From Chlamydiota bacterium (GTDB lineage: Bacteria; Chlamydiota; Chlamydiia; Chlamydiales; Rhabdochlamydiaceae), in contig JABDFI010000003.1 in NCBI GenBank assembly GCA_013286595.1, positions 1-64,000 on the forward strand: a DNA stretch of 64,000 nt, written 5' to 3'. Both the position numbers and the translations under genes were made by a program. Each line of letters starts with the position of its first letter. Positions within the stretch are counted from its first letter, which is position 1. The notes beneath the pieces were generated by a model. That model was given only the letters and a program-made list of their open reading frames with translations. It was not told the origin of the DNA and ran no database searches. Positions 1 to 64,000 of the stretch are shown here, in pieces.

Positions 1-61
1 AATAAACGCCTCAGAAAACAAATGGGCCAAGGCACTCGGGTAAAAATTGTACAAAGTCGAG
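1..61. repeat. Right half of dispersed repeat D (…CAGAAAACAAATgGGCCaAGGCACTCGGGTAAAAATTGTACAAAGTCGAG), truncated by the window edge
   Basis: Nearly identical to 32552-32602; ends directly before the mgtA stop codon at 62-64. Confidence 0.85.
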
Positions 62-2548
62 TTAGTAAGAAGAATAACGTTTGTAGAACCATTTCTTGAT
101 TATTTCGACCATCATTAAGTACACGATCACCATGATTGCCAGGATTAAAAAGAATAATGGCGGAGGTGCGACAAATTTGAAAAACTTCCCTAAAGGAGTG
201 AAGGGGAGCAAAACAGCGAATGCCACTACTAAGAGTGAACAAACAGTCAACCAGGGATTGGGGTAGCTTTTTAAAGGGTTTTTGCGCGTACGGATGATAA
301 AGATAACAAGTACCTGAGTAGCCAGCGACTCGATGAACCAGCCTGTATGAAAAAGAGCCTCTTCAGCTTGAAAAATTGTGATCATGATGTAAAAGGTCAG
401 AAAATCAAAGATGGAACTGATCGGGCCAATGATCAGCATGAACTTGCGAACATAGTTAATGTCCCATTTCCTGGGGCGCACCAGGTATTCTTCGTCGACA
501 TTGTCCAAGGGGATTGGGATTTCGGATACATCATAAAGCATGTTGTTAAGTAAAATTTGCGTGGGAAGCATGGGAAGAAAGGGAAGAAACAAGGATCCAC
601 CAGCCATACTGAACATGTTGCCGAAATTGGAACTGGTCCCCATCATGATATACTTCATCGTGTTGCCCAGGGTACGCCGCCCTTCAATGATTCCACTCTG
701 GAGTACGCTCAAGTCCTGTTCTAAAAGAATCATTTCTGCTGCGTCTTTAGCGACATCAACGGCGCTATCCACAGATATGCCAATATCTGCCGAGTGAAGT
801 GATGGAGCATCATTAATCCCATCCCCAAGATATCCAACAGTATGGCCTCGCTTCTTTAAAGCTAGAATGATCCGATTTTTCTGGGCCGGATCAACACGAC
901 AGAATAGGTTAACATTTTCTACCTGCTCCAATAAGGCTTGATCATCCATTTTTAGAATATCCGTTCCAGTCAGAATCCCCGTGATCGGCAATCCCAACTG
1001 TCTGCAAACATGTTCGGTCACAAGTGCATTATCGCCGGTCACTATCTTGACGGAGACTTGACTTGCAGCAAGGTCTGCCAACGCCTTCTTTGCACTATCT
1101 TTAGGTGGATCAAGAAACGCGACAAATCCTGAAAACACAAGTTTTGCTTCATCACTTACTACAATATGCGGGAAATTGGCTTCTTCCTGATACCAGGCAA
1201 TCCCAAGCACTCGGAATCCCTCCCTTCCTAGAGAGTCAAATAATGTTCGCAGGGTTGCCATTGCGGCATCATCTAATGGATGCAGATCCGTATCGCTTTC
1301 TCGCTCATATCTTGTGCTAAGACGCAAGATATCCTCTGGTGCCCCTTTCACTACAAGTATTCTTTTCTGTCCATTATCAACCAGCACCGAAACTCGACGA
1401 CGTTCAAAGTCAAATGGAACCTCATCGATTTTCCGCCAGCCGGTGATATCGATATCTTTTTGTTCCAAGATCGCATCATCCAAAGGACTTTTCAATCCTG
1501 TTTCAAAAAAACTGTTCAGATAAGCTAATTCTAAAACTCTCTTGCTGTCACGTCCTAGTCCGTCGATATGTCGCTCTAAATGAATACGCGCTTCGGTAAG
1601 TGTACCGGTTTTATCTGTACATAGTACATCCATGCTTCCTAGGTTTTGTATAGAAGCTAGCTGTTTAACAATGACTCGTTTGGCCGCCATACGCTTTGCC
1701 CCCCTGGCCAGGGTCACTGAAATGATCATAGGAAGCAGTTCCGGAGTTAATCCGACCGCAAGTGCTACGGCAAAGATAAAGGATTCGAGCCATGGTCTGT
1801 GGAGGAATGCGTTGACTAAAAGAACAAACAATACCAGGAAGATTGTGAAACGCGTGATAAGGAGACCAAAGTTGCGAATTCCTTGTTCAAATGCGGTCGG
1901 AGGAGCCTTGGCAATAAGGCTGTCAGCAATATTACCAAGAACTGTATGTGCACCCGTGTTGCAAATCAATACTTTTGCTGTTCCGCTGACTACCGAAGTG
2001 CCTTGTAGTACAGTGTTAGTGGCTGATAGGATTTCGGCCTGATCAGGTGATTCGTTCGGCATTTTCTCGACCGGATAGGGTTCCCCAGTAAGAGAGGCCT
2101 GATTCACAAAAAAGTCCTTTGCTTCCACTATGCGCCCATCACCGGGAACCAGGTCGCCTGCTGCAAGTAGTACAATATCTCCAGGAACTAGCGAGGGAAG
2201 AGGAATCTCCTGAGGCTTTCCGTCTCGCAGAGCCTGCACATGTACGGTCACGGAATGGCGTAATTTCTCGGCTTCTTTACCGGCTTTGTATTCCTGAATA
2301 AAATCCAGTGTTATGCTCATGAGAACAATAAGCACAATAATGATAAAGCTAGTGATATCACCGGTGAAGGCTGATATTGTGCTGGCGATGAGCAGAATAA
2401 TTACAAGTGGGTTTTTAAACTTAGCCAGAAACTGAAATAGCAATGCGCTTCTTCGCTGTTGATGAAATAGATTGGGGCCATAACGCGTTAGGCGTTCAGC
2501 TGCCTCACTGCTTGTCAACCCTGCTGGGGTTGTCTTATAGTATTCCAA
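62..2548 (-). CDS. mgtA: Magnesium-translocating P-type ATPase (MgtA/MgtB type)
   Basis: 828 aa; DKTGTLT phosphorylation motif, TGDNALV, GDGINDAPSL, C-terminal TM domain typical of P3B Mg2+ ATPases. Confidence 0.9.
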   Translation of the reverse strand: MEYYKTTPAGLTSSEAAERLTRYGPNLFHQQRRSALLFQFLAKFKNPLVIILLIASTISAFTGDITSFIIIVLIVLMSITLDFIQEYKAGKEAEKLRHSVTVHVQALRDGKPQEIPLPSLVPGDIVLLAAGDLVPGDGRIVEAKDFFVNQASLTGEPYPVEKMPNESPDQAEILSATNTVLQGTSVVSGTAKVLICNTGAHTVLGNIADSLIAKAPPTAFEQGIRNFGLLITRFTIFLVLFVLLVNAFLHRPWLESFIFAVALAVGLTPELLPMIISVTLARGAKRMAAKRVIVKQLASIQNLGSMDVLCTDKTGTLTEARIHLERHIDGLGRDSKRVLELAYLNSFFETGLKSPLDDAILEQKDIDITGWRKIDEVPFDFERRRVSVLVDNGQKRILVVKGAPEDILRLSTRYERESDTDLHPLDDAAMATLRTLFDSLGREGFRVLGIAWYQEEANFPHIVVSDEAKLVFSGFVAFLDPPKDSAKKALADLAASQVSVKIVTGDNALVTEHVCRQLGLPITGILTGTDILKMDDQALLEQVENVNLFCRVDPAQKNRIILALKKRGHTVGYLGDGINDAPSLHSADIGISVDSAVDVAKDAAEMILLEQDLSVLQSGIIEGRRTLGNTMKYIMMGTSSNFGNMFSMAGGSLFLPFLPMLPTQILLNNMLYDVSEIPIPLDNVDEEYLVRPRKWDINYVRKFMLIIGPISSIFDFLTFYIMITIFQAEEALFHTGWFIESLATQVLVIFIIRTRKNPLKSYPNPWLTVCSLLVVAFAVLLPFTPLGKFFKFVAPPPLFFLILAIMVIVYLMMVEIIKKWFYKRYSSY

Positions 2549-2604
2549 TAAGGCTGCTACTTTCTGTTGCCAAAAAGAGGGGGGATTGGCAGAAGGCTCT
2601 ATAT

Positions 2605-2765
2605 TAACCCAACTTGCCCCCTATCTTGCCCGAAGGACTGAGCGAAACCCACGAGATACAAGATTCTCGACAAAGCCAAGGTAGTTCACCTTGGCGAGGA
2701 GAGAAGCGCAGTAGATCGTGTGTTGCAGCCAGTCCTTCGGGCAAGATAGGGGGCAAGTTGGGTTA
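2605..2765. repeat. MITE-like element A, copy 1 (161 bp, ~36-bp terminal inverted repeats)
   Basis: TAACCCAACTTGCCCCCTATCTTGCCCGAAGGACTG at 2605-2640 is the reverse complement of 2730-2765; interior AAGCCAAGGTAGTTCACCTTGGCGA is shared with copy 2 at 48414-48575. Confidence 0.85.
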
Positions 2766-2766
2766 T

Positions 2767-2954
2767 TAGACATCTTGCGTAACCTCATTTACTCATTAAA
2801 ACCAAATATTTTCTGTCTAATTTTTATATCGTCATCTCAGCGACTTACCAAAGTCGCTTCGCCTCCGCTACCCGAATCTACTACCGTAGATTCTAAAAAT
2901 TTGCCTAGAAAATCTTTGATTTTTCTGAGCAAAGCAGGTTACGCAAGATGTCTA
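2767..2954. repeat. 188-bp inverted-repeat element with 19-bp perfect termini, next to element A
   Basis: TAGACATCTTGCGTAACCT (2767-2785) versus AGGTTACGCAAGATGTCTA (2936-2954); interior hairpins AGCGACT..AGTCGCT and GAATCTA..TAGATTC. Confidence 0.75.
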
Positions 2955-3167
2955 TTCATCATGCAAACCTTTCTATTTAGAAAATGTCTCTTATCATGCG
3001 CGCGTTTAGGTTTTGCACTTTATTAACGTTATTTTGTTTTTTTATTGAACTTTTATCCTATTTTTTTAGATATAACATTTGGAGAGATTTATTTTTAGCT
3101 AGTTTGTGTTTATAAAAAAATAATGAAAAAACATTTATCATCGTCCTGAATGACGAAGGCGCTATGC

Positions 3168-4370
3168 ATGAAACCACTTCCGCGTATCCTGGTGATCAAT
3201 GGTGGCTCTTCGAGCATCAAGTTTGCGCTGTTTGAGGCGGAAGATTCTCTTCGACGGCTTCTAGAGGGTGCGATCGAGAGGATTGGCTTGGGGGATGCTG
3301 CTTTGCGGGTGAAAGGCCTCGATCCGGCGGACAACTTCTTACGGACAATGAATGTTCCGGATCACACCACAGCTGTGGGCGTCTTGATGGATTGGATCGA
3401 GCAGCGCTGTCAGAAGGATGCATTGATCGCCGTAGGGCATCGGGTAGTGCATGGCGGTCCCAAGTATTGGAAGCCGGAGCGAATCACAGCGGAAATGATC
3501 CAGGAATTACATAGGATTAGTTCATTTGATCCTGAACATATGCCTGAGGAAATTCAATTGATCGAGGCATTTTATCACCGATTTCCCCAAGTGACTCAAG
3601 TGGCGTGTTTCGACACAGCTTTTCATCATGATCTGCCACGTGTTGCTAAAATGTTGGCACTTCCGCGTTGCTTTGAGAAGAAAGGGATAAGACGGTATGG
3701 ATTTCACGGGGTGTCATATGAGTTTTTAATGGGGGAGTTAGCTCGCGTGGCCGGACCAGAAGCAGAGCAGGGGCGAGTCATTCTGGCTCACTTAGGCAAT
3801 GGGGCAAGTCTGGCGGCGGTAAAGGATGGCAAATCCATAGATACAAGCATGGGTTTCACACCGACAGCAGGGGTGCCGATGAGCACTCGTTCAGGAGATC
3901 TCGATCCAGGGCTGGTTTTATATCTGGCGAACACCGAAGGATTCGACGCAAAGAGATTCAATGAGATAGTCAATTTCGAGTCGGGGTTACTCGGTGTATC
4001 GGAGACCAGTTCCGACATGCAGGATTTGTTGAAGATGGAAACGGAGGACATCAGGGCTGCTGAAGCGGTAGCACTGTTTTGTTATCAGGTCAAAAAATGG
4101 ATCGGCGCATTCGCAGCGGCTTTAGGTGGAATAGACACGTTGGTATTCACTGGGGGCATTGGGGAGAAAGCGCCTGTCGTACGGACCAGGATTTGCGAAG
4201 GGTTGCGATTCCTTGGAATCGAACTCGAAGAAAAACGTAACACGGCCAACAAGGACATTATCTCCACGAATGATAGTCGGGTTCAAGTTCGCGTTATTTG
4301 TACGGACGAAGAAATAATGATAGCGGAGACTGCTTATCGCCTTCTAGGCTTTGGAAAAGGAAAACAATGA
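3168..4370 (+). CDS. ackA: Acetate kinase
   Basis: [49 protein letters not shown] motifs; ORF track begins at 3150 but ATG 3168 ([12 protein letters not shown]) fits better. Confidence 0.95.
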
Positions 4371-6733
4371 ATACAAAAACACTTTCTCCGGAATTACTCC
4401 ACAAGATGGATGCCTACTGGCGTGCCGCCAACTATCTATCGGTTGGCCAGATTTATTTATATGATAATCCATTGCTGCAGCGACGACTTTTATTGTCTGA
4501 TGTGAAACCACTTGTGGTTGGACATTGGGGTACGACGCCAGGTCAGAACTTCATTTATGTGCACTTGAATAGGGTCATTAAGAAATATGATTTGAATATG
4601 TTCTACATCGCCGGTCCTGGCCACGGCGGTCCAGCTCTGGTGGCTAACACTTATCTCGAAGGATCCTATAGTGAAATTTATCCTGATATCAGCCAAGACG
4701 AAGCTGGAATGAAAAAGCTGTTCAAGCAATTTTCGTTTCCAAGTGGAATTTCGAGTCATGTTGCTCCGACGACGCCGGGATCGATTCACGAAGGAGGGGA
4801 GTTAGGCTATTCGCTCAGCCATGCTTTCGGAGCTATATTCGACAATCCCGATCTGATTGTCGCCTGTGTGATCGGTGATGGGGAAGCTGAAACTGGTCCG
4901 TTAGCAACTGCATGGCATTCCAATAAATTTCTCGATCCAATTACTGATGGAGCCGTATTACCGATCCTGCATCTCAATGGCTTCAAGATCAGCAATCCAA
5001 CGGTCTTAGCACGCATTGAGCATGAGGAATTAGAACAATTCTTGAGAGGTTGTGGGTGGATTCCTTATTTTGTAGAGGGCGATGTGCCAGAAGAGATGCA
5101 TCAACTCATGGCTGGTACGTTAGAAAAGGCCATTGAGGACATTCGGCACATTCAAGGCAATGCGCGAAGTAGGAATGACACAACTCGGCCACGATGGCCT
5201 TTGATCGTTTTGAAATCACCTAAGGGCTGGACAGGACCTAAAAGTGTCGATGGGCTGCAAATTGAAGGGACGTTCCGATCGCACCAGGTGCCGATTTTAG
5301 TGAATGCCGAGCATCCAGAGAAAGTTCAACAACTTGAAAGTTGGATGAAAAGCTACAAGGCAGAAGAGCTGTTTGATGAGAAGGGAAAGCTCATTCCGGA
5401 GTTGGCTGAGCTTGCGCCTAAGGGCAACCGGCGAATGGGCGCCAACCCTCACTCTAACGGAGGTTTGCTGCTACGTGATTTGCGAATGCCGGACTTTCAT
5501 GAACACGCAGTACATGTTCCAACTCCTGGCTCTGTCGATGGCCAAGATACGCTCATTCTAGGTAAGTTCTTGCGCGATGTGGTCAAGCTGAATCAGGATC
5601 AGCGCAATTTCCGGATTTTTGGCCCCGATGAGACAGTCTCGAATCTTTTGGGCGCAGTCTTTGAAGTCACTAACCGCCAGTGGGACGCCAGGGAGGTTGA
5701 AAATGATGAATTTCTTGCTCCCGCAGGACTAGTGCTAGATTCGATGCTGAGCGAGCATCAATGTCAGGGGTGGTTGGAAGGGTATCTACTTACAGGGCGA
5801 CACGGGCTATTCAATAGTTACGAAGCATTCATTCGCATCGTCGATTCGATGTTCAGTCAGCATGCGAAGTGGCTCAAGGTATGCTTGGAACTGCCTTGGC
5901 GACGGAAAATCGCATCTCTGAATTATTTGCTCGCCTCCCACGTCTGGCAGCAGGATCACAACGGTTTCACGCATCAAGATCCGGGCTTTCTCGATCATGT
6001 TATCAATAAGAAAGCCACTATCGTCCGCGTTTATCTACCGCCCGATGCCAATTGCTTACTGTCTGTCTTTGATCATTGCTTGCGCAGTAGGAATTACGTC
6101 AACGTGGTAGTGGCTGGAAAACATGCACTGCCGCAATGGCTACCCATAGATGCAGCAGAGATCCATTGTACTGAAGGAATTGGCATTTGGCAATGGGCTA
6201 GCAATGACCAAGATGTAGAACCTGACGTAGTGATGGGGTGTTGTGGAGATACGCCCACTTTGGAGATCTTGGCTGCTGTCTCAATTCTTCGTGAGCATTT
6301 GCCCCATTTAAAAATCCGCGTAGTCAATGTCGTCGATCTGATGAAGTTGCAATCCCAGAGCGAACACCCGCATGGACTTTCTGACATGGATTACGATTCT
6401 CTTTTCACTAAAGATAAGCACATCATTTTTGCCTTTCATGGATACCCCACACTGGTTCACCGACTGACTTACCGCAGAGCTAACCGCAATTTGCATGTCC
6501 GAGGCTACAAGGAAGAAGGTACGATCACGACGGCCTTTGATATTCGCGTGCAGAATGATCTGGATCGTTTTCATCTTGTGCAAGACGTGATTGATCGGCT
6601 GCCAGAGTTAGGCGCTAAGGGGGCCTATTTGAAGCAAAAGATGCAGAATAAACTCATCGAGCATAAGCACTACATCGACAAGCATGGCCAAGATATGCCG
6701 GAAATCCGGAATTGGAAATGGAACTGCAAATGA
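4367..6733 (+). CDS. xfp: Xylulose-5-phosphate/fructose-6-phosphate phosphoketolase
   Basis: Phosphoketolase signatures ([56 protein letters not shown]); ATG at 4367 overlaps the ackA TGA at 4368-4370. Confidence 0.95.
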
Positions 6734-6760
6734 ATCTATTTGTGTAAACATGGAGAGTAT

Positions 6761-6973
6761 ATGTCACGTAAAAAAAAGAAAGAAAAATCTGAAGATCCTA
6801 AGCCTCTTAATTTTGATCAGGATACAGAAAAAGGGCCTAGTGATCATTTAGAAAAACCATACATGACACCGGAAGATAAAAGAGGCGACAATGAAGATTA
6901 TCAATATTACGAACAAGAAGAATCTCTCAGTCCAGAAGAAACAAAAAAACGAAAAGAAGAAGATACTTTCTAA
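6761..6973 (+). CDS. Small highly charged hypothetical protein
   Basis: ATG at 6761 preceded by GGAGAG; between xfp and the H+-ATPase, same strand. Confidence 0.55.
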   Translation: MSRKKKKEKSEDPKPLNFDQDTEKGPSDHLEKPYMTPEDKRGDNEDYQYYEQEESLSPEETKKRKEEDTF

Positions 6974-6993
6974 CGAGGCAATTACCTCTAACG
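6971..6993. repeat. Short palindromic repeat TAACG-AGGCAATTACCTC-TAACG
   Basis: Same 23-mer, one base different, at 30458-30480. Confidence 0.7.
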
Positions 6994-7004
6994 GCTAATC
7001 ATTA

Positions 7005-9497
7005 ATGAGATCGAATGTAAATAAAATCGATGTTAAACCCAATGAGCATGAAGATCTGAAATCCCTTCCTCTAGAAGAGGTGAAGAAAAAATTAGCCTTT
7101 TCTCCGGATGGACTTAGTGAGGCCGAGGCAGCAAAACGGCTGACTCAATATGGGCCTAACGAGATCGAAGAAAAAAAAACGAATCCGTTTTTAAAATTCC
7201 TCACCTATTTTTGGGGACCTATTCCATGGATGATTGAAATAGCGGTGGTTCTATCAGTGATAGTTCGTCACTGGCCAGATTTTGCCATTATCCTCCTACT
7301 GCTTTTTTCTAACGCAGTCGTCGGATTCTGGGAAGAACACAAGGCAGCCAACGCCATTGCTGCCCTGAAAGCCCAGCTTGCGGTTAAGGCTCGAGTGAGG
7401 CGTGATGGAAAATGGAGCATTCCGGCATCACGTGAGTTAGTCCCAGGAGACGTCATCCGATTGCGTTCAGGTGACATTGTGCCTGCGGATGCAAGGCTTT
7501 TGGACGGTGATCCAGTAGAAGTGGATCAATCTGCGTTGACAGGAGAGTCATTGCCTGTTACGCGCAAATCTGGCGAGGCGGTGTTCTCCGGGTCGATTGT
7601 ACGGCAAGGAGAAATTGGTGCATTAGTCTACGGAACTGGTATGAATACCTACTTTGGCAAGACGGCACAACTAGTACAGGAAGCGCACAGTGTTAGTCAT
7701 TTTCAAAAAGCGGTTTTGAAGATCGGTAATTACTTGATCATCCTCGCAGGCGTTTTGGTTGCGGGAATCATAACCGTCGCGATCTTCCGAGGCGATCCGC
7801 TCCTCACCACACTGCAGTTCGCCTTAGTCTTGACCGTGGCTTCTATTCCTGTAGCCATGCCGACCGTATTATCGGTGACGATGGCAGTTGGCTCACGCCT
7901 GCTCGCTAAAAAACAAGCGATTGTTAGCAGGTTAGTGTCCATCGAAGAATTGGCTGGCGTGGATATACTGTGCGCCGACAAGACCGGCACTTTAACCCAA
8001 AATAAGCTAACACTCGGGGATCCGTTCAGTGTGAACAATATCCCCACCGAGCAAGTGATTCTCAATGCTGCTCTTGCATCGCGTACGGAGAATAACGACA
8101 CCATTGATCTTGCCGTTTTAAGTGGCTTGAAAAACAAAGATGCATTGAAGGGTTATCAAATGATCCATTTCCAGCCATTCGATGCAGTGCATAAACGCAC
8201 TGAAGCCACTATCAAAGACCAAAACGGAAAAGAGTTCAAGGTGACTAAGGGCGCGCCGCAAGTGATTTTGGCCTTATCAGCTAATGTGGCCCAAGTGAAG
8301 GCCTCAGTCGAAAAAGCAGTCGATGAATTCGCTGCGCGCGGCTTTCGGTCACTCGGTGTCGCGAAGGACGATGGAGGCGGGTGGCAACTTCTTGGTGTAC
8401 TACCTCTATTCGATCCTCCACGAGAAGATGCCAAAGCAACGATTGCTACTGCAGCTCAAATGGGAGTGAAAGTCAAGATGGTCACAGGCGATCAACTGGC
8501 CATTGCCAAGGAGACTGCCAAAAAATTAGGGATGGGCTCAGACATTCTCGATGCTACAGGCCTTGGCGACGTAAAGAAGCAAGAGCCATCTCAAGTTGCC
8601 GAGGCGATCGAAAAAGCTGACGGTTTTGCCCAGGTATTTCCCGAACACAAGTTTCATATTGTTGATGTCCTGCAAAAACGAGGCCATATCGTTGGCATGA
8701 CGGGCGATGGGGTGAATGACGCCCCTGCGCTGAAAAAAGCCGACTGCGGTATCGCCGTTTCAAACGCGACGGACGCGGCTCGTGCGGCAGCGGCCATCGT
8801 GCTGCTAACGCCAGGCCTTTCCGTAATCATTGATGCGATCAAGGAGAGTCGCCGCATCTTTCAACGGATGAACAGTTATGCGATTTATCGCATCTCTGAA
8901 ACGCTCCGCGTGCTGTTCTTCATGACGCTGGCTATTCTGATCTTTAATTTCTATCCATTAACTGCTGTGATGATTGTAATGCTGGCATTGCTCAACGATG
9001 GCGCCATTCTGTCCATTGCCTATGATAATGTTCACTACAAGGATCAGCCTGAAAGCTGGAACATGCGTATGGTGCTAGGAGTTGCCTCAGCGCTAGGCAT
9101 CATCGGCGTCGTGTCTTCGTTCGGTTTATTTTATCTCGGCGAGCGCGTCTTTCATCTTGACCGTCCACATATCCAAACACTGATGTATTTGAAATTATCC
9201 GTAGCTGGACATCTGACGATTTTCCTGACCCGTACGCGCGGTCCGTTCTGGACCATCCGACCTGCAAATATTTTATGGGGAGCAGTTCTGGGCACGCAAA
9301 TGATAGCTACTTTGATTGCTGTTTATGGGCTGTTTATGACGCCTCTCGGCTGGAAATGGGCTGGTTTTGTTTGGGGCTATGCCATTGCAGGGTTCTTCAT
9401 AAGTGACCAAGTAAAATGGCTTGCCTATCGGATTTTAGATCCAATTAAACACAAGACATCCTCCGACTTAACATCGCAGATCTCCAAACGTGCTTAA
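7005..9497 (+). CDS. Plasma-membrane proton-efflux P-type ATPase (type IIIA)
   Basis: 830 aa; DKTGTLTQNKL, MTGDGVNDAPALKKADCGIAV, YRISETLRVLFF..NDGAILSIAYD typical of H+-ATPases. Confidence 0.92.
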   Translation: MRSNVNKIDVKPNEHEDLKSLPLEEVKKKLAFSPDGLSEAEAAKRLTQYGPNEIEEKKTNPFLKFLTYFWGPIPWMIEIAVVLSVIVRHWPDFAIILLLLFSNAVVGFWEEHKAANAIAALKAQLAVKARVRRDGKWSIPASRELVPGDVIRLRSGDIVPADARLLDGDPVEVDQSALTGESLPVTRKSGEAVFSGSIVRQGEIGALVYGTGMNTYFGKTAQLVQEAHSVSHFQKAVLKIGNYLIILAGVLVAGIITVAIFRGDPLLTTLQFALVLTVASIPVAMPTVLSVTMAVGSRLLAKKQAIVSRLVSIEELAGVDILCADKTGTLTQNKLTLGDPFSVNNIPTEQVILNAALASRTENNDTIDLAVLSGLKNKDALKGYQMIHFQPFDAVHKRTEATIKDQNGKEFKVTKGAPQVILALSANVAQVKASVEKAVDEFAARGFRSLGVAKDDGGGWQLLGVLPLFDPPREDAKATIATAAQMGVKVKMVTGDQLAIAKETAKKLGMGSDILDATGLGDVKKQEPSQVAEAIEKADGFAQVFPEHKFHIVDVLQKRGHIVGMTGDGVNDAPALKKADCGIAVSNATDAARAAAAIVLLTPGLSVIIDAIKESRRIFQRMNSYAIYRISETLRVLFFMTLAILIFNFYPLTAVMIVMLALLNDGAILSIAYDNVHYKDQPESWNMRMVLGVASALGIIGVVSSFGLFYLGERVFHLDRPHIQTLMYLKLSVAGHLTIFLTRTRGPFWTIRPANILWGAVLGTQMIATLIAVYGLFMTPLGWKWAGFVWGYAIAGFFISDQVKWLAYRILDPIKHKTSSDLTSQISKRA

Positions 9498-9776
9498 GAA
9501 CCGTATGAGCAGCGAGGCCGCAAGGATGGTCTGGTGGATCAGGATTGGGAACAGGCTGAGCGAGAGATTCTGAAAAATAATATCATTGGAGGTTATTGCC
9601 TGTTTTCCAGAACATCAGCTAGAGGTAAATATTCAGCGGTTGGATTATTCCCACCCGTTGCCTCAAGACATGGATATTCAGTCGACCCAAGTGTTACCGA
9701 ACTAAGCGATATGTTATGCGACTGCATGGTGAACAATTTTTGCTATAGTGCTGATCGTTGGATTTCCTTTTTTTGA
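9498..9776 (+). pseudogene. Probable DUF2934-like remnant, in frame after the H+-ATPase stop
   Basis: Codons after the TAA read EPYEQRGRKDGLVDQDWEQAEREILK, resembling YEQRGR..DG....DWxQAExEI; downstream sequence is unrelated. Confidence 0.5.
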
Positions 9777-9876
9777 TAAGGCATTTTGGACAGTAGTTCT
9801 CGATAATTTTGTGCCTTTTGATACTTTGGTCCTATTTTCCCTATAAACTTTGTCAACATTGGTTGATATAAGGTCA

Positions 9877-9950
9877 TTTAGGATAATCTACGGAAGCGGT
9901 TTTTCTGGACTGTTAATCCATTGGTGCAAATTCGAATCTTGCGCCTGGAG
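9877..9950 (+). other. Degenerate tRNA-Asn(GTT)-like sequence
   Basis: 74 nt; anticodon loop CTGTTAA flanked by CTGGA/TCCAT, T-arm GCAAA-TTCGAAT-CTTGC, acceptor TTTAGGA/GCCTGGA with wobbles; about one mismatch per stem and extra T's between D-stem and anticodon stem. Confidence 0.45.
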
Positions 9951-10117
9951 TTTTTTAAGCCTCTCTTTCTGGGAAGCTTGTTGTTTTCTGAGTTTTATTT
10001 ATTTTCGTCTGTCTTTATAGTGTCTTGCTTTCATTAAGAGTTGAAAGCGCTGAGACTGATATTCATGGAATTGGTTGTCGTGTCTTGAGATAAAAAACTT
10101 ATGGTTTAAGAGGAAAA

Positions 10118-11410
10118 ATGGTCATTCCAAGGCGATTATATTTAAATGCGTTTTCGCACATATTTTCAATTAACATTCTCCTTACCACTTCCTTTTCTTT
10201 CCCCATAAGCGCACTGAATACATGGGTGAATTGTAAAGGAAATCAGACCTGCTCTCCTGAGGTTTATTTGGAACCATCTACTGTGGAAGAACTTTGTGAT
10301 AGTATTCAACAAAATGCGATTGAAGGTCGCAAAGTGCGCGCAATTGGTAATGGTCATTCTGTTAATGACATCGGATGTTCCGAAGGCTGCTTATTAAACC
10401 TAAAGCATTTAAATCATATTCTCTCTATCAACACAGAAGAAAAAACCGTTCGAGTAGAAGCGGGTATACTTATTGGAGATTTAAACGAACTTTTGGCCGT
10501 TCACAGCTTGTCCCTTCCCAATCAAGCTGCAATTGCTGAATTAACCTTGGGTGGAGCAATAACGACTGCGGTTCACGGTTCTGGGCATACGGGGAGTCTT
10601 TCTAGTTTCATCAAGGAATTTGAATTGATCACAGCAGACGGAGTTCTTCATAAATTTTCTCTAGATTCAGATCCTGAAGTTTTTTCTGCTTTATGTGTAG
10701 GCTTGGGTTCTTTAGGAATTATTTATGCGGTGACTGTACAATGTGAATCTTTATTCTATGTAAATGCTACAACAAGAACTACAGATATTGAAACCATTGT
10801 CAAATCCTACACAAATATTCATGCGGCTAATGACTTTTGTCATTTTTTGTGGAATGTTGAAACTGGAAGGGTAGTAATTAAGGAATGGAACAGATGTTCA
10901 GAGGATGATCTTTCAAAGAATACAGGTAATGAACACATCCCTTGCTATCAAGCTTTGGCTTGGGATGTAGTAGACAAAAAAAATAAAGATCTTTTTTCTG
11001 AAATTGCCATTCCTGTTAATGAGGTCCCATATGCTATTCAAGCCATTCATGAGTTAGTCCTAACGCGCAAAATCTCTGAAGTGAAGGTTTATGATATTTA
11101 CATTCGATTTGTCGAATCAGAGCCACACGCTTTATTGAGTCCGTCTTCACAAGAGCCAGTTGCATATTTCACATTTTCTCTCTCCGAAGGCAACAAATTC
11201 ATGAATCTATATAAAGAATTTGAAGAGATCATGGACAAATATAAAGGGCGTCCTCATTGGGGGAAAATCAATTTTTTGGATGTCCAGAAAGTATCTGATC
11301 TATATGGGAAAAACGTTGAAACTTTTCTTCGAGTAAAACATCGGTTAGATCCCCAAGAAATTTTCTCGAATGAGTTTACCGATCGCCTCTTCACATTGAA
11401 ACATGATTGA
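10118..11410 (+). CDS. FAD-linked oxidase, gulonolactone/arabinonolactone-oxidase-like, N-terminal signal/TM segment
   Basis: FAD-binding PCMH pattern (VRAIGNGHSVNDIG…LGGAITTAVHGSGHTG) and C-terminal ALO-like RPHWGKINFLD…RVKHRLDPQEIFSNEF. Confidence 0.8.
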   Translation: MVIPRRLYLNAFSHIFSINILLTTSFSFPISALNTWVNCKGNQTCSPEVYLEPSTVEELCDSIQQNAIEGRKVRAIGNGHSVNDIGCSEGCLLNLKHLNHILSINTEEKTVRVEAGILIGDLNELLAVHSLSLPNQAAIAELTLGGAITTAVHGSGHTGSLSSFIKEFELITADGVLHKFSLDSDPEVFSALCVGLGSLGIIYAVTVQCESLFYVNATTRTTDIETIVKSYTNIHAANDFCHFLWNVETGRVVIKEWNRCSEDDLSKNTGNEHIPCYQALAWDVVDKKNKDLFSEIAIPVNEVPYAIQAIHELVLTRKISEVKVYDIYIRFVESEPHALLSPSSQEPVAYFTFSLSEGNKFMNLYKEFEEIMDKYKGRPHWGKINFLDVQKVSDLYGKNVETFLRVKHRLDPQEIFSNEFTDRLFTLKHD

Positions 11411-11411
11411 A

Positions 11412-11591
11412 GAGGCAATTGCAAAACTCCACGCCACAGCAAAATCGCCCTTTTGAGCCATTTTGCCACCCCATCTCCGAGCCCTACCCGCTTGGAGTAT
11501 GTGCTCGGGGATGGGGCACGGCCGATTAAGCTGATAGCAAGCTGGCTCAAAACCATCGATTTTTCTGGGTCGGGCAGTTTTGCAATGGCCT
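11412..11591. repeat. Long form of the GAGGCAATTGC repeat (C1, ~180 bp)
   Basis: GAGGCAATTGCAAAACT…AGTTTTGCAATGGCCTC ends; interior highly similar to 47299-47473. Confidence 0.85.
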
Positions 11592-11601
11592 CTGAAGAAT
11601 C

Positions 11602-12012
11602 TCAGCATCCCATGCCTGACATGAGGACGGAAGGAATGAGGGAGTCGGGTTTTAACGTGTAGACTTTGTTCGGGATGATCTCGACCCAATTGGTGTGAAA
11701 ATCGGGCTCCTCACCCTCTTTTGACCAAACTAGGACTCTAAAGTACTCGGCTTTTTGGGGAATGGTCATTTCCATTTTTCCCAACCGGGTTAAAAATTGC
11801 ATTGTGCTTTGATTTAATTTTGCCCCAGAAATGAGAGCCTGATTCCCTTCTTCAACTTCTTTGGCAGAATTGGCCCATTGAATCGCAATTTTCGAGTTCT
11901 GGTTTTTTTGAGGATAGTTGGTGAAATTTTCTAGGATGAGATTGTCACAAAATCCTTCAGCTGTGAGTAGGAATGCAACGATTACAAGTAGAAATTTTGG
12001 TAACTGGTTCAT
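11602..12012 (-). CDS. Hypothetical protein with signal peptide
   Basis: 136 aa; N-terminus MNQLPKFLLVIVAFLLTAEGFC. Confidence 0.6.
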   Translation of the reverse strand: MNQLPKFLLVIVAFLLTAEGFCDNLILENFTNYPQKNQNSKIAIQWANSAKEVEEGNQALISGAKLNQSTMQFLTRLGKMEMTIPQKAEYFRVLVWSKEGEEPDFHTNWVEIIPNKVYTLKPDSLIPSVLMSGMGC

Positions 12013-12024
12013 TTAACTATCCTC

Positions 12025-13227
12025 TTATTCAATGGTGATTCCTTCTTGAGGAGTGCATTCAGCATCTAAATTGATCGGTGGGGCTACGAGGGGGAAAGTT
12101 CCTTCAGTGCAAAGAGTCAACGGTTTTCCTGTTCCTTTAAAAGGCTCCTTTGGAATGTGGACTGTGACGTTTTTAATCACATTGACTGCCTCTGCAATTT
12201 CAAAATCGCCGACCATACTTAGAAATTGATAGCTTTCTTCAGGAGAGAGCCCTTGTGTGCGCACGAGGAAGTCAATTGCATTTCTAGAGGCGAGTTTCAT
12301 CGCCTCAAAAAGATCGACATTCAAACCGACAATCATCCAGTGAGTGGCATTCTCAATGATCGGCCATGTAAAGACGTTAGCTCCTTTTCTTTTTGTTTTG
12401 TCTGAGACTCCCTCTGCTTTGAGATCTTTTCTGACGATAAATTGGAACGTGATCGATTCATAGGAGGTTTCGAGGGCGGTGATATCGATCTCGCCGTTGC
12501 TCTGCATTGCGTGGGAATCTCCTGTCCAAACGAGGCCTCCCTTTTGGAAGACAGGAAGGAAAATAATGGAGCCTGCTTGCAGCTCAGGCTGATCGAGATT
12601 GCCGCCAAACGGTCCTGGCGGAACAGAATTAAACTCTCCTTTGACAGGTTGACACATCGGAGTGGGGATATTTACAGGCCAACTTTCTGGCCAGTCGAGG
12701 GGTGGTGCAACGGCTAAAACGCCGGGAAAAGGTTTCAGGTGTAAGCAAACCCCTTTTGTAAATTCCGTTGTATTGTTTTGCTTGTTATATTTGAAATACT
12801 TAATCCGCGGCTTAGTGAACTCAGATAAAATTCCTTGGGTAGGACTTAAGAAATTGTATCCCCAATCATTCAGCTTAATGTCGAGAATTCTGATTTCTAA
12901 TACATCTCCCGGTTCAGCTTCTTCTATGTACACAGGGCCCGTTAGCGAGTGCATCCCTCGTCTTTTTTGAATGTTGTTGGCAATGTAGAATTTGGCTACA
13001 TCTGCAGGAGTTGTTTTATTGTAGACCATCTCATGAAGGCAACTATTCCAAGTTTCCATTGAGACACTATCGCCGGATTTGATTGTCACAACCGGTTTTT
13101 GATTAAGAGTAAAGAGTCCAAGCGTTACCGTTTCCTTAGTAGCCGGAACCGTATATGTTTTCCCCATGAGTGAGGAAAGGGGAAGTATCATTGCTGAAAT
13201 CAAAAAGAGAAGATGCCCGTTTTTCAC
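12025..13227 (-). CDS. Acetamidase/formamidase family protein, exported
   Basis: PGDVLEIRILDI, PPGPFGGNLDQPELQAGSIIFLPV, GLVWTGDSHAMQSNGEI; N-terminal signal peptide. Confidence 0.85.
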   Translation of the reverse strand: MKNGHLLFLISAMILPLSSLMGKTYTVPATKETVTLGLFTLNQKPVVTIKSGDSVSMETWNSCLHEMVYNKTTPADVAKFYIANNIQKRRGMHSLTGPVYIEEAEPGDVLEIRILDIKLNDWGYNFLSPTQGILSEFTKPRIKYFKYNKQNNTTEFTKGVCLHLKPFPGVLAVAPPLDWPESWPVNIPTPMCQPVKGEFNSVPPGPFGGNLDQPELQAGSIIFLPVFQKGGLVWTGDSHAMQSNGEIDITALETSYESITFQFIVRKDLKAEGVSDKTKRKGANVFTWPIIENATHWMIVGLNVDLFEAMKLASRNAIDFLVRTQGLSPEESYQFLSMVGDFEIAEAVNVIKNVTVHIPKEPFKGTGKPLTLCTEGTFPLVAPPINLDAECTPQEGITIE

Positions 13228-13308
13228 TTCAATTCACTCCTTTTCATCAAAATTTAATATGTAATATTTTTTGGAGCTAAATGCAAGCTTGAATAAGACG
13301 AATTAGTT

Positions 13309-14040
13309 TTACTTGTAAATCATTTTAATAGTCATGCCACCATCCGCAATGAAGTTTTGTCCTGTGATGAAGGCTGCTTTATCAGAGATTAGGAAACTAA
13401 CGAGATGGGCTATGTCTTCAGGTTTTCCGACACGACCTACTGGATGAACTTCATGATCTTTCTTGGTGATTTTCATATGATGATTATCAATCCATCCAGG
13501 ACTGATGCAATTAACCCGAATATCAGGTGCTAAGCTGATGGCTAGCTCATGGGTGAGTGCTACAAGACCGCCTTTGGAGGCAGCATAGGGTTCGCAATTG
13601 CCTTCAGATTGCAGAGCGCGAGTCGAAGCTATGTTGATAATGCTTCCTTTGTGCTTGCGTAGGTGTGGGGCTGCGTATTTCGAGGTTAAAAAAGCGCCTG
13701 TTAGGTTAGTCGCAATGTAGTCATTCCAGGTTTTTAGCGTGATTTTTTCAAATACAGCGTGTTCATCAGGAAGAATTCCGGCGTTGTTGACGAGATAGTC
13801 GAGTCTGCCGAAATGGTTGATTCCGCGCTTGATCATCTGTTTGATAGAGGTCTCTTTTTTTACATCAGTTTTGATGATGAGCAATCGATCATGTTCTTTC
13901 AAGTTGAAATTTTTAGATTCGGGGTGCAATTCTGCCACAATGACATGCATATTTTGTGATAGAAGGTGCAGAGCGATCTCAGCGCCTATTCCTTGGCCAC
14001 CGCCTGTAACAATAGCTACTTTTGCGTTTTTATCTTTCAT
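13309..14040 (-). CDS. Short-chain dehydrogenase/reductase
   Basis: TGGGQGIGAEIA, NNAG, YAASKGG, PGWI motifs. Confidence 0.9.
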   Translation of the reverse strand: MKDKNAKVAIVTGGGQGIGAEIALHLLSQNMHVIVAELHPESKNFNLKEHDRLLIIKTDVKKETSIKQMIKRGINHFGRLDYLVNNAGILPDEHAVFEKITLKTWNDYIATNLTGAFLTSKYAAPHLRKHKGSIINIASTRALQSEGNCEPYAASKGGLVALTHELAISLAPDIRVNCISPGWIDNHHMKITKKDHEVHPVGRVGKPEDIAHLVSFLISDKAAFITGQNFIADGGMTIKMIYK

Positions 14041-14177
14041 CCAATTGACGACAAGGAAACCCCGCTATGTAAGGCTGGGAGGAATTGCCGCTCCTCTATT
14101 CTGTTGTTTATAAAATAATGTTTAGACATTATTTCTGCACTAAGAAATGGACCATTAGCCTCAAACTTAAGGTGTGT

Positions 14178-14227
14178 CCAATCTTATGATCGACGAGCGC
14201 CAGCGAGTTAATCACAAGATTGGGCAA
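14178..14227. terminator. Imperfect hairpin downstream of the F-box/LRR gene
   Basis: CCAATCTTATGATC…AATCACAAGATTGG inverted arms just after the stop. Confidence 0.4.
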
Positions 14228-14229
14228 AG

Positions 14230-15294
14230 TCAAGGTTTTCCCTTAAAAGCTTTTACAGCATCCAAGGTAATTCCCGAATAATCTAGTTTAAGTGATGTAA
14301 GTGATGTGAGTTTTGATAGATGAGCAACAAGGCGGGCATCTTCTCTGATGTTGTGGCAGGAGCTTAGATCAAGTGAGCTTAAGAGTGTGAGTTTTGATAG
14401 ATGGACAAGGCCAATACCTGTGATGTTTTCGCAGGCGCTTAGGTTGAGTGATCTTAGAGATGTTAGTTTTGATAGATAGGCAAGGTCAGCATCTGTGATA
14501 TCGGAGCTGCTTAGATCAAGTGAGCTTAAGAGTGTGAGAGTTACTAGATGGTCAAGGCCAACATCTGTGATGTCGCAGCCGCTTAGGTGGAGTGATCTTA
14601 GAGATGTGAGTTTTGATAGATCGTCAAGGTCAGCATCTGTGATGCTTCCAAATCTATACTGATATAGATCAAGTGAGGTTAGAGAGGTGAGTTTTGATAG
14701 AGGGGCAAGGCCATCATCTGTGATGTTTACGATCTGGTTTAGACTAAGTGAGCTTAAGAGTGTGAGTGTTGATAGGTTGGCAATGCCAGCACTTGTGATC
14801 TTTCTACACCTTCTTAGATTAAGTGAGGTTAGAGAGGTGAGTCCTGATAGATGGGCAAGGCCAGCATCTGTGATCTTTCTACAACTATTTAGATCAAGTG
14901 ATCTTAGAGATCTGAGTTTTGATAAATGGGCGAGGCCAGCATCTGTGATGTTATAGCACTCAGATAGATTGATAGAGGTAATGCGAGTACCACTTGCTTT
15001 ATCAAGAATGGTTTTAAGATCGCTATCCGATAAATTGGCCAGTCCAGAAAGATCTAGACAGCCATCGTTGACGAGAGGGAGATTACGCCAATCTCGGCAT
15101 ACATGATGGATGCGAGTTATTTGTAGAGCTGGAAGAAAGCTTAATATGCGTTGGAAAACGTCGCTAGGGATACCCTTTATGCCAGTCGTTATGGGTTTAG
15201 GTGGAGTTTGTGAAGGGGCCAGCATAGGTGCTGCTGCCGCTGATAAAGTTAAAGGATCTAATCTTAAAGAACCTAAGCTGGTTAATGATGACAT
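14230..15294 (-). CDS. F-box and leucine-rich repeat protein
   Basis: F-box IKGIPSDVFQRILSFLPALQITRIHHVCRDWRNL then ~25-aa LRRs (LTSLxSLNLSxCxNITDAGLAHLSK). Confidence 0.9.
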   Translation of the reverse strand: MSSLTSLGSLRLDPLTLSAAAAPMLAPSQTPPKPITTGIKGIPSDVFQRILSFLPALQITRIHHVCRDWRNLPLVNDGCLDLSGLANLSDSDLKTILDKASGTRITSINLSECYNITDAGLAHLSKLRSLRSLDLNSCRKITDAGLAHLSGLTSLTSLNLRRCRKITSAGIANLSTLTLLSSLSLNQIVNITDDGLAPLSKLTSLTSLDLYQYRFGSITDADLDDLSKLTSLRSLHLSGCDITDVGLDHLVTLTLLSSLDLSSSDITDADLAYLSKLTSLRSLNLSACENITGIGLVHLSKLTLLSSLDLSSCHNIREDARLVAHLSKLTSLTSLKLDYSGITLDAVKAFKGKP

Positions 15295-15754
15295 TGTTAA
15301 ACCTCCTAATTTGCAATTAGTATTATTATATTTATTATGTCAATTCATGTGTAGTATTATTTTTATTTGATTTTTATTATTTATTTATTTAAATTAAATA
15401 ATTTTAATTATAAATCTAGAGCGGGAAAATTTATAAATATTCACCAACCTCCTGCGTCGGCAGGTGAAAAAAAAGGGATCTAAAAACCTTTGCCTCAGAA
15501 ATAAGAGGAGGCAGGGTCTTTAACGTAAAAGACTGATCTTTGGCCGCTCACTTGGAATTTTCTCAAAAGAGCCGAAGGAAGCGCTGCTCAAAGAGACTCC
15601 TCTAGATAACTAGCAGGAAATTATTTGATTTTTCTTGTTCTACATTTAGAAATGCAGTTATTTAATTTAAATAAATAGTGAAAAGTTTAATCTTTAAATA
15701 AAATGTAGGTTACATATATAATGCAAACACTCATCACAACCAGGAGATTAAGCA

Positions 15755-17206
15755 ATGTCATTATCGGGCTTAGTTACTTTAACTTTACAAGCCACCGCGC
15801 AGCCAACGTCTGTGCTTGCTCCTCCACAAACTACACCTAAACCCATAACGACTGGCATAAAGGGTATCCCTAGCGACGTTTTCGGACGCATATTAAGCTT
15901 TCTTCCAGCTCTACAAATAACTCGCGTGCATCATGTATGCCGAGATTGGCGTAATCTACCTCTCGTCAACGATGGCTGTCTAGATCTTTCTGGACTGGCC
16001 AATTTATCGGATAGCGATCTTAAAACGATTCTTGATAAAGCAAGTGGGACGCGCATTACCTCTATCAATCTATCTAATTGCAAGAAAATTACAGATGCTG
16101 GCCTTGCCCACCTATCAGGACTTACATCTCTAAGATCACTTAATCTAAGAGATTGCAGAACCATCACAGATGCTGGCCTTGCCCATCTATCAGGACTCAC
16201 CTCTCTAACCTCACTCAATCTAAGAGCCTGCTATGACATCACAAATGCTGGCATTGCCCATCTATCAAAACTCACACTCTTAAGTTCACTTAATCTAAGC
16301 TACTGCAGAAACATCACAAATGCTGGCATTGCCCATCTATCAAAACTCACACTCTTAAGTTCACTTGATCTAAGCGATTGCAGAAACATCACAGATGATG
16401 GCCTTGCCCATTTATCAGAACTCACCTCTCTAACCTCCCTTAATCTAAGCAACTGCACAAACATCACAGATGCTGATCTTGCCCATTTATCAGAACTCAC
16501 CTCTCTAACCTCCCTTAATCTAAGCAACTGCACAAACATCACAGATGCTGGCCTTGCCGATCTATCAAAACTCATACTCTTAAGCGCACTTGATCTAATG
16601 AGGTGCAAAAACATCACAGATGCTGGCCTTGCCGATCTATCAAAACTCACACTCTTAAGCTCACTTGATCTAAGCGAGTGCAGAAACATCACAGATGCTG
16701 GCCTTGCCCATTTAGCAACTCTCACGTCTCTAACCTCACTCAATCTAAAGGACTGCGAGGACATCACAGATGCTGGCCTTGCCGATCTATCAAAACTCAC
16801 ACTCTTAAGATCACTTAATCTAAATAGGTGCACAAACATCACAGGTGCTGGCCTTGTCCATCTAGCAACTCTCACATCTCTAACCTCACTTAATCTAGGC
16901 AATTGCTCTCGGATCTCAGATGCTGGCCTTGCCCATCTAGCAACTCTCACATCTCTAAGATCACTTGATCTAACCTTGTTATGTAGGATCACAGATGCTG
17001 GCCTTGCCCATCTTTTAGCAACTCTCACATCTCTAACCTCACTTAATCTAAGCAGGTGCTGGAACATCACAGATGCTTGTCTTGCCGATCTATCAAAACT
17101 TAAATCTCTCAGATCACTTGAGCTAAACGGATGCTCTATGATCACAGATGCTGGCCTTGCCCATCATCTATCAACCAGACGTGTAAATATTCTGAAAACC
17201 TATTGA
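15755..17206 (+). CDS. F-box and leucine-rich repeat protein
   Basis: Same F-box N-terminus as 14230-15294; long LRR array with a near-perfect 75-bp unit duplication. Confidence 0.9.
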   Translation: MSLSGLVTLTLQATAQPTSVLAPPQTTPKPITTGIKGIPSDVFGRILSFLPALQITRVHHVCRDWRNLPLVNDGCLDLSGLANLSDSDLKTILDKASGTRITSINLSNCKKITDAGLAHLSGLTSLRSLNLRDCRTITDAGLAHLSGLTSLTSLNLRACYDITNAGIAHLSKLTLLSSLNLSYCRNITNAGIAHLSKLTLLSSLDLSDCRNITDDGLAHLSELTSLTSLNLSNCTNITDADLAHLSELTSLTSLNLSNCTNITDAGLADLSKLILLSALDLMRCKNITDAGLADLSKLTLLSSLDLSECRNITDAGLAHLATLTSLTSLNLKDCEDITDAGLADLSKLTLLRSLNLNRCTNITGAGLVHLATLTSLTSLNLGNCSRISDAGLAHLATLTSLRSLDLTLLCRITDAGLAHLLATLTSLTSLNLSRCWNITDACLADLSKLKSLRSLELNGCSMITDAGLAHHLSTRRVNILKTY

Positions 17207-17233
17207 GGTTTAAAGCCGGAAGTCAATGAAATT

Positions 17234-17281
17234 TGTAACAGTTCAGATACCCCGACGAAGGAGGGTATCTGAACTGTTACA
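17234..17281. terminator. Strong 19-bp stem terminator between convergent genes
   Basis: TGTAACAGTTCAGATACCC / GGGTATCTGAACTGTTACA perfect arms followed by TTTTTTT. Confidence 0.85.
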
Positions 17282-18034
17282 TTTTTTTGCAATTGTCTCT
17301 TTAGCTAATGGGACATAAAAATCTTCATAAACTGCTGAGCTAAAATCTACGATGCGAACTTTGTTTGAGATTTTCAGATTAGTTCCACTCCCGCCATGAG
17401 GCGTTTGGAATGTTGCATGAGTTAAGCAGTCAGCGCCATATCCAGTAAAAATATAGCGCATCATATCATTGGGTGCACTTAACATGAGAGGTCCAAACTG
17501 GACTCTAACTAGAGTATCGATTTCACGAGGTAACCAATAAAAGCGTTTAAAAGTATCTCTTGCTGACTGTAGATCAAAACGATAGGTGTTGTCAGGACAT
17601 AACTTATATCCAGCGATGTCTACATACGGGTGTTTTGTTTCTTTAGAAGCGTACAAGCGAATGATGTCGGTCTCTTCCAGATACAAGGTAAATTGTGCAA
17701 ATGCATCTTTTAAGGCGAGAATGCGATCTCGATCTTTGATATGAAATACAAGATCTGCATCATCATCCCAGGGAATGCATCCTTGATGTCTAATAGCGCC
17801 TAATGCTGTCCCTCCATCAATCCAATAAGGAATATTGTGTTTTGTAAATAGTAGATCAATAACTTCAAGCATGTGATAAATCATTCCAATAATTTGGGGG
17901 TCGGTGCGAGGGAAAATATTGTCAGTTAATTCCTCGCGATGTTTATGCCTAGAATGTTTGGCACAAACTGAGAATGAGTAAAATGTTGTAAGAAGAAGGA
18001 TGAACAATTTCATGGTAATTAAGCCTGGTTTCAA
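17243..18034 (-). CDS. LicD-family (phosphocholine transferase/fukutin-like) protein with signal peptide
   Basis: YWIDGGTALGAIRHQGCIPWDDDADLVF motif; N-terminus MKLFILLLTTFYSFSVCAK. Confidence 0.8.
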   Translation of the reverse strand: MKPGLITMKLFILLLTTFYSFSVCAKHSRHKHREELTDNIFPRTDPQIIGMIYHMLEVIDLLFTKHNIPYWIDGGTALGAIRHQGCIPWDDDADLVFHIKDRDRILALKDAFAQFTLYLEETDIIRLYASKETKHPYVDIAGYKLCPDNTYRFDLQSARDTFKRFYWLPREIDTLVRVQFGPLMLSAPNDMMRYIFTGYGADCLTHATFQTPHGGSGTNLKISNKVRIVDFSSAVYEDFYVPLAKETIAKKCNSSDTLLRRGI

Positions 18035-18129
18035 AAATTTACATCTTTCGATGCGTGATTACCGTTAAGCCATTTGGGACCATTGCATAATCTCCTATTT
18101 GCAGTGAAATTTTGAAAATCTAATTGTCT

Positions 18130-20094
18130 CTAATGAGAAGCTGAATCTCCACAAATTTGGAAGTTGCCAGAGTGATCCAAATGCATGCTGTAACACGGAT
18201 CGTAGTCTAAATAGTTGCTCCACCGCGCACGCATAATTTCAATTTCAATTGAATGTTGTTTTATTGTACTTGCCGTTTTAAAATGGGAACCTCTAGTAAG
18301 AGATTCATAGTGATATAACTCTACGTGAGGGAGATAGATGTTGTAGTAGCCACGTTCAATTAACTTAAGACAAAAATCGACATCATTGAATGTAATTTGT
18401 AGAGACTCGTCAAATCCATTCACTTCATTAAATACGGTTTTTCTGCACATTAGACAGGCTGCTGTCACTGCAGAGTAGTTATTAATCGTATCCACTTGAT
18501 GGAAATGACGGGGGATATTTTGAGGATCTCCTATGAATGTGTGAGAGGTCAAACCATTTTTAGAGCCCATGACAATCCCAGCATGCTGAATGGTATTATT
18601 AAAATAGAGTAGTTTGACGCCCACTGCTCCGATGCTTGGTCGTTCAGCCTGACCTAACATGTCCTGAAGCCAATCGGAGGAGATTAGCTCCATATCATTA
18701 TTCAGAAAAAGTAAAAATTCACTCGTGACTCTAGAAACAGCTTCATTCATTAATTTTGAATAATTGAAAGGTTGGTTGCTCTCATAATAATGAAAGTTAC
18801 CATGGTTGTTTTTGTAGTTCTCCAGCAAAGAGAAAAGAGATTGTTCTGTGCTGTTGTTACTCACAACAATGACCTCAAAATTTTTATAAGTAGTTTTTGT
18901 GTAGATGGAATCAAGGCATGTTTTCAGCACTTGAGTCTGATCTTTAGTAGGTATGATGATGCTAATTTTATGAGGATGAGGTTTAAATCGGACTGTATAG
19001 CAGTTAGGGGCATGGAGAAGTTGCTCTGCATGTGCATTCAATCCTCTGCGCGTGATAGCTGCCTTCAATGCCTGTAAGCCAGCGTCATTTATTGAAGTTT
19101 TCCTAACTCGTCTGTCAGATCTCTTGTGGTAGATGATTTTGGGTATATGGAAAATGCTAGACGTTAACTCAGTAAGGCGCAAATAGAGATCATAATGAAG
19201 AACGTCTTCATAATCCGCATGAAAACCTCCTATTTGATTGACCAGCTCTCTTTTAATGACAGCAAAGCAGCCAATGTAATTTCTTGATAAAAAACTATCT
19301 GGGCACCAATCGGGTTTATAAAAGGCTTCATTTTCATTCCTAGGCTTTTCATCTGCATAGATGAAGTCACATTTTGAGTGTAGATTAATTTTACGAGCTA
19401 TTTCATAGAGTGCATCGGAAGATAAAATATCGTTGCTACTCAACAAGGCAAGGTATTCGCCAGTAGCTAACGCAACCGCAGCGTTAGAGCTTGCTGCCAT
19501 AGAACAGTTGTTGTTTAAGTAGGCGATTTTGATCCGTAAATCCTTCTTCTGTTGAGTTTCCAGAAATCCTTGTACTTTTGACTGAAGCTTTCCACAAACT
19601 GCGATGCAAAGTTCCCAATTTGTGTAATGTTGCTCAAGAATGGAATGAATGGCTTCTTTAAAATGATGTGAATGGTCCTCTTCAAGTGAAAGAATGATGC
19701 TAATGCAAGGTTTTTGTGAAAAAAAATTCACCTCTTCTTTGATTTTATAAATGGTGTGAGCTTGAGGGTTTTCGATGAAGCTAGTTGCGTTTAAAGTTAT
19801 AATCTTAACGCGTTCAGTTTCAAAGAGTAAATATAAATGCTTAAACGTCAACTTGAGCATCTTTCTAAAATTCCTAAGCATTAATTTCATTAGGAAGCTC
19901 ACTAGGCGATAAGGTGAGCGATTTTGTTGGTGTGAAGTATTAGCATAAAGCTTTAGTCGTTTCCTCAATTTCATGTATAAGACGACCTCTTTAGGTAAGT
20001 CGTCCACTGATGCTTGACTATCTTGCTTTGTCTTGTGCTGATTAAAAAGAGAAAGTAAATCTTTCATGCTCGACACCGTTTTAATGAGTGGCAA
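18130..20094 (-). CDS. Glycosyltransferase, two GT2-type domains
   Basis: Two GT-A modules (CISIILSLEEDHSHHFKEAIHSILEQ…; KISIIIPTKDQTQVLKTCLDSIYTKT…FLNNDMELISSDWLQDML). Confidence 0.9.
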   Translation of the reverse strand: MPLIKTVSSMKDLLSLFNQHKTKQDSQASVDDLPKEVVLYMKLRKRLKLYANTSHQQNRSPYRLVSFLMKLMLRNFRKMLKLTFKHLYLLFETERVKIITLNATSFIENPQAHTIYKIKEEVNFFSQKPCISIILSLEEDHSHHFKEAIHSILEQHYTNWELCIAVCGKLQSKVQGFLETQQKKDLRIKIAYLNNNCSMAASSNAAVALATGEYLALLSSNDILSSDALYEIARKINLHSKCDFIYADEKPRNENEAFYKPDWCPDSFLSRNYIGCFAVIKRELVNQIGGFHADYEDVLHYDLYLRLTELTSSIFHIPKIIYHKRSDRRVRKTSINDAGLQALKAAITRRGLNAHAEQLLHAPNCYTVRFKPHPHKISIIIPTKDQTQVLKTCLDSIYTKTTYKNFEVIVVSNNSTEQSLFSLLENYKNNHGNFHYYESNQPFNYSKLMNEAVSRVTSEFLLFLNNDMELISSDWLQDMLGQAERPSIGAVGVKLLYFNNTIQHAGIVMGSKNGLTSHTFIGDPQNIPRHFHQVDTINNYSAVTAACLMCRKTVFNEVNGFDESLQITFNDVDFCLKLIERGYYNIYLPHVELYHYESLTRGSHFKTASTIKQHSIEIEIMRARWSNYLDYDPCYSMHLDHSGNFQICGDSASH

Positions 20095-20332
20095 ATCTTA
20101 AAATATCATTTGCAAGAAGTCTATTTTTTAATTTCATGTGTATAGACACAAATAAACTCAAAAATTGGTTTTTGGTTGCGTCAGTTTGGTAGCAATTTTT
20201 GGTCTTCACTCGCGCCTTGCTATTCAGCAATGGTCGCTCGCTCCAGACACAAAATTTCGCCGATGGGGAAAAAGGTAAAATATTCTCTCAGCGCACACAA
20301 GCTGGGCATAGACGTTATCCATGTTGATATTT

Positions 20333-20446
20333 GCGCTTTGTTCAGCTAAAAATGTCGAAGTTGTGATTGTGAACCAAGGCGAAGATACAACTTTTGAAGA
20401 AGATTTAGCCAAATCTGAAAAAATTTATGAAATGGGTGGGTTTTAA
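20333..20446 (+). pseudogene. Relic of an IS607-type serine recombinase
   Basis: In-frame ALCSAKNVEVVIVNQGEDTTFEEDLAK resembles the NQGEDTTFEEDLAKD segment of IS607 resolvases; upstream and downstream domains missing. Confidence 0.55.
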
Positions 20447-20781
20447 CTTTCATCTTTTTTTTTGCGAGCGATATCGTAAATAAAACAACCTAAGCCAACT
20501 ACAAAGACGGCGATTCCAGTGCCGTGAAGCCAATCAGCTGTCACCTCTTTTTTCACAACCTTTTGCTTAGCTACACTAATTTTTTTTTCGGCAGTTTCAG
20601 AAGCCTGTTCTCTTAAGGTTTTCCTAACGGGTCCAACTAAGGGTTTTCTCTTTTCCTCTTGGGTTTCTTCAGCTTGCGCAACCTTACTCGCTCCTTTGTT
20701 TGCTTTTTGCGATATAGAGTTGCCATACATAAAAATCCCTATGCCAATTAACATGACCAGAATGCTTAATATCTTTCTCAT
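20443..20781 (-). CDS. Small two-TM protein (DUF3185-like)
   Basis: MRKILSILVMLIGIGIFMYGNSISQKANK … GIAVFVVGLGCFIYDIARKK. Confidence 0.55.
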   Translation of the reverse strand: MRKILSILVMLIGIGIFMYGNSISQKANKGASKVAQAEETQEEKRKPLVGPVRKTLREQASETAEKKISVAKQKVVKKEVTADWLHGTGIAVFVVGLGCFIYDIARKKKDES

Positions 20782-20932
20782 TTAAGTGGTCCTTTTTAGT
20801 AGTGTAGTGTTATTTGGGATCATTTAAAAAATTTACAAAGAATGCAACCATTTTCCCAAAGTGGTAAAAGGCTTTTCTAAATTGGTGTATTGCGGTTATT
20901 GTTTAACGTCCATTTTAAGAGGAGGAGAAAAT

Positions 20933-21286
20933 ATGTCTTCATATCGGGCGACTCAAGTGCTTCTTGCAGTTTCTACCACTACTATTTTATATCAAGTGCT
21001 TAATGGAAAATTAGAACAGGCTTTGCTCTTTCCAGCGGTAGGTATCAGTTTGCAGGTAGTCGGGGAGCATTTTCAATTAAGGCGTCTCGATGACCTCGGA
21101 AGAATGCTCAATACATCTAGTGTCATTGCTATTCCAGGAGCCGTAGTGGGGTATGGGGCTTATGCTTTGGATATGTGCAGATCAGGAAAGGTCGTTACCT
21201 TGTTACTTGGTGAAATATTGGCCTTGGGTACGCTCAATAAAATATCGAAGTGCTTTAAAGACGGGGTATCGTCAAGATTGCTGTGA
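20933..21286 (+). CDS. Hypothetical membrane protein
   Basis: ATG 20933 preceded by GGAGGAG; 117 aa. Confidence 0.5.
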   Translation: MSSYRATQVLLAVSTTTILYQVLNGKLEQALLFPAVGISLQVVGEHFQLRRLDDLGRMLNTSSVIAIPGAVVGYGAYALDMCRSGKVVTLLLGEILALGTLNKISKCFKDGVSSRLL

Positions 21287-21320
21287 GAATGAAGAATTTT
21301 TCAAGCGGTACATTGTTAAA

Positions 21321-21346
21321 GAGGCAATTGCAAAGCTTTCCGCCCC
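21321..21346. repeat. Half-copy of the GAGGCAATTGC repeat
   Basis: GAGGCAATTGCAAAGCTTTCCGCCCC, resembles the left end of 47299-47473. Confidence 0.6.
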
Positions 21347-22483
21347 TTAGTAAGGGTTTAATGGTGTACTAAAAACTGGGAAATAGGGGGGGCTTGCAGG
21401 AACAGCAGGATTAGGAGAATTTACGCTCAGTGTTCCTTTATTGCTGTTATCAAAACCCAACAAGTAGTCGCCATTATTGGAATTCCATATTACATAACCC
21501 GGAATTGAATTGTCAGGGGTGATGACAGTGTTATTGCTCAGAGCTACATAAAAAGGACCTGAAGGTGTGTCATTGATACATGCAATACCTGCTCCAGAAA
21601 AAGTAGATGGCCTTTCTATGGTATTCCCTACAATTTTTACATTTTGTGCTCCAACCGATCCTTGATTGAAAAATACTATAGCAGCTGACGAAAATGACAA
21701 GTTCTGTGCCCCGGTAAAGTTATTGTATTGCAGAGTGAAACTGATATCTGCTGTAGAATTCTGCTCTATAAATCCGTTTTGAAAACCTTTAGTGGGATCT
21801 GTGCCAGTGAAAGTGTTCTGGGAAACTACCACTTGCCCATTTCCGCAGAAAACAAAGGTTAGTCCATTGTCCTGTGAAGTATCATTTCCAAGAAAAGTAC
21901 AGTGCGAGACAATGACGTTCCCCAGTTGAGGGTTACTCAAAAAAACAACCCCATTTGAATTATCAGAAGAAACTGTGAATGTGTTGTAAGTGATCAGGGC
22001 ATTTGTAATTGGAGTGATTCCGCCAGCAATACCATTGCCGTTGTCTTTAGTGATAAAAAATCCTGACACTTCATTATTATTGGCGAGTTGCACGACATTC
22101 GAATTCCCTGATGAATTAATTAATGTAGGAACATCACAGGATACAGGACACATTTGAAAGGCTTCAAGAGTAGTGCTCAACAACCTTTGATTATCTTGCA
22201 GAACAAAGCTTCCGGGACTCCTAGGTTCTGTACCTGCATCATAAGTTCCTGGGAACACGTAGATGACATCACACTGATGAGAAGCATTTAGAGCATCTGT
22301 CAAGTATTGATAGGGATTATTATAGGTGCCATTGCCAACTTGTTGATTTGCCTGGTTGACAAACCATACAGTTACCTCATAGGGAGGATTTTGTGGCGGT
22401 GGACAAATGATACAATCCGCACTCATGATGGAGTGTATAATGACAGCTGTTAAACAAAACAAAAAATTGTGAGGCTTTATCAT
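21347..22483 (-). CDS. Secreted beta-helix-like hypothetical protein
   Basis: Signal peptide MIKPHNFLFCLTAVIIHSIMSADC; Asn/Val/Thr-rich repeats resembling parallel beta-helix rungs. Confidence 0.6.
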   Translation of the reverse strand: MIKPHNFLFCLTAVIIHSIMSADCIICPPPQNPPYEVTVWFVNQANQQVGNGTYNNPYQYLTDALNASHQCDVIYVFPGTYDAGTEPRSPGSFVLQDNQRLLSTTLEAFQMCPVSCDVPTLINSSGNSNVVQLANNNEVSGFFITKDNGNGIAGGITPITNALITYNTFTVSSDNSNGVVFLSNPQLGNVIVSHCTFLGNDTSQDNGLTFVFCGNGQVVVSQNTFTGTDPTKGFQNGFIEQNSTADISFTLQYNNFTGAQNLSFSSAAIVFFNQGSVGAQNVKIVGNTIERPSTFSGAGIACINDTPSGPFYVALSNNTVITPDNSIPGYVIWNSNNGDYLLGFDNSNKGTLSVNSPNPAVPASPPYFPVFSTPLNPY

Positions 22484-22516
22484 AGGATCCCCAAAAGGTG
22501 AAATGAAGAATAAGAA

Positions 22517-22669
22517 TTATTTACGCCGTTTGAAAAATTGAATTTCTCTTTCGTGTTGAACGGCGTCTTCGCGTGTGTCAAATGTGCCTAGATTGCGTCG
22601 TTTGCCCGTATGAGGGTTAACTGATCTAGAATAGAGTCGGTAATGTCCAGATTTTAATTTCCGTATCAC
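22517..22669 (-). CDS. Small basic protein, 50 aa (not in ORF track)
   Basis: GTG start after GGGAGAGAACCC; V/MIRKLKSGHYRLYSRSVNPHTGKRRNLGTFDTREDAVQHEREIQFFKRRK*, strongly resembling a widespread bacterial small-protein family. Confidence 0.8.
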   Translation of the reverse strand: MIRKLKSGHYRLYSRSVNPHTGKRRNLGTFDTREDAVQHEREIQFFKRRK

Positions 22670-22802
22670 GGGTTCTCTCCCGGTTTAATGTCTTTAATTT
22701 GATATATACAGTCGAAATCCATAAAAAAATAGATTTTTTTATGCGAATCCTTGCAATTAGATATCTGCTCCTTTTAATGTAATTTTTAAATCAGGTGATG
22801 GT

Positions 22803-23243
22803 ATGCTCGAAGAACCTCCAAAAAATTCACCCCCTCCTATCAACATGACCTTTCGTCATATGGCTGAAAAAACGTCTCGGTTCATGGGATCTCCTCTAGT
22901 ATTTTTTCTTTCCTTGCTCTTAGTGATCTTGTGGGGTGTTAGCGGCTTTTTTTTTGGATTCAGCGACACATGGCAATTGGTGATCAATACTGCGACGACA
23001 ATCGCCACATTTTTAATTGTAATCCTCATCCAAAACACCCAAAACAGGGATACGCGTTCTATACAGCTCAAATTAGATGAATTGCTTCGGGGGACAAAAA
23101 ATAGTCGAAATAGCTTCTTGGAGATTGAAGAGCAAAGCGATGAAGAACTCGATGAGTTTAAACAAGAGTTCAAAGCATTAAAGGAAAAGTACATGGCTAA
23201 GAGAGAAAAAGAACGCAAAAAACGTCAATCTCATGAAATATAA
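22803..23243 (+). CDS. Low-affinity iron permease family protein
   Basis: WGVSGFFFGFSDTWQLVINTATTIATFLIVILIQNTQNRDTRSIQLKLDELL. Confidence 0.8.
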   Translation: MLEEPPKNSPPPINMTFRHMAEKTSRFMGSPLVFFLSLLLVILWGVSGFFFGFSDTWQLVINTATTIATFLIVILIQNTQNRDTRSIQLKLDELLRGTKNSRNSFLEIEEQSDEELDEFKQEFKALKEKYMAKREKERKKRQSHEI

Positions 23244-23898
23244 GTTGCCACGACCCGTTGTAAGTCCTACCATCCATGAGATTCTCCAGCGAGAAATGCG
23301 CAAGCAACGCCTCACTTTTCACCCTCTTTCCTCAAAAGAAGTAAAAGGTTTGCAGGAAATAGTTAGGATCATTGAAAAAAAGGGACTTCCGCCCTACCTA
23401 GCATGTGAAAACTTGCCTCATCATTTAGGAAAGGGCATTTTTTTGAAACCAGACGCACGCCCTTTACCCAAAGGACATGTGATTGGATCCTATGCAGGTG
23501 AAACATCGCTGATTAGGCAAACTCTTCCCGATGATGGCTCCTATGCTTTTACACCTGTGCTTGATCTTCATCTGACACGTGAAGAACAACAGATATTTGA
23601 TCATGAAACGATTTATCGACCCCAGCGTTTATACGCCTATAAGATCGATGCGATCAAGTCGGGAAATTTTACACGTTATATCAATCACTCGGAAAAACCC
23701 AATGTGATTGCAGAATTGGTGTCGATACCTAACAATCGATCTGGTTTAACTCCTGCTCTTGTAGAAGTCGTTTACTTCTGCAAGAAGGTAATCCATCCAG
23801 GAGAGCAGTTATTAATTTCTTATGAAGCCGGAGAGAAGTGTTATTGGAATTCAAAAGTAAAACCCTTTGCTATGACCCCAACGACCTTTCAACTTTAA
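23233..23898 (+). CDS. SET-domain protein
   Basis: GKGIFLKPDARPLPKGHVIGSYAGE … FTRYINHSEKPNVIAE … PGEQLLISYEAGEKCYW; overlaps preceding CDS by 11 nt. Confidence 0.8.
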   Translation: MKYKLPRPVVSPTIHEILQREMRKQRLTFHPLSSKEVKGLQEIVRIIEKKGLPPYLACENLPHHLGKGIFLKPDARPLPKGHVIGSYAGETSLIRQTLPDDGSYAFTPVLDLHLTREEQQIFDHETIYRPQRLYAYKIDAIKSGNFTRYINHSEKPNVIAELVSIPNNRSGLTPALVEVVYFCKKVIHPGEQLLISYEAGEKCYWNSKVKPFAMTPTTFQL

Positions 23899-23918
23899 GG
23901 TGCAGAGGCAGTTGCAAA

Positions 23919-24596
23919 TTAATTGAGAAGTTCGATAGTGCCTGTCTGTAAGTTGTAGTAGGCTGCTTGAACATCAATTTTTTTTTCCTTTACCAATCTT
24001 GAAATGACAGGAGTGTTGAGTAAATAGTTTTTCATTCGACGTGCATTAATTTTGGTTGCCGATTCCAGCAAATTGTGCGGTGCTGATTTTTTGGCTTCTT
24101 GAACAGCTGGGCTAATGAGGGTAGCGACAGATTCAATGTCCTTAGTTGTGTTTTGAATAACCGCATTCACAGCCCCGCAATTTTCATGTCCCATGACCAA
24201 GATAAATACAGATCCTAAATAAAGGACGGAATAGTCGATGCTGTCTAGTTCAAGGGGGCCAATTACATTTCCAGCGTCGCGAACTACAAAAAGATCTCCC
24301 ACCCCTTGATCAAAAAGGATTTCAGGCGACACTCTCGAATCAGAACAGCCAACAATGGTTGCAAAAGGATTTTGTTTGGAAACAATGGATTCTCGTCGCT
24401 CAGGTGTTCGATTAGGGTGTTCAAGAGCATCGTGAACGTAGCGATCATTGCCCTGCATCAATCTTTCCAAAGCAAGTTTTGGGGTAACAGGTTCATCAGC
24501 ATAACTCGATAGGGGATGGGCTAGAAATAAGAATGCTGGTGTTAATAGAGATAGAATCTTCATTTCAGTACTCCTTTTAAAATACACCTCTATCAT
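23919..24596 (-). CDS. Beta-class carbonic anhydrase with N-terminal signal peptide
   Basis: CSDSRVSPE, RDAGNV, GHENCGAV motifs; N-terminus MKILSLLTPAFLFLAHPLSSYAD. Confidence 0.9.
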   Translation of the reverse strand: MIEVYFKRSTEMKILSLLTPAFLFLAHPLSSYADEPVTPKLALERLMQGNDRYVHDALEHPNRTPERRESIVSKQNPFATIVGCSDSRVSPEILFDQGVGDLFVVRDAGNVIGPLELDSIDYSVLYLGSVFILVMGHENCGAVNAVIQNTTKDIESVATLISPAVQEAKKSAPHNLLESATKINARRMKNYLLNTPVISRLVKEKKIDVQAAYYNLQTGTIELLN

Positions 24597-24663
24597 AAAA
24601 AAAATTAAGTGTAACTAATTATTTACATTTTTTTGAATCAAACAAAATGATATACTGTTTGGC

Positions 24664-25338
24664 ATGGAAATCAATTGCTACAATTTTTTCTTTCATCCCT
24701 TACAGGAGCAGCATACTGTTGCTGTTAAGATCGTCTCCATTGTGACTAATATAGTGCTGACGATTTTATCTGGAGGGATTTATGTCGTTGTTTTTGGTCT
24801 TGTCCATTTGAAAGAGAGAGTATCTATAGGACCTGTTCCAGATGCTCCTCAGGTTCCCTCATCAGCTTCTCAATTTATCGGGATCGAAGGATTGAAACGT
24901 CAACAGCGAGAGCATTTGAATAGACTTCAAACCTTAGCTCAAAGAGGGGAATGGCAGCATCTACAAACGCATACGACTCATCCCGATAGCGGATTTGATT
25001 GGTGGATGTTTCCGATTGATCGACCAAGCGCGGGTTACGGAAACTACTATCAAGTTAGTCTGCAGGATGTTGTTAGGTTAAAGCAAGATCCTGAATTCAT
25101 GCGAAACTACCGTGAAGGTGTCGTTCTAGTGGCGAAATCTTGGGGATGGGATTTAGAAAATCGACAGGACCTGACATCCAATATCCAACGCTGGACGGAT
25201 TATCAAGTGAGGTTGGGGAAGATGTTGCATTCTTTACAGCTATTTGACCAATTTGATCTACGTGGTAGTCTTATCTATTTTATTGATCATGCCAACATTC
25301 GACTGACACTAGACAATTGGATTCAAAGATTGTTATGA
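24664..25338 (+). CDS. Hypothetical membrane-anchored protein
   Basis: N-terminal TM hairpin and 225 aa ORF. Confidence 0.6.
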   Translation: MEINCYNFFFHPLQEQHTVAVKIVSIVTNIVLTILSGGIYVVVFGLVHLKERVSIGPVPDAPQVPSSASQFIGIEGLKRQQREHLNRLQTLAQRGEWQHLQTHTTHPDSGFDWWMFPIDRPSAGYGNYYQVSLQDVVRLKQDPEFMRNYREGVVLVAKSWGWDLENRQDLTSNIQRWTDYQVRLGKMLHSLQLFDQFDLRGSLIYFIDHANIRLTLDNWIQRLL

Positions 25339-26681
25339 ATCCCAAGTAGCCTTTGATATTTTTCAACTAGCTCTGGCGAGGTGGTGATCAGTGCATCATC
25401 GGTGAGTTTATTCTCTTTTCCTAAGATGACTTGTTGAGGTTTTACTAAAGTAAGATACAGTGTGTTCAATCGGTTGTAGCAGTATTGTTGAACCCACTCT
25501 CTGGCATCTTTTCTATGTTGAAGGTACTTGTCGTAATTTTCATACATGTCGAGAAGAGCTTGAACCACTTCCTCTTCTGTACAATCATAACAAACTCCAT
25601 AAGTGTTGTTAAATCCCACATTAAAAGCGGGCATTTCGATCTGGCAGGGGATGGCTCGTGTTAAATGGCTCTTGCATAATGTGGTTTGAGCGGTATTATC
25701 TGTGAGAAGAGTAGGGATTCCCAAAGCCATGGCTTCTCGAGGTTGAATAGAAAAACCCTCTCCTGTTGATAGGCTTACATAACAATCTAGCCCTTCAAAT
25801 ATCTTAAGATAGTCTTGTTTATCTAGTGTGCCCTCTGTGAATTCGACATTTGTCATTCCAAATTGTTCGATAGTTGCAAGAATATCTTCTCTATAATCTG
25901 GATCGCTATAGCGACTATTAATTCTCAACTTGACTTGACTAGAATTCCCAAAGGCTAAATAAAAGCAGCGTATGAGTTTCAATTGGTTTTTACGCGAAAC
26001 TGCTGAACTGAGATTGCCAAATACAAAAGGAACATTGCATTGGGATTTGAGGGGTTTTTCTAAAAAATCATTGAGATTAAGTCCTAAAGGAAGCTCAAAG
26101 ATGGGGATATTGACTCCGCTATTTAGATAGACCTCCTGAAGAAATCGATCGGGGACTGCAATGGCATCAAAATAGGCATTGAATGTTTCAACCCATTCTG
26201 GAGGTATTTGACTTGCTTCATACATAGAATAGGCGATTCTTATCTCATGCTTATTTTTGAGCGTTTTGATCTTTTTTGAGACTTTATGTCCTTTGAGATC
26301 CAGCACATCTTCAAAGATAACAACTTTTCCTAAAGGGGGAGTGAGAGCTTTAAAGTATCCCAAAAATTTGGGATGTTTAGTATAGGTTACAATGGAGTGG
26401 ATACTTATCGGAACGCCTTCTAGGGAATAACCCCCACAAGGGATAAAATGGATATCAACCTCGTCTTTTAAAGCTTCGATCAATTCACCCGCTTGCCGTC
26501 CAATCCCATCCGCCATTCGCAAAGGACCAATGACGGTTAGATGGGGTTGTTTAAGAGGCTTTAGATAAGCATATAACAACCACGATGTAAGAGCAATGGC
26601 TGCCAGAGTGAGAATCTTTTTATTCCACATAGAAAACTCAGAAATTCTTAGAGGCAATTGCAAACTCCCCGACCCAGACAA
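25323..26681 (-). CDS. Glycosyltransferase, GT4/GT1-like
   Basis: FGNLSSAVSRKNQLKLIRCF … GLDCYVSLSTGEGFSIQPREAMALGIPTLLTDNTAQ; probable start is the internal MWNKKIL (~26630). Confidence 0.8.
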   Translation of the reverse strand: MSGSGSLQLPLRISEFSMWNKKILTLAAIALTSWLLYAYLKPLKQPHLTVIGPLRMADGIGRQAGELIEALKDEVDIHFIPCGGYSLEGVPISIHSIVTYTKHPKFLGYFKALTPPLGKVVIFEDVLDLKGHKVSKKIKTLKNKHEIRIAYSMYEASQIPPEWVETFNAYFDAIAVPDRFLQEVYLNSGVNIPIFELPLGLNLNDFLEKPLKSQCNVPFVFGNLSSAVSRKNQLKLIRCFYLAFGNSSQVKLRINSRYSDPDYREDILATIEQFGMTNVEFTEGTLDKQDYLKIFEGLDCYVSLSTGEGFSIQPREAMALGIPTLLTDNTAQTTLCKSHLTRAIPCQIEMPAFNVGFNNTYGVCYDCTEEEVVQALLDMYENYDKYLQHRKDAREWVQQYCYNRLNTLYLTLVKPQQVILGKENKLTDDALITTSPELVEKYQRLLGIHNNL

Positions 26682-26732
26682 ATCGATGATTTTAAGCCAT
26701 TTTGTTGGGTCGGAGAATTTTGCAATTGCCTC
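26651..26732. repeat. Short-interior form of the GAGGCAATTGC repeat (C3, 82 bp)
   Basis: GAGGCAATTGCAAACTCCCCGACCCA … TGGGTCGGAGAATTTTGCAATTGCCTC. Confidence 0.85.
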
Positions 26733-26779
26733 CTTGGGGAAAAGATACTGAAATGAACAAATTGTGACTAGGAAAAGGT

Positions 26780-27442
26780 GTGCGCGAACAGATAAGCAAG
26801 CTACGTGAAGGATGTGACGAGATCATATTCATACAAATCGGTTCCAATGTGGGGATCATGGAGACAGACCCGCTGTGTGCACTCATCATAAATGAGCGTT
26901 GGAGAGGGGTGCTCATTGAACCGGTTCCTAGAATCTTTGCTCAACTCAAGAAAAATTATGCGCATTGTCCTCATGTGTACTGTGAAAATGTTGCTGTGTC
27001 TGATATGAGAGGGTGGCGGGAATTTTATGTGATTGATGAAAACGCTGCGTTCTTTGAGACGCGAAAAGATTGGACTAATGAAGCAGGAGGTCTTTGGGGT
27101 GATTTAGTGGGCTCATTGGATCGAAATCACGTGTTAGCCTGCAAAAATGAGATTACTGAACGCGAGATAAAAACCATTCAAGTCGAATGCGTGACTTTCC
27201 AAGATATTCTCGATAAACATCACTTAAGTCGAGTTGATGTGGTGCACCTAGATGTAGAAGGTCATGAAGCGATCATTTTAAGATCGATCGATTTCGAACA
27301 GATTCGACCGAAACTAATTATCTTTGAACACGTCCACATGTCTTTTGAGACCTATTTCTCTGTAGTGGAGTTGCTACAAGGTCATGGTTATGAAGTAGTT
27401 TATACTTCCGTGTTGGATACGATGATCAGTCTATTACACTAA
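26780..27442 (+). CDS. FkbM-type methyltransferase
   Basis: FIQIGSNVGIMETDPL … RGVLIEPVPRIFAQLKKNY … VDVVHLDVEGHEAIILRSIDF. Confidence 0.85.
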   Translation: MREQISKLREGCDEIIFIQIGSNVGIMETDPLCALIINERWRGVLIEPVPRIFAQLKKNYAHCPHVYCENVAVSDMRGWREFYVIDENAAFFETRKDWTNEAGGLWGDLVGSLDRNHVLACKNEITEREIKTIQVECVTFQDILDKHHLSRVDVVHLDVEGHEAIILRSIDFEQIRPKLIIFEHVHMSFETYFSVVELLQGHGYEVVYTSVLDTMISLLH

Positions 27443-29032
27443 AACATCCACGAGTTCATGGTGGGGGTTTTGCTTCATGCAATACTGTTTTTCCCATTGA
27501 CTTGTGAAGAGAATCATCGGACGGCCATGCTTATCTTGAACAAGTGCTGAGCTAGAGGATTTATCGAAGGTTTTCATATCGCCGATAATCCAAGCACTGC
27601 AATGATAGGGAAGCGAGGAAAGTGACGTTTCTACTCCATACTCATCTTTAAGTCGATATTGCATCACCTCGAACTGCAATTGTCCAACTGCTGCGAAGAC
27701 GATATCAGATTCTCGCTCAATTGATTTGAGAAGCTGGATGGCTCCTTCATCAGCGAGTTGTTGCACACCTTTATCAAAGGACTTGCGTTTGCCTACATCT
27801 TTTGGGTGTAAACGCGCAAAAATTTCCGGCTGAAACTGGGGCAATGGCTTATAGTTAAATCCGCCCGTAATAGAGATCGTATCACCAATGCCAAATAAGG
27901 AAGGGTTAATCACGCCGATCACATCACCTGGATAAGCGAAATCCAACGTGGTGCGTTCTCCTGCCACCATTCCATGAGGACGCGATAAGCGGATCTCACG
28001 ACCTAAGCGATGGTGTTTGACAACCATATCCCGTTCAAATCGACCCGAACAGATTCGAATGAAGGCCATGCTATCGCGATGACGACGATCCATATTGGCT
28101 TGCAACTTGAACACATAGCCGCTAAAGGGGGTTCTGCACGGATCGATTTCAATTTCTGTGCCATCGAGTTTCAAAGCCATGCGTTCATGGGGGCAGGGAG
28201 CCAAATGGATGAAGGCATCAAAGAAGGGCTCTACGCCAAAATTAGTTAAGGCAGAAGCAAAGAAAACAGGTGTGACATCGCCGGATAAGAATTCTTCTAT
28301 GCTAAAAGGGTTGCCGGCCATCTCTAATAATTGCAACTCTTCCATCAATTTATTGTAATTGTCAGGACCGATCTTTTTTTTGGCTTCTTGAGAGTCGAGA
28401 GGAAGGCGTTGGATATCGGCTTTATGAGCTCCACCAGCTGAAGTGCGAGTAAAAAACACGCATTCATTGGTTGCGCGATCCACGACGCCTTGAAATTCTT
28501 TTCCCATCCCGATGGGCCAATTTTTTGCAAAGGAGTGAATCTGCAGCACGTTTTCCACTTCATTCATGAGATCCAAAGGTTCTCTTCCTGGCATGTCCAT
28601 CTTATTCATGAAGGTCAAGACGGGGATTTTGCGAAGGCGGCAGACTTCAAATAATTTACGCGTTTGCTTTTCCACTCCTTTTGAAGCATCGATCACCATG
28701 ATGGCGCAATCAGCTGCAGTTAGGGTGCGGTAAGTATCTTCAGAAAAATCTTCGTGACCAGGTGTATCTAGGACATTGATGATCGTGTCTTTATAGGTGA
28801 ATTGCATGGCAGAAGAGGTGATCGAAATACCTCGTTCTTGTTCCATGGCCATCCAATCGGAAGCTGCGGCTTTTCTGCCCTTTCTTCCCTTGACCATGCC
28901 AGCTGTATGGATCATGCCGGAATAAAGTAATAATTTTTCTGTGAGTGTGGTTTTTCCAGCATCAGGATGACTGATGATGGCAAATGTCCGTCGTTTTTTG
29001 ACAGCTTCTTGAATTGAGGTTTCTAAGTCCAT
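27434..29032 (-). CDS. prfC: Peptide chain release factor 3
   Basis: GTPase motifs SHPDAGKTTLTEKLLL, DTPGHEDFSEDTYRTL, NKMD; full-length RF3. Confidence 0.95.
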   Translation of the reverse strand: MDLETSIQEAVKKRRTFAIISHPDAGKTTLTEKLLLYSGMIHTAGMVKGRKGRKAAASDWMAMEQERGISITSSAMQFTYKDTIINVLDTPGHEDFSEDTYRTLTAADCAIMVIDASKGVEKQTRKLFEVCRLRKIPVLTFMNKMDMPGREPLDLMNEVENVLQIHSFAKNWPIGMGKEFQGVVDRATNECVFFTRTSAGGAHKADIQRLPLDSQEAKKKIGPDNYNKLMEELQLLEMAGNPFSIEEFLSGDVTPVFFASALTNFGVEPFFDAFIHLAPCPHERMALKLDGTEIEIDPCRTPFSGYVFKLQANMDRRHRDSMAFIRICSGRFERDMVVKHHRLGREIRLSRPHGMVAGERTTLDFAYPGDVIGVINPSLFGIGDTISITGGFNYKPLPQFQPEIFARLHPKDVGKRKSFDKGVQQLADEGAIQLLKSIERESDIVFAAVGQLQFEVMQYRLKDEYGVETSLSSLPYHCSAWIIGDMKTFDKSSSSALVQDKHGRPMILFTSQWEKQYCMKQNPHHELVDVLV

Positions 29033-29319
29033 GGTCTTGCAAGTTTAGTATTCTATATAGAATAAAGGGAAGTGTAAATTTTTGTGTAAATTTATCCTTT
29101 AGACCTCTTTCGAAATTAGGGGTTCGTCGATTTTCGGGATTATTTTGGCCGATTTTCGAAGGGGTCTATTGCATTTCTATGTCACATTCAGTAGAATGGT
29201 CTACATGGAACGTTTTTTCACCATTTCCTTCACGACCTTCACAACGGCTGTTTGCAGCCGGTAGACTCTTCTTTTCCCATCTCTATATTATTTTTTAATC
29301 CCTCAAATGGAGAAGAACT

Positions 29320-30483
29320 ATGCTACCTATTATTTTATTAGGGGTGATGATCGCAGCTGGATGGATCAGCCCGTATTTACCTCTTAGTTTTAACTCAGTC
29401 GTATATAGCTTAAGCTTATCGATTAAGTCTGTCATTGTCTTCCTACTGCCTTTACTCATCTTTTGTCTTTTATTTAAAACAGCAGTGCACTTAGCCAAGA
29501 CGGCTACAAGAATGATGGTATTCTTGATTGTTGGAGTATGTGTGTCCAATTTTATTTCCACCCTAGTGAGTTATGGCGTAGGCACGTGGATTTATGATTT
29601 AGATTTTTCCATGGTGTTGCCCGATCGTTTAGATCAACTAACTCCTGCATGGACACTTCAATTGCCTACATGGATAAGAAATGATTACGCTTTATTTGGA
29701 GGGGTGGTGTTGGGGATTGTTTTAGCTAAGTTCAAACCGAAGGCGGCTCATAGAATTGCCCAGGTCATGGAGAAGGCGATCCGAGGGATTTTAAACGTGT
29801 TTCTTGTATTGATTCCTCTCTTCATTGCGGGATTTGTGATTAAACTCAGTCATGATCGCGTGTTATCCTATATGTTGAGCAATTACGCCTTGATCTTAGG
29901 GATCGTCGCAGGAGCAGTGCTTTTGTATGTGATGTTGATCTACTTCCTAGCCAATCGCTTGCAATGGAAAAATTTCATCCGCTGTCTACACAACATGTTG
30001 CCAGCTGCCCTCACAGGTTTAGGGAGTATGTCGAGTGCTGCAGCCATGCCCATGACGATTGTGGGCACTGAAAAGAACTCTCAGGACCCAACACTTGCTC
30101 GCGCTGTCATTCCCGCTACGGTGAACATCCATTTGATTGGGGATTGTTTTGCCATTCCCATTTTCGCTTTTGCCATCTTGAAAACCTTTGGCGTAGCAGA
30201 ACCTACTTTTTTTGCTTATTTGGGTTTTGCTTGCTATTTTGTGTTGGCAAAATTTTCTGTGGCCGCAGTTCCAGGCGGAGGAATTCTGGTCATGCTACCC
30301 ATTTTAGAAAAGCAATTGGGATTCAATGCCGAGATGCTGTCGTTAATCACAGCCTTGTACGTTCTCTTCGATCCTATCATCACGTGTGCCAATGTACTTG
30401 GCAATGGAGGCTTTGCTTTAGGTATGAGTAGACTCGTGCAATCTAAAAATGCTAGATTAACGAGGCAATTGCCTCTAACGTGA
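29320..30483 (+). CDS. Dicarboxylate/amino acid:cation symporter (SDF family)
   Basis: MSSAAAMPMTIVGTEKN…IPATVNIHLIGDCFAIPIFA typical of DAACS transporters. Confidence 0.85.
   Translation: MLPIILLGVMIAAGWISPYLPLSFNSVVYSLSLSIKSVIVFLLPLLIFCLLFKTAVHLAKTATRMMVFLIVGVCVSNFISTLVSYGVGTWIYDLDFSMVLPDRLDQLTPAWTLQLPTWIRNDYALFGGVVLGIVLAKFKPKAAHRIAQVMEKAIRGILNVFLVLIPLFIAGFVIKLSHDRVLSYMLSNYALILGIVAGAVLLYVMLIYFLANRLQWKNFIRCLHNMLPAALTGLGSMSSAAAMPMTIVGTEKNSQDPTLARAVIPATVNIHLIGDCFAIPIFAFAILKTFGVAEPTFFAYLGFACYFVLAKFSVAAVPGGGILVMLPILEKQLGFNAEMLSLITALYVLFDPIITCANVLGNGGFALGMSRLVQSKNARLTRQLPLT
30458..30480. repeat. Short palindromic repeat TAACG-AGGCAATTGCCTC-TAACG at the 3' end of the symporter CDS
   Basis: Encodes the last residues (TRQLPLT); matches 6971-6993. 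Confidence 0.75.
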
Positions 30484-30484
30484 T

Positions 30485-30793
30485 CTAAGCTTTTCTCTTT
30501 GCAGCTGAATGGCGTCGTACAGCTTTGCGAGCGCGTTTCACAGCCGTTGCATTAACGACCCGTTTAGCTGCTTTTTTTACAACTCGTTTAGCTGCTTTTT
30601 TAATTTTTTTGCCGACAGGACTTTTTGCTGCTTTTTCTATTTTGTGACTGAGTTTTTTATACTTACTGACCAATTCTTTCTGAATTTTTTTTCCTTTGTT
30701 TGTGCCAAATAGGAAAGTGCTTACAGCTCCAATGGTGCTGCCCAGAAGAATACCTTCCAAAAAATGGGAATGAGATTGTTTTGATTTAAACAT
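30485..30793 (-). CDS. Small Lys/Ala-rich YtxH-like protein
   Basis: GILLGSTIGAVSTFLFGTNKGKKIQKEL then KKAAKRVVKKAAKRVV basic repeats. Confidence 0.6.
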   Translation of the reverse strand: MFKSKQSHSHFLEGILLGSTIGAVSTFLFGTNKGKKIQKELVSKYKKLSHKIEKAAKSPVGKKIKKAAKRVVKKAAKRVVNATAVKRARKAVRRHSAAKRKA

Positions 30794-30802
30794 AAATGTT
30801 CC

Positions 30803-31099
30803 TCAATGTTGAAATTTTTTCCATAATTTTACTCCAATAGCCACCCACTCAACTACATCAGAGATCGTATCTTCATGTCTATGAATCTTCCTTTCCACAT
30901 CTTTTAAACGAGTGGGCTCTTGTACGCCTTCACTTTCAAAGATTTCGCCAATGTGACCAATCACTTTTCCTATTGTATGTAGAGGAGATTGTTGTTGTTT
31001 GCGGCAAGCTATATAAAAAGTTAAAGCTCCGATACCCACAACTCCACCTATTAATGCGCCGATTACCCAAGTTGAGTCTTCTTTATCATGACTTGACAT
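30803..31099 (-). CDS. Small membrane protein
   Basis: 98 aa with one TM segment; overlaps next CDS by 14 nt. Confidence 0.55.
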   Translation of the reverse strand: MSSHDKEDSTWVIGALIGGVVGIGALTFYIACRKQQQSPLHTIGKVIGHIGEIFESEGVQEPTRLKDVERKIHRHEDTISDVVEWVAIGVKLWKKFQH

Positions 31100-31454
31100 A
31101 TCTCTTGATTCCTTCTTTAAGATGATTAAAAAGGCGAATGATGCCTGCTGTGGATTCTGCTATATCACTAATGACATCAGAAATATCCTTATCTTCTTTT
31201 TTCATGTGGTGAAGAGGTCGAAAAAACACATCTAAAGATTCAGATTTTTTTTTAATATCTAGTGTTAACTTGTTGACATTCTGGAGTAATTCGACGCTAA
31301 CTTCAGAAATGGCCTCTAAGTTCTTGTGGACTTCCATAAGGACGCGATCAGTTCTTTTTAGGGTTTTCCGTGTCGATTGCAAGGTCATGATCAAGAAGAC
31401 GACCAGCACCACAAAAGTGAGAGCGATAACGCCTATAATGATTTCCATGACCAT
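31086..31454 (-). CDS. DUF948-like membrane protein
   Basis: N-terminal TM helix followed by coiled-coil. Confidence 0.55.
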   Translation of the reverse strand: MVMEIIIGVIALTFVVLVVFLIMTLQSTRKTLKRTDRVLMEVHKNLEAISEVSVELLQNVNKLTLDIKKKSESLDVFFRPLHHMKKEDKDISDVISDIAESTAGIIRLFNHLKEGIKRYVKS

Positions 31455-31578
31455 GTGTGTGTATTCCGATTAATATACTTTTCTTAATTTTATTTTGTAA
31501 TTAATTTTCAATTTTGTAAATAAAAACAAATTAATGTACTTCATTTACATTGTAATTAATGGAGGAAGGGAAACTCTA

Positions 31579-32445
31579 TCAAGGGGTTATGAGATTTTCT
31601 TTCCAGGCTCGCTCAAGATATAGGGCAAGCTCTGGGTATTGAGACTGTAGTCGATCGCGCAATAGGGTCAAGCGATCCCATAGGATATCTTGGGGAAAAG
31701 GGGTTGTTGATTGTCTTAGACGTCCAATGTCGATTTGCACGACATGTTCTCCTAAGATCCCAAAATTGCCCTCGATCAAGCTTTCCCTATCTTCAATCCC
31801 TGCAGCATACCGTTTGTGAAATAAGCAGATCAGTTGCGAAAGAGCGTGGTGTGCTTGCTCTGGATGCCCCTCTTCCATCCACCGTTCGATCATGGGAAGA
31901 AGCGGCTCTGCCTTCCTCTGAAGAATGAATTCTGTCTGATCTAGATCTAAGCTGTGAGGAATGTTCATCTTATCAATCACTACAGCTTGGTGGTATAGGT
32001 CATCAGTTCGATTCAAGTGAACATGGACGAGGGCGGTTTCAAAGGGGAATCTTTTGTAAGCTAAGAGGTAGCTGCGCGCGTCTTTGGCTAGCTTATAGTA
32101 ATCTTTGAGGATTTTTTTCGAGCGGTAGTACTCCCCATATACGGGGAGATAGCGCAGCCAAAAAGGGGGAAGAAAGCGGGCATGGATGGGTAGTTTTAAC
32201 ACATACTGGCCATCTTCTGATTCAAAAGCAAAACACTGGTGTCCTTTTCCCAGATAGTGAAAGCTTTGACCAAAAATGCGCTGAACGAGGTGGGGATCCA
32301 TGGTCGGGGTTTTCCACTCCTCTCGAAATGGGGCTTGGCTAGGGATTTTATAGGGGACAAAGCCATCTGTTTTGATCGAAGCATAGTAACTTATGCTCAC
32401 GATCATAGCGATGAATGCGCATAAGTAGATTAGGGTGCGTTTCAT
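31579..32445 (-). CDS. Hypothetical protein, kinase-like fold possible
   Basis: FHYLGKGHQCFAFESEDGQYVLKLP resembles a kinase glycine-loop/Lys region; N-terminal TM. Confidence 0.5.
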   Translation of the reverse strand: MKRTLIYLCAFIAMIVSISYYASIKTDGFVPYKIPSQAPFREEWKTPTMDPHLVQRIFGQSFHYLGKGHQCFAFESEDGQYVLKLPIHARFLPPFWLRYLPVYGEYYRSKKILKDYYKLAKDARSYLLAYKRFPFETALVHVHLNRTDDLYHQAVVIDKMNIPHSLDLDQTEFILQRKAEPLLPMIERWMEEGHPEQAHHALSQLICLFHKRYAAGIEDRESLIEGNFGILGEHVVQIDIGRLRQSTTPFPQDILWDRLTLLRDRLQSQYPELALYLERAWKENLITP

Positions 32446-32489
32446 GCTTTTAAGGATTCCAAGGAGCTGCTAAAAAGTCAAATGTTAAA

Positions 32490-32503
32490 GAGGCGATTGC
32501 CTC
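32490..32503. repeat. Short palindrome GAGGCGATTGCCTC
   Basis: 14-bp palindrome, one mismatch; adjacent to repeat D. Confidence 0.65.
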
Positions 32504-32507
32504 TAAA

Positions 32508-32602
32508 CTCGACTTTGTACAATTTTTAGCCCGATTGCCTAGCCCATTTGCTCAGAAAACAAATAGGCCGAGGCACTCGGGTAAAAATTGTACAAAGTCG
32601 AG
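32508..32602. repeat. Dispersed repeat D, complete copy (~95 bp with ~25-bp inverted ends)
   Basis: CTCGACTTTGTACAATTTTTAGCCCG … CGGGTAAAAATTGTACAAAGTCGAG; right half repeated at 1-61. Confidence 0.85.
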
Positions 32603-33568
32603 CTAAAGGCTACTTCTAGGACTTGGATTATAATTTTCCAAAGGAAAGAGCATGTAATCTAAGACAAAATTCATCCTGTGATCATGAGAGCTGAGTTTTT
32701 GATGAATAACGTTCCAATCAGTTCCTGCATCGGGCAACGCTTTTTGATAACGTTCGACGTCAATATCTTGACTCCCATAATAGGGGTGGAACATCGATAA
32801 GAGGACAGCTCCTAAGCCAACTGGTACGAGAATAGCGGCATTTTCTAGTTTAACTTGTTCGCTGGGTTGTTTCCCTAATCGCTGAAGTTCATAGGTTGGG
32901 TAATGAACAAGAGTTTGAAACGGCTGTTGGGGCTCGGGAATAAAACTGCCTCCACCGCTTAAAAAAATGGTGCATTTCTTCGCTGTATCGCTAAACACTT
33001 TATCTGTTGTGGCGGCAACCACTTCGACCGCATCTGAATAAAAGCCCACTTTATAACGAGCCCCTGGGAAGGGGCATAGTGGCCCCAGAGCTTTCACTTT
33101 ACCGACAGAAATGTCTGACTTCTTGATGATCAATTTGCGGGAATCAGGTTGAACCTCACACACTTCGCTGTATTCTCTTGTTTCACACGCTCTATAGGCA
33201 GCGCCGCACGTTTTATAACCTTTTCCTCCAGATTTAAAAAAATCGATGATTTTTTGATTTTGAGCAGGAGTGAAAACAGCATCCAAACGACTGCTTTGTC
33301 CCGCTGGGATCACCAATAGAGTTTCCAGGGGATTGACCGCAGAGAGTTTGTCGGTGAGGTCTTCACCGCGAACACATATGACATTCCATTCGCGCAAGTG
33401 GCGTGCTTTGCGATAGGGGTTTAATCCTTCGAACATCTCTCTACATTTATCGATATTCTCATGATAAGGGCCTAAGAGAGGGTGAGTCTCATGACCCTTA
33501 TAAATGATCACTTCGGCGATTTGGCGCGTTCCTTGTCGGCAAAGCGCAACGCTCATCGCTGGCTCCAT
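32603..33568 (-). CDS. BPL_N (biotin-protein-ligase N-terminal/glutamine-amidotransferase-like) protein
   Basis: VALCRQGTRQIAEVIIYKG, LLVIPAGQSS, CGAAYRACE; overlaps bioY by 16 nt. Confidence 0.7.
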   Translation of the reverse strand: MEPAMSVALCRQGTRQIAEVIIYKGHETHPLLGPYHENIDKCREMFEGLNPYRKARHLREWNVICVRGEDLTDKLSAVNPLETLLVIPAGQSSRLDAVFTPAQNQKIIDFFKSGGKGYKTCGAAYRACETREYSEVCEVQPDSRKLIIKKSDISVGKVKALGPLCPFPGARYKVGFYSDAVEVVAATTDKVFSDTAKKCTIFLSGGGSFIPEPQQPFQTLVHYPTYELQRLGKQPSEQVKLENAAILVPVGLGAVLLSMFHPYYGSQDIDVERYQKALPDAGTDWNVIHQKLSSHDHRMNFVLDYMLFPLENYNPSPRSSL

Positions 33569-34137
33569 TTTTTCAAGCTTGTTGCTAGCCCTAAGGCTGC
33601 TAAGTTCTTCAAAAGATCAGAGGGGATGAAGAAAGCGACCCCTTTTGTAAACGCGATCGTAGCGCCCAAGAACGGGGTTAGCCATAAGAACCCTAAGAGA
33701 TAAATCAGCGCTTGGCCGCAAAGAAGTCCTGGGATAGGATGTCCTTTTTGATTCAATTTGGACATGAGATAAGCAGCTAAAGGAAAAGCCAACAGATACC
33801 CACCATTTTTACCAATCATCCATAGGCAATTAGCGCCACTGGTAAATACAGGAAGACCTAGTGTACCACATAAGAGATAGCATATGACTGAAGCAAACGC
33901 TTGTTTAGGGGATTGGGTCAAAGCTATAAAAGTAATGGCTAATGTTTGTAAGGTAAAAGGAACGGGATAAAAAGGGATTTTAATGAATGCACATAGTGTG
34001 ATCAAACTACAACCCAAGAGGCTTAAGAGCACGAATTTTGCTGGTTCATTGATGATGTGTGGTCTTGTGAGCGTTTTTTCCATATGCTTGTCCTCAATTT
34101 GGTTCAAAAATAGGAGTTTAATCGAGGTGTTCTCCAC
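33553..34137 (-). CDS. bioY: Biotin transporter BioY
   Basis: IPFYPVPFTLQTLAITFIAL … LCGTLGLPVF … GGYLLAFPLAAYLMSKL. Confidence 0.9.
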   Translation of the reverse strand: MENTSIKLLFLNQIEDKHMEKTLTRPHIINEPAKFVLLSLLGCSLITLCAFIKIPFYPVPFTLQTLAITFIALTQSPKQAFASVICYLLCGTLGLPVFTSGANCLWMIGKNGGYLLAFPLAAYLMSKLNQKGHPIPGLLCGQALIYLLGFLWLTPFLGATIAFTKGVAFFIPSDLLKNLAALGLATSLKKWSQR

Positions 34138-34255
34138 ATTTCAATGCAATTTATTTCTTTAAAACTAGCTTGTGGTTTATGTAATTTATAAATAGGTTTA
34201 TAAAGAAGGAGTGGTAGAGGTAAATGGATAAACTATAAAAGGGGTTGGAAAAGTT

Positions 34256-35035
34256 ATGCTCGATGTCTTGTGCGGTAGCAAAAATGTAAAAAAGATCCTT
34301 ATATTCCTGTTCGTCAATGGAAAATGTTATGGCACGCAACTCCATCGCATGCTCAAATCCCCCTTAACACCTATCCAGAAAGCTCTCCAGCGCTTAGAAA
34401 AAGGGGGTATGATTCAGAGCGATTATGAAGGAAAAACGAGAGTCTATCAATTCAACCCCGCCTATCCTTTATTAGCAGAGCTGGAAGCGCTGCTTAAAAA
34501 GACCTATACCTTGCTATCTCCCCAAGAAAAGAAAAGGTTTTCCTTTGTGGGGCAAAAAATTAGAGAAGAGGCGGATTCAACTTTAATTTTGAGCGTATGG
34601 CAACGATTATCTGTGGTAAAATTTCTTTCTTTCCATGCCCATACCAAATCCCATAGTTCTGAAGGGTGGAATGGAAAGGGTAAGGGAGAAATCATCGTCA
34701 AAAGCGAAGGTGCTAATGTGTTAATCTTTCAAGAGAAGGGGAGTTGGCACAGTAAACACGGGCAAGAAATCGATTTTAGCAATGTGTTTCGATGGACACT
34801 TGATGAACATGCAAACACCATTTCCCTTGAACATTTGCGGCGTGGTATCAATCATCCTGTTTTTCTTTTTCATCTGATGCCATCTGGATCTAATACGCTG
34901 ACCTCTGTCGACTCTCATCTATGCGGCGGAGACACTTATTTTGGTCAGATTTATGTTGATCAACATGCTCTTCGACTTAGTTGGCGAGTCATTGGTCAAA
35001 AGAAAAACGAAGAACTCGATTATTATTACATGTAG
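34256..35035 (+). CDS. Winged-helix DNA-binding protein, putative regulator
   Basis: N-terminal wHTH YGTQLHRMLKSPLTPIQKALQRLEKGGMIQSDYEGKTRVYQFN. Confidence 0.6.
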   Translation: MLDVLCGSKNVKKILIFLFVNGKCYGTQLHRMLKSPLTPIQKALQRLEKGGMIQSDYEGKTRVYQFNPAYPLLAELEALLKKTYTLLSPQEKKRFSFVGQKIREEADSTLILSVWQRLSVVKFLSFHAHTKSHSSEGWNGKGKGEIIVKSEGANVLIFQEKGSWHSKHGQEIDFSNVFRWTLDEHANTISLEHLRRGINHPVFLFHLMPSGSNTLTSVDSHLCGGDTYFGQIYVDQHALRLSWRVIGQKKNEELDYYYM

Positions 35036-35324
35036 AGGGAATTGCAAAACTAACAAAACAAAAGGATTTTTCGGGAACTTTTTAAACAAAGTCTAAAATG
35101 GACCCGAAAAATTCTTTTGTTCTGTCAGCTTTGTAATGCCGTATTTTTCACCATAACACACTTAAAATAAAACCCTTGTATTGTTTTAAAAAACGAGATC
35201 CTGAATGTCATACTTCCGTGTGCCTTAAAAAACAGCATATTCATTAATAAAAAAAATTTTAATATTTAAATAAAATGAAATAACTCATATAATTGTATTT
35301 TAATTAAAATTAATAGGTTTAATA

Positions 35325-37193
35325 ATGACATCTATCAACTTAGTCCCTTTAACACTACAACCTACAGTGCAGCCAGCGTCTGTACAGGATGAATCACCAG
35401 CAGCTCCAAAGCAAGCAACAACGACCAACATAAAGGCTCTTCCTAGCGCCATTTTTGGACGTATATTAAGCTTCGTTCCTGGTGCACAGATAATCCGCAT
35501 GCATCATGTTTGCAGTGAATGGCGCAATCTATCCCTTATCAACGACGGCTGTCTAGATCTGTCTAACCCGACCAATTTACTGTCTAACTCGACCAATTTA
35601 TCGGATAAAGATCTTAAAAGCATTCTTGATCAAGCAAAAAGCGCTCGCATTACATCTATCAATCTATCTAATTGCCCAAACATCACAGATGCTGGCCTTG
35701 TCCATCTAGCAACTCTCAAATCTCTAACTTCACTCAATCTAAGCAGATGCCCAAACATCACAGATGCTGGCCTTGTCCATCTAGCAACTCTCAAATCTCT
35801 AACTTCACTCAATTTAAGCGGGTGCCCAAACATCACAGGTGCTGGCTTTCCCCCTTTAGTAACTCTCACATCTCTAATCTCCCTTGATCTAAGCTGGTGC
35901 AAAAACATCACCGATGCTGGCCTTGCCCATTTAGTAACTCTCACATCTCTAATCTCCCTTGATCTAAGCTGGTGCCCAAACATCACAGATGCTGGCCTTG
36001 CCCATCTAGTAACTCTCACACTCTTAAGCTTACTTGATCTAAACGGGTGCACAAACCTCACAGATGCTGGCCTTGCCCCTTTAGGTACTCTCGCATCTCT
36101 AACCTCACTCAATTTAAGCAGGTGCACAAACATCACCGATGCTGGCCTTGCCCATCTAGCAAAACTCAAATCTCTAACCTCACTCAATCTAATCAGTTGC
36201 AAGAACATCACAGATGTTGGCCTTGCCATTCTAGAAACTCTCACACTCTTAAGCTCACTCGATCTAGGCGGGTGCACAAACATCACAGATGTTGGCCTTA
36301 CCCATCTATTAAAACTTACATCTTTAAGCTCACTCAATCTGAGCGGGTGCCCAAACATCACAGATGCTCGCCTTGCCCCTTTAGTAACTCTCACATCTCT
36401 AACCTCCCTTGATCTAAGCTGGTGCGAAAACATCACCGATGCTGGCCTTGCCCATCTAATAACTCTCCCACTCTTAAGCTCACTTGATCTAAACGGGTGC
36501 AGAAACATCACAGATGCCGGCCTTGCCCCTTTAGTAGCTCTCATATCTTTAACCTCACTCAAGCTAAGCAGTTGCGATAAGTTCACAGATGCTGGCCTTG
36601 CCCATCTAGCAAAACTCAAATCTCTAACCTCACTCAATCTAACCCGTTGCAAGAACATCACAGATGCTGGCCTTGCCCATCTAGTAACTCTCAGAATCTC
36701 ACTTGAGCTAAAATGGTGTAAGAACATCACATCGGGTGTTGTAGAAGCTTTCAAGAAGCAACTCATTCCGATTGAATTTAAAGATGCCGCATTTAGAGAT
36801 AGTATGGATTATTATATCTACATGCTAGCTTCAGAGCCAAAAGGAGGCGCTGAGTGGGGAAAAAAGAACCGTTATGTTGATTTCGACCGTCTGAGATTGG
36901 CGCAAGCACTTGCTGCTTTGAAAATGTCACGTCCAGTTTTTTTTGAAGAATTATCGATCGACCCTTTGCTGGAGCTCATCAATCAACCACATTCTACTCA
37001 TCAGCAAATCGATCTTTTATTGCACAAGTTACCGGAAGAGACAAGAAATGCAATTTTCGGTCAGGTTTATCAACTAGCCCCTGAGCCGAAAGGGGGAGAT
37101 AAATGGGGAGAATTGCATTGCTTTGATGATCCAGCGCGATTTAGGTTAGCTGTGATCGAGGTGATCAAGAATCGCGTTCTTCCTCTTTTGTAA
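35325..37193 (+). CDS. F-box/LRR protein with C-terminal duplicated module
   Basis: F-box IKALPSAIFGRILSFVPGAQIIRMHHVCSEWRNL, ~17 LRRs, C-terminus with two PKGG-x-x-WG motifs; paralogue of 37353-39122. Confidence 0.92.
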   Translation: MTSINLVPLTLQPTVQPASVQDESPAAPKQATTTNIKALPSAIFGRILSFVPGAQIIRMHHVCSEWRNLSLINDGCLDLSNPTNLLSNSTNLSDKDLKSILDQAKSARITSINLSNCPNITDAGLVHLATLKSLTSLNLSRCPNITDAGLVHLATLKSLTSLNLSGCPNITGAGFPPLVTLTSLISLDLSWCKNITDAGLAHLVTLTSLISLDLSWCPNITDAGLAHLVTLTLLSLLDLNGCTNLTDAGLAPLGTLASLTSLNLSRCTNITDAGLAHLAKLKSLTSLNLISCKNITDVGLAILETLTLLSSLDLGGCTNITDVGLTHLLKLTSLSSLNLSGCPNITDARLAPLVTLTSLTSLDLSWCENITDAGLAHLITLPLLSSLDLNGCRNITDAGLAPLVALISLTSLKLSSCDKFTDAGLAHLAKLKSLTSLNLTRCKNITDAGLAHLVTLRISLELKWCKNITSGVVEAFKKQLIPIEFKDAAFRDSMDYYIYMLASEPKGGAEWGKKNRYVDFDRLRLAQALAALKMSRPVFFEELSIDPLLELINQPHSTHQQIDLLLHKLPEETRNAIFGQVYQLAPEPKGGDKWGELHCFDDPARFRLAVIEVIKNRVLPLL

Positions 37194-37352
37194 AGCGATG
37201 GGCTAAAGAGGCAATTACAAACGAAGAACTCGATTATTATTACATGTAGGCAGTCATTATATTCATTAAATTATATAATAAAATCTTTAATATTTAAATA
37301 AAATAAAATAACGCATATAATTGAGTTGTAATTAAAAATAATAGGTTTAATA

Positions 37353-39122
37353 ATGACATCTATCAACTTAGTCCCTTTAACACTACAACCTACAGTGCAG
37401 CCAGCGTCTGTACAGGATGAATCGCCAGCAGCTCCAAAGCAAGCAACAACGATCAACATAAAGGATCTTCCTAGCGCGATTTTTGGACGTATATTAAGCT
37501 TCGTTCCTGGTGCACAGATAATCCGCATGCATCATGTTTGCAGTGAATGGCGCAATCTATCCCTTATCAACGACGGCTGTCTAGATCTGTCTAACCTGAC
37601 CAATTTATCGGATAAAGATCTTAAAAGCATTCTTGATCAAGCAAAAAACGCTCGCATTACATCTATCAATCTAAGCAGATGCCCAAACATCACAGATGCT
37701 GGCCTTGTCCATCTAGCAACTCTCAAATCTCTAACTTCACTCAATCTAATCGGGTGCCCAAACATCACAGATGCTGGCCTTGCCCATTTAGTAACTCTCA
37801 CCTCTCTAACCTCACTTATTCTAAGCTGGTGCGAAAACATCACCGATGGTGGTCTTGCCCATCTAGCAACTCTTAACTCTCTAACCTCCCTTGATCTAAG
37901 CTGCTGCAGAAACATCACCGATGCTGGCCTTGCTCATCTATCAAAATTCCCATCTCTAAGCTCACTTGATCTAACCGGGTGCACAAACATCACCGATGCT
38001 GGCCTTGCCCATCTATCAAAACTCACATCTCTAAGCTCACTTGATCTAAACGGTTGCAAGAACATCACAGATGCTGGCCTTGCCCATCTAATAACTCTCA
38101 CATCTCTAACCTCACTCAATCTATGCGGTTGCAAGAACATCACAGATGCTGGCCTTGCCCATCTAATAACTCTCACATCTCTAACCTCACTCAATCTATG
38201 CGGTTGCAAGAACATAACAGATGCTGGCTTTGCCCATCTAATAACTCTCACACTCTTAAGCTCACTTAATCTAACCGGGTGCACAAACATCACAGATGCT
38301 GGCCTTGTCCACCTATTAAAACTCACATCTCTAACCTCACTTAATCTAACCGGGTGCACAAACATCACAGATGCTGGCCTTGCCCATCTAATAACTCTCC
38401 CACTCTTAAGCTCACTTAATCTAAACGGGTGCAATATCACAGATGCCGGCCTTGTCCCTTTAGTAGCTCTCACATCTTTAACCTCACTCAACCTAAGCAG
38501 GTGCGATAAATTCACAGATGCTGGCCTTGCCCATCTATCAAAACTCAAATCTCTAACCTCACTCAATCTAACCTTTTGCAAGAACATTACAGATGCTGGC
38601 CTTGCTCATCTAGTAACTCTCAGAATCTCACTTGAGCTACAATGGTGTAAGAACATCACATCGGGTGTTGTAGAAGCTTTTAAGAAGCAGCTCATTCCGA
38701 TTGAATTTAAAGATGCCGCATTTAGAGATAGTATGGATTATTATATCTACATGCTGGCTTTAGAGCCAAAAGGAGGCGCTGAATGGGGAAAAAAGAACCG
38801 TTATGTTGATTTCGACCGTCTGAGGTTGGCGCAAGCACTTGCTGCTTTGAAAATGTCACGTTCAGCTTTTTTTGAAGAACTATCGATCGACCCTTTGCTG
38901 GAGCTCATTAATCAACCACATTCTACTCATCAGCAAATCGATCTTTTATTGCACAAGTTATCGGAAGAGACAAGAAATGCAATTTTCGGTCAGGTTTATC
39001 AACTAGCCCCTGAGCCGAAAGGGGGAGATAAATGGGGAGAATTGCATTGCTTTGATGATCCAGCGCGATTTAGGTTAGCTGTGATCGAGGTGATCAAGAA
39101 TCGCGTTCTTCCTCTTTTGTAA
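37353..39122 (+). CDS. F-box/LRR protein with C-terminal duplicated module (tandem paralogue)
   Basis: N- and C-terminal parts almost identical to 35325-37193. Confidence 0.92.
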   Translation: MTSINLVPLTLQPTVQPASVQDESPAAPKQATTINIKDLPSAIFGRILSFVPGAQIIRMHHVCSEWRNLSLINDGCLDLSNLTNLSDKDLKSILDQAKNARITSINLSRCPNITDAGLVHLATLKSLTSLNLIGCPNITDAGLAHLVTLTSLTSLILSWCENITDGGLAHLATLNSLTSLDLSCCRNITDAGLAHLSKFPSLSSLDLTGCTNITDAGLAHLSKLTSLSSLDLNGCKNITDAGLAHLITLTSLTSLNLCGCKNITDAGLAHLITLTSLTSLNLCGCKNITDAGFAHLITLTLLSSLNLTGCTNITDAGLVHLLKLTSLTSLNLTGCTNITDAGLAHLITLPLLSSLNLNGCNITDAGLVPLVALTSLTSLNLSRCDKFTDAGLAHLSKLKSLTSLNLTFCKNITDAGLAHLVTLRISLELQWCKNITSGVVEAFKKQLIPIEFKDAAFRDSMDYYIYMLALEPKGGAEWGKKNRYVDFDRLRLAQALAALKMSRSAFFEELSIDPLLELINQPHSTHQQIDLLLHKLSEETRNAIFGQVYQLAPEPKGGDKWGELHCFDDPARFRLAVIEVIKNRVLPLL

Positions 39123-39166
39123 AGCAATTACTTCCTTATCCAACTTTTCGGGCAGGGATAGGGAAG

Positions 39167-40690
39167 TTATTCATCTGTAATTGGATTTTTCTCGGGGACA
39201 AAGCCTTGAGATTTCATGAGAGTAGTGAAGCATAAGATCCCCAATAATCCGATCAGAATCCATCCCATCAACCAAAAGCAATCATCCAGCGCCAGAGCTG
39301 TTGAACGCTTATTGAGTAAGTCGTTGAGCTTAGCAAAGGCGGGAAGTCCTGTGAGATCGACTTGCTGCGCTTTCATGAAATAATCATGTGTTTCAGGGGA
39401 GAGCACGGTAATTTGACCACCCAACCGATCGTGATAAAAGACTTGACGGCGTTGCCAGATCGTTGTGAAGATAGAAGCGCCGAGGGAGCTAGATAGCGCT
39501 CTTACCACTTGAAAAATCTCAAGAACTCTTGTTGATCTCTCTTCAGGAAAGCTGTGAAAGCACATGCGAAAAATAGGAGGGAGAAAGAAGACAAGGCCAA
39601 ATCCTGCGATGGTGCGCGAAAAGGCGATCCGGCCAAAATTTACCTCTTCATTAAATAGGGTCGTGTGAAAGCAAGAAAAGGCAAGCAAAACGATCGCAAT
39701 CGCTAAGGGAAGTCGGCAATCAATGGTGTTAAATTTCACAATGAGGAAAGTAGGGATGCACCCAGCCACAGCCATTGTACCAACCAGAAGGCTAATCCAT
39801 AGAGGTGTATAGTTCACATCAATCGTTAACCATTGTGACAATAAGATCACCGTTCCAAAATAGATGGAGAAAAGAAAAGCTAAATGTGTCAATCCATACG
39901 TGAAAATCGGGTTCTTGAATAGATGAAGATCAAGTACGGGATCAGAACGGTTAAGAGCCCATGTGATGAAAAATCCCAAGGATAAGATGCCCGCAATGGC
40001 CAGGAAAATGATCATATCAGAGCGAAACCAATCCAGTTCTTGTCCAGTGATCACTAAAGTCGATAAGCAGAATACCCCCAAAGCAAAGAAAATATACCCA
40101 ATGGGATCTTGTTTCTTTTGTGTAGGAGACTGGTCGATATGTTTCATTTTTATCATGAACACAAGTGTTAACAAAAGAATGATGGGAACATTCAGGTAAA
40201 AAGCTAGCCGCCATGTGAAAAGGTAAGAGAGGGTGCCTCCCCAGCAAGCGCCCAAGACGGGAACTACGGTGAAAATGGTAATGAGGATCGAAAAGAAAAG
40301 TTGCTGTTTATCACGAGGAGCTAGTGTCGCCATGAAGTAGCTAAACAGAAAGTAAAAGGGACCCGCTACAATCCCTTGAGCAAAGCGCATCGCGATAAAG
40401 AAGGGATAATTGGTGGCAGCTGCGCTTATCCAACAAAAAAAAGCAAACAAAAGAAGGCATCCTATCAACAGTTTTTTTGGTTTGATCTTGGCCGTTAATT
40501 GGTTTCCTAAAGGAACGCCCAGGGCATTTCCCACGCCATAAAAAGCAAGTGCATAGGTTGAAATATCATTGCTCCCCCCTAAATCACTGACGATATAAGG
40601 ACCTGCCATCAAGCCGAGCGTGAAGGTGAAGATCACCAGAAAGATCAGAGAAAAAAAAGCAAAAAAAAGGGCAGAAGATCCTTGTTTCAT
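39167..40690 (-). CDS. MFS drug transporter, DHA2/EmrB type
   Basis: 14-TM profile; operon with HlyD/EmrA and outer-membrane factor; 4-nt overlap with next CDS. Confidence 0.88.
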   Translation of the reverse strand: MKQGSSALFFAFFSLIFLVIFTFTLGLMAGPYIVSDLGGSNDISTYALAFYGVGNALGVPLGNQLTAKIKPKKLLIGCLLLFAFFCWISAAATNYPFFIAMRFAQGIVAGPFYFLFSYFMATLAPRDKQQLFFSILITIFTVVPVLGACWGGTLSYLFTWRLAFYLNVPIILLLTLVFMIKMKHIDQSPTQKKQDPIGYIFFALGVFCLSTLVITGQELDWFRSDMIIFLAIAGILSLGFFITWALNRSDPVLDLHLFKNPIFTYGLTHLAFLFSIYFGTVILLSQWLTIDVNYTPLWISLLVGTMAVAGCIPTFLIVKFNTIDCRLPLAIAIVLLAFSCFHTTLFNEEVNFGRIAFSRTIAGFGLVFFLPPIFRMCFHSFPEERSTRVLEIFQVVRALSSSLGASIFTTIWQRRQVFYHDRLGGQITVLSPETHDYFMKAQQVDLTGLPAFAKLNDLLNKRSTALALDDCFWLMGWILIGLLGILCFTTLMKSQGFVPEKNPITDE

Positions 40691-41844
40691 TGCAGGGGGG
40701 TCTCAATAAATAAAGCGAGATTTGGATCAAGGTTATCGAGGATGATCTGTTCAATTAAGATCTGATCACCTGTTTCTTCCCATTCAAAAATAGGTGTTTG
40801 ATAAAGGGGGGATCCTGTTGAAGTGGTAGGAACTAATAGTCCCGATTGATCATGTAAATCGACTGTGGCATGCATCGACAATCCCAATCTTAAGGGGTGG
40901 CGTTTTAATTGGTCGGGATTAAGAGCAACTCGCACAGGTAAACGCTGGACGATTTTGATCCAGTTTCCAGATAAATTCTGTGGGGGTAGCAAGGAAAAAG
41001 CATTTCCTGCGGCTCCCGGTAATCCGACGATGGTTCCCTGATAGGCCACTTCATATCCATACAAATCAGACCAAATTTTAGTTCTTTGACCGATCTTCAT
41101 GTGTTTGAGTTGGGTTTCTTTGAAGTTTGCATTCACCCAAATCTGATCTAGAGGGATCACGCTTAATAAAGGTTGACCCGCTTCTACATGCATGCCCACT
41201 TGGATCTTACGCTGGGCAACTAATCCTTCTACAGGAGAGTAGATCTTGCAACGGTACAGCTGAACCCAGGCATCGCGCACCTGATCTGCCGCTTGCTGTA
41301 CAAGGGGATGGCTCTTGATTGAAGTACCTTGTACTTCAGCTAAAGCTGAGTCGTACAGTAATTCGCTCCATTTTAGGGAATAGAATCCAGCCTTCAGAGC
41401 TGCCACAGCATGTTCAAAATCTTCTAAAGACACTCCTCCGGCTTCCAGTACACCTGCGCGGTGTTCGTAGTCTTGTGCCACTTTGATGAATTCCGCTTTT
41501 TTAATTTCGATATCAGCCTGGTAGGCGAACACTTGATAAAATAATTGGCAGACCTGTCGTACGGTCTGACCTAGATTTTCTCTAGCTTTTGCAAGAGATA
41601 TTTTTGCATCTGTTTCATCGAGCTCTATGATGAGTTGACTTTGGTGCACTAAAAACGTGTCATCCGTGTGAATTGCTGTAATAAAACCCGGTCTTAAAGG
41701 AGTGATGTAGACTTGATTTCCCTCGACATAGGCATCATCGGTATAGGCGATAAAGCGCCAGTAGAGCAACCAGATTAAGAAGGCAACCAGTAGCAAGATA
41801 AGGGCGACCGACCAGTAGATGGTAACTCTTCTTCTCAGCTTCAT
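40687..41844 (-). CDS. Membrane fusion protein (HlyD/EmrA family)
   Basis: AYVEGNQVYITPLRPGFITAIHTDDTFLV… SPVEGLVAQRKIQVGMHVEAGQPLLSVIPLDQIWVNANFKETQL. Confidence 0.9.
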   Translation of the reverse strand: MKLRRRVTIYWSVALILLLVAFLIWLLYWRFIAYTDDAYVEGNQVYITPLRPGFITAIHTDDTFLVHQSQLIIELDETDAKISLAKARENLGQTVRQVCQLFYQVFAYQADIEIKKAEFIKVAQDYEHRAGVLEAGGVSLEDFEHAVAALKAGFYSLKWSELLYDSALAEVQGTSIKSHPLVQQAADQVRDAWVQLYRCKIYSPVEGLVAQRKIQVGMHVEAGQPLLSVIPLDQIWVNANFKETQLKHMKIGQRTKIWSDLYGYEVAYQGTIVGLPGAAGNAFSLLPPQNLSGNWIKIVQRLPVRVALNPDQLKRHPLRLGLSMHATVDLHDQSGLLVPTTSTGSPLYQTPIFEWEETGDQILIEQIILDNLDPNLALFIETPLQ

Positions 41845-43310
41845 TCAGCCCTCAAAGGAACATAGGGGGAATTGTAACCGCCGCCTAATGCTTTAATGAG
41901 TTTGATGGTAGCTAAGTACTGACTATAGACTAAATTAACTTGTTCTAGTTCTTTATAGATCAATGCTTCTCGGTAATTGTAATTGTCCAGTAGATTATCG
42001 AGGCCCGATTGTTGCCGCAGAGCTGTCAGGTCATAGCGCTCTTGAGCATCGTTGACAATCTGTCGCTGTTTTTCTTGCTGATCGTAAACCGATTGCACGA
42101 GAACTAAGGTATCAGCAACTTCTTGAGCACTGCGCAAGATCAGTTCGTTGTAGGTATAGACGGCATCGTCGAACAAGGCTTTTTTTGCTTTGATGTTGGC
42201 ACGGATAGCGCCCGCAGTGAAAATGGGTAGATGAATGGCAGGCATCAACCCTGCAGTTCGACTACTCGAGTGAAAGAGAAGTGAATATAAGGTGCTTTCA
42301 ACGCCAGCGAATGCCGCGAGGTTGATGCTGGGGAAAAAGTCAGCTTTTGCTGCTCCTACTTCATGAGCGAGTGCTTCCACGCGCCAAATTTGGGCCATTA
42401 AATCGGGGCGTCGCGCTAAAAGATCGAGAGACAAATTACACGGCAACGATAGACTTTTCAAAGGTTTGATGAGGGAAGGGTCGAGCTCAATAGGGCTATC
42501 AGGACCTTTTCCTAGAAGAGCATTCATTAGATGCTTATCAACAGCTATCTCCTCTTGAATACCAATTAATAGCTTCTCAGCTTCCAACCATTGTTCTCGT
42601 GAAAGCAAGGGGGGCAGTTTCGAGGCAAGGGCTTGTGAGGCCAGTAACGTGTCTAGTTGATAGAGATCATAGCGCAATTGAACTAGTTGTTCATACAATT
42701 GCTCTCGAATGAGATTCGTTTTAAGAGCGAAATAGGCTTGAGCTACAGAGGTGGTGATGATGAGGCCTACCTGCGCTGCCTCTGCCTCTTGAGTTTTTGC
42801 CTGTCCTAGCGCTGCTTGATACAAGTTATAATTCTTACCCCAAAAATCAAATTCGTAGGTGAAAGACAGGGTTAAATCGATCAAATTGGGATTGATGGGA
42901 ACCGTGGGATTCAATGCTCTGTAAAGTCCATTGTGGCTTAAGTATTCCCAGGTCTCATTGGCATCGAAAAAAATCAAGGGGAAGAGGCGGGCTTTATTGA
43001 TAGTGGCAAGCTGTTTAGCATAATCAATGCGCCGTTCAATCCCTTGCAAGGAGGGGTTCTGCTGGAGAGCTTCAGCGATGAGTGCGTTGAGATCGTGAGC
43101 TTCGAAGATTTCCCACCAGTTTGTTTCTGGCCATTCTCCTTCTACAAAGAGAGAGCTTTTGAAGCTGTTGTTAGCGCTTGTCTCCAGGGAAGGAGGGCAG
43201 AGGAGATTTTCGGTTTGCTGATCATGGGGTAAAGACACGCAACTTGATAATAGAATTAATCCCCATGCAATCCATTTATTATTATAAATAGAAGTTCGTG
43301 GATAATTCAT
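41841..43310 (-). CDS. Outer-membrane efflux factor (NodT/OprM-type lipoprotein)
   Basis: Lipobox-like ILLSSCVS, EANWWE, RRPDLMAQIWRVEALAHEVGAAKADFFPSINLAA. Confidence 0.88.
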   Translation of the reverse strand: MNYPRTSIYNNKWIAWGLILLSSCVSLPHDQQTENLLCPPSLETSANNSFKSSLFVEGEWPETNWWEIFEAHDLNALIAEALQQNPSLQGIERRIDYAKQLATINKARLFPLIFFDANETWEYLSHNGLYRALNPTVPINPNLIDLTLSFTYEFDFWGKNYNLYQAALGQAKTQEAEAAQVGLIITTSVAQAYFALKTNLIREQLYEQLVQLRYDLYQLDTLLASQALASKLPPLLSREQWLEAEKLLIGIQEEIAVDKHLMNALLGKGPDSPIELDPSLIKPLKSLSLPCNLSLDLLARRPDLMAQIWRVEALAHEVGAAKADFFPSINLAAFAGVESTLYSLLFHSSSRTAGLMPAIHLPIFTAGAIRANIKAKKALFDDAVYTYNELILRSAQEVADTLVLVQSVYDQQEKQRQIVNDAQERYDLTALRQQSGLDNLLDNYNYREALIYKELEQVNLVYSQYLATIKLIKALGGGYNSPYVPLRAE

Positions 43311-43448
43311 GTATCTTACTCATTCAGTATAATTATCTTGTTAGATTAACTGAATTGAGTTGTCAAGATAATTAGACCTCTTTCCTTGCCCGAAAAATTT
43401 AATTGGGCAAGGGCACGGGCAGGGGCACGGGCAAGGAAATGAATAATA

Positions 43449-43475
43449 CAAGAAGGTCTTTCGACCTTCTTGCAA
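43449..43475. terminator. Hairpin AAGAAGGTC TTTC GACCTTCTT
   Basis: Perfect short stem between the efflux operon and speE-like gene. Confidence 0.6.
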
Positions 43476-43483
43476 GGTGAGGA

Positions 43484-44404
43484 TTATGAAGATGTTGTTA
43501 GATCTTCTAAAAACTTAGGGAGGACAAAGGAGGCGTTGTGGATTTTCGGTGTGTAATACTTCAAATCTCCGATCATAGTAGCTTCCATTCTTTCTTTGAG
43601 CGTAGCTACATCAATCTCACGTGCATGAGGATTATTTGTCGCCCAACCAAAGCTCATGAATCCACCTACATAAGTAGGGACGGGAGCTAAGTAGAAGTTG
43701 GCATCTGCGAATAGATTGCTTAAATGACCATGTGTTTCTACCATCTCGTCTGTCTGCATGAAAGGAACACCACACTGATTGACGAAGATTCCGTCTGAAT
43801 TGAGGATGTTTTTAATGCGGCTAAAGTACTCTGGAGTGAATAGTACAGTACCAGGACCAATCGGATCAGTAGAGTCACAAATGATGACATCAAAGGTTTC
43901 ATCTGTTGTTCCTGCATACTCAAAGGCATCTTGGATCACGACGCGTAAGCGTGGATCATCGTAAGAGCCATTAGAATGCTTGGGGAAATAGTGTTTGCAC
44001 AGGTCGATCACGCGGGCGTCGATTTCAACGAGAACGATCTCTTCTACATTACTATGCTTGACAACTTCACGCAGTGTTCCACCATCGCCACCGCCTACAA
44101 TTAACACTTTTTTGGCGTTGCCGTGTGCAAGGATGGGTACGTGAGTGATCATTTCGTGGTAGACGAATTCATCTTTTTCTGTGGTTTGGATCACACCGTC
44201 TAGGGCAAGAACTTTTCCAAAGGCTTGATTTTCAAAAATGACCATATGTTGCACGTCATTTTTCTCTTCAAATAGGACCTTCGACATTTCAAAGGATTGT
44301 CCCCAATGTGGGTAAAGACTTTCTGTGTATACTTCTTTAGCGAAGGATAAACAGGGAATGGCGCATGCCAATGCAAGTGCAAGGATAGGTTTTTTTACTT
44401 TCAT
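43484..44404 (-). CDS. speE: Spermidine synthase family protein with N-terminal signal peptide
   Basis: VLALDGVIQTTEKDEFVYHEMITHVPI, VLIVGGGDGGTLREVVKH, DVIICDSTDPIGPGTVLFTPEYF; N-terminus MKVKKPILALALACAIPCLSFAK. Confidence 0.88.
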   Translation of the reverse strand: MKVKKPILALALACAIPCLSFAKEVYTESLYPHWGQSFEMSKVLFEEKNDVQHMVIFENQAFGKVLALDGVIQTTEKDEFVYHEMITHVPILAHGNAKKVLIVGGGDGGTLREVVKHSNVEEIVLVEIDARVIDLCKHYFPKHSNGSYDDPRLRVVIQDAFEYAGTTDETFDVIICDSTDPIGPGTVLFTPEYFSRIKNILNSDGIFVNQCGVPFMQTDEMVETHGHLSNLFADANFYLAPVPTYVGGFMSFGWATNNPHAREIDVATLKERMEATMIGDLKYYTPKIHNASFVLPKFLEDLTTSS

Positions 44405-44662
44405 TCTCTAATCTCCTACTGTAAAACACCGACAACCCGGTAAGGCTGACATTTTTAACAAATCGACGCATAAAAATAAAGACAATTTAAAGATTTATTT
44501 AAGTGCTGAATTGTCTAATCGACTGAACATGAGCGTTTTTATGGAAAAAGCACGCCTCATTTTTATGAAAAAAATGTAGCGTGCCTATGAAGAATTATGG
44601 CCCATCCAAAAAATGAGGAGTTAATAAATGTTTGACTTATTTACGGCGATACGGCGCACTCT

Positions 44663-44815
44663 CTAGCGGATGATTTCTATTTCTCCTTGATTGGCATTGC
44701 CAGTAGGTCCGAGTACTTCTGGGTAACGGTTCAGGTAGTCAAAGTAGGAGTCTAGAGAGGACGCAGCATAACTTAAGGTAGTGCATGTGATGAACAAGAG
44801 ATGAAACAATCGCAT
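44663..44815 (-). CDS. Putative small secreted protein, 50 aa (not in ORF track)
   Basis: MRLFHLLFITCTTLSYAASSLDSYFDYLNRYPEVLGPTGNANQGEIEIIR*; signal-peptide-like N-terminus. Confidence 0.5.
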   Translation of the reverse strand: MRLFHLLFITCTTLSYAASSLDSYFDYLNRYPEVLGPTGNANQGEIEIIR

Positions 44816-44834
44816 GAATTTATAATAGTTGTAG

Positions 44835-45797
44835 TTAGTGAAGGAGTTGATCGGTAGCTGTTGCTAATGCTTGTGCTATGGCAGGGTCATTCGATGAATG
44901 ACCACCATCGTCGATCATCCATAATAAGCTGTTGTTCCAGGTGCGATGTAGTGAGAAGGCCATATCAGGAAGACAGATGGCGTCCCATCGCCCATGGACG
45001 ATGATGCTGGGTAAATGAGAGATTCTATCCATCCTCGAAAGAATCTGATTGGGCTCTATAAAAAAATCGTGTTTACAGTAGTGAAAGAAGGCTTTGCTTG
45101 TGCTGAAAGCTATGGAGTCGTTACGTTGAATTGCTTCGATCATTTCTGGTTGAGGAAGATGGGTAGCGCAAATCGTATCGTAGAGCATGAATTCTCGCAT
45201 GGCTTGCCTTTGGATCTCGGGATTCGAGTCAAAAATTCTTCGATAATAAGCCTCAAAGAGATCTCTTCTTTCCTCTTCAGGAATAGCTTGGACAAGGCGC
45301 TCATAAGCTTCGGGGAAAATTTTCCCCATCCCCTGGAAAAGATGAAGATAGTCTGCTCGTCTTGCCAAAAAGATCCCGCGTAGGATGAACCCCAAACATC
45401 TTTCAGGGAATTCTTGTCCATACAGTAGAGCTAAAGTTGATCCCCAAGAACCACCAAACACAAACCATCTGTCGATGTGAAGATGTTTTCTTAACGTTTC
45501 TATGTCTTGAATCGAGTGCTGGGTAGAATTCTCTTCCATGCAGCCAAGAGGCTGAGAGCGCATCGCCCCTCTTTGATCGAACATGACCACATTCCAACGT
45601 TCAGGATCAAAAAACCGGGAGATGCTGTCAGTACAGCCATAACCGGGACCTCCATGCAAGACGATCACAGGCATTCCTTGCGGGTTGCCGTAAAGAGCAT
45701 AATGTAGAGTGTGAAGAGAGGAAACCTTTAGGGTGCCTTCTTCTCTGGACTGACTGACAGGGTAAAGAGGATGTTCCACATGCATCGCGATATCCAT
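44835..45797 (-). CDS. pip: Prolyl iminopeptidase (alpha/beta hydrolase)
   Basis: VLHGGPGYGCTDSISRFFDPERWNVVMFDQRG … FGGSWGSTLALLYGQ … HGRWDAICLP. Confidence 0.9.
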   Translation of the reverse strand: MDIAMHVEHPLYPVSQSREEGTLKVSSLHTLHYALYGNPQGMPVIVLHGGPGYGCTDSISRFFDPERWNVVMFDQRGAMRSQPLGCMEENSTQHSIQDIETLRKHLHIDRWFVFGGSWGSTLALLYGQEFPERCLGFILRGIFLARRADYLHLFQGMGKIFPEAYERLVQAIPEEERRDLFEAYYRRIFDSNPEIQRQAMREFMLYDTICATHLPQPEMIEAIQRNDSIAFSTSKAFFHYCKHDFFIEPNQILSRMDRISHLPSIIVHGRWDAICLPDMAFSLHRTWNNSLLWMIDDGGHSSNDPAIAQALATATDQLLH

Positions 45798-45902
45798 TGT
45801 GATTTATAGATGCTAGGGCCTATTCTAACGTTACCTAGTTGTAAAATACAATAATAAGTTATACAAAGGCTAATTGCCTTGATATAAAAGGAATATGCCC
45901 TT

Positions 45903-47300
45903 ATGAAACAGAAATCTCCCACACGCATTGAAAGCGATAGCATGGGAAACATGGAAGTGCCTCAAGATCGCTACTGGGGTGCTCAAACGGCGCGTTCGTT
46001 GGTTCATTTCACCATAGCTCCAGATACCATGCCTCCTAGTGTGATACGGGCATTTGGGATCATCAAAAAATCTGCAGCGCAAGTGAACAAGGACCTGGGA
46101 AAATTATCTGGCGAAAAAGCCGATTTCATCATTCAAGCTGCGGAAGAGGTGATTGCCGGAAAATTAGACGACCATTTCCCTTTGAGAATTTGGCAAACCG
46201 GTAGTGGCACACAGACAAACATGAATGCCAATGAGGTCATTGCTAATCGCGCCATTGAACAGGCAGGGGGGGTGATTGGCAGTAAGAAGCCCATCCATCC
46301 CAATGACGATGTCAACATGTCGCAATCTTCTAACGACACTTTCCCTACGGCGATGCACATCGCAGCTGCTGAGCAGATAACTCATCGCTTACTTCCAGCT
46401 CTTGACTACATGCGCAATGGACTTGCTAAAAAGATGCAGGAATTTGAGAATGTCATCAAAATTGGACGCACCCATCTCATGGATGCTGTTCCTCTTTCCT
46501 TAGGACAGGAAATCTCGGGGTATGTCCAACAACTCGATGAGGATAAAGAAAGGATACAACAAGCTTTACCCAAACTCTATGCTCTTGCACTTGGTGGGAC
46601 GGCTGTGGGGACGGGCTTGAACACACATCCCGCCTTTGCTGAAAAAGCTGCTGCCGCCATTGCAAAGAATACAGGCCTACCTTTTGTGTCTGCACCCAAT
46701 AAATTTGCAGTGATTGCAGCCCATGATGCTTTGGTGTTTGCTAGCGGAGCGTTAAAGACACTGGCCGTATCGCTGATGAAAATTGCAAGCGATTTTGCCT
46801 GGATGGGCTCTGGACCCAGATGCGGACTTTCAGAGTTATTGCTACCAGAAAATGAACCTGGATCTTCGATCATGCCCGGTAAAGTGAATCCGACGCAATG
46901 TGAAGCAATGGCGATGGCTTGCGTGCAAGTGATGAGCAACGATGTGGCCATTACTATTGCAGGATCTCAAGGGAATTTTGAACTGAACGTCTTTAAGCCG
47001 TTGATCATTTTTAATCTCATCAACTCGATACAATTAATCGCTGGATCTTGTGAACATTTCACCAAGTTCTTAGTAGAAGGCCTTCAGCCCAATCATAAGA
47101 AATTAGCTCAGTATGTCAGCCATTCGTTGATGTTGGTCACTGCTCTTGCCCCTAAAATTGGCTATGACAATGCGGCTAAAGTGGCGCATTTAGCCTTGGA
47201 AGAAGAGATTTCTCTTAAGCAAGCCTGTGTTCAATTGGGATTGCTCAAAGCTGAGGAGTTTGATCAGCTCGTTCAACCGCAGAAAATGATTAAGCCTTGA
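45903..47300 (+). CDS. fumC: Class II fumarate hydratase
   Basis: [49 protein letters not shown]. Confidence 0.95.
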
Positions 47301-47473
47301 GGCAATTGCAAAACTCCCCGCCACAGCAAAATCGCCCTTTTGAGCCATTTTGCTACCCGAGTCCTACTCGCTTGGAGTATGTGCTCGGGGATGGGGCTAC
47401 GGCCGCTTAAGCGGCTGGCAAACCGACTCAAAATCATCGATTTTTCCGGGTCGGAGAGTTTTGCAATTGCCTC
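47299..47473. repeat. Long form of the GAGGCAATTGC repeat (C2, 175 bp)
   Basis: Ends GAGGCAATTGCAAAACTCC / GGAGAGTTTTGCAATTGCCTC; interior similar to 11412-11591; left end overlaps the fumC TGA. Confidence 0.9.
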
Positions 47474-47482
47474 TTCTTAGTT

Positions 47483-48271
47483 TTATTTAAGAGGGGATAA
47501 TTCTTTAGCTCTTTGATAGGCCGCGATGAACGTGTTCATGATGCCAGACCGTACGCCTTCACTTTCCATTACTTGAGTCCCTGCAATGGTCATTCCTGCA
47601 GGAGATGAGACTTGCCATCTAAGTTCTCCTGGATGTTTTTTTGTATGCTCGAGCATCTGCAAGGCTCCTTGCATCGTTTGCATGACAATTTTCATCGCTT
47701 CACCACTGGTAAAGCCCATGATAATGCCAGCATCTACCATGGCTTCGATCATCATCAAAATGAATGCAGGCCCTGACCCTGCTAAGGAAGAGATCGCATC
47801 CATCTTTTCTTCAGGAAGCCAAATGACAAGGCCCAAGGGTGAAAGTAATTGGGTGATTTGCTCTTTGACATCGGTGGGAAGCGAAGGATGTTCTGCTAGT
47901 CCCATTACTCCCTGACCGTATTCTACAGCGAGATTGGGCATCATCCGCAGGATGAGTTGTTTGTCCCCAAATACTTGATTCAGTTGACTTAAAGAAACGC
48001 CTGCCAACACGCTTATCAGAATGTGCTGGGATTTTAAATGGGGCTTAAGTTGTTCAGCTGAACGTTGAAGATCTTTTGGTTTGACGATTAAAAAAATGAG
48101 TTCAGAATTGGCTGTCACTTCTTGAGGGTCTTGGCAAGAGCGGATTTCCGGATATTCTTTCAAAAAGCTCATGGGAGGGTAGTGATCATAGACGGATAAA
48201 TGATGAGAAGAGAGTAGGCGTTTTGCCATGCTTCTTCCCATATTGCCACAACCAATAATTCCGATTTTCAT
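47483..48271 (-). CDS. proC: Pyrroline-5-carboxylate reductase
   Basis: IGIIGCGNMGRSMAKRLL, LVKPKDL, MPNLAVEYGQGVMGL, SSLAGSGPAFI, SPAGMTIAG. Confidence 0.93.
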   Translation of the reverse strand: MKIGIIGCGNMGRSMAKRLLSSHHLSVYDHYPPMSFLKEYPEIRSCQDPQEVTANSELIFLIVKPKDLQRSAEQLKPHLKSQHILISVLAGVSLSQLNQVFGDKQLILRMMPNLAVEYGQGVMGLAEHPSLPTDVKEQITQLLSPLGLVIWLPEEKMDAISSLAGSGPAFILMMIEAMVDAGIIMGFTSGEAMKIVMQTMQGALQMLEHTKKHPGELRWQVSSPAGMTIAGTQVMESEGVRSGIMNTFIAAYQRAKELSPLK

Positions 48272-48413
48272 GCGTGTATCCTATGCGGTACAAATTAGTC
48301 TCAGATGTCTATATAACATGTAAAACCTTTAAATCGTATTGATTAATATTGATCTGTTTGCCATGTTGAAAAATCGACGCTTGGACCCCATTCGTGTTCG
48401 ATCGATAAGGTAA

Positions 48414-48575
48414 TAACCTAACTTGCCCCCTATCCTCCCTTAGACGCGTAAGCGAGACAGGTAAGATGCAAGATTCGTGAGGAAGCCAAGGTAGTTCACC
48501 TTGGCGACGAACGAAGCGCAGCAGATTGCCTGTCGCAGCTCGCGGATAAAGGAGGATAGGGGGCAAGTTGGGTTA
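48414..48575. repeat. MITE-like element A, copy 2 (162 bp)
   Basis: TAACCTAACTTGCCCCCTATCCTCC / GGAGGATAGGGGGCAAGTTGGGTTA ends and shared interior AAGCCAAGGTAGTTCACCTTGGCGA. Confidence 0.85.
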
Positions 48576-48601
48576 ATAGTATTCCATGTTAAGAGGACAC
48601 C

Positions 48602-50023
48602 GTGCAAGAACAGCAACCAAAGGGATTGCGCTATCTTATTCTCGCTCAAATCTGGGAGCGATTGGGGTATTATTCCTTGCAAACTATCCTCATTCTTTTT
48701 CTCACTAAGGCGCTTCTTTTATCTGAAAAAAATGCCTACTTAATCCATGGGACTTTTACTTCCATGCTTTTCCTTGCAGCCATGATAGGTAGTTATTATG
48801 CAGAACGCTATCTGGGGTTCTTCAGAGCGGTGATGGTGGGGGGAGCTTTTCTTCTCCTGGGTTATCTCATGTTAGCGTGGTCTTCTCTTACATGGATGGG
48901 ACTGAGCTTGGTGATCGTCGGCAATGGTCTTTTTACTCCTAGCTTGTTGCACTCGATCAAGGAATTGTTTAAGCCTGATGATCAGCGTTGTGTAAGAGCT
49001 TTTTCATTTCTCTCGATGGGAATGTGCATCGGAGCTATGATCCCACCTTTGTTTTTAGGATGGATTATCAAGGTATATGGATGGGAAGCTGGCTTTTTAA
49101 GCGCGGCTTTAGCTGTTTTCATCAGCTTGGTCATCGTTTTCAGTCGACGTCATTTCTATAGAAGGTTGAGTTCTATTCCTTTAGCAAAAGTCATGAATAT
49201 CCGTTTGTTGGCGGGGTTAGTCACATCTTGTGGTGTCTTTTATTTTTTGTTTCAGTTTCCGCGAGAAACCAATTGGTTGATCTCATGTGTTATCTTTCCC
49301 GCGCTGTTGGGCTGGGTATTTTTTTTGCTAAAAAAAAGTCGGGGATTACAAGTCAACACTGTGGGTAGTTTGTTGCTTCTCCTTGTTTCAATTGGTTATT
49401 GGACAGTTCAAAGTCAAACGTGGACTTCATTAATTCTTTATGCTGATAAAAACATATCCAAGCACTGGATGGGGATCACGCTAGATGCTGAATGGACCCG
49501 GTTCTTTTATCCTTTATTTTTATTTTTTTTGATCCCTTTGTTTATCCGTATAGGAGGAGTCGTTGAGAAGAAAGGGCTTTCTTTTATGATGAAAGGATTG
49601 TCCTTAAGCGTTTTATGTCTTTCTTTTGGGTTTTATGTGCTGGGGATGGGAGGAGTCTTTTTTAGCGATCATGGAGAGGTGTCAGCGTGGTGGTTAATCG
49701 CTAGCTATTTCATTCAAGCCCTAGGAGAATTATGCTTAATCCCGATCGCATTGTCTTTCTTCTCAGGAGTATTACCTCAGCATGTAAGGGGTATGATGTT
49801 AACAGCGTGGTTTATTGCTCGAGCAGTTGCTTTTTCTTTAGGAGCAGAGCTTGCCACTTTAACGGCAGTTCCTTTGGATGCTACCCTTATAGAAAGTTTG
49901 CAAGTCTACAATTCAGCATTCATCCTCTACGGTACAATAGCCTTAGGACTTTCAATTGCTAGTTTTGTCTTCCTACCAACTTATAAAAGGTTTAAAGAGT
50001 GGGATGTTTCCCAATCTTCCTGA
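48602..50023 (+). CDS. POT/PTR-family oligopeptide transporter, GTG start
   Basis: IWERLGYYSLQTILILFLT…, ALGELCLIPIALSFFSGVLPQHVRGMMLTAWF. Confidence 0.85.
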   Translation: MQEQQPKGLRYLILAQIWERLGYYSLQTILILFLTKALLLSEKNAYLIHGTFTSMLFLAAMIGSYYAERYLGFFRAVMVGGAFLLLGYLMLAWSSLTWMGLSLVIVGNGLFTPSLLHSIKELFKPDDQRCVRAFSFLSMGMCIGAMIPPLFLGWIIKVYGWEAGFLSAALAVFISLVIVFSRRHFYRRLSSIPLAKVMNIRLLAGLVTSCGVFYFLFQFPRETNWLISCVIFPALLGWVFFLLKKSRGLQVNTVGSLLLLLVSIGYWTVQSQTWTSLILYADKNISKHWMGITLDAEWTRFFYPLFLFFLIPLFIRIGGVVEKKGLSFMMKGLSLSVLCLSFGFYVLGMGGVFFSDHGEVSAWWLIASYFIQALGELCLIPIALSFFSGVLPQHVRGMMLTAWFIARAVAFSLGAELATLTAVPLDATLIESLQVYNSAFILYGTIALGLSIASFVFLPTYKRFKEWDVSQSS

Positions 50024-50766
50024 TGTTTCCCAAATATCCCCTTAAAAGGAACGATGTATTTTTGCATGCCACTCGGCAGGAGATCTGTATTATCTAGAAG
50101 ATCGTTCATCATGTTTTTTAGATTTTCCTTGATGAAGACGGATTTTAGCATTTGGCCCAGTACGGAGTTCATGATCTGATCCATAGGTAATCCCCCTTCA
50201 CTACTAATGTTGGTCAATTCAATCCGACTGATTGTAGGAAGACGTTTTGTACTTCCTCCTTCTTTGAGATAAACGACGTCAACACTAATATTGGTTAAGA
50301 CCAACTTTTTAATGAGAATTGTTCGGTTAGAGGATCCTCTTTTACCCGTATTTTTTTGATCTTCCAGTGTTGTGTTTTGTAGATTTTGCATGATTCTTGT
50401 CCAGTTCCCTTTCGTGCCTGATGCGGAATCAAATTCTAAATCCAAATAGACGTCGTTTAAATTGATCTCATCGATGACGACATCTTGTTTGAGGTACTGG
50501 GTAAAAGGAGCCAAGACATTCATTGTTTTGCACTTAAATGCTAAGGATTGCTGTGTTCCAGGAGGGTTGCCTATTTCGATTTTATTGACGGTTATTTCCC
50601 CCCAACCTAGTCCCATGCTGCCAATTCCCACGTAGACCTTCATCTTTTTGGCAAGGTTGTTAGCTACGATATCTGGAACGCGTGACCAACCGATGAAGGC
50701 AACGATAACAGCAGCTATGATGATGACGATCAATAAACCTGCCAGAGAAGAAAGAAAGGTTTTCAT
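49981..50766 (-). CDS. AsmA-like membrane-anchored hypothetical protein
   Basis: N-terminal TM plus AsmA-like GIGSMGLGWGEITVNKIEIGNPPG. Confidence 0.6.
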   Translation of the reverse strand: MKTFLSSLAGLLIVIIIAAVIVAFIGWSRVPDIVANNLAKKMKVYVGIGSMGLGWGEITVNKIEIGNPPGTQQSLAFKCKTMNVLAPFTQYLKQDVVIDEINLNDVYLDLEFDSASGTKGNWTRIMQNLQNTTLEDQKNTGKRGSSNRTILIKKLVLTNISVDVVYLKEGGSTKRLPTISRIELTNISSEGGLPMDQIMNSVLGQMLKSVFIKENLKNMMNDLLDNTDLLPSGMQKYIVPFKGIFGKHQEDWETSHSLNLL

Positions 50767-50823
50767 AGGTTGATCCTCCGTTTATTTTCAAAATAATATA
50801 AAATACTGTTCGTATCAATATAA

Positions 50824-50860
50824 AATAAAAGAGGCACTCAAATTGAGTGCCTCTTTTATT
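50824..50860. terminator. Perfect 18-bp stem terminator downstream of groEL
   Basis: AATAAAAGAGGCACTCAA A TTGAGTGCCTCTTTTATT. Confidence 0.85.
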
Positions 50861-50881
50861 GTTGGAATTAATTGATTTGGT

Positions 50882-52522
<1,641 letters not shown>

Positions 52523-52529
52523 TTAAAGA

Positions 52530-52841
52530 TTAATTGACAATTGCAATGATATCATCAGCTCTCAAGATGACGAATTCATCATCTTCGATCGTCACATCTT
52601 GACCTGCGTATTTATCCATCAAAATCATATCGCCGATTTTGACTGGGATAGGGATGAGTTTACCATCAGATGTAGTCGTGCCTGTGCCAATTGCAATCAC
52701 TTTAGCTGTTTCTTGTTTCTTTTTTGCTGTATCCGGAAGGATAATGCCGCCTTTTAACGTCTGTTCTTGTTCTAAGCGTTGAACAAGAACACGGTTTCCA
52801 AGGGGCTTGAGAGTGAGTTTTTTTGTGGTTTCTTGTACCAT
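52530..52841 (-). CDS. groES: 10-kDa co-chaperonin GroES
   Basis: LKPLGNRVLVQRLEQEQTLKGGIILPDTAKKKQETAKVIAIG. Confidence 0.96.
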   Translation of the reverse strand: MVQETTKKLTLKPLGNRVLVQRLEQEQTLKGGIILPDTAKKKQETAKVIAIGTGTTTSDGKLIPIPVKIGDMILMDKYAGQDVTIEDDEFVILRADDIIAIVN

Positions 52842-52885
52842 GGGTTTTTCCTCCTCATTAAGGTGGTTAACATTTTATCGCTCTC

Positions 52886-52915
52886 ATTGTAGAAGTAGCC
52901 AGATTTTTTTGACAA
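52886..52915 (-). promoter_or_regulatory. Putative sigma66/sigma70-like promoter for groESL
   Basis: TTGTCA - 18 nt - TACAAT on the minus strand. Confidence 0.5.
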
Positions 52916-52921
52916 CAAAAA

Positions 52922-52948
52922 TTAGCAGTAAATGAGTTAAATTGCTAA
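52922..52948. promoter_or_regulatory. Degenerate CIRCE-like operator
   Basis: TTAGCAGTA-N9-AATTGCTAA versus consensus TTAGCACTC-N9-GAGTGCTAA; TTAGCA/TGCTAA half-sites perfect, 9-9-9 spacing kept. Confidence 0.65.
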
Positions 52949-53006
52949 ATTGTTGTAAAATATATTTTTAATTAGGTGTTTAGAGTTGAGTTCTGTATAG
53001 TTATTT

Positions 53007-54878
53007 TTGGCAAATTGTATCGGAGGTTTTATGGCTATTTCGCAAAGTATCCCACAAAGTGATCGGATAAAAGATCGATCGCAAACGCCTAAACAGTGGT
53101 GTTGGGATGTCGACGCGATGTACTCTTCATGGGAACTCTGGGAGCAGGAATTCAAATCGGTTGGAAACGAGTCGCAAAGTCCTCGTTGGCCCCAGATTGA
53201 AGAGCTGCGCAAGAAATGGAGCCAAACTCCTGAAACTTTCAAACAATTGATTGAATTCTGCTTATCCTTAGAAAGAAACTTATCAAAGCTATATACCTAT
53301 GCTCATTTGCGCCATGACGAGGATGTGGCTAGCGAGATCCCCAAGCAAGCTTATTCAAGAATCACATCTTTACTTCATGATTTTTCCCAAGAAACTTCCT
53401 GGATCCAGCCTGCAGTGCTCGACTTGCCCGATGAGCAGATGGCGCAATTTTTGAAATCCCCAGTCTTGAAGGATTACGTCTTTCACATTGAAAAGACCTT
53501 GAGGATGAAAGCGCATACATTGCCAGAAGCTGAAGAAGAGTTGATGGCTCGCGCTGGGAAGGCCTTGCAAACGGCAAGTCAAGCATTCAGCGCTTTTAAT
53601 AATGCCGATCTTAAATTTTCTCCTGTCATCGACGGCAAGGGCAATGAACGGGAAATGACACATGGTAAGTATCTTTTATACCTAAGAGATAACGATCGCG
53701 TGCTGCGAGAGGGAGCTTTTAAGTCGATGCACCGCTCGTTTTTAGCTTTTGAAAATACGATCTGTGAACTGTTGAATGGACAAATTCAATCCCATCTCTT
53801 TGATGCCAAAGCGCGTAAATTCAATTCTTGCTTAGAAGCTGCACTATTCCCCAATCAAGTCGACTTAAAAGTGTATAAAGCGCTCATCGAAGCTGTGCGC
53901 TCTCAACTCCCTGCGGTTCATCGCTATATTAGCTTGAGAAAAAAAGCTTTGCAACTCGATCGAGTTCATGCCTACGATTTACATCTTTCTTTGGTCAAGC
54001 AAGTAGAGATGGGAATGCCTTACGATGAAGCTGTCGAAGCGATTATTGCTTCTTTAGAACCTATGGGTGACGCTTACCGAGAAGTGCTGAAAAAAGGACT
54101 GACAGATGATCGCTGGGTGGATCGCTATGAAAATGAGCGCAAGAGATCAGGAGCGTACTCAAGCGGATGTTATGATAGCATGCCCTATATTTTAATGAAT
54201 TATCAGGGCATCTTAAATGATGTGATGACCTTGACGCACGAAGCGGGACATAGCATGCATTCCTACTTAAGCCGTCAAGGACAACCCTTTCATTATTCTC
54301 AGTACTCGATTTTTGTGGCAGAGGTCGCCTCTACATTTCATGAAGAGCTCTTATCGCGCTACTTGCTTTCCCAAGCTAAAACGAATGAAGAAAAGGCTTA
54401 TCTGATCAACCAAAAAATCGATGATATGCGTGGGACATTGGTAAGGCAAACTCTCTTTGCAGAATTCGAACTCAAATTGCATACATTTGCAGAGCAAGGA
54501 ATACCTATTACCCCAGCTCTTCTCAATCAGGAGTATCGTCAACTCAACGCCGAGTATTACGGCCCTGATTTTTATTTAGATGAGGAGCTTGACATCGAGT
54601 GGGCGCGCATTCCTCATTTTTATTACAATTTTTATGTGTACCAGTATGCAACGGGAATTAGCGCTGCCCACGCTTTAGTAGAGAAAGTTCTCCGTGAAGG
54701 ACCAGCAGCTCGCGATGATTACATGGCTTTTTTGTCTGCAGGATCAAGCCGTTATCCTTTAGATGTTCTTAAAGGTGCAGGTGTGGATATGCGTTCATCA
54801 GAACCCGTGGTGTCTGCCATGAAGCGCTTTGGAGAGTTGGTCAATACCTTAGAAGATCTCTTGCTTAAAAAATCATGA
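53007..54878 (+). CDS. pepF: Oligoendopeptidase F (M3B)
   Basis: TLTHEAGHSMHSY zinc motif; adjacent to groES as in other chlamydiae. Confidence 0.93.
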   Translation: MANCIGGFMAISQSIPQSDRIKDRSQTPKQWCWDVDAMYSSWELWEQEFKSVGNESQSPRWPQIEELRKKWSQTPETFKQLIEFCLSLERNLSKLYTYAHLRHDEDVASEIPKQAYSRITSLLHDFSQETSWIQPAVLDLPDEQMAQFLKSPVLKDYVFHIEKTLRMKAHTLPEAEEELMARAGKALQTASQAFSAFNNADLKFSPVIDGKGNEREMTHGKYLLYLRDNDRVLREGAFKSMHRSFLAFENTICELLNGQIQSHLFDAKARKFNSCLEAALFPNQVDLKVYKALIEAVRSQLPAVHRYISLRKKALQLDRVHAYDLHLSLVKQVEMGMPYDEAVEAIIASLEPMGDAYREVLKKGLTDDRWVDRYENERKRSGAYSSGCYDSMPYILMNYQGILNDVMTLTHEAGHSMHSYLSRQGQPFHYSQYSIFVAEVASTFHEELLSRYLLSQAKTNEEKAYLINQKIDDMRGTLVRQTLFAEFELKLHTFAEQGIPITPALLNQEYRQLNAEYYGPDFYLDEELDIEWARIPHFYYNFYVYQYATGISAAHALVEKVLREGPAARDDYMAFLSAGSSRYPLDVLKGAGVDMRSSEPVVSAMKRFGELVNTLEDLLLKKS

Positions 54879-54892
54879 GGCAATTGCCTCAT
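54875..54892. repeat. 18-bp perfect palindrome ATGAGGCAATTGCCTCAT overlapping the pepF stop
   Basis: Short form of the GAGGCAATTGC repeat; TGA at 54876-54878 lies inside it; A-rich tract follows. Confidence 0.8.
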
Positions 54893-55003
54893 CAAAAAAA
54901 AATATTGCTTGAAATGGAAAGGAACAGTATACCGAACATGATTCAAATGGGTTTTTTTTGATAGAGTACATATCCCATTGGATAATTGGGAAACGGCACA
55001 TTC

Positions 55004-55282
55004 ATGGATAAGCGCTACAAAGATTCTTTCGTCGTCATGAATGAAAAAGGGTTACATACACGCCCTTCTACAGAGCTTGTTAAATGTGCAACCTCGTTCA
55101 AAGCGCAGGTCACGCTGCGCTATCAAAATTGCACTGTCAATGCTAAATCTCTTCTGGGAATTCTGATGCTAGCAGCAACTCGTGGCGCTAAGATTTCCGT
55201 GGAAGCAGTGGGGGAAGATGCTGAGGTCGCCGTGCGATCGATCTTAAATCTGGCTCGTAACAAATTTAACATTAAATATTAG
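55004..55282 (+). CDS. ptsH: HPr-like phosphocarrier protein
   Basis: NEKGLHTRPSTELVK (His site) and VNAKSLLGILML (Ser site). Confidence 0.88.
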   Translation: MDKRYKDSFVVMNEKGLHTRPSTELVKCATSFKAQVTLRYQNCTVNAKSLLGILMLAATRGAKISVEAVGEDAEVAVRSILNLARNKFNIKY

Positions 55283-55284
55283 TT

Positions 55285-55701
55285 TTAATCTTCTTGCACA
55301 GCTACTGCTTTTTCTAGGATTTCCTTGCGACAGTAAACGGGGATGTTGCTCATCAGAGCGATGATCAGACTGTCACTCGGCCTTGTATCAATTTCGACAA
55401 TCATTTTTTGCTCGCCGACTTGTTGCTCAAGATAAAGACGGGCAAAATAGATCGTATCTTCAATGTTATTGATCACGACTTGGAGGGGCTTAATATCAAA
55501 TCCTGCGAAAATGGAGTGTAGAAGTTGATGGGTGAGGGGACGGGTTCTTTTTTCTTCTGTCAAGTAGGATTGAATGTTTTGTCCCACTTGAGGATCGGTA
55601 TAGATGGCAAATCGCTTTTGATCTGTGCCTAAAATGATCACCGTATAGGTAGGTGATTGCATGATCTTGTTAAATGTAACTGGAATAAGCTCCGCTACCA
55701 T
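55285..55701 (-). CDS. Bifunctional nuclease domain (DUF151) protein
   Basis: YTVIILGTDQKRFAIYTDP … IDTRPSDSLIIALMSNIPVY. Confidence 0.8.
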   Translation of the reverse strand: MVAELIPVTFNKIMQSPTYTVIILGTDQKRFAIYTDPQVGQNIQSYLTEEKRTRPLTHQLLHSIFAGFDIKPLQVVINNIEDTIYFARLYLEQQVGEQKMIVEIDTRPSDSLIIALMSNIPVYCRKEILEKAVAVQED

Positions 55702-55724
55702 CGTCTCTTTCCTTTTTCACCATA

Positions 55725-56447
55725 TTAAGGGCGGATGACAATTTGTCCATCGAAAAAGCCGATGATGATTCTTCCAGCTAAATTCAGGAACAAACCTGTA
55801 TCGACAACCCCTGGTAACTGGAGTAAAGTGAGGTGGGTCTGTTCTGGCGAGGAGATAGTATGTTTAAAAGGGATATCGATAAGATAATTTCCATTATCCG
55901 TGATGAATTTCGAACCATCTTGTGCTAAACGGAATACACCTTCATAACCAGCTTTTTTGATGCTGTGCCATGTGGAGAGGGGAGCAAAAGGGAGAATTTC
56001 AACAGGTAATTTGCAATTTCCCAATTCAGAGACAAGTTTAGATTCGTCCACGATAACAATCATTTCACGGCTCATGCTCGCTACAATCTTTTCTCTTACA
56101 TGAGCTCCGCCACCACCTTTGATCATCCTCTTTTTAGAATCGATTTGATCAGCGCCATCTACTGTAACATCTAAAAAAGAGACAGTATCGATGTCTAAAA
56201 GAGGAAGGTGTCCATCCTGAGCTTGACGAAGAGAGTTTTCAGAGCTCGCGATGACTTGCACGTTCAATCCCTCTTGATGTCTCTGAATGAGCCTTTCAAT
56301 AAAAAAGTGTGCGGTTGATCCTGTTCCCAAACCAACTAGCATCCCATCTTCGATTAAATCAGCGGCGCGGTAGCCAACTGTTTTTTTTATTAACTCTCTG
56401 GACATATGAAAAAAAGGAAGGTAAAATAAACCGATAAATCGCATCAT
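55725..56447 (-). CDS. rpiA: Ribose-5-phosphate isomerase A
   Basis: VGLGTGSTAHFFIE, DVTVDGADQID, KGGGGAHVREKIVA, VDESKLV. Confidence 0.93.
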   Translation of the reverse strand: MMRFIGLFYLPFFHMSRELIKKTVGYRAADLIEDGMLVGLGTGSTAHFFIERLIQRHQEGLNVQVIASSENSLRQAQDGHLPLLDIDTVSFLDVTVDGADQIDSKKRMIKGGGGAHVREKIVASMSREMIVIVDESKLVSELGNCKLPVEILPFAPLSTWHSIKKAGYEGVFRLAQDGSKFITDNGNYLIDIPFKHTISSPEQTHLTLLQLPGVVDTGLFLNLAGRIIIGFFDGQIVIRP

Positions 56448-56458
56448 ATCAGTGGACT

Positions 56459-57214
56459 ATGATTACATTACAAGTACTTTCTCAGCATCTAGAAGATCTC
56501 TTGACTCCCTCGAATTTTAACGATTACTGTCCCAATGGAGTGCAAGTCGAAGGAAAGAAAGAGATACGCTCTTTAGCTTTTGCCGTTTCCGCTTCTCAAG
56601 CTGCCATCGAGCAAGCAGTTGCCAAGAAGGCTGATGCCTTGATTGCGCACCACGGCATGTTCTGGCAAAAAGATCCTTATCCTATCGTCGGCATCAAAAA
56701 AAATAAGCTAGATTTATTGCTTAAACATCAGATGAGTTTATTAGCTTATCATTTACCGCTTGATGCGCATCAAGAAGTCGGTAACAATTGGAAGGCTGCA
56801 CGGGATCTTCATATGAAAGATCTCAAGCCCTTTTTTCCTCTAGATAAAGGATGGTTGGGCGTTAAAGGAGCGGTTCCCTCCTTGCCTGTGGAGGATTTTA
56901 AACGTCAATTGGAAGCTTATTATGGTCATCCTGCTCATTGCGCCTTAGGGGGACCTGAAAAAATCCATTCTGCAGCTATCATTTCTGGTGGAGCGCATCG
57001 CTCCATTGATCGCGCTATTCAAGAGGGCGTTGATTGTTTCATCACAGGAAGCTTTGATGAACCTATTTGGGATATTGCACATGAACAGAAGATCCATTTT
57101 TTTGCGCTTGGACATTATGCCACAGAACGAGTAGGTGTATTAGCTTTGATGAAGCATCTCCAACAACAATTCAACCTATCTTGTTCATTTATTGAACTAC
57201 CCAACCCTTTCTGA
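56459..57214 (+). CDS. Nif3-like dinuclear metal-center protein (DUF34)
   Basis: DYCPNGVQVEGKKEI, ADALIAHHGMFW, YHLPLDAH, DCFITGSFDEP, GHYATERVGVLAL. Confidence 0.88.
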   Translation: MITLQVLSQHLEDLLTPSNFNDYCPNGVQVEGKKEIRSLAFAVSASQAAIEQAVAKKADALIAHHGMFWQKDPYPIVGIKKNKLDLLLKHQMSLLAYHLPLDAHQEVGNNWKAARDLHMKDLKPFFPLDKGWLGVKGAVPSLPVEDFKRQLEAYYGHPAHCALGGPEKIHSAAIISGGAHRSIDRAIQEGVDCFITGSFDEPIWDIAHEQKIHFFALGHYATERVGVLALMKHLQQQFNLSCSFIELPNPF

Positions 57215-57225
57215 AAGGAGCTTTT

Positions 57226-58008
57226 ATGACAATGTCCTCACTAAATGGAAAGGTAGCTCTTATTACAGGAGCAGGACAAGGTTTGGGCGCTTATTATGCA
57301 CAAGTTCTCGCTAGGAATGGAGCTTCTGTAGTGCTTAGTGGGCGCTCAATAGAGAAATTAAACAAGGTTGCTGAAAGAATCAACAACAATGGAGGAAAGG
57401 CATTTCCCTTCCTATTGGACGTGGCCGATTGTAATGGCTTTGACGGAAAAATTGAAGAAATCATTCAAAAGGTTGGGCCAGTAGACATACTGGTTAATAA
57501 TGCTGCTGTTTCAGAAGACAAAAACATTTTCGATATTTCTCAGCATGATTGGGATCTTCACATGGATACCAATCTGAGAGGCTTATTTTTCTTGTCACAA
57601 TCAGTGGCTAAACACATGAAGACTCGGCCACAAGGTGGGAACATTATTAATATTGCTGCAATTAACGGTGATCACATTCGGAAAAATTGCATTCCATTTA
57701 GCGTTTCTAAAGCGGGCGTTATCCATTTAACAAAAGCGATGGCGTACGAATTGATCGAACATAAAATTAGAGTGAATGCGATCTCTTTGGGTCTATTTGC
57801 TTCTGAATCTGTCAGTCAATGGTTGCAGAATGATCCAAAAGCACAAGATTACGTTGATAGGATCCCAATAAAAAGAGCAGGACAATTGTCAGATATAGAA
57901 GGCCCTCTTTTATTACTTGCATCAGAAGCTTCCAGTTACATGGTTGGTACAATTTTGAAGGTCGACGGAGGCTTTTCTATAGACGTTTTTATGAATATCG
58001 ATATTTGA
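57226..58008 (+). CDS. Short-chain dehydrogenase/reductase
   Basis: ALITGAGQGLGAYYAQ, VNNAA, SVSKAGVIHLTKAMAYEL, VDGGFS. Confidence 0.9.
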   Translation: MTMSSLNGKVALITGAGQGLGAYYAQVLARNGASVVLSGRSIEKLNKVAERINNNGGKAFPFLLDVADCNGFDGKIEEIIQKVGPVDILVNNAAVSEDKNIFDISQHDWDLHMDTNLRGLFFLSQSVAKHMKTRPQGGNIINIAAINGDHIRKNCIPFSVSKAGVIHLTKAMAYELIEHKIRVNAISLGLFASESVSQWLQNDPKAQDYVDRIPIKRAGQLSDIEGPLLLLASEASSYMVGTILKVDGGFSIDVFMNIDI

Positions 58009-58109
58009 GTAGGAGTTATTCTCCTTAACGGGAAATCAACGCAGGGAAAATTGAAAATTTTTATATCCCTGCACCCATGTGTCCATACTTTTACCCATAA
58101 TTTTTGATG

Positions 58110-58230
58110 ATTTTTTACCACCCGCTTCGCTAGAGAGCACAGAGAGCGGCTTCGCCGTCACAAAAGACCCAGTTCACCAAGACGGCGAAGCCGCTCTCTG
58201 TGCTCTCTAGCGAAGCGGGTGGTAAAAAAT
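58110..58230. repeat. Perfect 50-bp inverted repeat with 21-nt loop
   Basis: 58110-58159 is the exact reverse complement of 58181-58230 (GACGGCGAAGCCGCTCTCTGTGCTCTCTAGCGAAGCGGGTGGTAAAAAAT). Confidence 0.9.
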
Positions 58231-58288
58231 AAAGCAAACTCTCACAGATGAGTTCATGTATTTATTAGCATAACTTCAACGGCAAGAA

Positions 58289-58315
58289 GCTCTGGCGCGC
58301 AGCGCCAGGGCTTTT
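58289..58315 (+). terminator. GC-rich hairpin followed by T-run
   Basis: GCTCTGGCG CGCAG CGCCAGGGC TTTTT. Confidence 0.65.
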
Positions 58316-58426
58316 TGAGAAGTTGTAGTCGCCGTCCTTCCTCCAGAAGAGAGAACAAAAAAACGGTGAGGCAAACAACTTTAATCTACCATATCCAGAT
58401 CGCAGAGATTGCCTCATACGTTGTCA

Positions 58427-59077
58427 TCATACCCAGTTATGCACTGGCGGGAGATACGTTATAACAATCTCCACCAGATCCTTTGGAAGCTGTTCGTCTA
58501 AAGCATTCCTAGGTACAATGTGTCGAGCAGCCAATGGATATTCAGCTACTGATTCCATAGCTTTGGATTTATCTCTATCTCCCAATCCAAAGCATCCATC
58601 AATTCGCCCTTCCTTCACATATATGGCCGTTGCCAAAGGGCTTACTTGAGGAATGAATACAGAGGTAAATGATTTTATGGGTTTGACAGAAGAATAAACG
58701 ATTAAGTGAGGTGATGAGCCATCGGGTCTTGCTAGATGCGCAAAAGGAACCTCTTCAATAATACCATCTTTGCGAATGATGTGTATTATTCGTTCCTGTG
58801 GTTCTACATAGACTCTCTTCGAGTTGTATGGGAGATTCTTATCGAATTCTTTAGAGGCCAGTAATTGATCCCAGCCAGAACATTCAAAAATTGGCTTAAT
58901 TAAAGCTGTAATTGAAGCCACCGGAGCTTTTGGACTGCTAGTTTTCGGCTCAATTGAAGTTACCGGAGCTTTTGGACTGCCCGCTTCCGCAACATAATTC
59001 TCAATGAGTTGAGGTTGTTCACTATAATAGAGAGCGGACCATTCAGCGGACGCTCCTGTTTTTGGGACCATAGACAT
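58427..59077 (-). CDS. Hypothetical protein
   Basis: 216 aa; internal direct repeat PKAPVTSIEPKTSSPKAPVASI; C-terminal LPKDLVEIVITYLPP. Confidence 0.6.
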   Translation of the reverse strand: MSMVPKTGASAEWSALYYSEQPQLIENYVAEAGSPKAPVTSIEPKTSSPKAPVASITALIKPIFECSGWDQLLASKEFDKNLPYNSKRVYVEPQERIIHIIRKDGIIEEVPFAHLARPDGSSPHLIVYSSVKPIKSFTSVFIPQVSPLATAIYVKEGRIDGCFGLGDRDKSKAMESVAEYPLAARHIVPRNALDEQLPKDLVEIVITYLPPVHNWV

Positions 59078-59511
59078 AATTTACCTTCCTTAAATTGTTT
59101 ACAATGATTAAATAATTGCAAATTTTTTAATAAATATATATTAAAAACATCTACTATATTTTAAATTTTATAGTAATTTATAATTATTTTCAATTTATTT
59201 TTTGGAATTTATTAAATAAAATGTTTTAAATAGTGCAGAATTATAATATAACATATTGACCCTCTGACTCTTGTAAAACAGGCCATTTTACGGTATTTTG
59301 GGCCTGAAAGGTAATGCCATGGGGTCCACACGTCAAAATTTAATAAGATATGTTGTCTGATTGTAAATTTTATTTACAAAACGTACAAAGCAGAGTTTAC
59401 GGCTTAATTTTCGTTAGGCTTGGCTTCACTGCTATTTTAATGGGAGCTGCTGTCGATAGCATTCTCATTGAATAAAAATGTTTACGTTCATAGAATGACA
59501 CAAGGCGCTTT

Positions 59512-59862
59512 GTGGCGCGATATATATGTGGGGGTCATTTCATGAAACATATTGCTGAAGAAAGTCCTAAAACGCGCAAAGCCAGAGAAAAACTTAAAAA
59601 GCAATTTGACGCCTACGATAAGAAAATTACTCCTCAAGCTTTGGAAAAAAAATCGATTGAGATCCATCGTTGGATAGCGCGTCATGCTCATCATCGTGTT
59701 GTTCTCAAATCCAAAAGCATCTCTCTATTTGATGAGAATCAAAACACAGCTAATCTTAGCAGTCGTATTAGCCAGCTCGCTGATCAGATTGGTCGCGATG
59801 TCACCTCCGAACCCTCACCTGTTCTCATGAATAAGCTGAAAAAACTTGTGTCTAAAAAGTAA
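59512..59862 (+). CDS. Hypothetical small protein
   Basis: 116 aa basic ORF; GTG/ATG start near GGGGGTC. Confidence 0.5.
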   Translation: MARYICGGHFMKHIAEESPKTRKAREKLKKQFDAYDKKITPQALEKKSIEIHRWIARHAHHRVVLKSKSISLFDENQNTANLSSRISQLADQIGRDVTSEPSPVLMNKLKKLVSKK

Positions 59863-59937
59863 ACATGTCCCACTGTCCAGCTTGAGATAAATCAAAGTGT
59901 GAATTAGAATTCGTCTCCATCATCTCATGGCGGTTTT

Positions 59938-61209
59938 ATGACCAATATCATCGAGTGCCTCAAAGAAAGGGGATTAATCGAGGCAACGACAAGCGACGAG
60001 CTGTTAGATCGGGTCAGTCGACCTATCAAGATCTACATTGGGTTTGATCCCTCAGCAGATAGTTTGCATGTGGGTAATCTTGTAGGGATTGTCGTATTGC
60101 GCTGGTTTCAACAATTTGGTCATACTCCTTGTGTGATTTTGGGTGGAGCTACTGGAAGAATCGGCGACCCCTCAGGAAAAAGTGTAGAACGTCCTTTGCT
60201 TGACCAAGAAACCATCCAGTATAATGTAGGAAGAATCCGGCAACATTTTGAACGGATATTAGACTTCAATCATCCCACTGCCAAACCTCTCATCTTGAAC
60301 AATGACCAATGGTTTTCTAAATTTTCCCTGGTTGATTTTTTACGCGATATAGGTAAGCATTTCCGTGTCAGCGTGATGCTTGCAAAAGAAAGTGTGAAGT
60401 CGCGCTTGCAATCCGAAGAAGGGATTAGTTTTACCGAATTTACTTACCAACTTCTTCAAGCCTATGATTTTTACCATCTTTATACGGAGCATGGAGTTGA
60501 ACTTGAGGGAGGAGGAAGCGATCAATGGGGCAATATCACAGCGGGTATTGAGCTTGTGCGCAAGATGAATAAGCAGCAGGTATACGGCTTAACTTTTCCC
60601 TTATTGACCCGTAGCGATGGTAAAAAATTTGGAAAAACAGAAGATGGAGCTGTTTGGTTAGCTGCAGATCGCTGCTCTCCCTATCAATTTTATCAATATT
60701 TTATCCGCGTTGCCGATGCAGATGTCATCAAGCTCATGCGGATGCTCACTTTTATGCCGATGGATGAGATTAAAGAATATGAAAAGAAGATGTCAGATCC
60801 TCAGTATGTGGCCAACACAGCTCAAAAAAGACTTGCTGAGGAGTTAACTAGATTGATTCATGGAGAAGATGGTTTAGCAACGGCTCTTAAAGTGACAGAT
60901 AGCGCAGCTCCAGGGTCAGATTCTATACTTCATCCTGATATGTTGAGAGAAATTGCCAAAGATATGCCGAGTTTTTCTTTAACGCGTCCTGAGGTGATAG
61001 GTCAAAAGTACATTGATGTCATGGTGAAAATGGGATTGATTGCCAGCAAAGGAGAAGCTGTAAGGCTCATTTCCAACGGAGGGGCTTATCTAAATAACCA
61101 GCGCGTAGATGATCCGCAATTGCGGTTGGTTGAATCGGATCTGATTGGGGAGGAGTTCATCCTATTCGGGGCTGGTAAAAAGAAAAAGATGTTATTGTCG
61201 ATTCATTAG
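59938..61209 (+). CDS. tyrS: Tyrosyl-tRNA synthetase
   Basis: YIGFDPSADSLHVGNLVGI, GGATGRIGDPSGK, GGSDQWGNITAG, SDGKKFGKTEDGAVWL, C-terminal S4 domain. Confidence 0.97.
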   Translation: MTNIIECLKERGLIEATTSDELLDRVSRPIKIYIGFDPSADSLHVGNLVGIVVLRWFQQFGHTPCVILGGATGRIGDPSGKSVERPLLDQETIQYNVGRIRQHFERILDFNHPTAKPLILNNDQWFSKFSLVDFLRDIGKHFRVSVMLAKESVKSRLQSEEGISFTEFTYQLLQAYDFYHLYTEHGVELEGGGSDQWGNITAGIELVRKMNKQQVYGLTFPLLTRSDGKKFGKTEDGAVWLAADRCSPYQFYQYFIRVADADVIKLMRMLTFMPMDEIKEYEKKMSDPQYVANTAQKRLAEELTRLIHGEDGLATALKVTDSAAPGSDSILHPDMLREIAKDMPSFSLTRPEVIGQKYIDVMVKMGLIASKGEAVRLISNGGAYLNNQRVDDPQLRLVESDLIGEEFILFGAGKKKKMLLSIH

Positions 61210-61516
61210 TCTTTTATACTCTTTCATTTAAAAAATAGTTTTTAATATTTTTTTTCTAATCAAACATTTGGGTGATGTCTTTACTAAGACTTTGCCATTG
61301 TCTTACCATATCATATTGATTACAAAGGTGTTAAATTGATAAGAAGGAGTTGGACTTTTTTCATGATTTCATTTAATTTTCAATCAAAGTTAAAGTTTTT
61401 TGTAAAAACAACTTGCTTGAAAATCAAGGTGATACAACAATGAGCAAGTAGTTAAAGCATACAGGTATAGGGTGTGCTGTGCGAACCATTCTGTTCAAAC
61501 AAGGAGTCGAGAGTTT

Positions 61517-61825
61517 ATGGCGACAATCACTAAAAAAAGATTAATCCAGGTGATTTCCCAGCAGCGAGGCGTTCATCCAAATGATGTGCGCAACGTTATT
61601 CAATCTTTTTTAGATGCCATGATCGAGACCCTTTCCAAAGGAGACCGGTTAGAATTTCGCGATTTTGGCGTATTTGAAGTGGTCGAAAGAAAGCAAAAAA
61701 TTGGCCGAAATCCTAAAAATGCTTCCGTTCCGATTGTTATCCCAGCCAGACAAGCGGTAAAATTTACCCCTGGTAAAAAGATGAAAAAATTGATTGAAAA
61801 AGAGAAAAAAGCTTCTGGTCGATAA
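61517..61825 (+). CDS. HU/IHF-family DNA-binding protein
   Basis: FRDFGVFEVVERKQKIGRNPKNASVPIVIPARQAVKFTPGKKMK; ATG 61517 preferred over the ORF-track start. Confidence 0.93.
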   Translation: MATITKKRLIQVISQQRGVHPNDVRNVIQSFLDAMIETLSKGDRLEFRDFGVFEVVERKQKIGRNPKNASVPIVIPARQAVKFTPGKKMKKLIEKEKKASGR

Positions 61826-61957
61826 GAACTAAAGATCAATTTTAATTACGAGGGGCTTATTATTATGCTCCTCATTTCTTGATTTAATTGTAAAATTCAT
61901 GTGTTTTATATTCTTTTTAATTTTATTTCTTTGTAAGTTGTCATTTTTTATCTAAAA

Positions 61958-63112
61958 ATGCATTCTAAGCTTCCGAAAAAGGGCGTTTCTATTTATAATT
62001 TTGCTCCAAGGAGGCAGTTGCCTCCAAGAGAGCCTATTCATTTTTTAGGGTGTGAGTGTTCTGTGGCAAAATTGATCTTGATTAGCGCAGTTATACTATT
62101 TTCAGCGTTGGGTATCATGGCTTTGTTTAAGAAAAAGCCGGGTGTTGACATCACCACTCAACAGAAACAAAAGGAAGCAGCGGCTTCTCTCAATGAAACA
62201 GCTGTCGTTTCCATCCCTAGCAAATCCAATGCCCTGACCTCCTCTCAACAACCTAAGGCTATCTTGTCAAAAACTGTCGATTCCAATGAAAAAGCGCTTC
62301 CTCGCCCTTTTTCTATGGCTAAGGATGATTTTCCCACCATTGATAGGATTTTTCAACTGTTCACCTTAGGGCCGACGAAGCTACCCATTGTCGATACGAT
62401 CCATTATTCAAGTTCTGTTGATTGGCTAAAGGGAAGACCCGCATGGCTTGCTGATTATGCTGCTCATTACAATACTTCGCGTCATTTTATTGCCCGGAGC
62501 TTAAATGGTAAGCCCGATTACTTCTCACAGAAGATTTCAGAAGGCTGTAAATTCAACGTATTTAGAAAGGACAAAAAAATTCATTTTTATCTCTTAGTCG
62601 ATGTTTCTCGTTGTAAAATGGGATTTTATTACGTCGATTTAGACACAAATGAACGCGTACTGCTCAAGACCTATGCAGTAGGGCTTGGAAGACCCAATCC
62701 CTCTTCACCTTCGGGCTCTCTCACACCCTTAGGGCGCTATTCTCTGGGTAATCGCGTGGCCATTTATACTCCGGGAATTGAGGGATATTACCAAGATCAA
62801 AAAATTGAGATGGTCAAAGTATTTGGGACTAGATGGATCCCTTTTGATCAAGAGATTGAGCGTGTGAGTGCACCAGCTAAAGGATATGGTTTGCAAGGTG
62901 CTCCTTGGAGTGTCGATTCTAAAGAAGCGCGCCTAGTAGAGAATCGATCCTGCATAGGAGCTTATGATAGCGATGGGTGTGTACGCATGGCCTCAGAAGA
63001 TATTGAAGAATTATTTGCCATTGTGCTCACAAAACCGACCTTTATAGAAATTGTAAAAGACTTTCATGAAGCTAAACTTCCGGGAATCGAAGTTGCAGCG
63101 CCATCCCGATAG
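61958..63112 (+). CDS. L,D-transpeptidase (YkuD domain), membrane-anchored
   Basis: [18 protein letters not shown]…[28 protein letters not shown] … [23 protein letters not shown]. Confidence 0.85.
62010..62025. repeat. Variant palindrome GGAGGCAGTTGCCTCC inside the L,D-transpeptidase N-terminus
   Basis: 16-bp palindrome (G:T centre mismatch), encodes RRQLPP. Confidence 0.55.
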
Positions 63113-63125
63113 TCAGGAGAAAATA

Positions 63126-64000
63126 ATGTTATCTCATGAGAAGCAAATTTTAGATTACGAAAAAACTATTGCAGAGCTCAAAGAGAGCAATAAAAATAGT
63201 GATCTTTGGAGTGCTGAAGAGATCCTTAAGCTAGAGAGTAAGCTCGAACAGCTGAAGATAAAAGTCTATTCCCAGTTAACCCCCTGGGAGCGAGTGACTA
63301 TTTGCCGCCATCCTTCCCGTCCAAAAGGAATAGATTACATACGGCATATGTGCGATGGTTTTTTTGAGCTCTTTGGCGATCGTCTGTTTCGAGACGACCC
63401 ATCGATTGTGGCAGGTATTGCGCGCATCGGAGGGGAAAAATTCATGATCATTGCCCAGGAAAAGGGTTGTGATACAGCAAGCCGTCTTCATCGAAATTTT
63501 GGTTCACCCCATCCCGAAGGCTATCGGAAGGCAATGCGTTGCATGAGGATGGCTGCAAAATTTAACTTGCCTGTTCTCTCTTTAATAGACACTCCTGGTG
63601 CTTATCCTGGTTTGGCCGCCGAAGAGCGTGGACAAGGATGGGCTATTGCCAATAATTTATGGGAGATGTCGCGGCTTCCTACCCCTATTATCGTTGTATT
63701 GATTGGCGAGGGGTGCTCAGGGGGGGCTCTCGGGGTTGGAATAGGAGATGTGGTAGCGATGCTAGAACATGCTTATTATTCTGTCATTTCTCCGGAAGCC
63801 TGTGCTTCCATTTTGTGGCGTGACACGAATAAAAAGGAGGACGCTTCCTGCATCTTAAAGATGCATGTAGAAGAGCTCCTAAAATTCGATATTGTCGATG
63901 CGATGATTGAAGAACCACTGGGTGGGGCACACCACGATCCCAGCACTGTTTATCGCAGTGTTAAGAAATACATCTTAGATCAATGGAATATTTTGAAAAC
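63126..64000 (+). CDS. accA: Acetyl-CoA carboxylase carboxyltransferase subunit alpha, truncated at window end
   Basis: [22 protein letters not shown] … [45 protein letters not shown] … [15 protein letters not shown]. Confidence 0.95.

What the first reader, a model, noticed from the sequence alone, without database searches (positions are those of the whole stretch)
11412..47473. Repeat family built on GAGGCAATTGCCTC: bare palindromes and expanded elements, mostly at gene ends
Seen directly: near-perfect 14-18 bp palindromes at 6975-6988, 30462-30475, 32490-32503, 54875-54892 and (variant) 62010-62025. Expanded forms start GAGGCAATTGCAAA and end TTTGCAATTGCCTC with 80-180 bp between (11412-11591, 26651-26732, 47299-47473). 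Half-sites occur at 21321, 23905 and 37208. Several touch stop codons (fumC TGA 47298-47300, pepF TGA 54876-54878, the symporter 3' end at 30483, and one base after the oxidase stop at 11410). Inference: short forms may be minimal or excision products and long forms full-length hairpin elements; they may supply stop codons or terminators.
Basis: partly seen in the sequence, partly recalled or inferred. Interest (0 to 1): 0.75.

Follow-up and report, generated by a model that had tools for sequence, protein, structure and literature searches.

The report
Hairpin transposons and their palindromic scars
The repeats are small DNA parasites (MITEs) that land in short T/A-rich sites, unusually often inside a gene's stop codon which their own first letters rebuild, and the bare 14-letter palindromes are the scars left when the inside of such a hairpin is lost.

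Summary
GAGGCAATTGC (up to 1 mismatch) occurs 197/190 times in this 2.14-Mb Chlamydiota-like draft genome against 4/13 for the reversed pattern. The long forms are a MITE family: near-perfect foldback hairpins of 73-183 bp, TIR GAGGCAATTGCAAAACTC, flanked by 4-bp target duplications (33 of 47 exact; at most 1 at shifted registers). Two related empty sites carry a single target copy.

The bare 14-mers carry the same 4-bp duplications (13 of 24 exact, about 0.1 expected). They equal what remains after deletion between the 8-bp GCAATTGC, which is self-complementary and therefore a direct repeat between the two inverted ends. They are collapse scars, comparable to nearly precise excision of Tn10, not minimal elements or terminators.

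Target consensus is TWWA. A native stop codon overlaps the target in 11 of 46 insertions (4% expected, p about 2e-6) and in 8 of 37 from other genomes. The element's 5'-GA rebuilds TAG or TGA.

The same TIR, around unrelated cores, occurs in MAGs labelled Lentisphaerae, Desulfobacterales and Syntrophus. No transposase partner was found. New family of a known kind.

The parts
11412..11592 (+). full-length MITE, 181 bp, TSD TGAA (11408-11411 / 11593-11596); the upstream oxidase gene's stop TGA lies in the left TSD copy
47299..47473 (+). full-length MITE, 175 bp, no intact TSD; its first two bases complete the fumC stop codon (T+GA)
   Evidence: RNA fold -86.6 kcal/mol, z -9.0
26651..26732 (-). 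short 82-bp hairpin form, TSD CTTA/CTTG (1 mismatch)
   Evidence: RNA fold -40.7 kcal/mol, z -9.1
6975..6988 (.). bare scar GAGGCAATTACCTC, exact TSD TAAC
30462..30475 (.). bare scar, exact TSD TAAC; 18-bp net insertion (14 + 4) keeps frame and adds RQLPLT to the symporter C-terminus just before its stop
32490..32503 (.). bare scar GAGGCGATTGCCTC, exact TSD TAAA
54877..54890 (.). bare scar, no intact TSD; supplies GA of the pepF stop TGA (54876-54878)
   Evidence: pepF assigned by TIGR00181
62011..62024 (.). bare scar GAGGCAGTTGCCTC, exact TSD CAAG; lies upstream of the probable true start of the following gene, since homologues begin near residue 30-37 of the mechanical ORF
21321..21334 (+). 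half-scar: intact outer 14 bp of one TIR, preceded by TAAA, then unrelated sequence
23905..23918 (+). half-scar GAGGCAGTTGCAAA preceded by TGCA
37208..37221 (+). half-scar GAGGCAATTACAAA preceded by TAAA

Best explanation
These are copies and relics of a non-autonomous foldback transposon (a MITE). Full copies (about 180 bp, with shorter 73-111 bp derivatives) are almost entirely self-complementary and end in GAGGCAATTGCAAAACTC. Shown: insertion duplicates 4 bp, target consensus TWWA, and native stop codons are hit more often than the motif predicts; the first bases of the element (G or GA) turn the interrupted codon back into TAG or TGA, so such insertions are probably harmless. Inferred: movement is driven in trans by a DDE-type transposase that I did not find. 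Inferred with strong support: the bare 14-mers arise after insertion. GCAATTGC is its own reverse complement, so it is present in the same orientation in both ends and acts as an 8-bp direct repeat at the base of the hairpin. Replication slippage or another RecA-independent deletion between the two copies removes everything else and leaves GAG-GCAATTGC-CTC inside the old 4-bp duplication. Less certain: half-sites come from rarer deletions between AAA inside one end and a TAAA-type target copy.
For: Target duplications: 33/47 full or short copies and 13/24 scars have exact 4-bp duplications, 0-1 at each shifted register, chance 0.004 per site, p about 3e-25 for scars. Exact 5-bp duplications are essentially absent (0 of 24 and 1 of 47), so the length is four. 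Related empty sites: L030 inserted into another repeat whose intact copy at C1:84250 has a single TTTA, and L044 against its own tandem copy with a single TTTA. Junction: GCAATTGC is the longest direct repeat between the halves of every copy with two consensus ends. Scar length is 14 only (18 sites); the 20-mer expected from the 6-bp TTGCAA repeat is absent. Sister family GAGGGAATTGC..., which lacks the 8-bp repeat, shows no equivalent 14-bp scar with a TSD, and one 21-bp product near its own TTGCAA repeat. Independent genomes: 5 of 8 exact scars have exact 4-bp TSDs and 2 more have 1 mismatch. A scar in G030 is absent from the orthologous region of congeners. Foldback: MFE -105 kcal/mol, z -12.3. 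Stop codons: 26/73 elements have a stop at -2..+1 against 2.6% of random intergenic positions; native stop in target 11/46 against 4.2% expected from motif and space; 8/37 in other genomes. In-frame scar at a gene end.
Against: No orthologous pair was found with a full element in one genome and a scar in the other, so the collapse step is inferred from the junction and the TSDs. No transposase gene between matching ends was found, so the mobilising enzyme is unknown. About half the scars lack an exact TSD (5 of 24 differ by one base, 6 by more), which fits decay but is not proof. The stop-codon excess rests on 19 events, and the correction for selection against promoter insertions is only approximate.
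Confidence: 0.87

Rival explanations
1. The scars are footprints of transposase-mediated cut-and-paste excision: the enzyme cuts the element out and the broken ends are joined at the GCAATTGC microhomology.
For: Gives the same sequence and keeps the TSD. Nothing here observes the enzyme or the host pathway.
Against: The scar retains 14 bp of both ends, more than a typical transposase footprint. The product follows the longest direct repeat and is absent in the sister family that lacks it, which points to replication slippage at the hairpin. Half-sites fit one-sided deletions rather than cleavage at both ends.
Confidence: 0.1
2. The bare palindromes are a functional motif in their own right, such as a protein binding site or short transcription terminators at gene ends, and the long forms are expansions of it.
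For: They form a perfect palindrome and lie mostly near gene ends.
Against: They sit inside 4-bp target duplications at unrelated sites, one lies inside a coding sequence as an in-frame addition, T-runs are not enriched next to them, and there is no Rfam match.
Confidence: 0.03
3. The excess at stop codons is only survivorship: insertions elsewhere are removed, and no targeting is involved.
For: Coding density is about 88%, and divergent (promoter-containing) spacers are depleted of elements (4 of 42 against 28% of intergenic bases).
Against: Survivorship predicts a broad excess downstream of genes. Observed stop offsets give 29 at the four positions -2..+1 but 13 over +2..+20, while motif preference explains only a 1.6-fold rise.
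Confidence: 0.35
4. The family is a REP/BIME-type repeat mobilised by a RAYT-type enzyme.
For: Short, palindromic, intergenic and in high copy number.
Against: It has long matched terminal inverted repeats and a fixed 4-bp TSD; REPs carry one-end GTAG/CGTC tags (PMC3733652, read only at abstract level), which are absent here.
Confidence: 0.01

Closest known systems
Bacterial MITEs (e.g. MITEAba12 of Acinetobacter, PMC6382973; Coxiella QMITEs and others reviewed in PMC10969869)
   Same: Short, non-coding, terminal inverted repeats, fixed-length target duplications, many copies, truncated derivatives.
   Different: 4-bp TWWA target instead of 9 bp for MITEAba12; excess of insertions in stop codons; a large set of collapsed palindromic scars; no known parent IS. 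The word 'stop codon' does not occur in the 2024 MITE review, and a string search for the TIR in PMC found only unrelated papers among the 20 of 28 listed.
Nearly precise excision of Tn10 (deletion between short direct repeats within inverted repeats; summarised in PMC12524634; original work known to me only from memory)
   Same: Hairpin-forming ends, deletion between short direct repeats located inside the ends, RecA-independent slippage model, a residual palindrome, target duplication kept.
   Different: Here the direct repeat exists because the end itself contains a self-complementary 8-mer, and the events are seen as more than twenty relics in a natural genome rather than selected in the laboratory.
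Repeat-mediated core deletion in Haloquadratum PATEs (PMC3119063)
   Same: A mobile element reduced to fused terminal sequences by recombination between repeats in its ends (22-bp repeat in HqIRS46).
   Different: PATEs are IS605-related, have no terminal inverted repeats and no TSD.
IS5-family terminal repeats (e.g. GGCTTTGTTGCACAAA of the ISAba12 relatives listed in PMC6382973)
   Same: A loose resemblance in the core TTGCA-AAA.
   Different: Different outer bases and 9-bp TSDs for that group; the DDE_Tnp_1 fragments in this genome do not have these ends. A resemblance only.

Membership tests
MITE | matched terminal inverted repeats | tested here: met
   GAGGCAATTGCAAAACTC at both ends, alignment of 28 paired copies; whole element folds back
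MITE | target-site duplication of fixed length | tested here: met
   4 bp, 33/47 exact, shifted registers 0-1, exact 5-mers 1/47
MITE | short, no transposase gene | tested here: met
   73-183 bp in the sample
MITE | high copy number at unrelated sites, with empty sites carrying one target copy | tested here: met
   about 170 first-look candidates, 40 scored as full copies; two paralogous empty sites
MITE | an autonomous element with the same ends supplies the transposase | tested here: inconclusive
   none found with PF01609, PF05598 or PF13359, nor beside unpaired ends in 75 loci; draft genome, 87% complete, 100 contigs
Nearly precise excision product (Tn10 type) | junction at a short direct repeat within the inverted repeats, target duplication retained | tested here: met
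   GCAATTGC junction, 14-bp length peak, 13/24 exact TSDs
Nearly precise excision product (Tn10 type) | arises by transposase-independent, RecA-independent slippage | not testable with these tools
   needs a genetic assay
Intrinsic terminator | G+C-rich hairpin followed by a run of T | tested here: not met
   scars 3/24, elements 10/47, random intergenic 19%
REP/BIME (RAYT-associated) | one-end GTAG/CGTC tag, no target duplication | tested here: not met
   4-bp TSDs and symmetric GAG ends

The most novel reading that the evidence does not exclude
A so far unidentified transposase, active across several bacterial phyla, recognises one nearly invariant 18-bp end around completely different hairpin cores and prefers translation stop codons, where the element's own GA restores the stop: a built-in harmlessness strategy for a bacterial transposon. 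Its ends also carry a self-complementary 8-mer, so inserted copies tend to collapse to an in-frame 18-bp scar.
Probability: 0.22. Interest if true: 0.72.

Novelty: new member of a known kind. Interest (0 to 1): 0.48.

Why it matters
It gives a clean natural record of what happens to hairpin transposons after insertion: more than twenty collapsed relics in one genome, about half with the target duplication still exact, so the ratio of full copies to scars can be used to study palindrome instability in obligate intracellular bacteria without genetics. The fit between target (stop codon) and element end (GA completes TAG or TGA) is a testable way for a transposon to avoid harm in a genome that is 88% coding. 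The same 18-bp end around unrelated cores in distant phyla points to a widespread transposase that has not been assigned. Practically, it explains a class of short palindromes that would otherwise be annotated as regulatory sites or terminators.

Tried and rejected
Autonomous partner: PF01609 gave an IS427-like element bounded by AAGAACCTGTTCAAAATCTC ends and an ISAs1-like fragment inserted in a sister MITE, neither with these ends; PF05598 gave one weak ORF; PF13359 gave one hit in another genome, without these ends. All-against-all comparison of ORFs beside ends in 75 loci from many phyla found no shared transposase, and Pfam scans of 20 ORFs beside unpaired ends found ordinary genes. Phage and plasmid collections: no match; viral contigs: one unpaired hit. 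Site C5:39533 (two mismatches) was rejected as a conserved coding match. The match at 9589 (three mismatches) is at chance level. The scar at 62011 first looked like an insertion in a coding sequence, but homologues start downstream, so it is probably in the leader. Terminator reading: tested and rejected. The comparison of a scar in G030 with congeners shows absence there, but the alignment is too diverged to read the exact empty site.
Full report
Observation. The window is contig 3 of a 2.14-Mb draft genome in 100 contigs, 87% complete. Matches to GAGGCAATTGC with at most one mismatch number 197 and 190 on the two strands, against 4 and 13 for the reversed pattern. A BLAST search with the 175-bp copy at 47299 scored 40 full-length copies among 169 first-look candidates. 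I took 764 kb of further stretches, 828 kb with the window, and worked on that plus the fetched loci.

The long forms are MITEs. Copies are 73-183 bp, mostly 180-183, with ends GAGGCAATTGCAAAACTC...GAGTTTTGCAATTGCCTC, and the whole element folds on itself (MFE -105 kcal/mol, z -12.3). They are flanked by 4-bp direct repeats: 33 of 47 non-redundant copies are exact, 6 more differ at one base, and shifted registers give 0 or 1. Two paralogous empty sites show the unfilled target with one copy of TTTA, one inside another repeat family and one in a local duplication. The target consensus, from 46 perfect duplications, is TWWA with a weak outer C/G.

The bare palindromes are scars of the same insertions. 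Genome-wide there are 17 exact GAGGCAATTGCCTC and 9 more with one mismatch. In my non-redundant set, 13 of 24 lie inside exact 4-bp duplications and 5 more inside duplications with one change, where about 0.1 exact is expected. In the window the duplications are TAAC (6975), TAAC (30462), TAAA (32490) and CAAG (62011); 54877 has none. The sequence is what one gets by joining the outer GAG of one end to the outer CTC of the other through GCAATTGC. Because GCAATTGC is its own reverse complement, it is the longest direct repeat between the two halves of all copies with consensus ends. A search for any spacing between GAGGCAAT and ATTGCCTC from 12 to 72 found 18 sites at 14 bp, one at 13 and none at 15-20, against 3 scattered control hits. 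The alternative junction at TTGCAA, which would give a 20-mer, is not seen. A sister family with ends GAGGGAATTGC lacks the 8-bp repeat; it yields no 14-bp scar with a TSD, and one 21-bp product at its TTGCAA. In other genomes carrying the family, 5 of 8 exact scars have exact duplications and 2 more are one base off. A scar in the congeneric set around G030 is absent from the orthologous region of the relatives.

Consequences of the scar length. Fourteen plus four is eighteen, so scars keep the reading frame. The scar at 30462 adds RQLPLT just before the stop of a symporter gene; removing the 18 bp gives a protein ending close to its paralogue.

Half-sites. Twelve unpaired ends in the sample keep the outer 14 bp and then run into unrelated sequence, including 21321, 23905 and 37208. 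Five of the twelve are preceded by TAAA against 9 of 92 duplication readings in intact elements (p about 0.01). This is what a deletion between CAAA inside the end and a TAAA target copy would leave. I treat it as secondary evidence.

Stop codons. Of 73 elements, 26 have a stop codon ending between two bases inside the element and one base before it, against 2.6% of random intergenic positions. Reconstructing the site before insertion shows that a native stop overlapped the 4-bp target in 11 of 46 perfect cases. Motif preference and available space predict 4.2% (p about 2e-6). An independent set from other genomes gives 8 of 37. In these cases the left duplication holds the whole stop, or T or TA, and the element's GA or G completes TGA or TAG. 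Selection must contribute, since promoter-containing spacers are depleted, but it should not produce a peak four bases wide.

Distribution. Eight of 47 genomes compared (own included) hold copies by BLAST. The cores are unrelated between these groups; only the ends agree. Taxon names are those of the records: two Verrucomicrobia-labelled MAGs (SZAS-10, SZAS-16) coincide with genomes placed in the same family as this one, so labels need care. Some single hits outside these groups are probably chance, since they lack a partner end.

What is missing. I did not find the transposase, nor a locus seen both full and collapsed. The first is expected for a draft genome with collapsed repeats but is still striking across 75 loci. 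The second would settle the collapse step.

Verdict. A new MITE family with an unusual after-life and an unusual taste for stop codons.

Noticed in passing
35035 (+) in the window; L114 1054; C7:13867, C4:29042, C15:1844, C5:28941, C9:180: A sister MITE family with ends GAGGGAATTGCAAAACTAACAAAA... (about 110 bp), one copy disrupted by an ISAs1-like element in L114.
   Followed up: partly
18076 (+) in the window; C1:84059-84275, C8:35661-35825, C13:29605-29848, L030: A third hairpin family with ends GAGACCATTGCATAAC, some copies with a long inner repeat (CATGATAAAAAACGAATGTGCGGCGAAGCCGCATGC...); one copy is the target of a GAGGCAATTG element.
   Followed up: partly
window 15951-17107, 35545-36797, 37530-38360: In-frame tandem repeats of exactly 75 bp (25 codons) in three genes, probably leucine-rich-repeat-like proteins; the third gene follows the second directly.
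   Followed up: no
C2:57000-58700 (L113): A broken IS427-like element (DDE_Tnp_1, frameshifted) bounded by AAGAACCTGTTCAAAATCTC ends, inserted next to fragments of the MITE families.
   Followed up: partly
L115 240-460 and 700-880: Another hairpin repeat with ends AACCCAACTTGCCCCC...GGGGGCAAGTTGGGTTA, present twice in 700 bp; the same end borders the truncated copy in L042.
   Followed up: no
50831-50853 in the window: GAGGCACTCAAATTGAGTGCCTC followed by TTTTAT: a likely ordinary intrinsic terminator that shares the GAGGCA start by chance.
   Followed up: no
L134, L159 (Syntrophus and Syntrophaceae MAGs): Elements with this family's ends enclose a core of the type GGTGTCACCCCCGCGGAAGCGGGGGTCCAG...TTCCCGCTTCTGCGGGAATGACA, a repeat sequence that looks familiar from other bacteria (from memory, not checked).
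   Followed up: no
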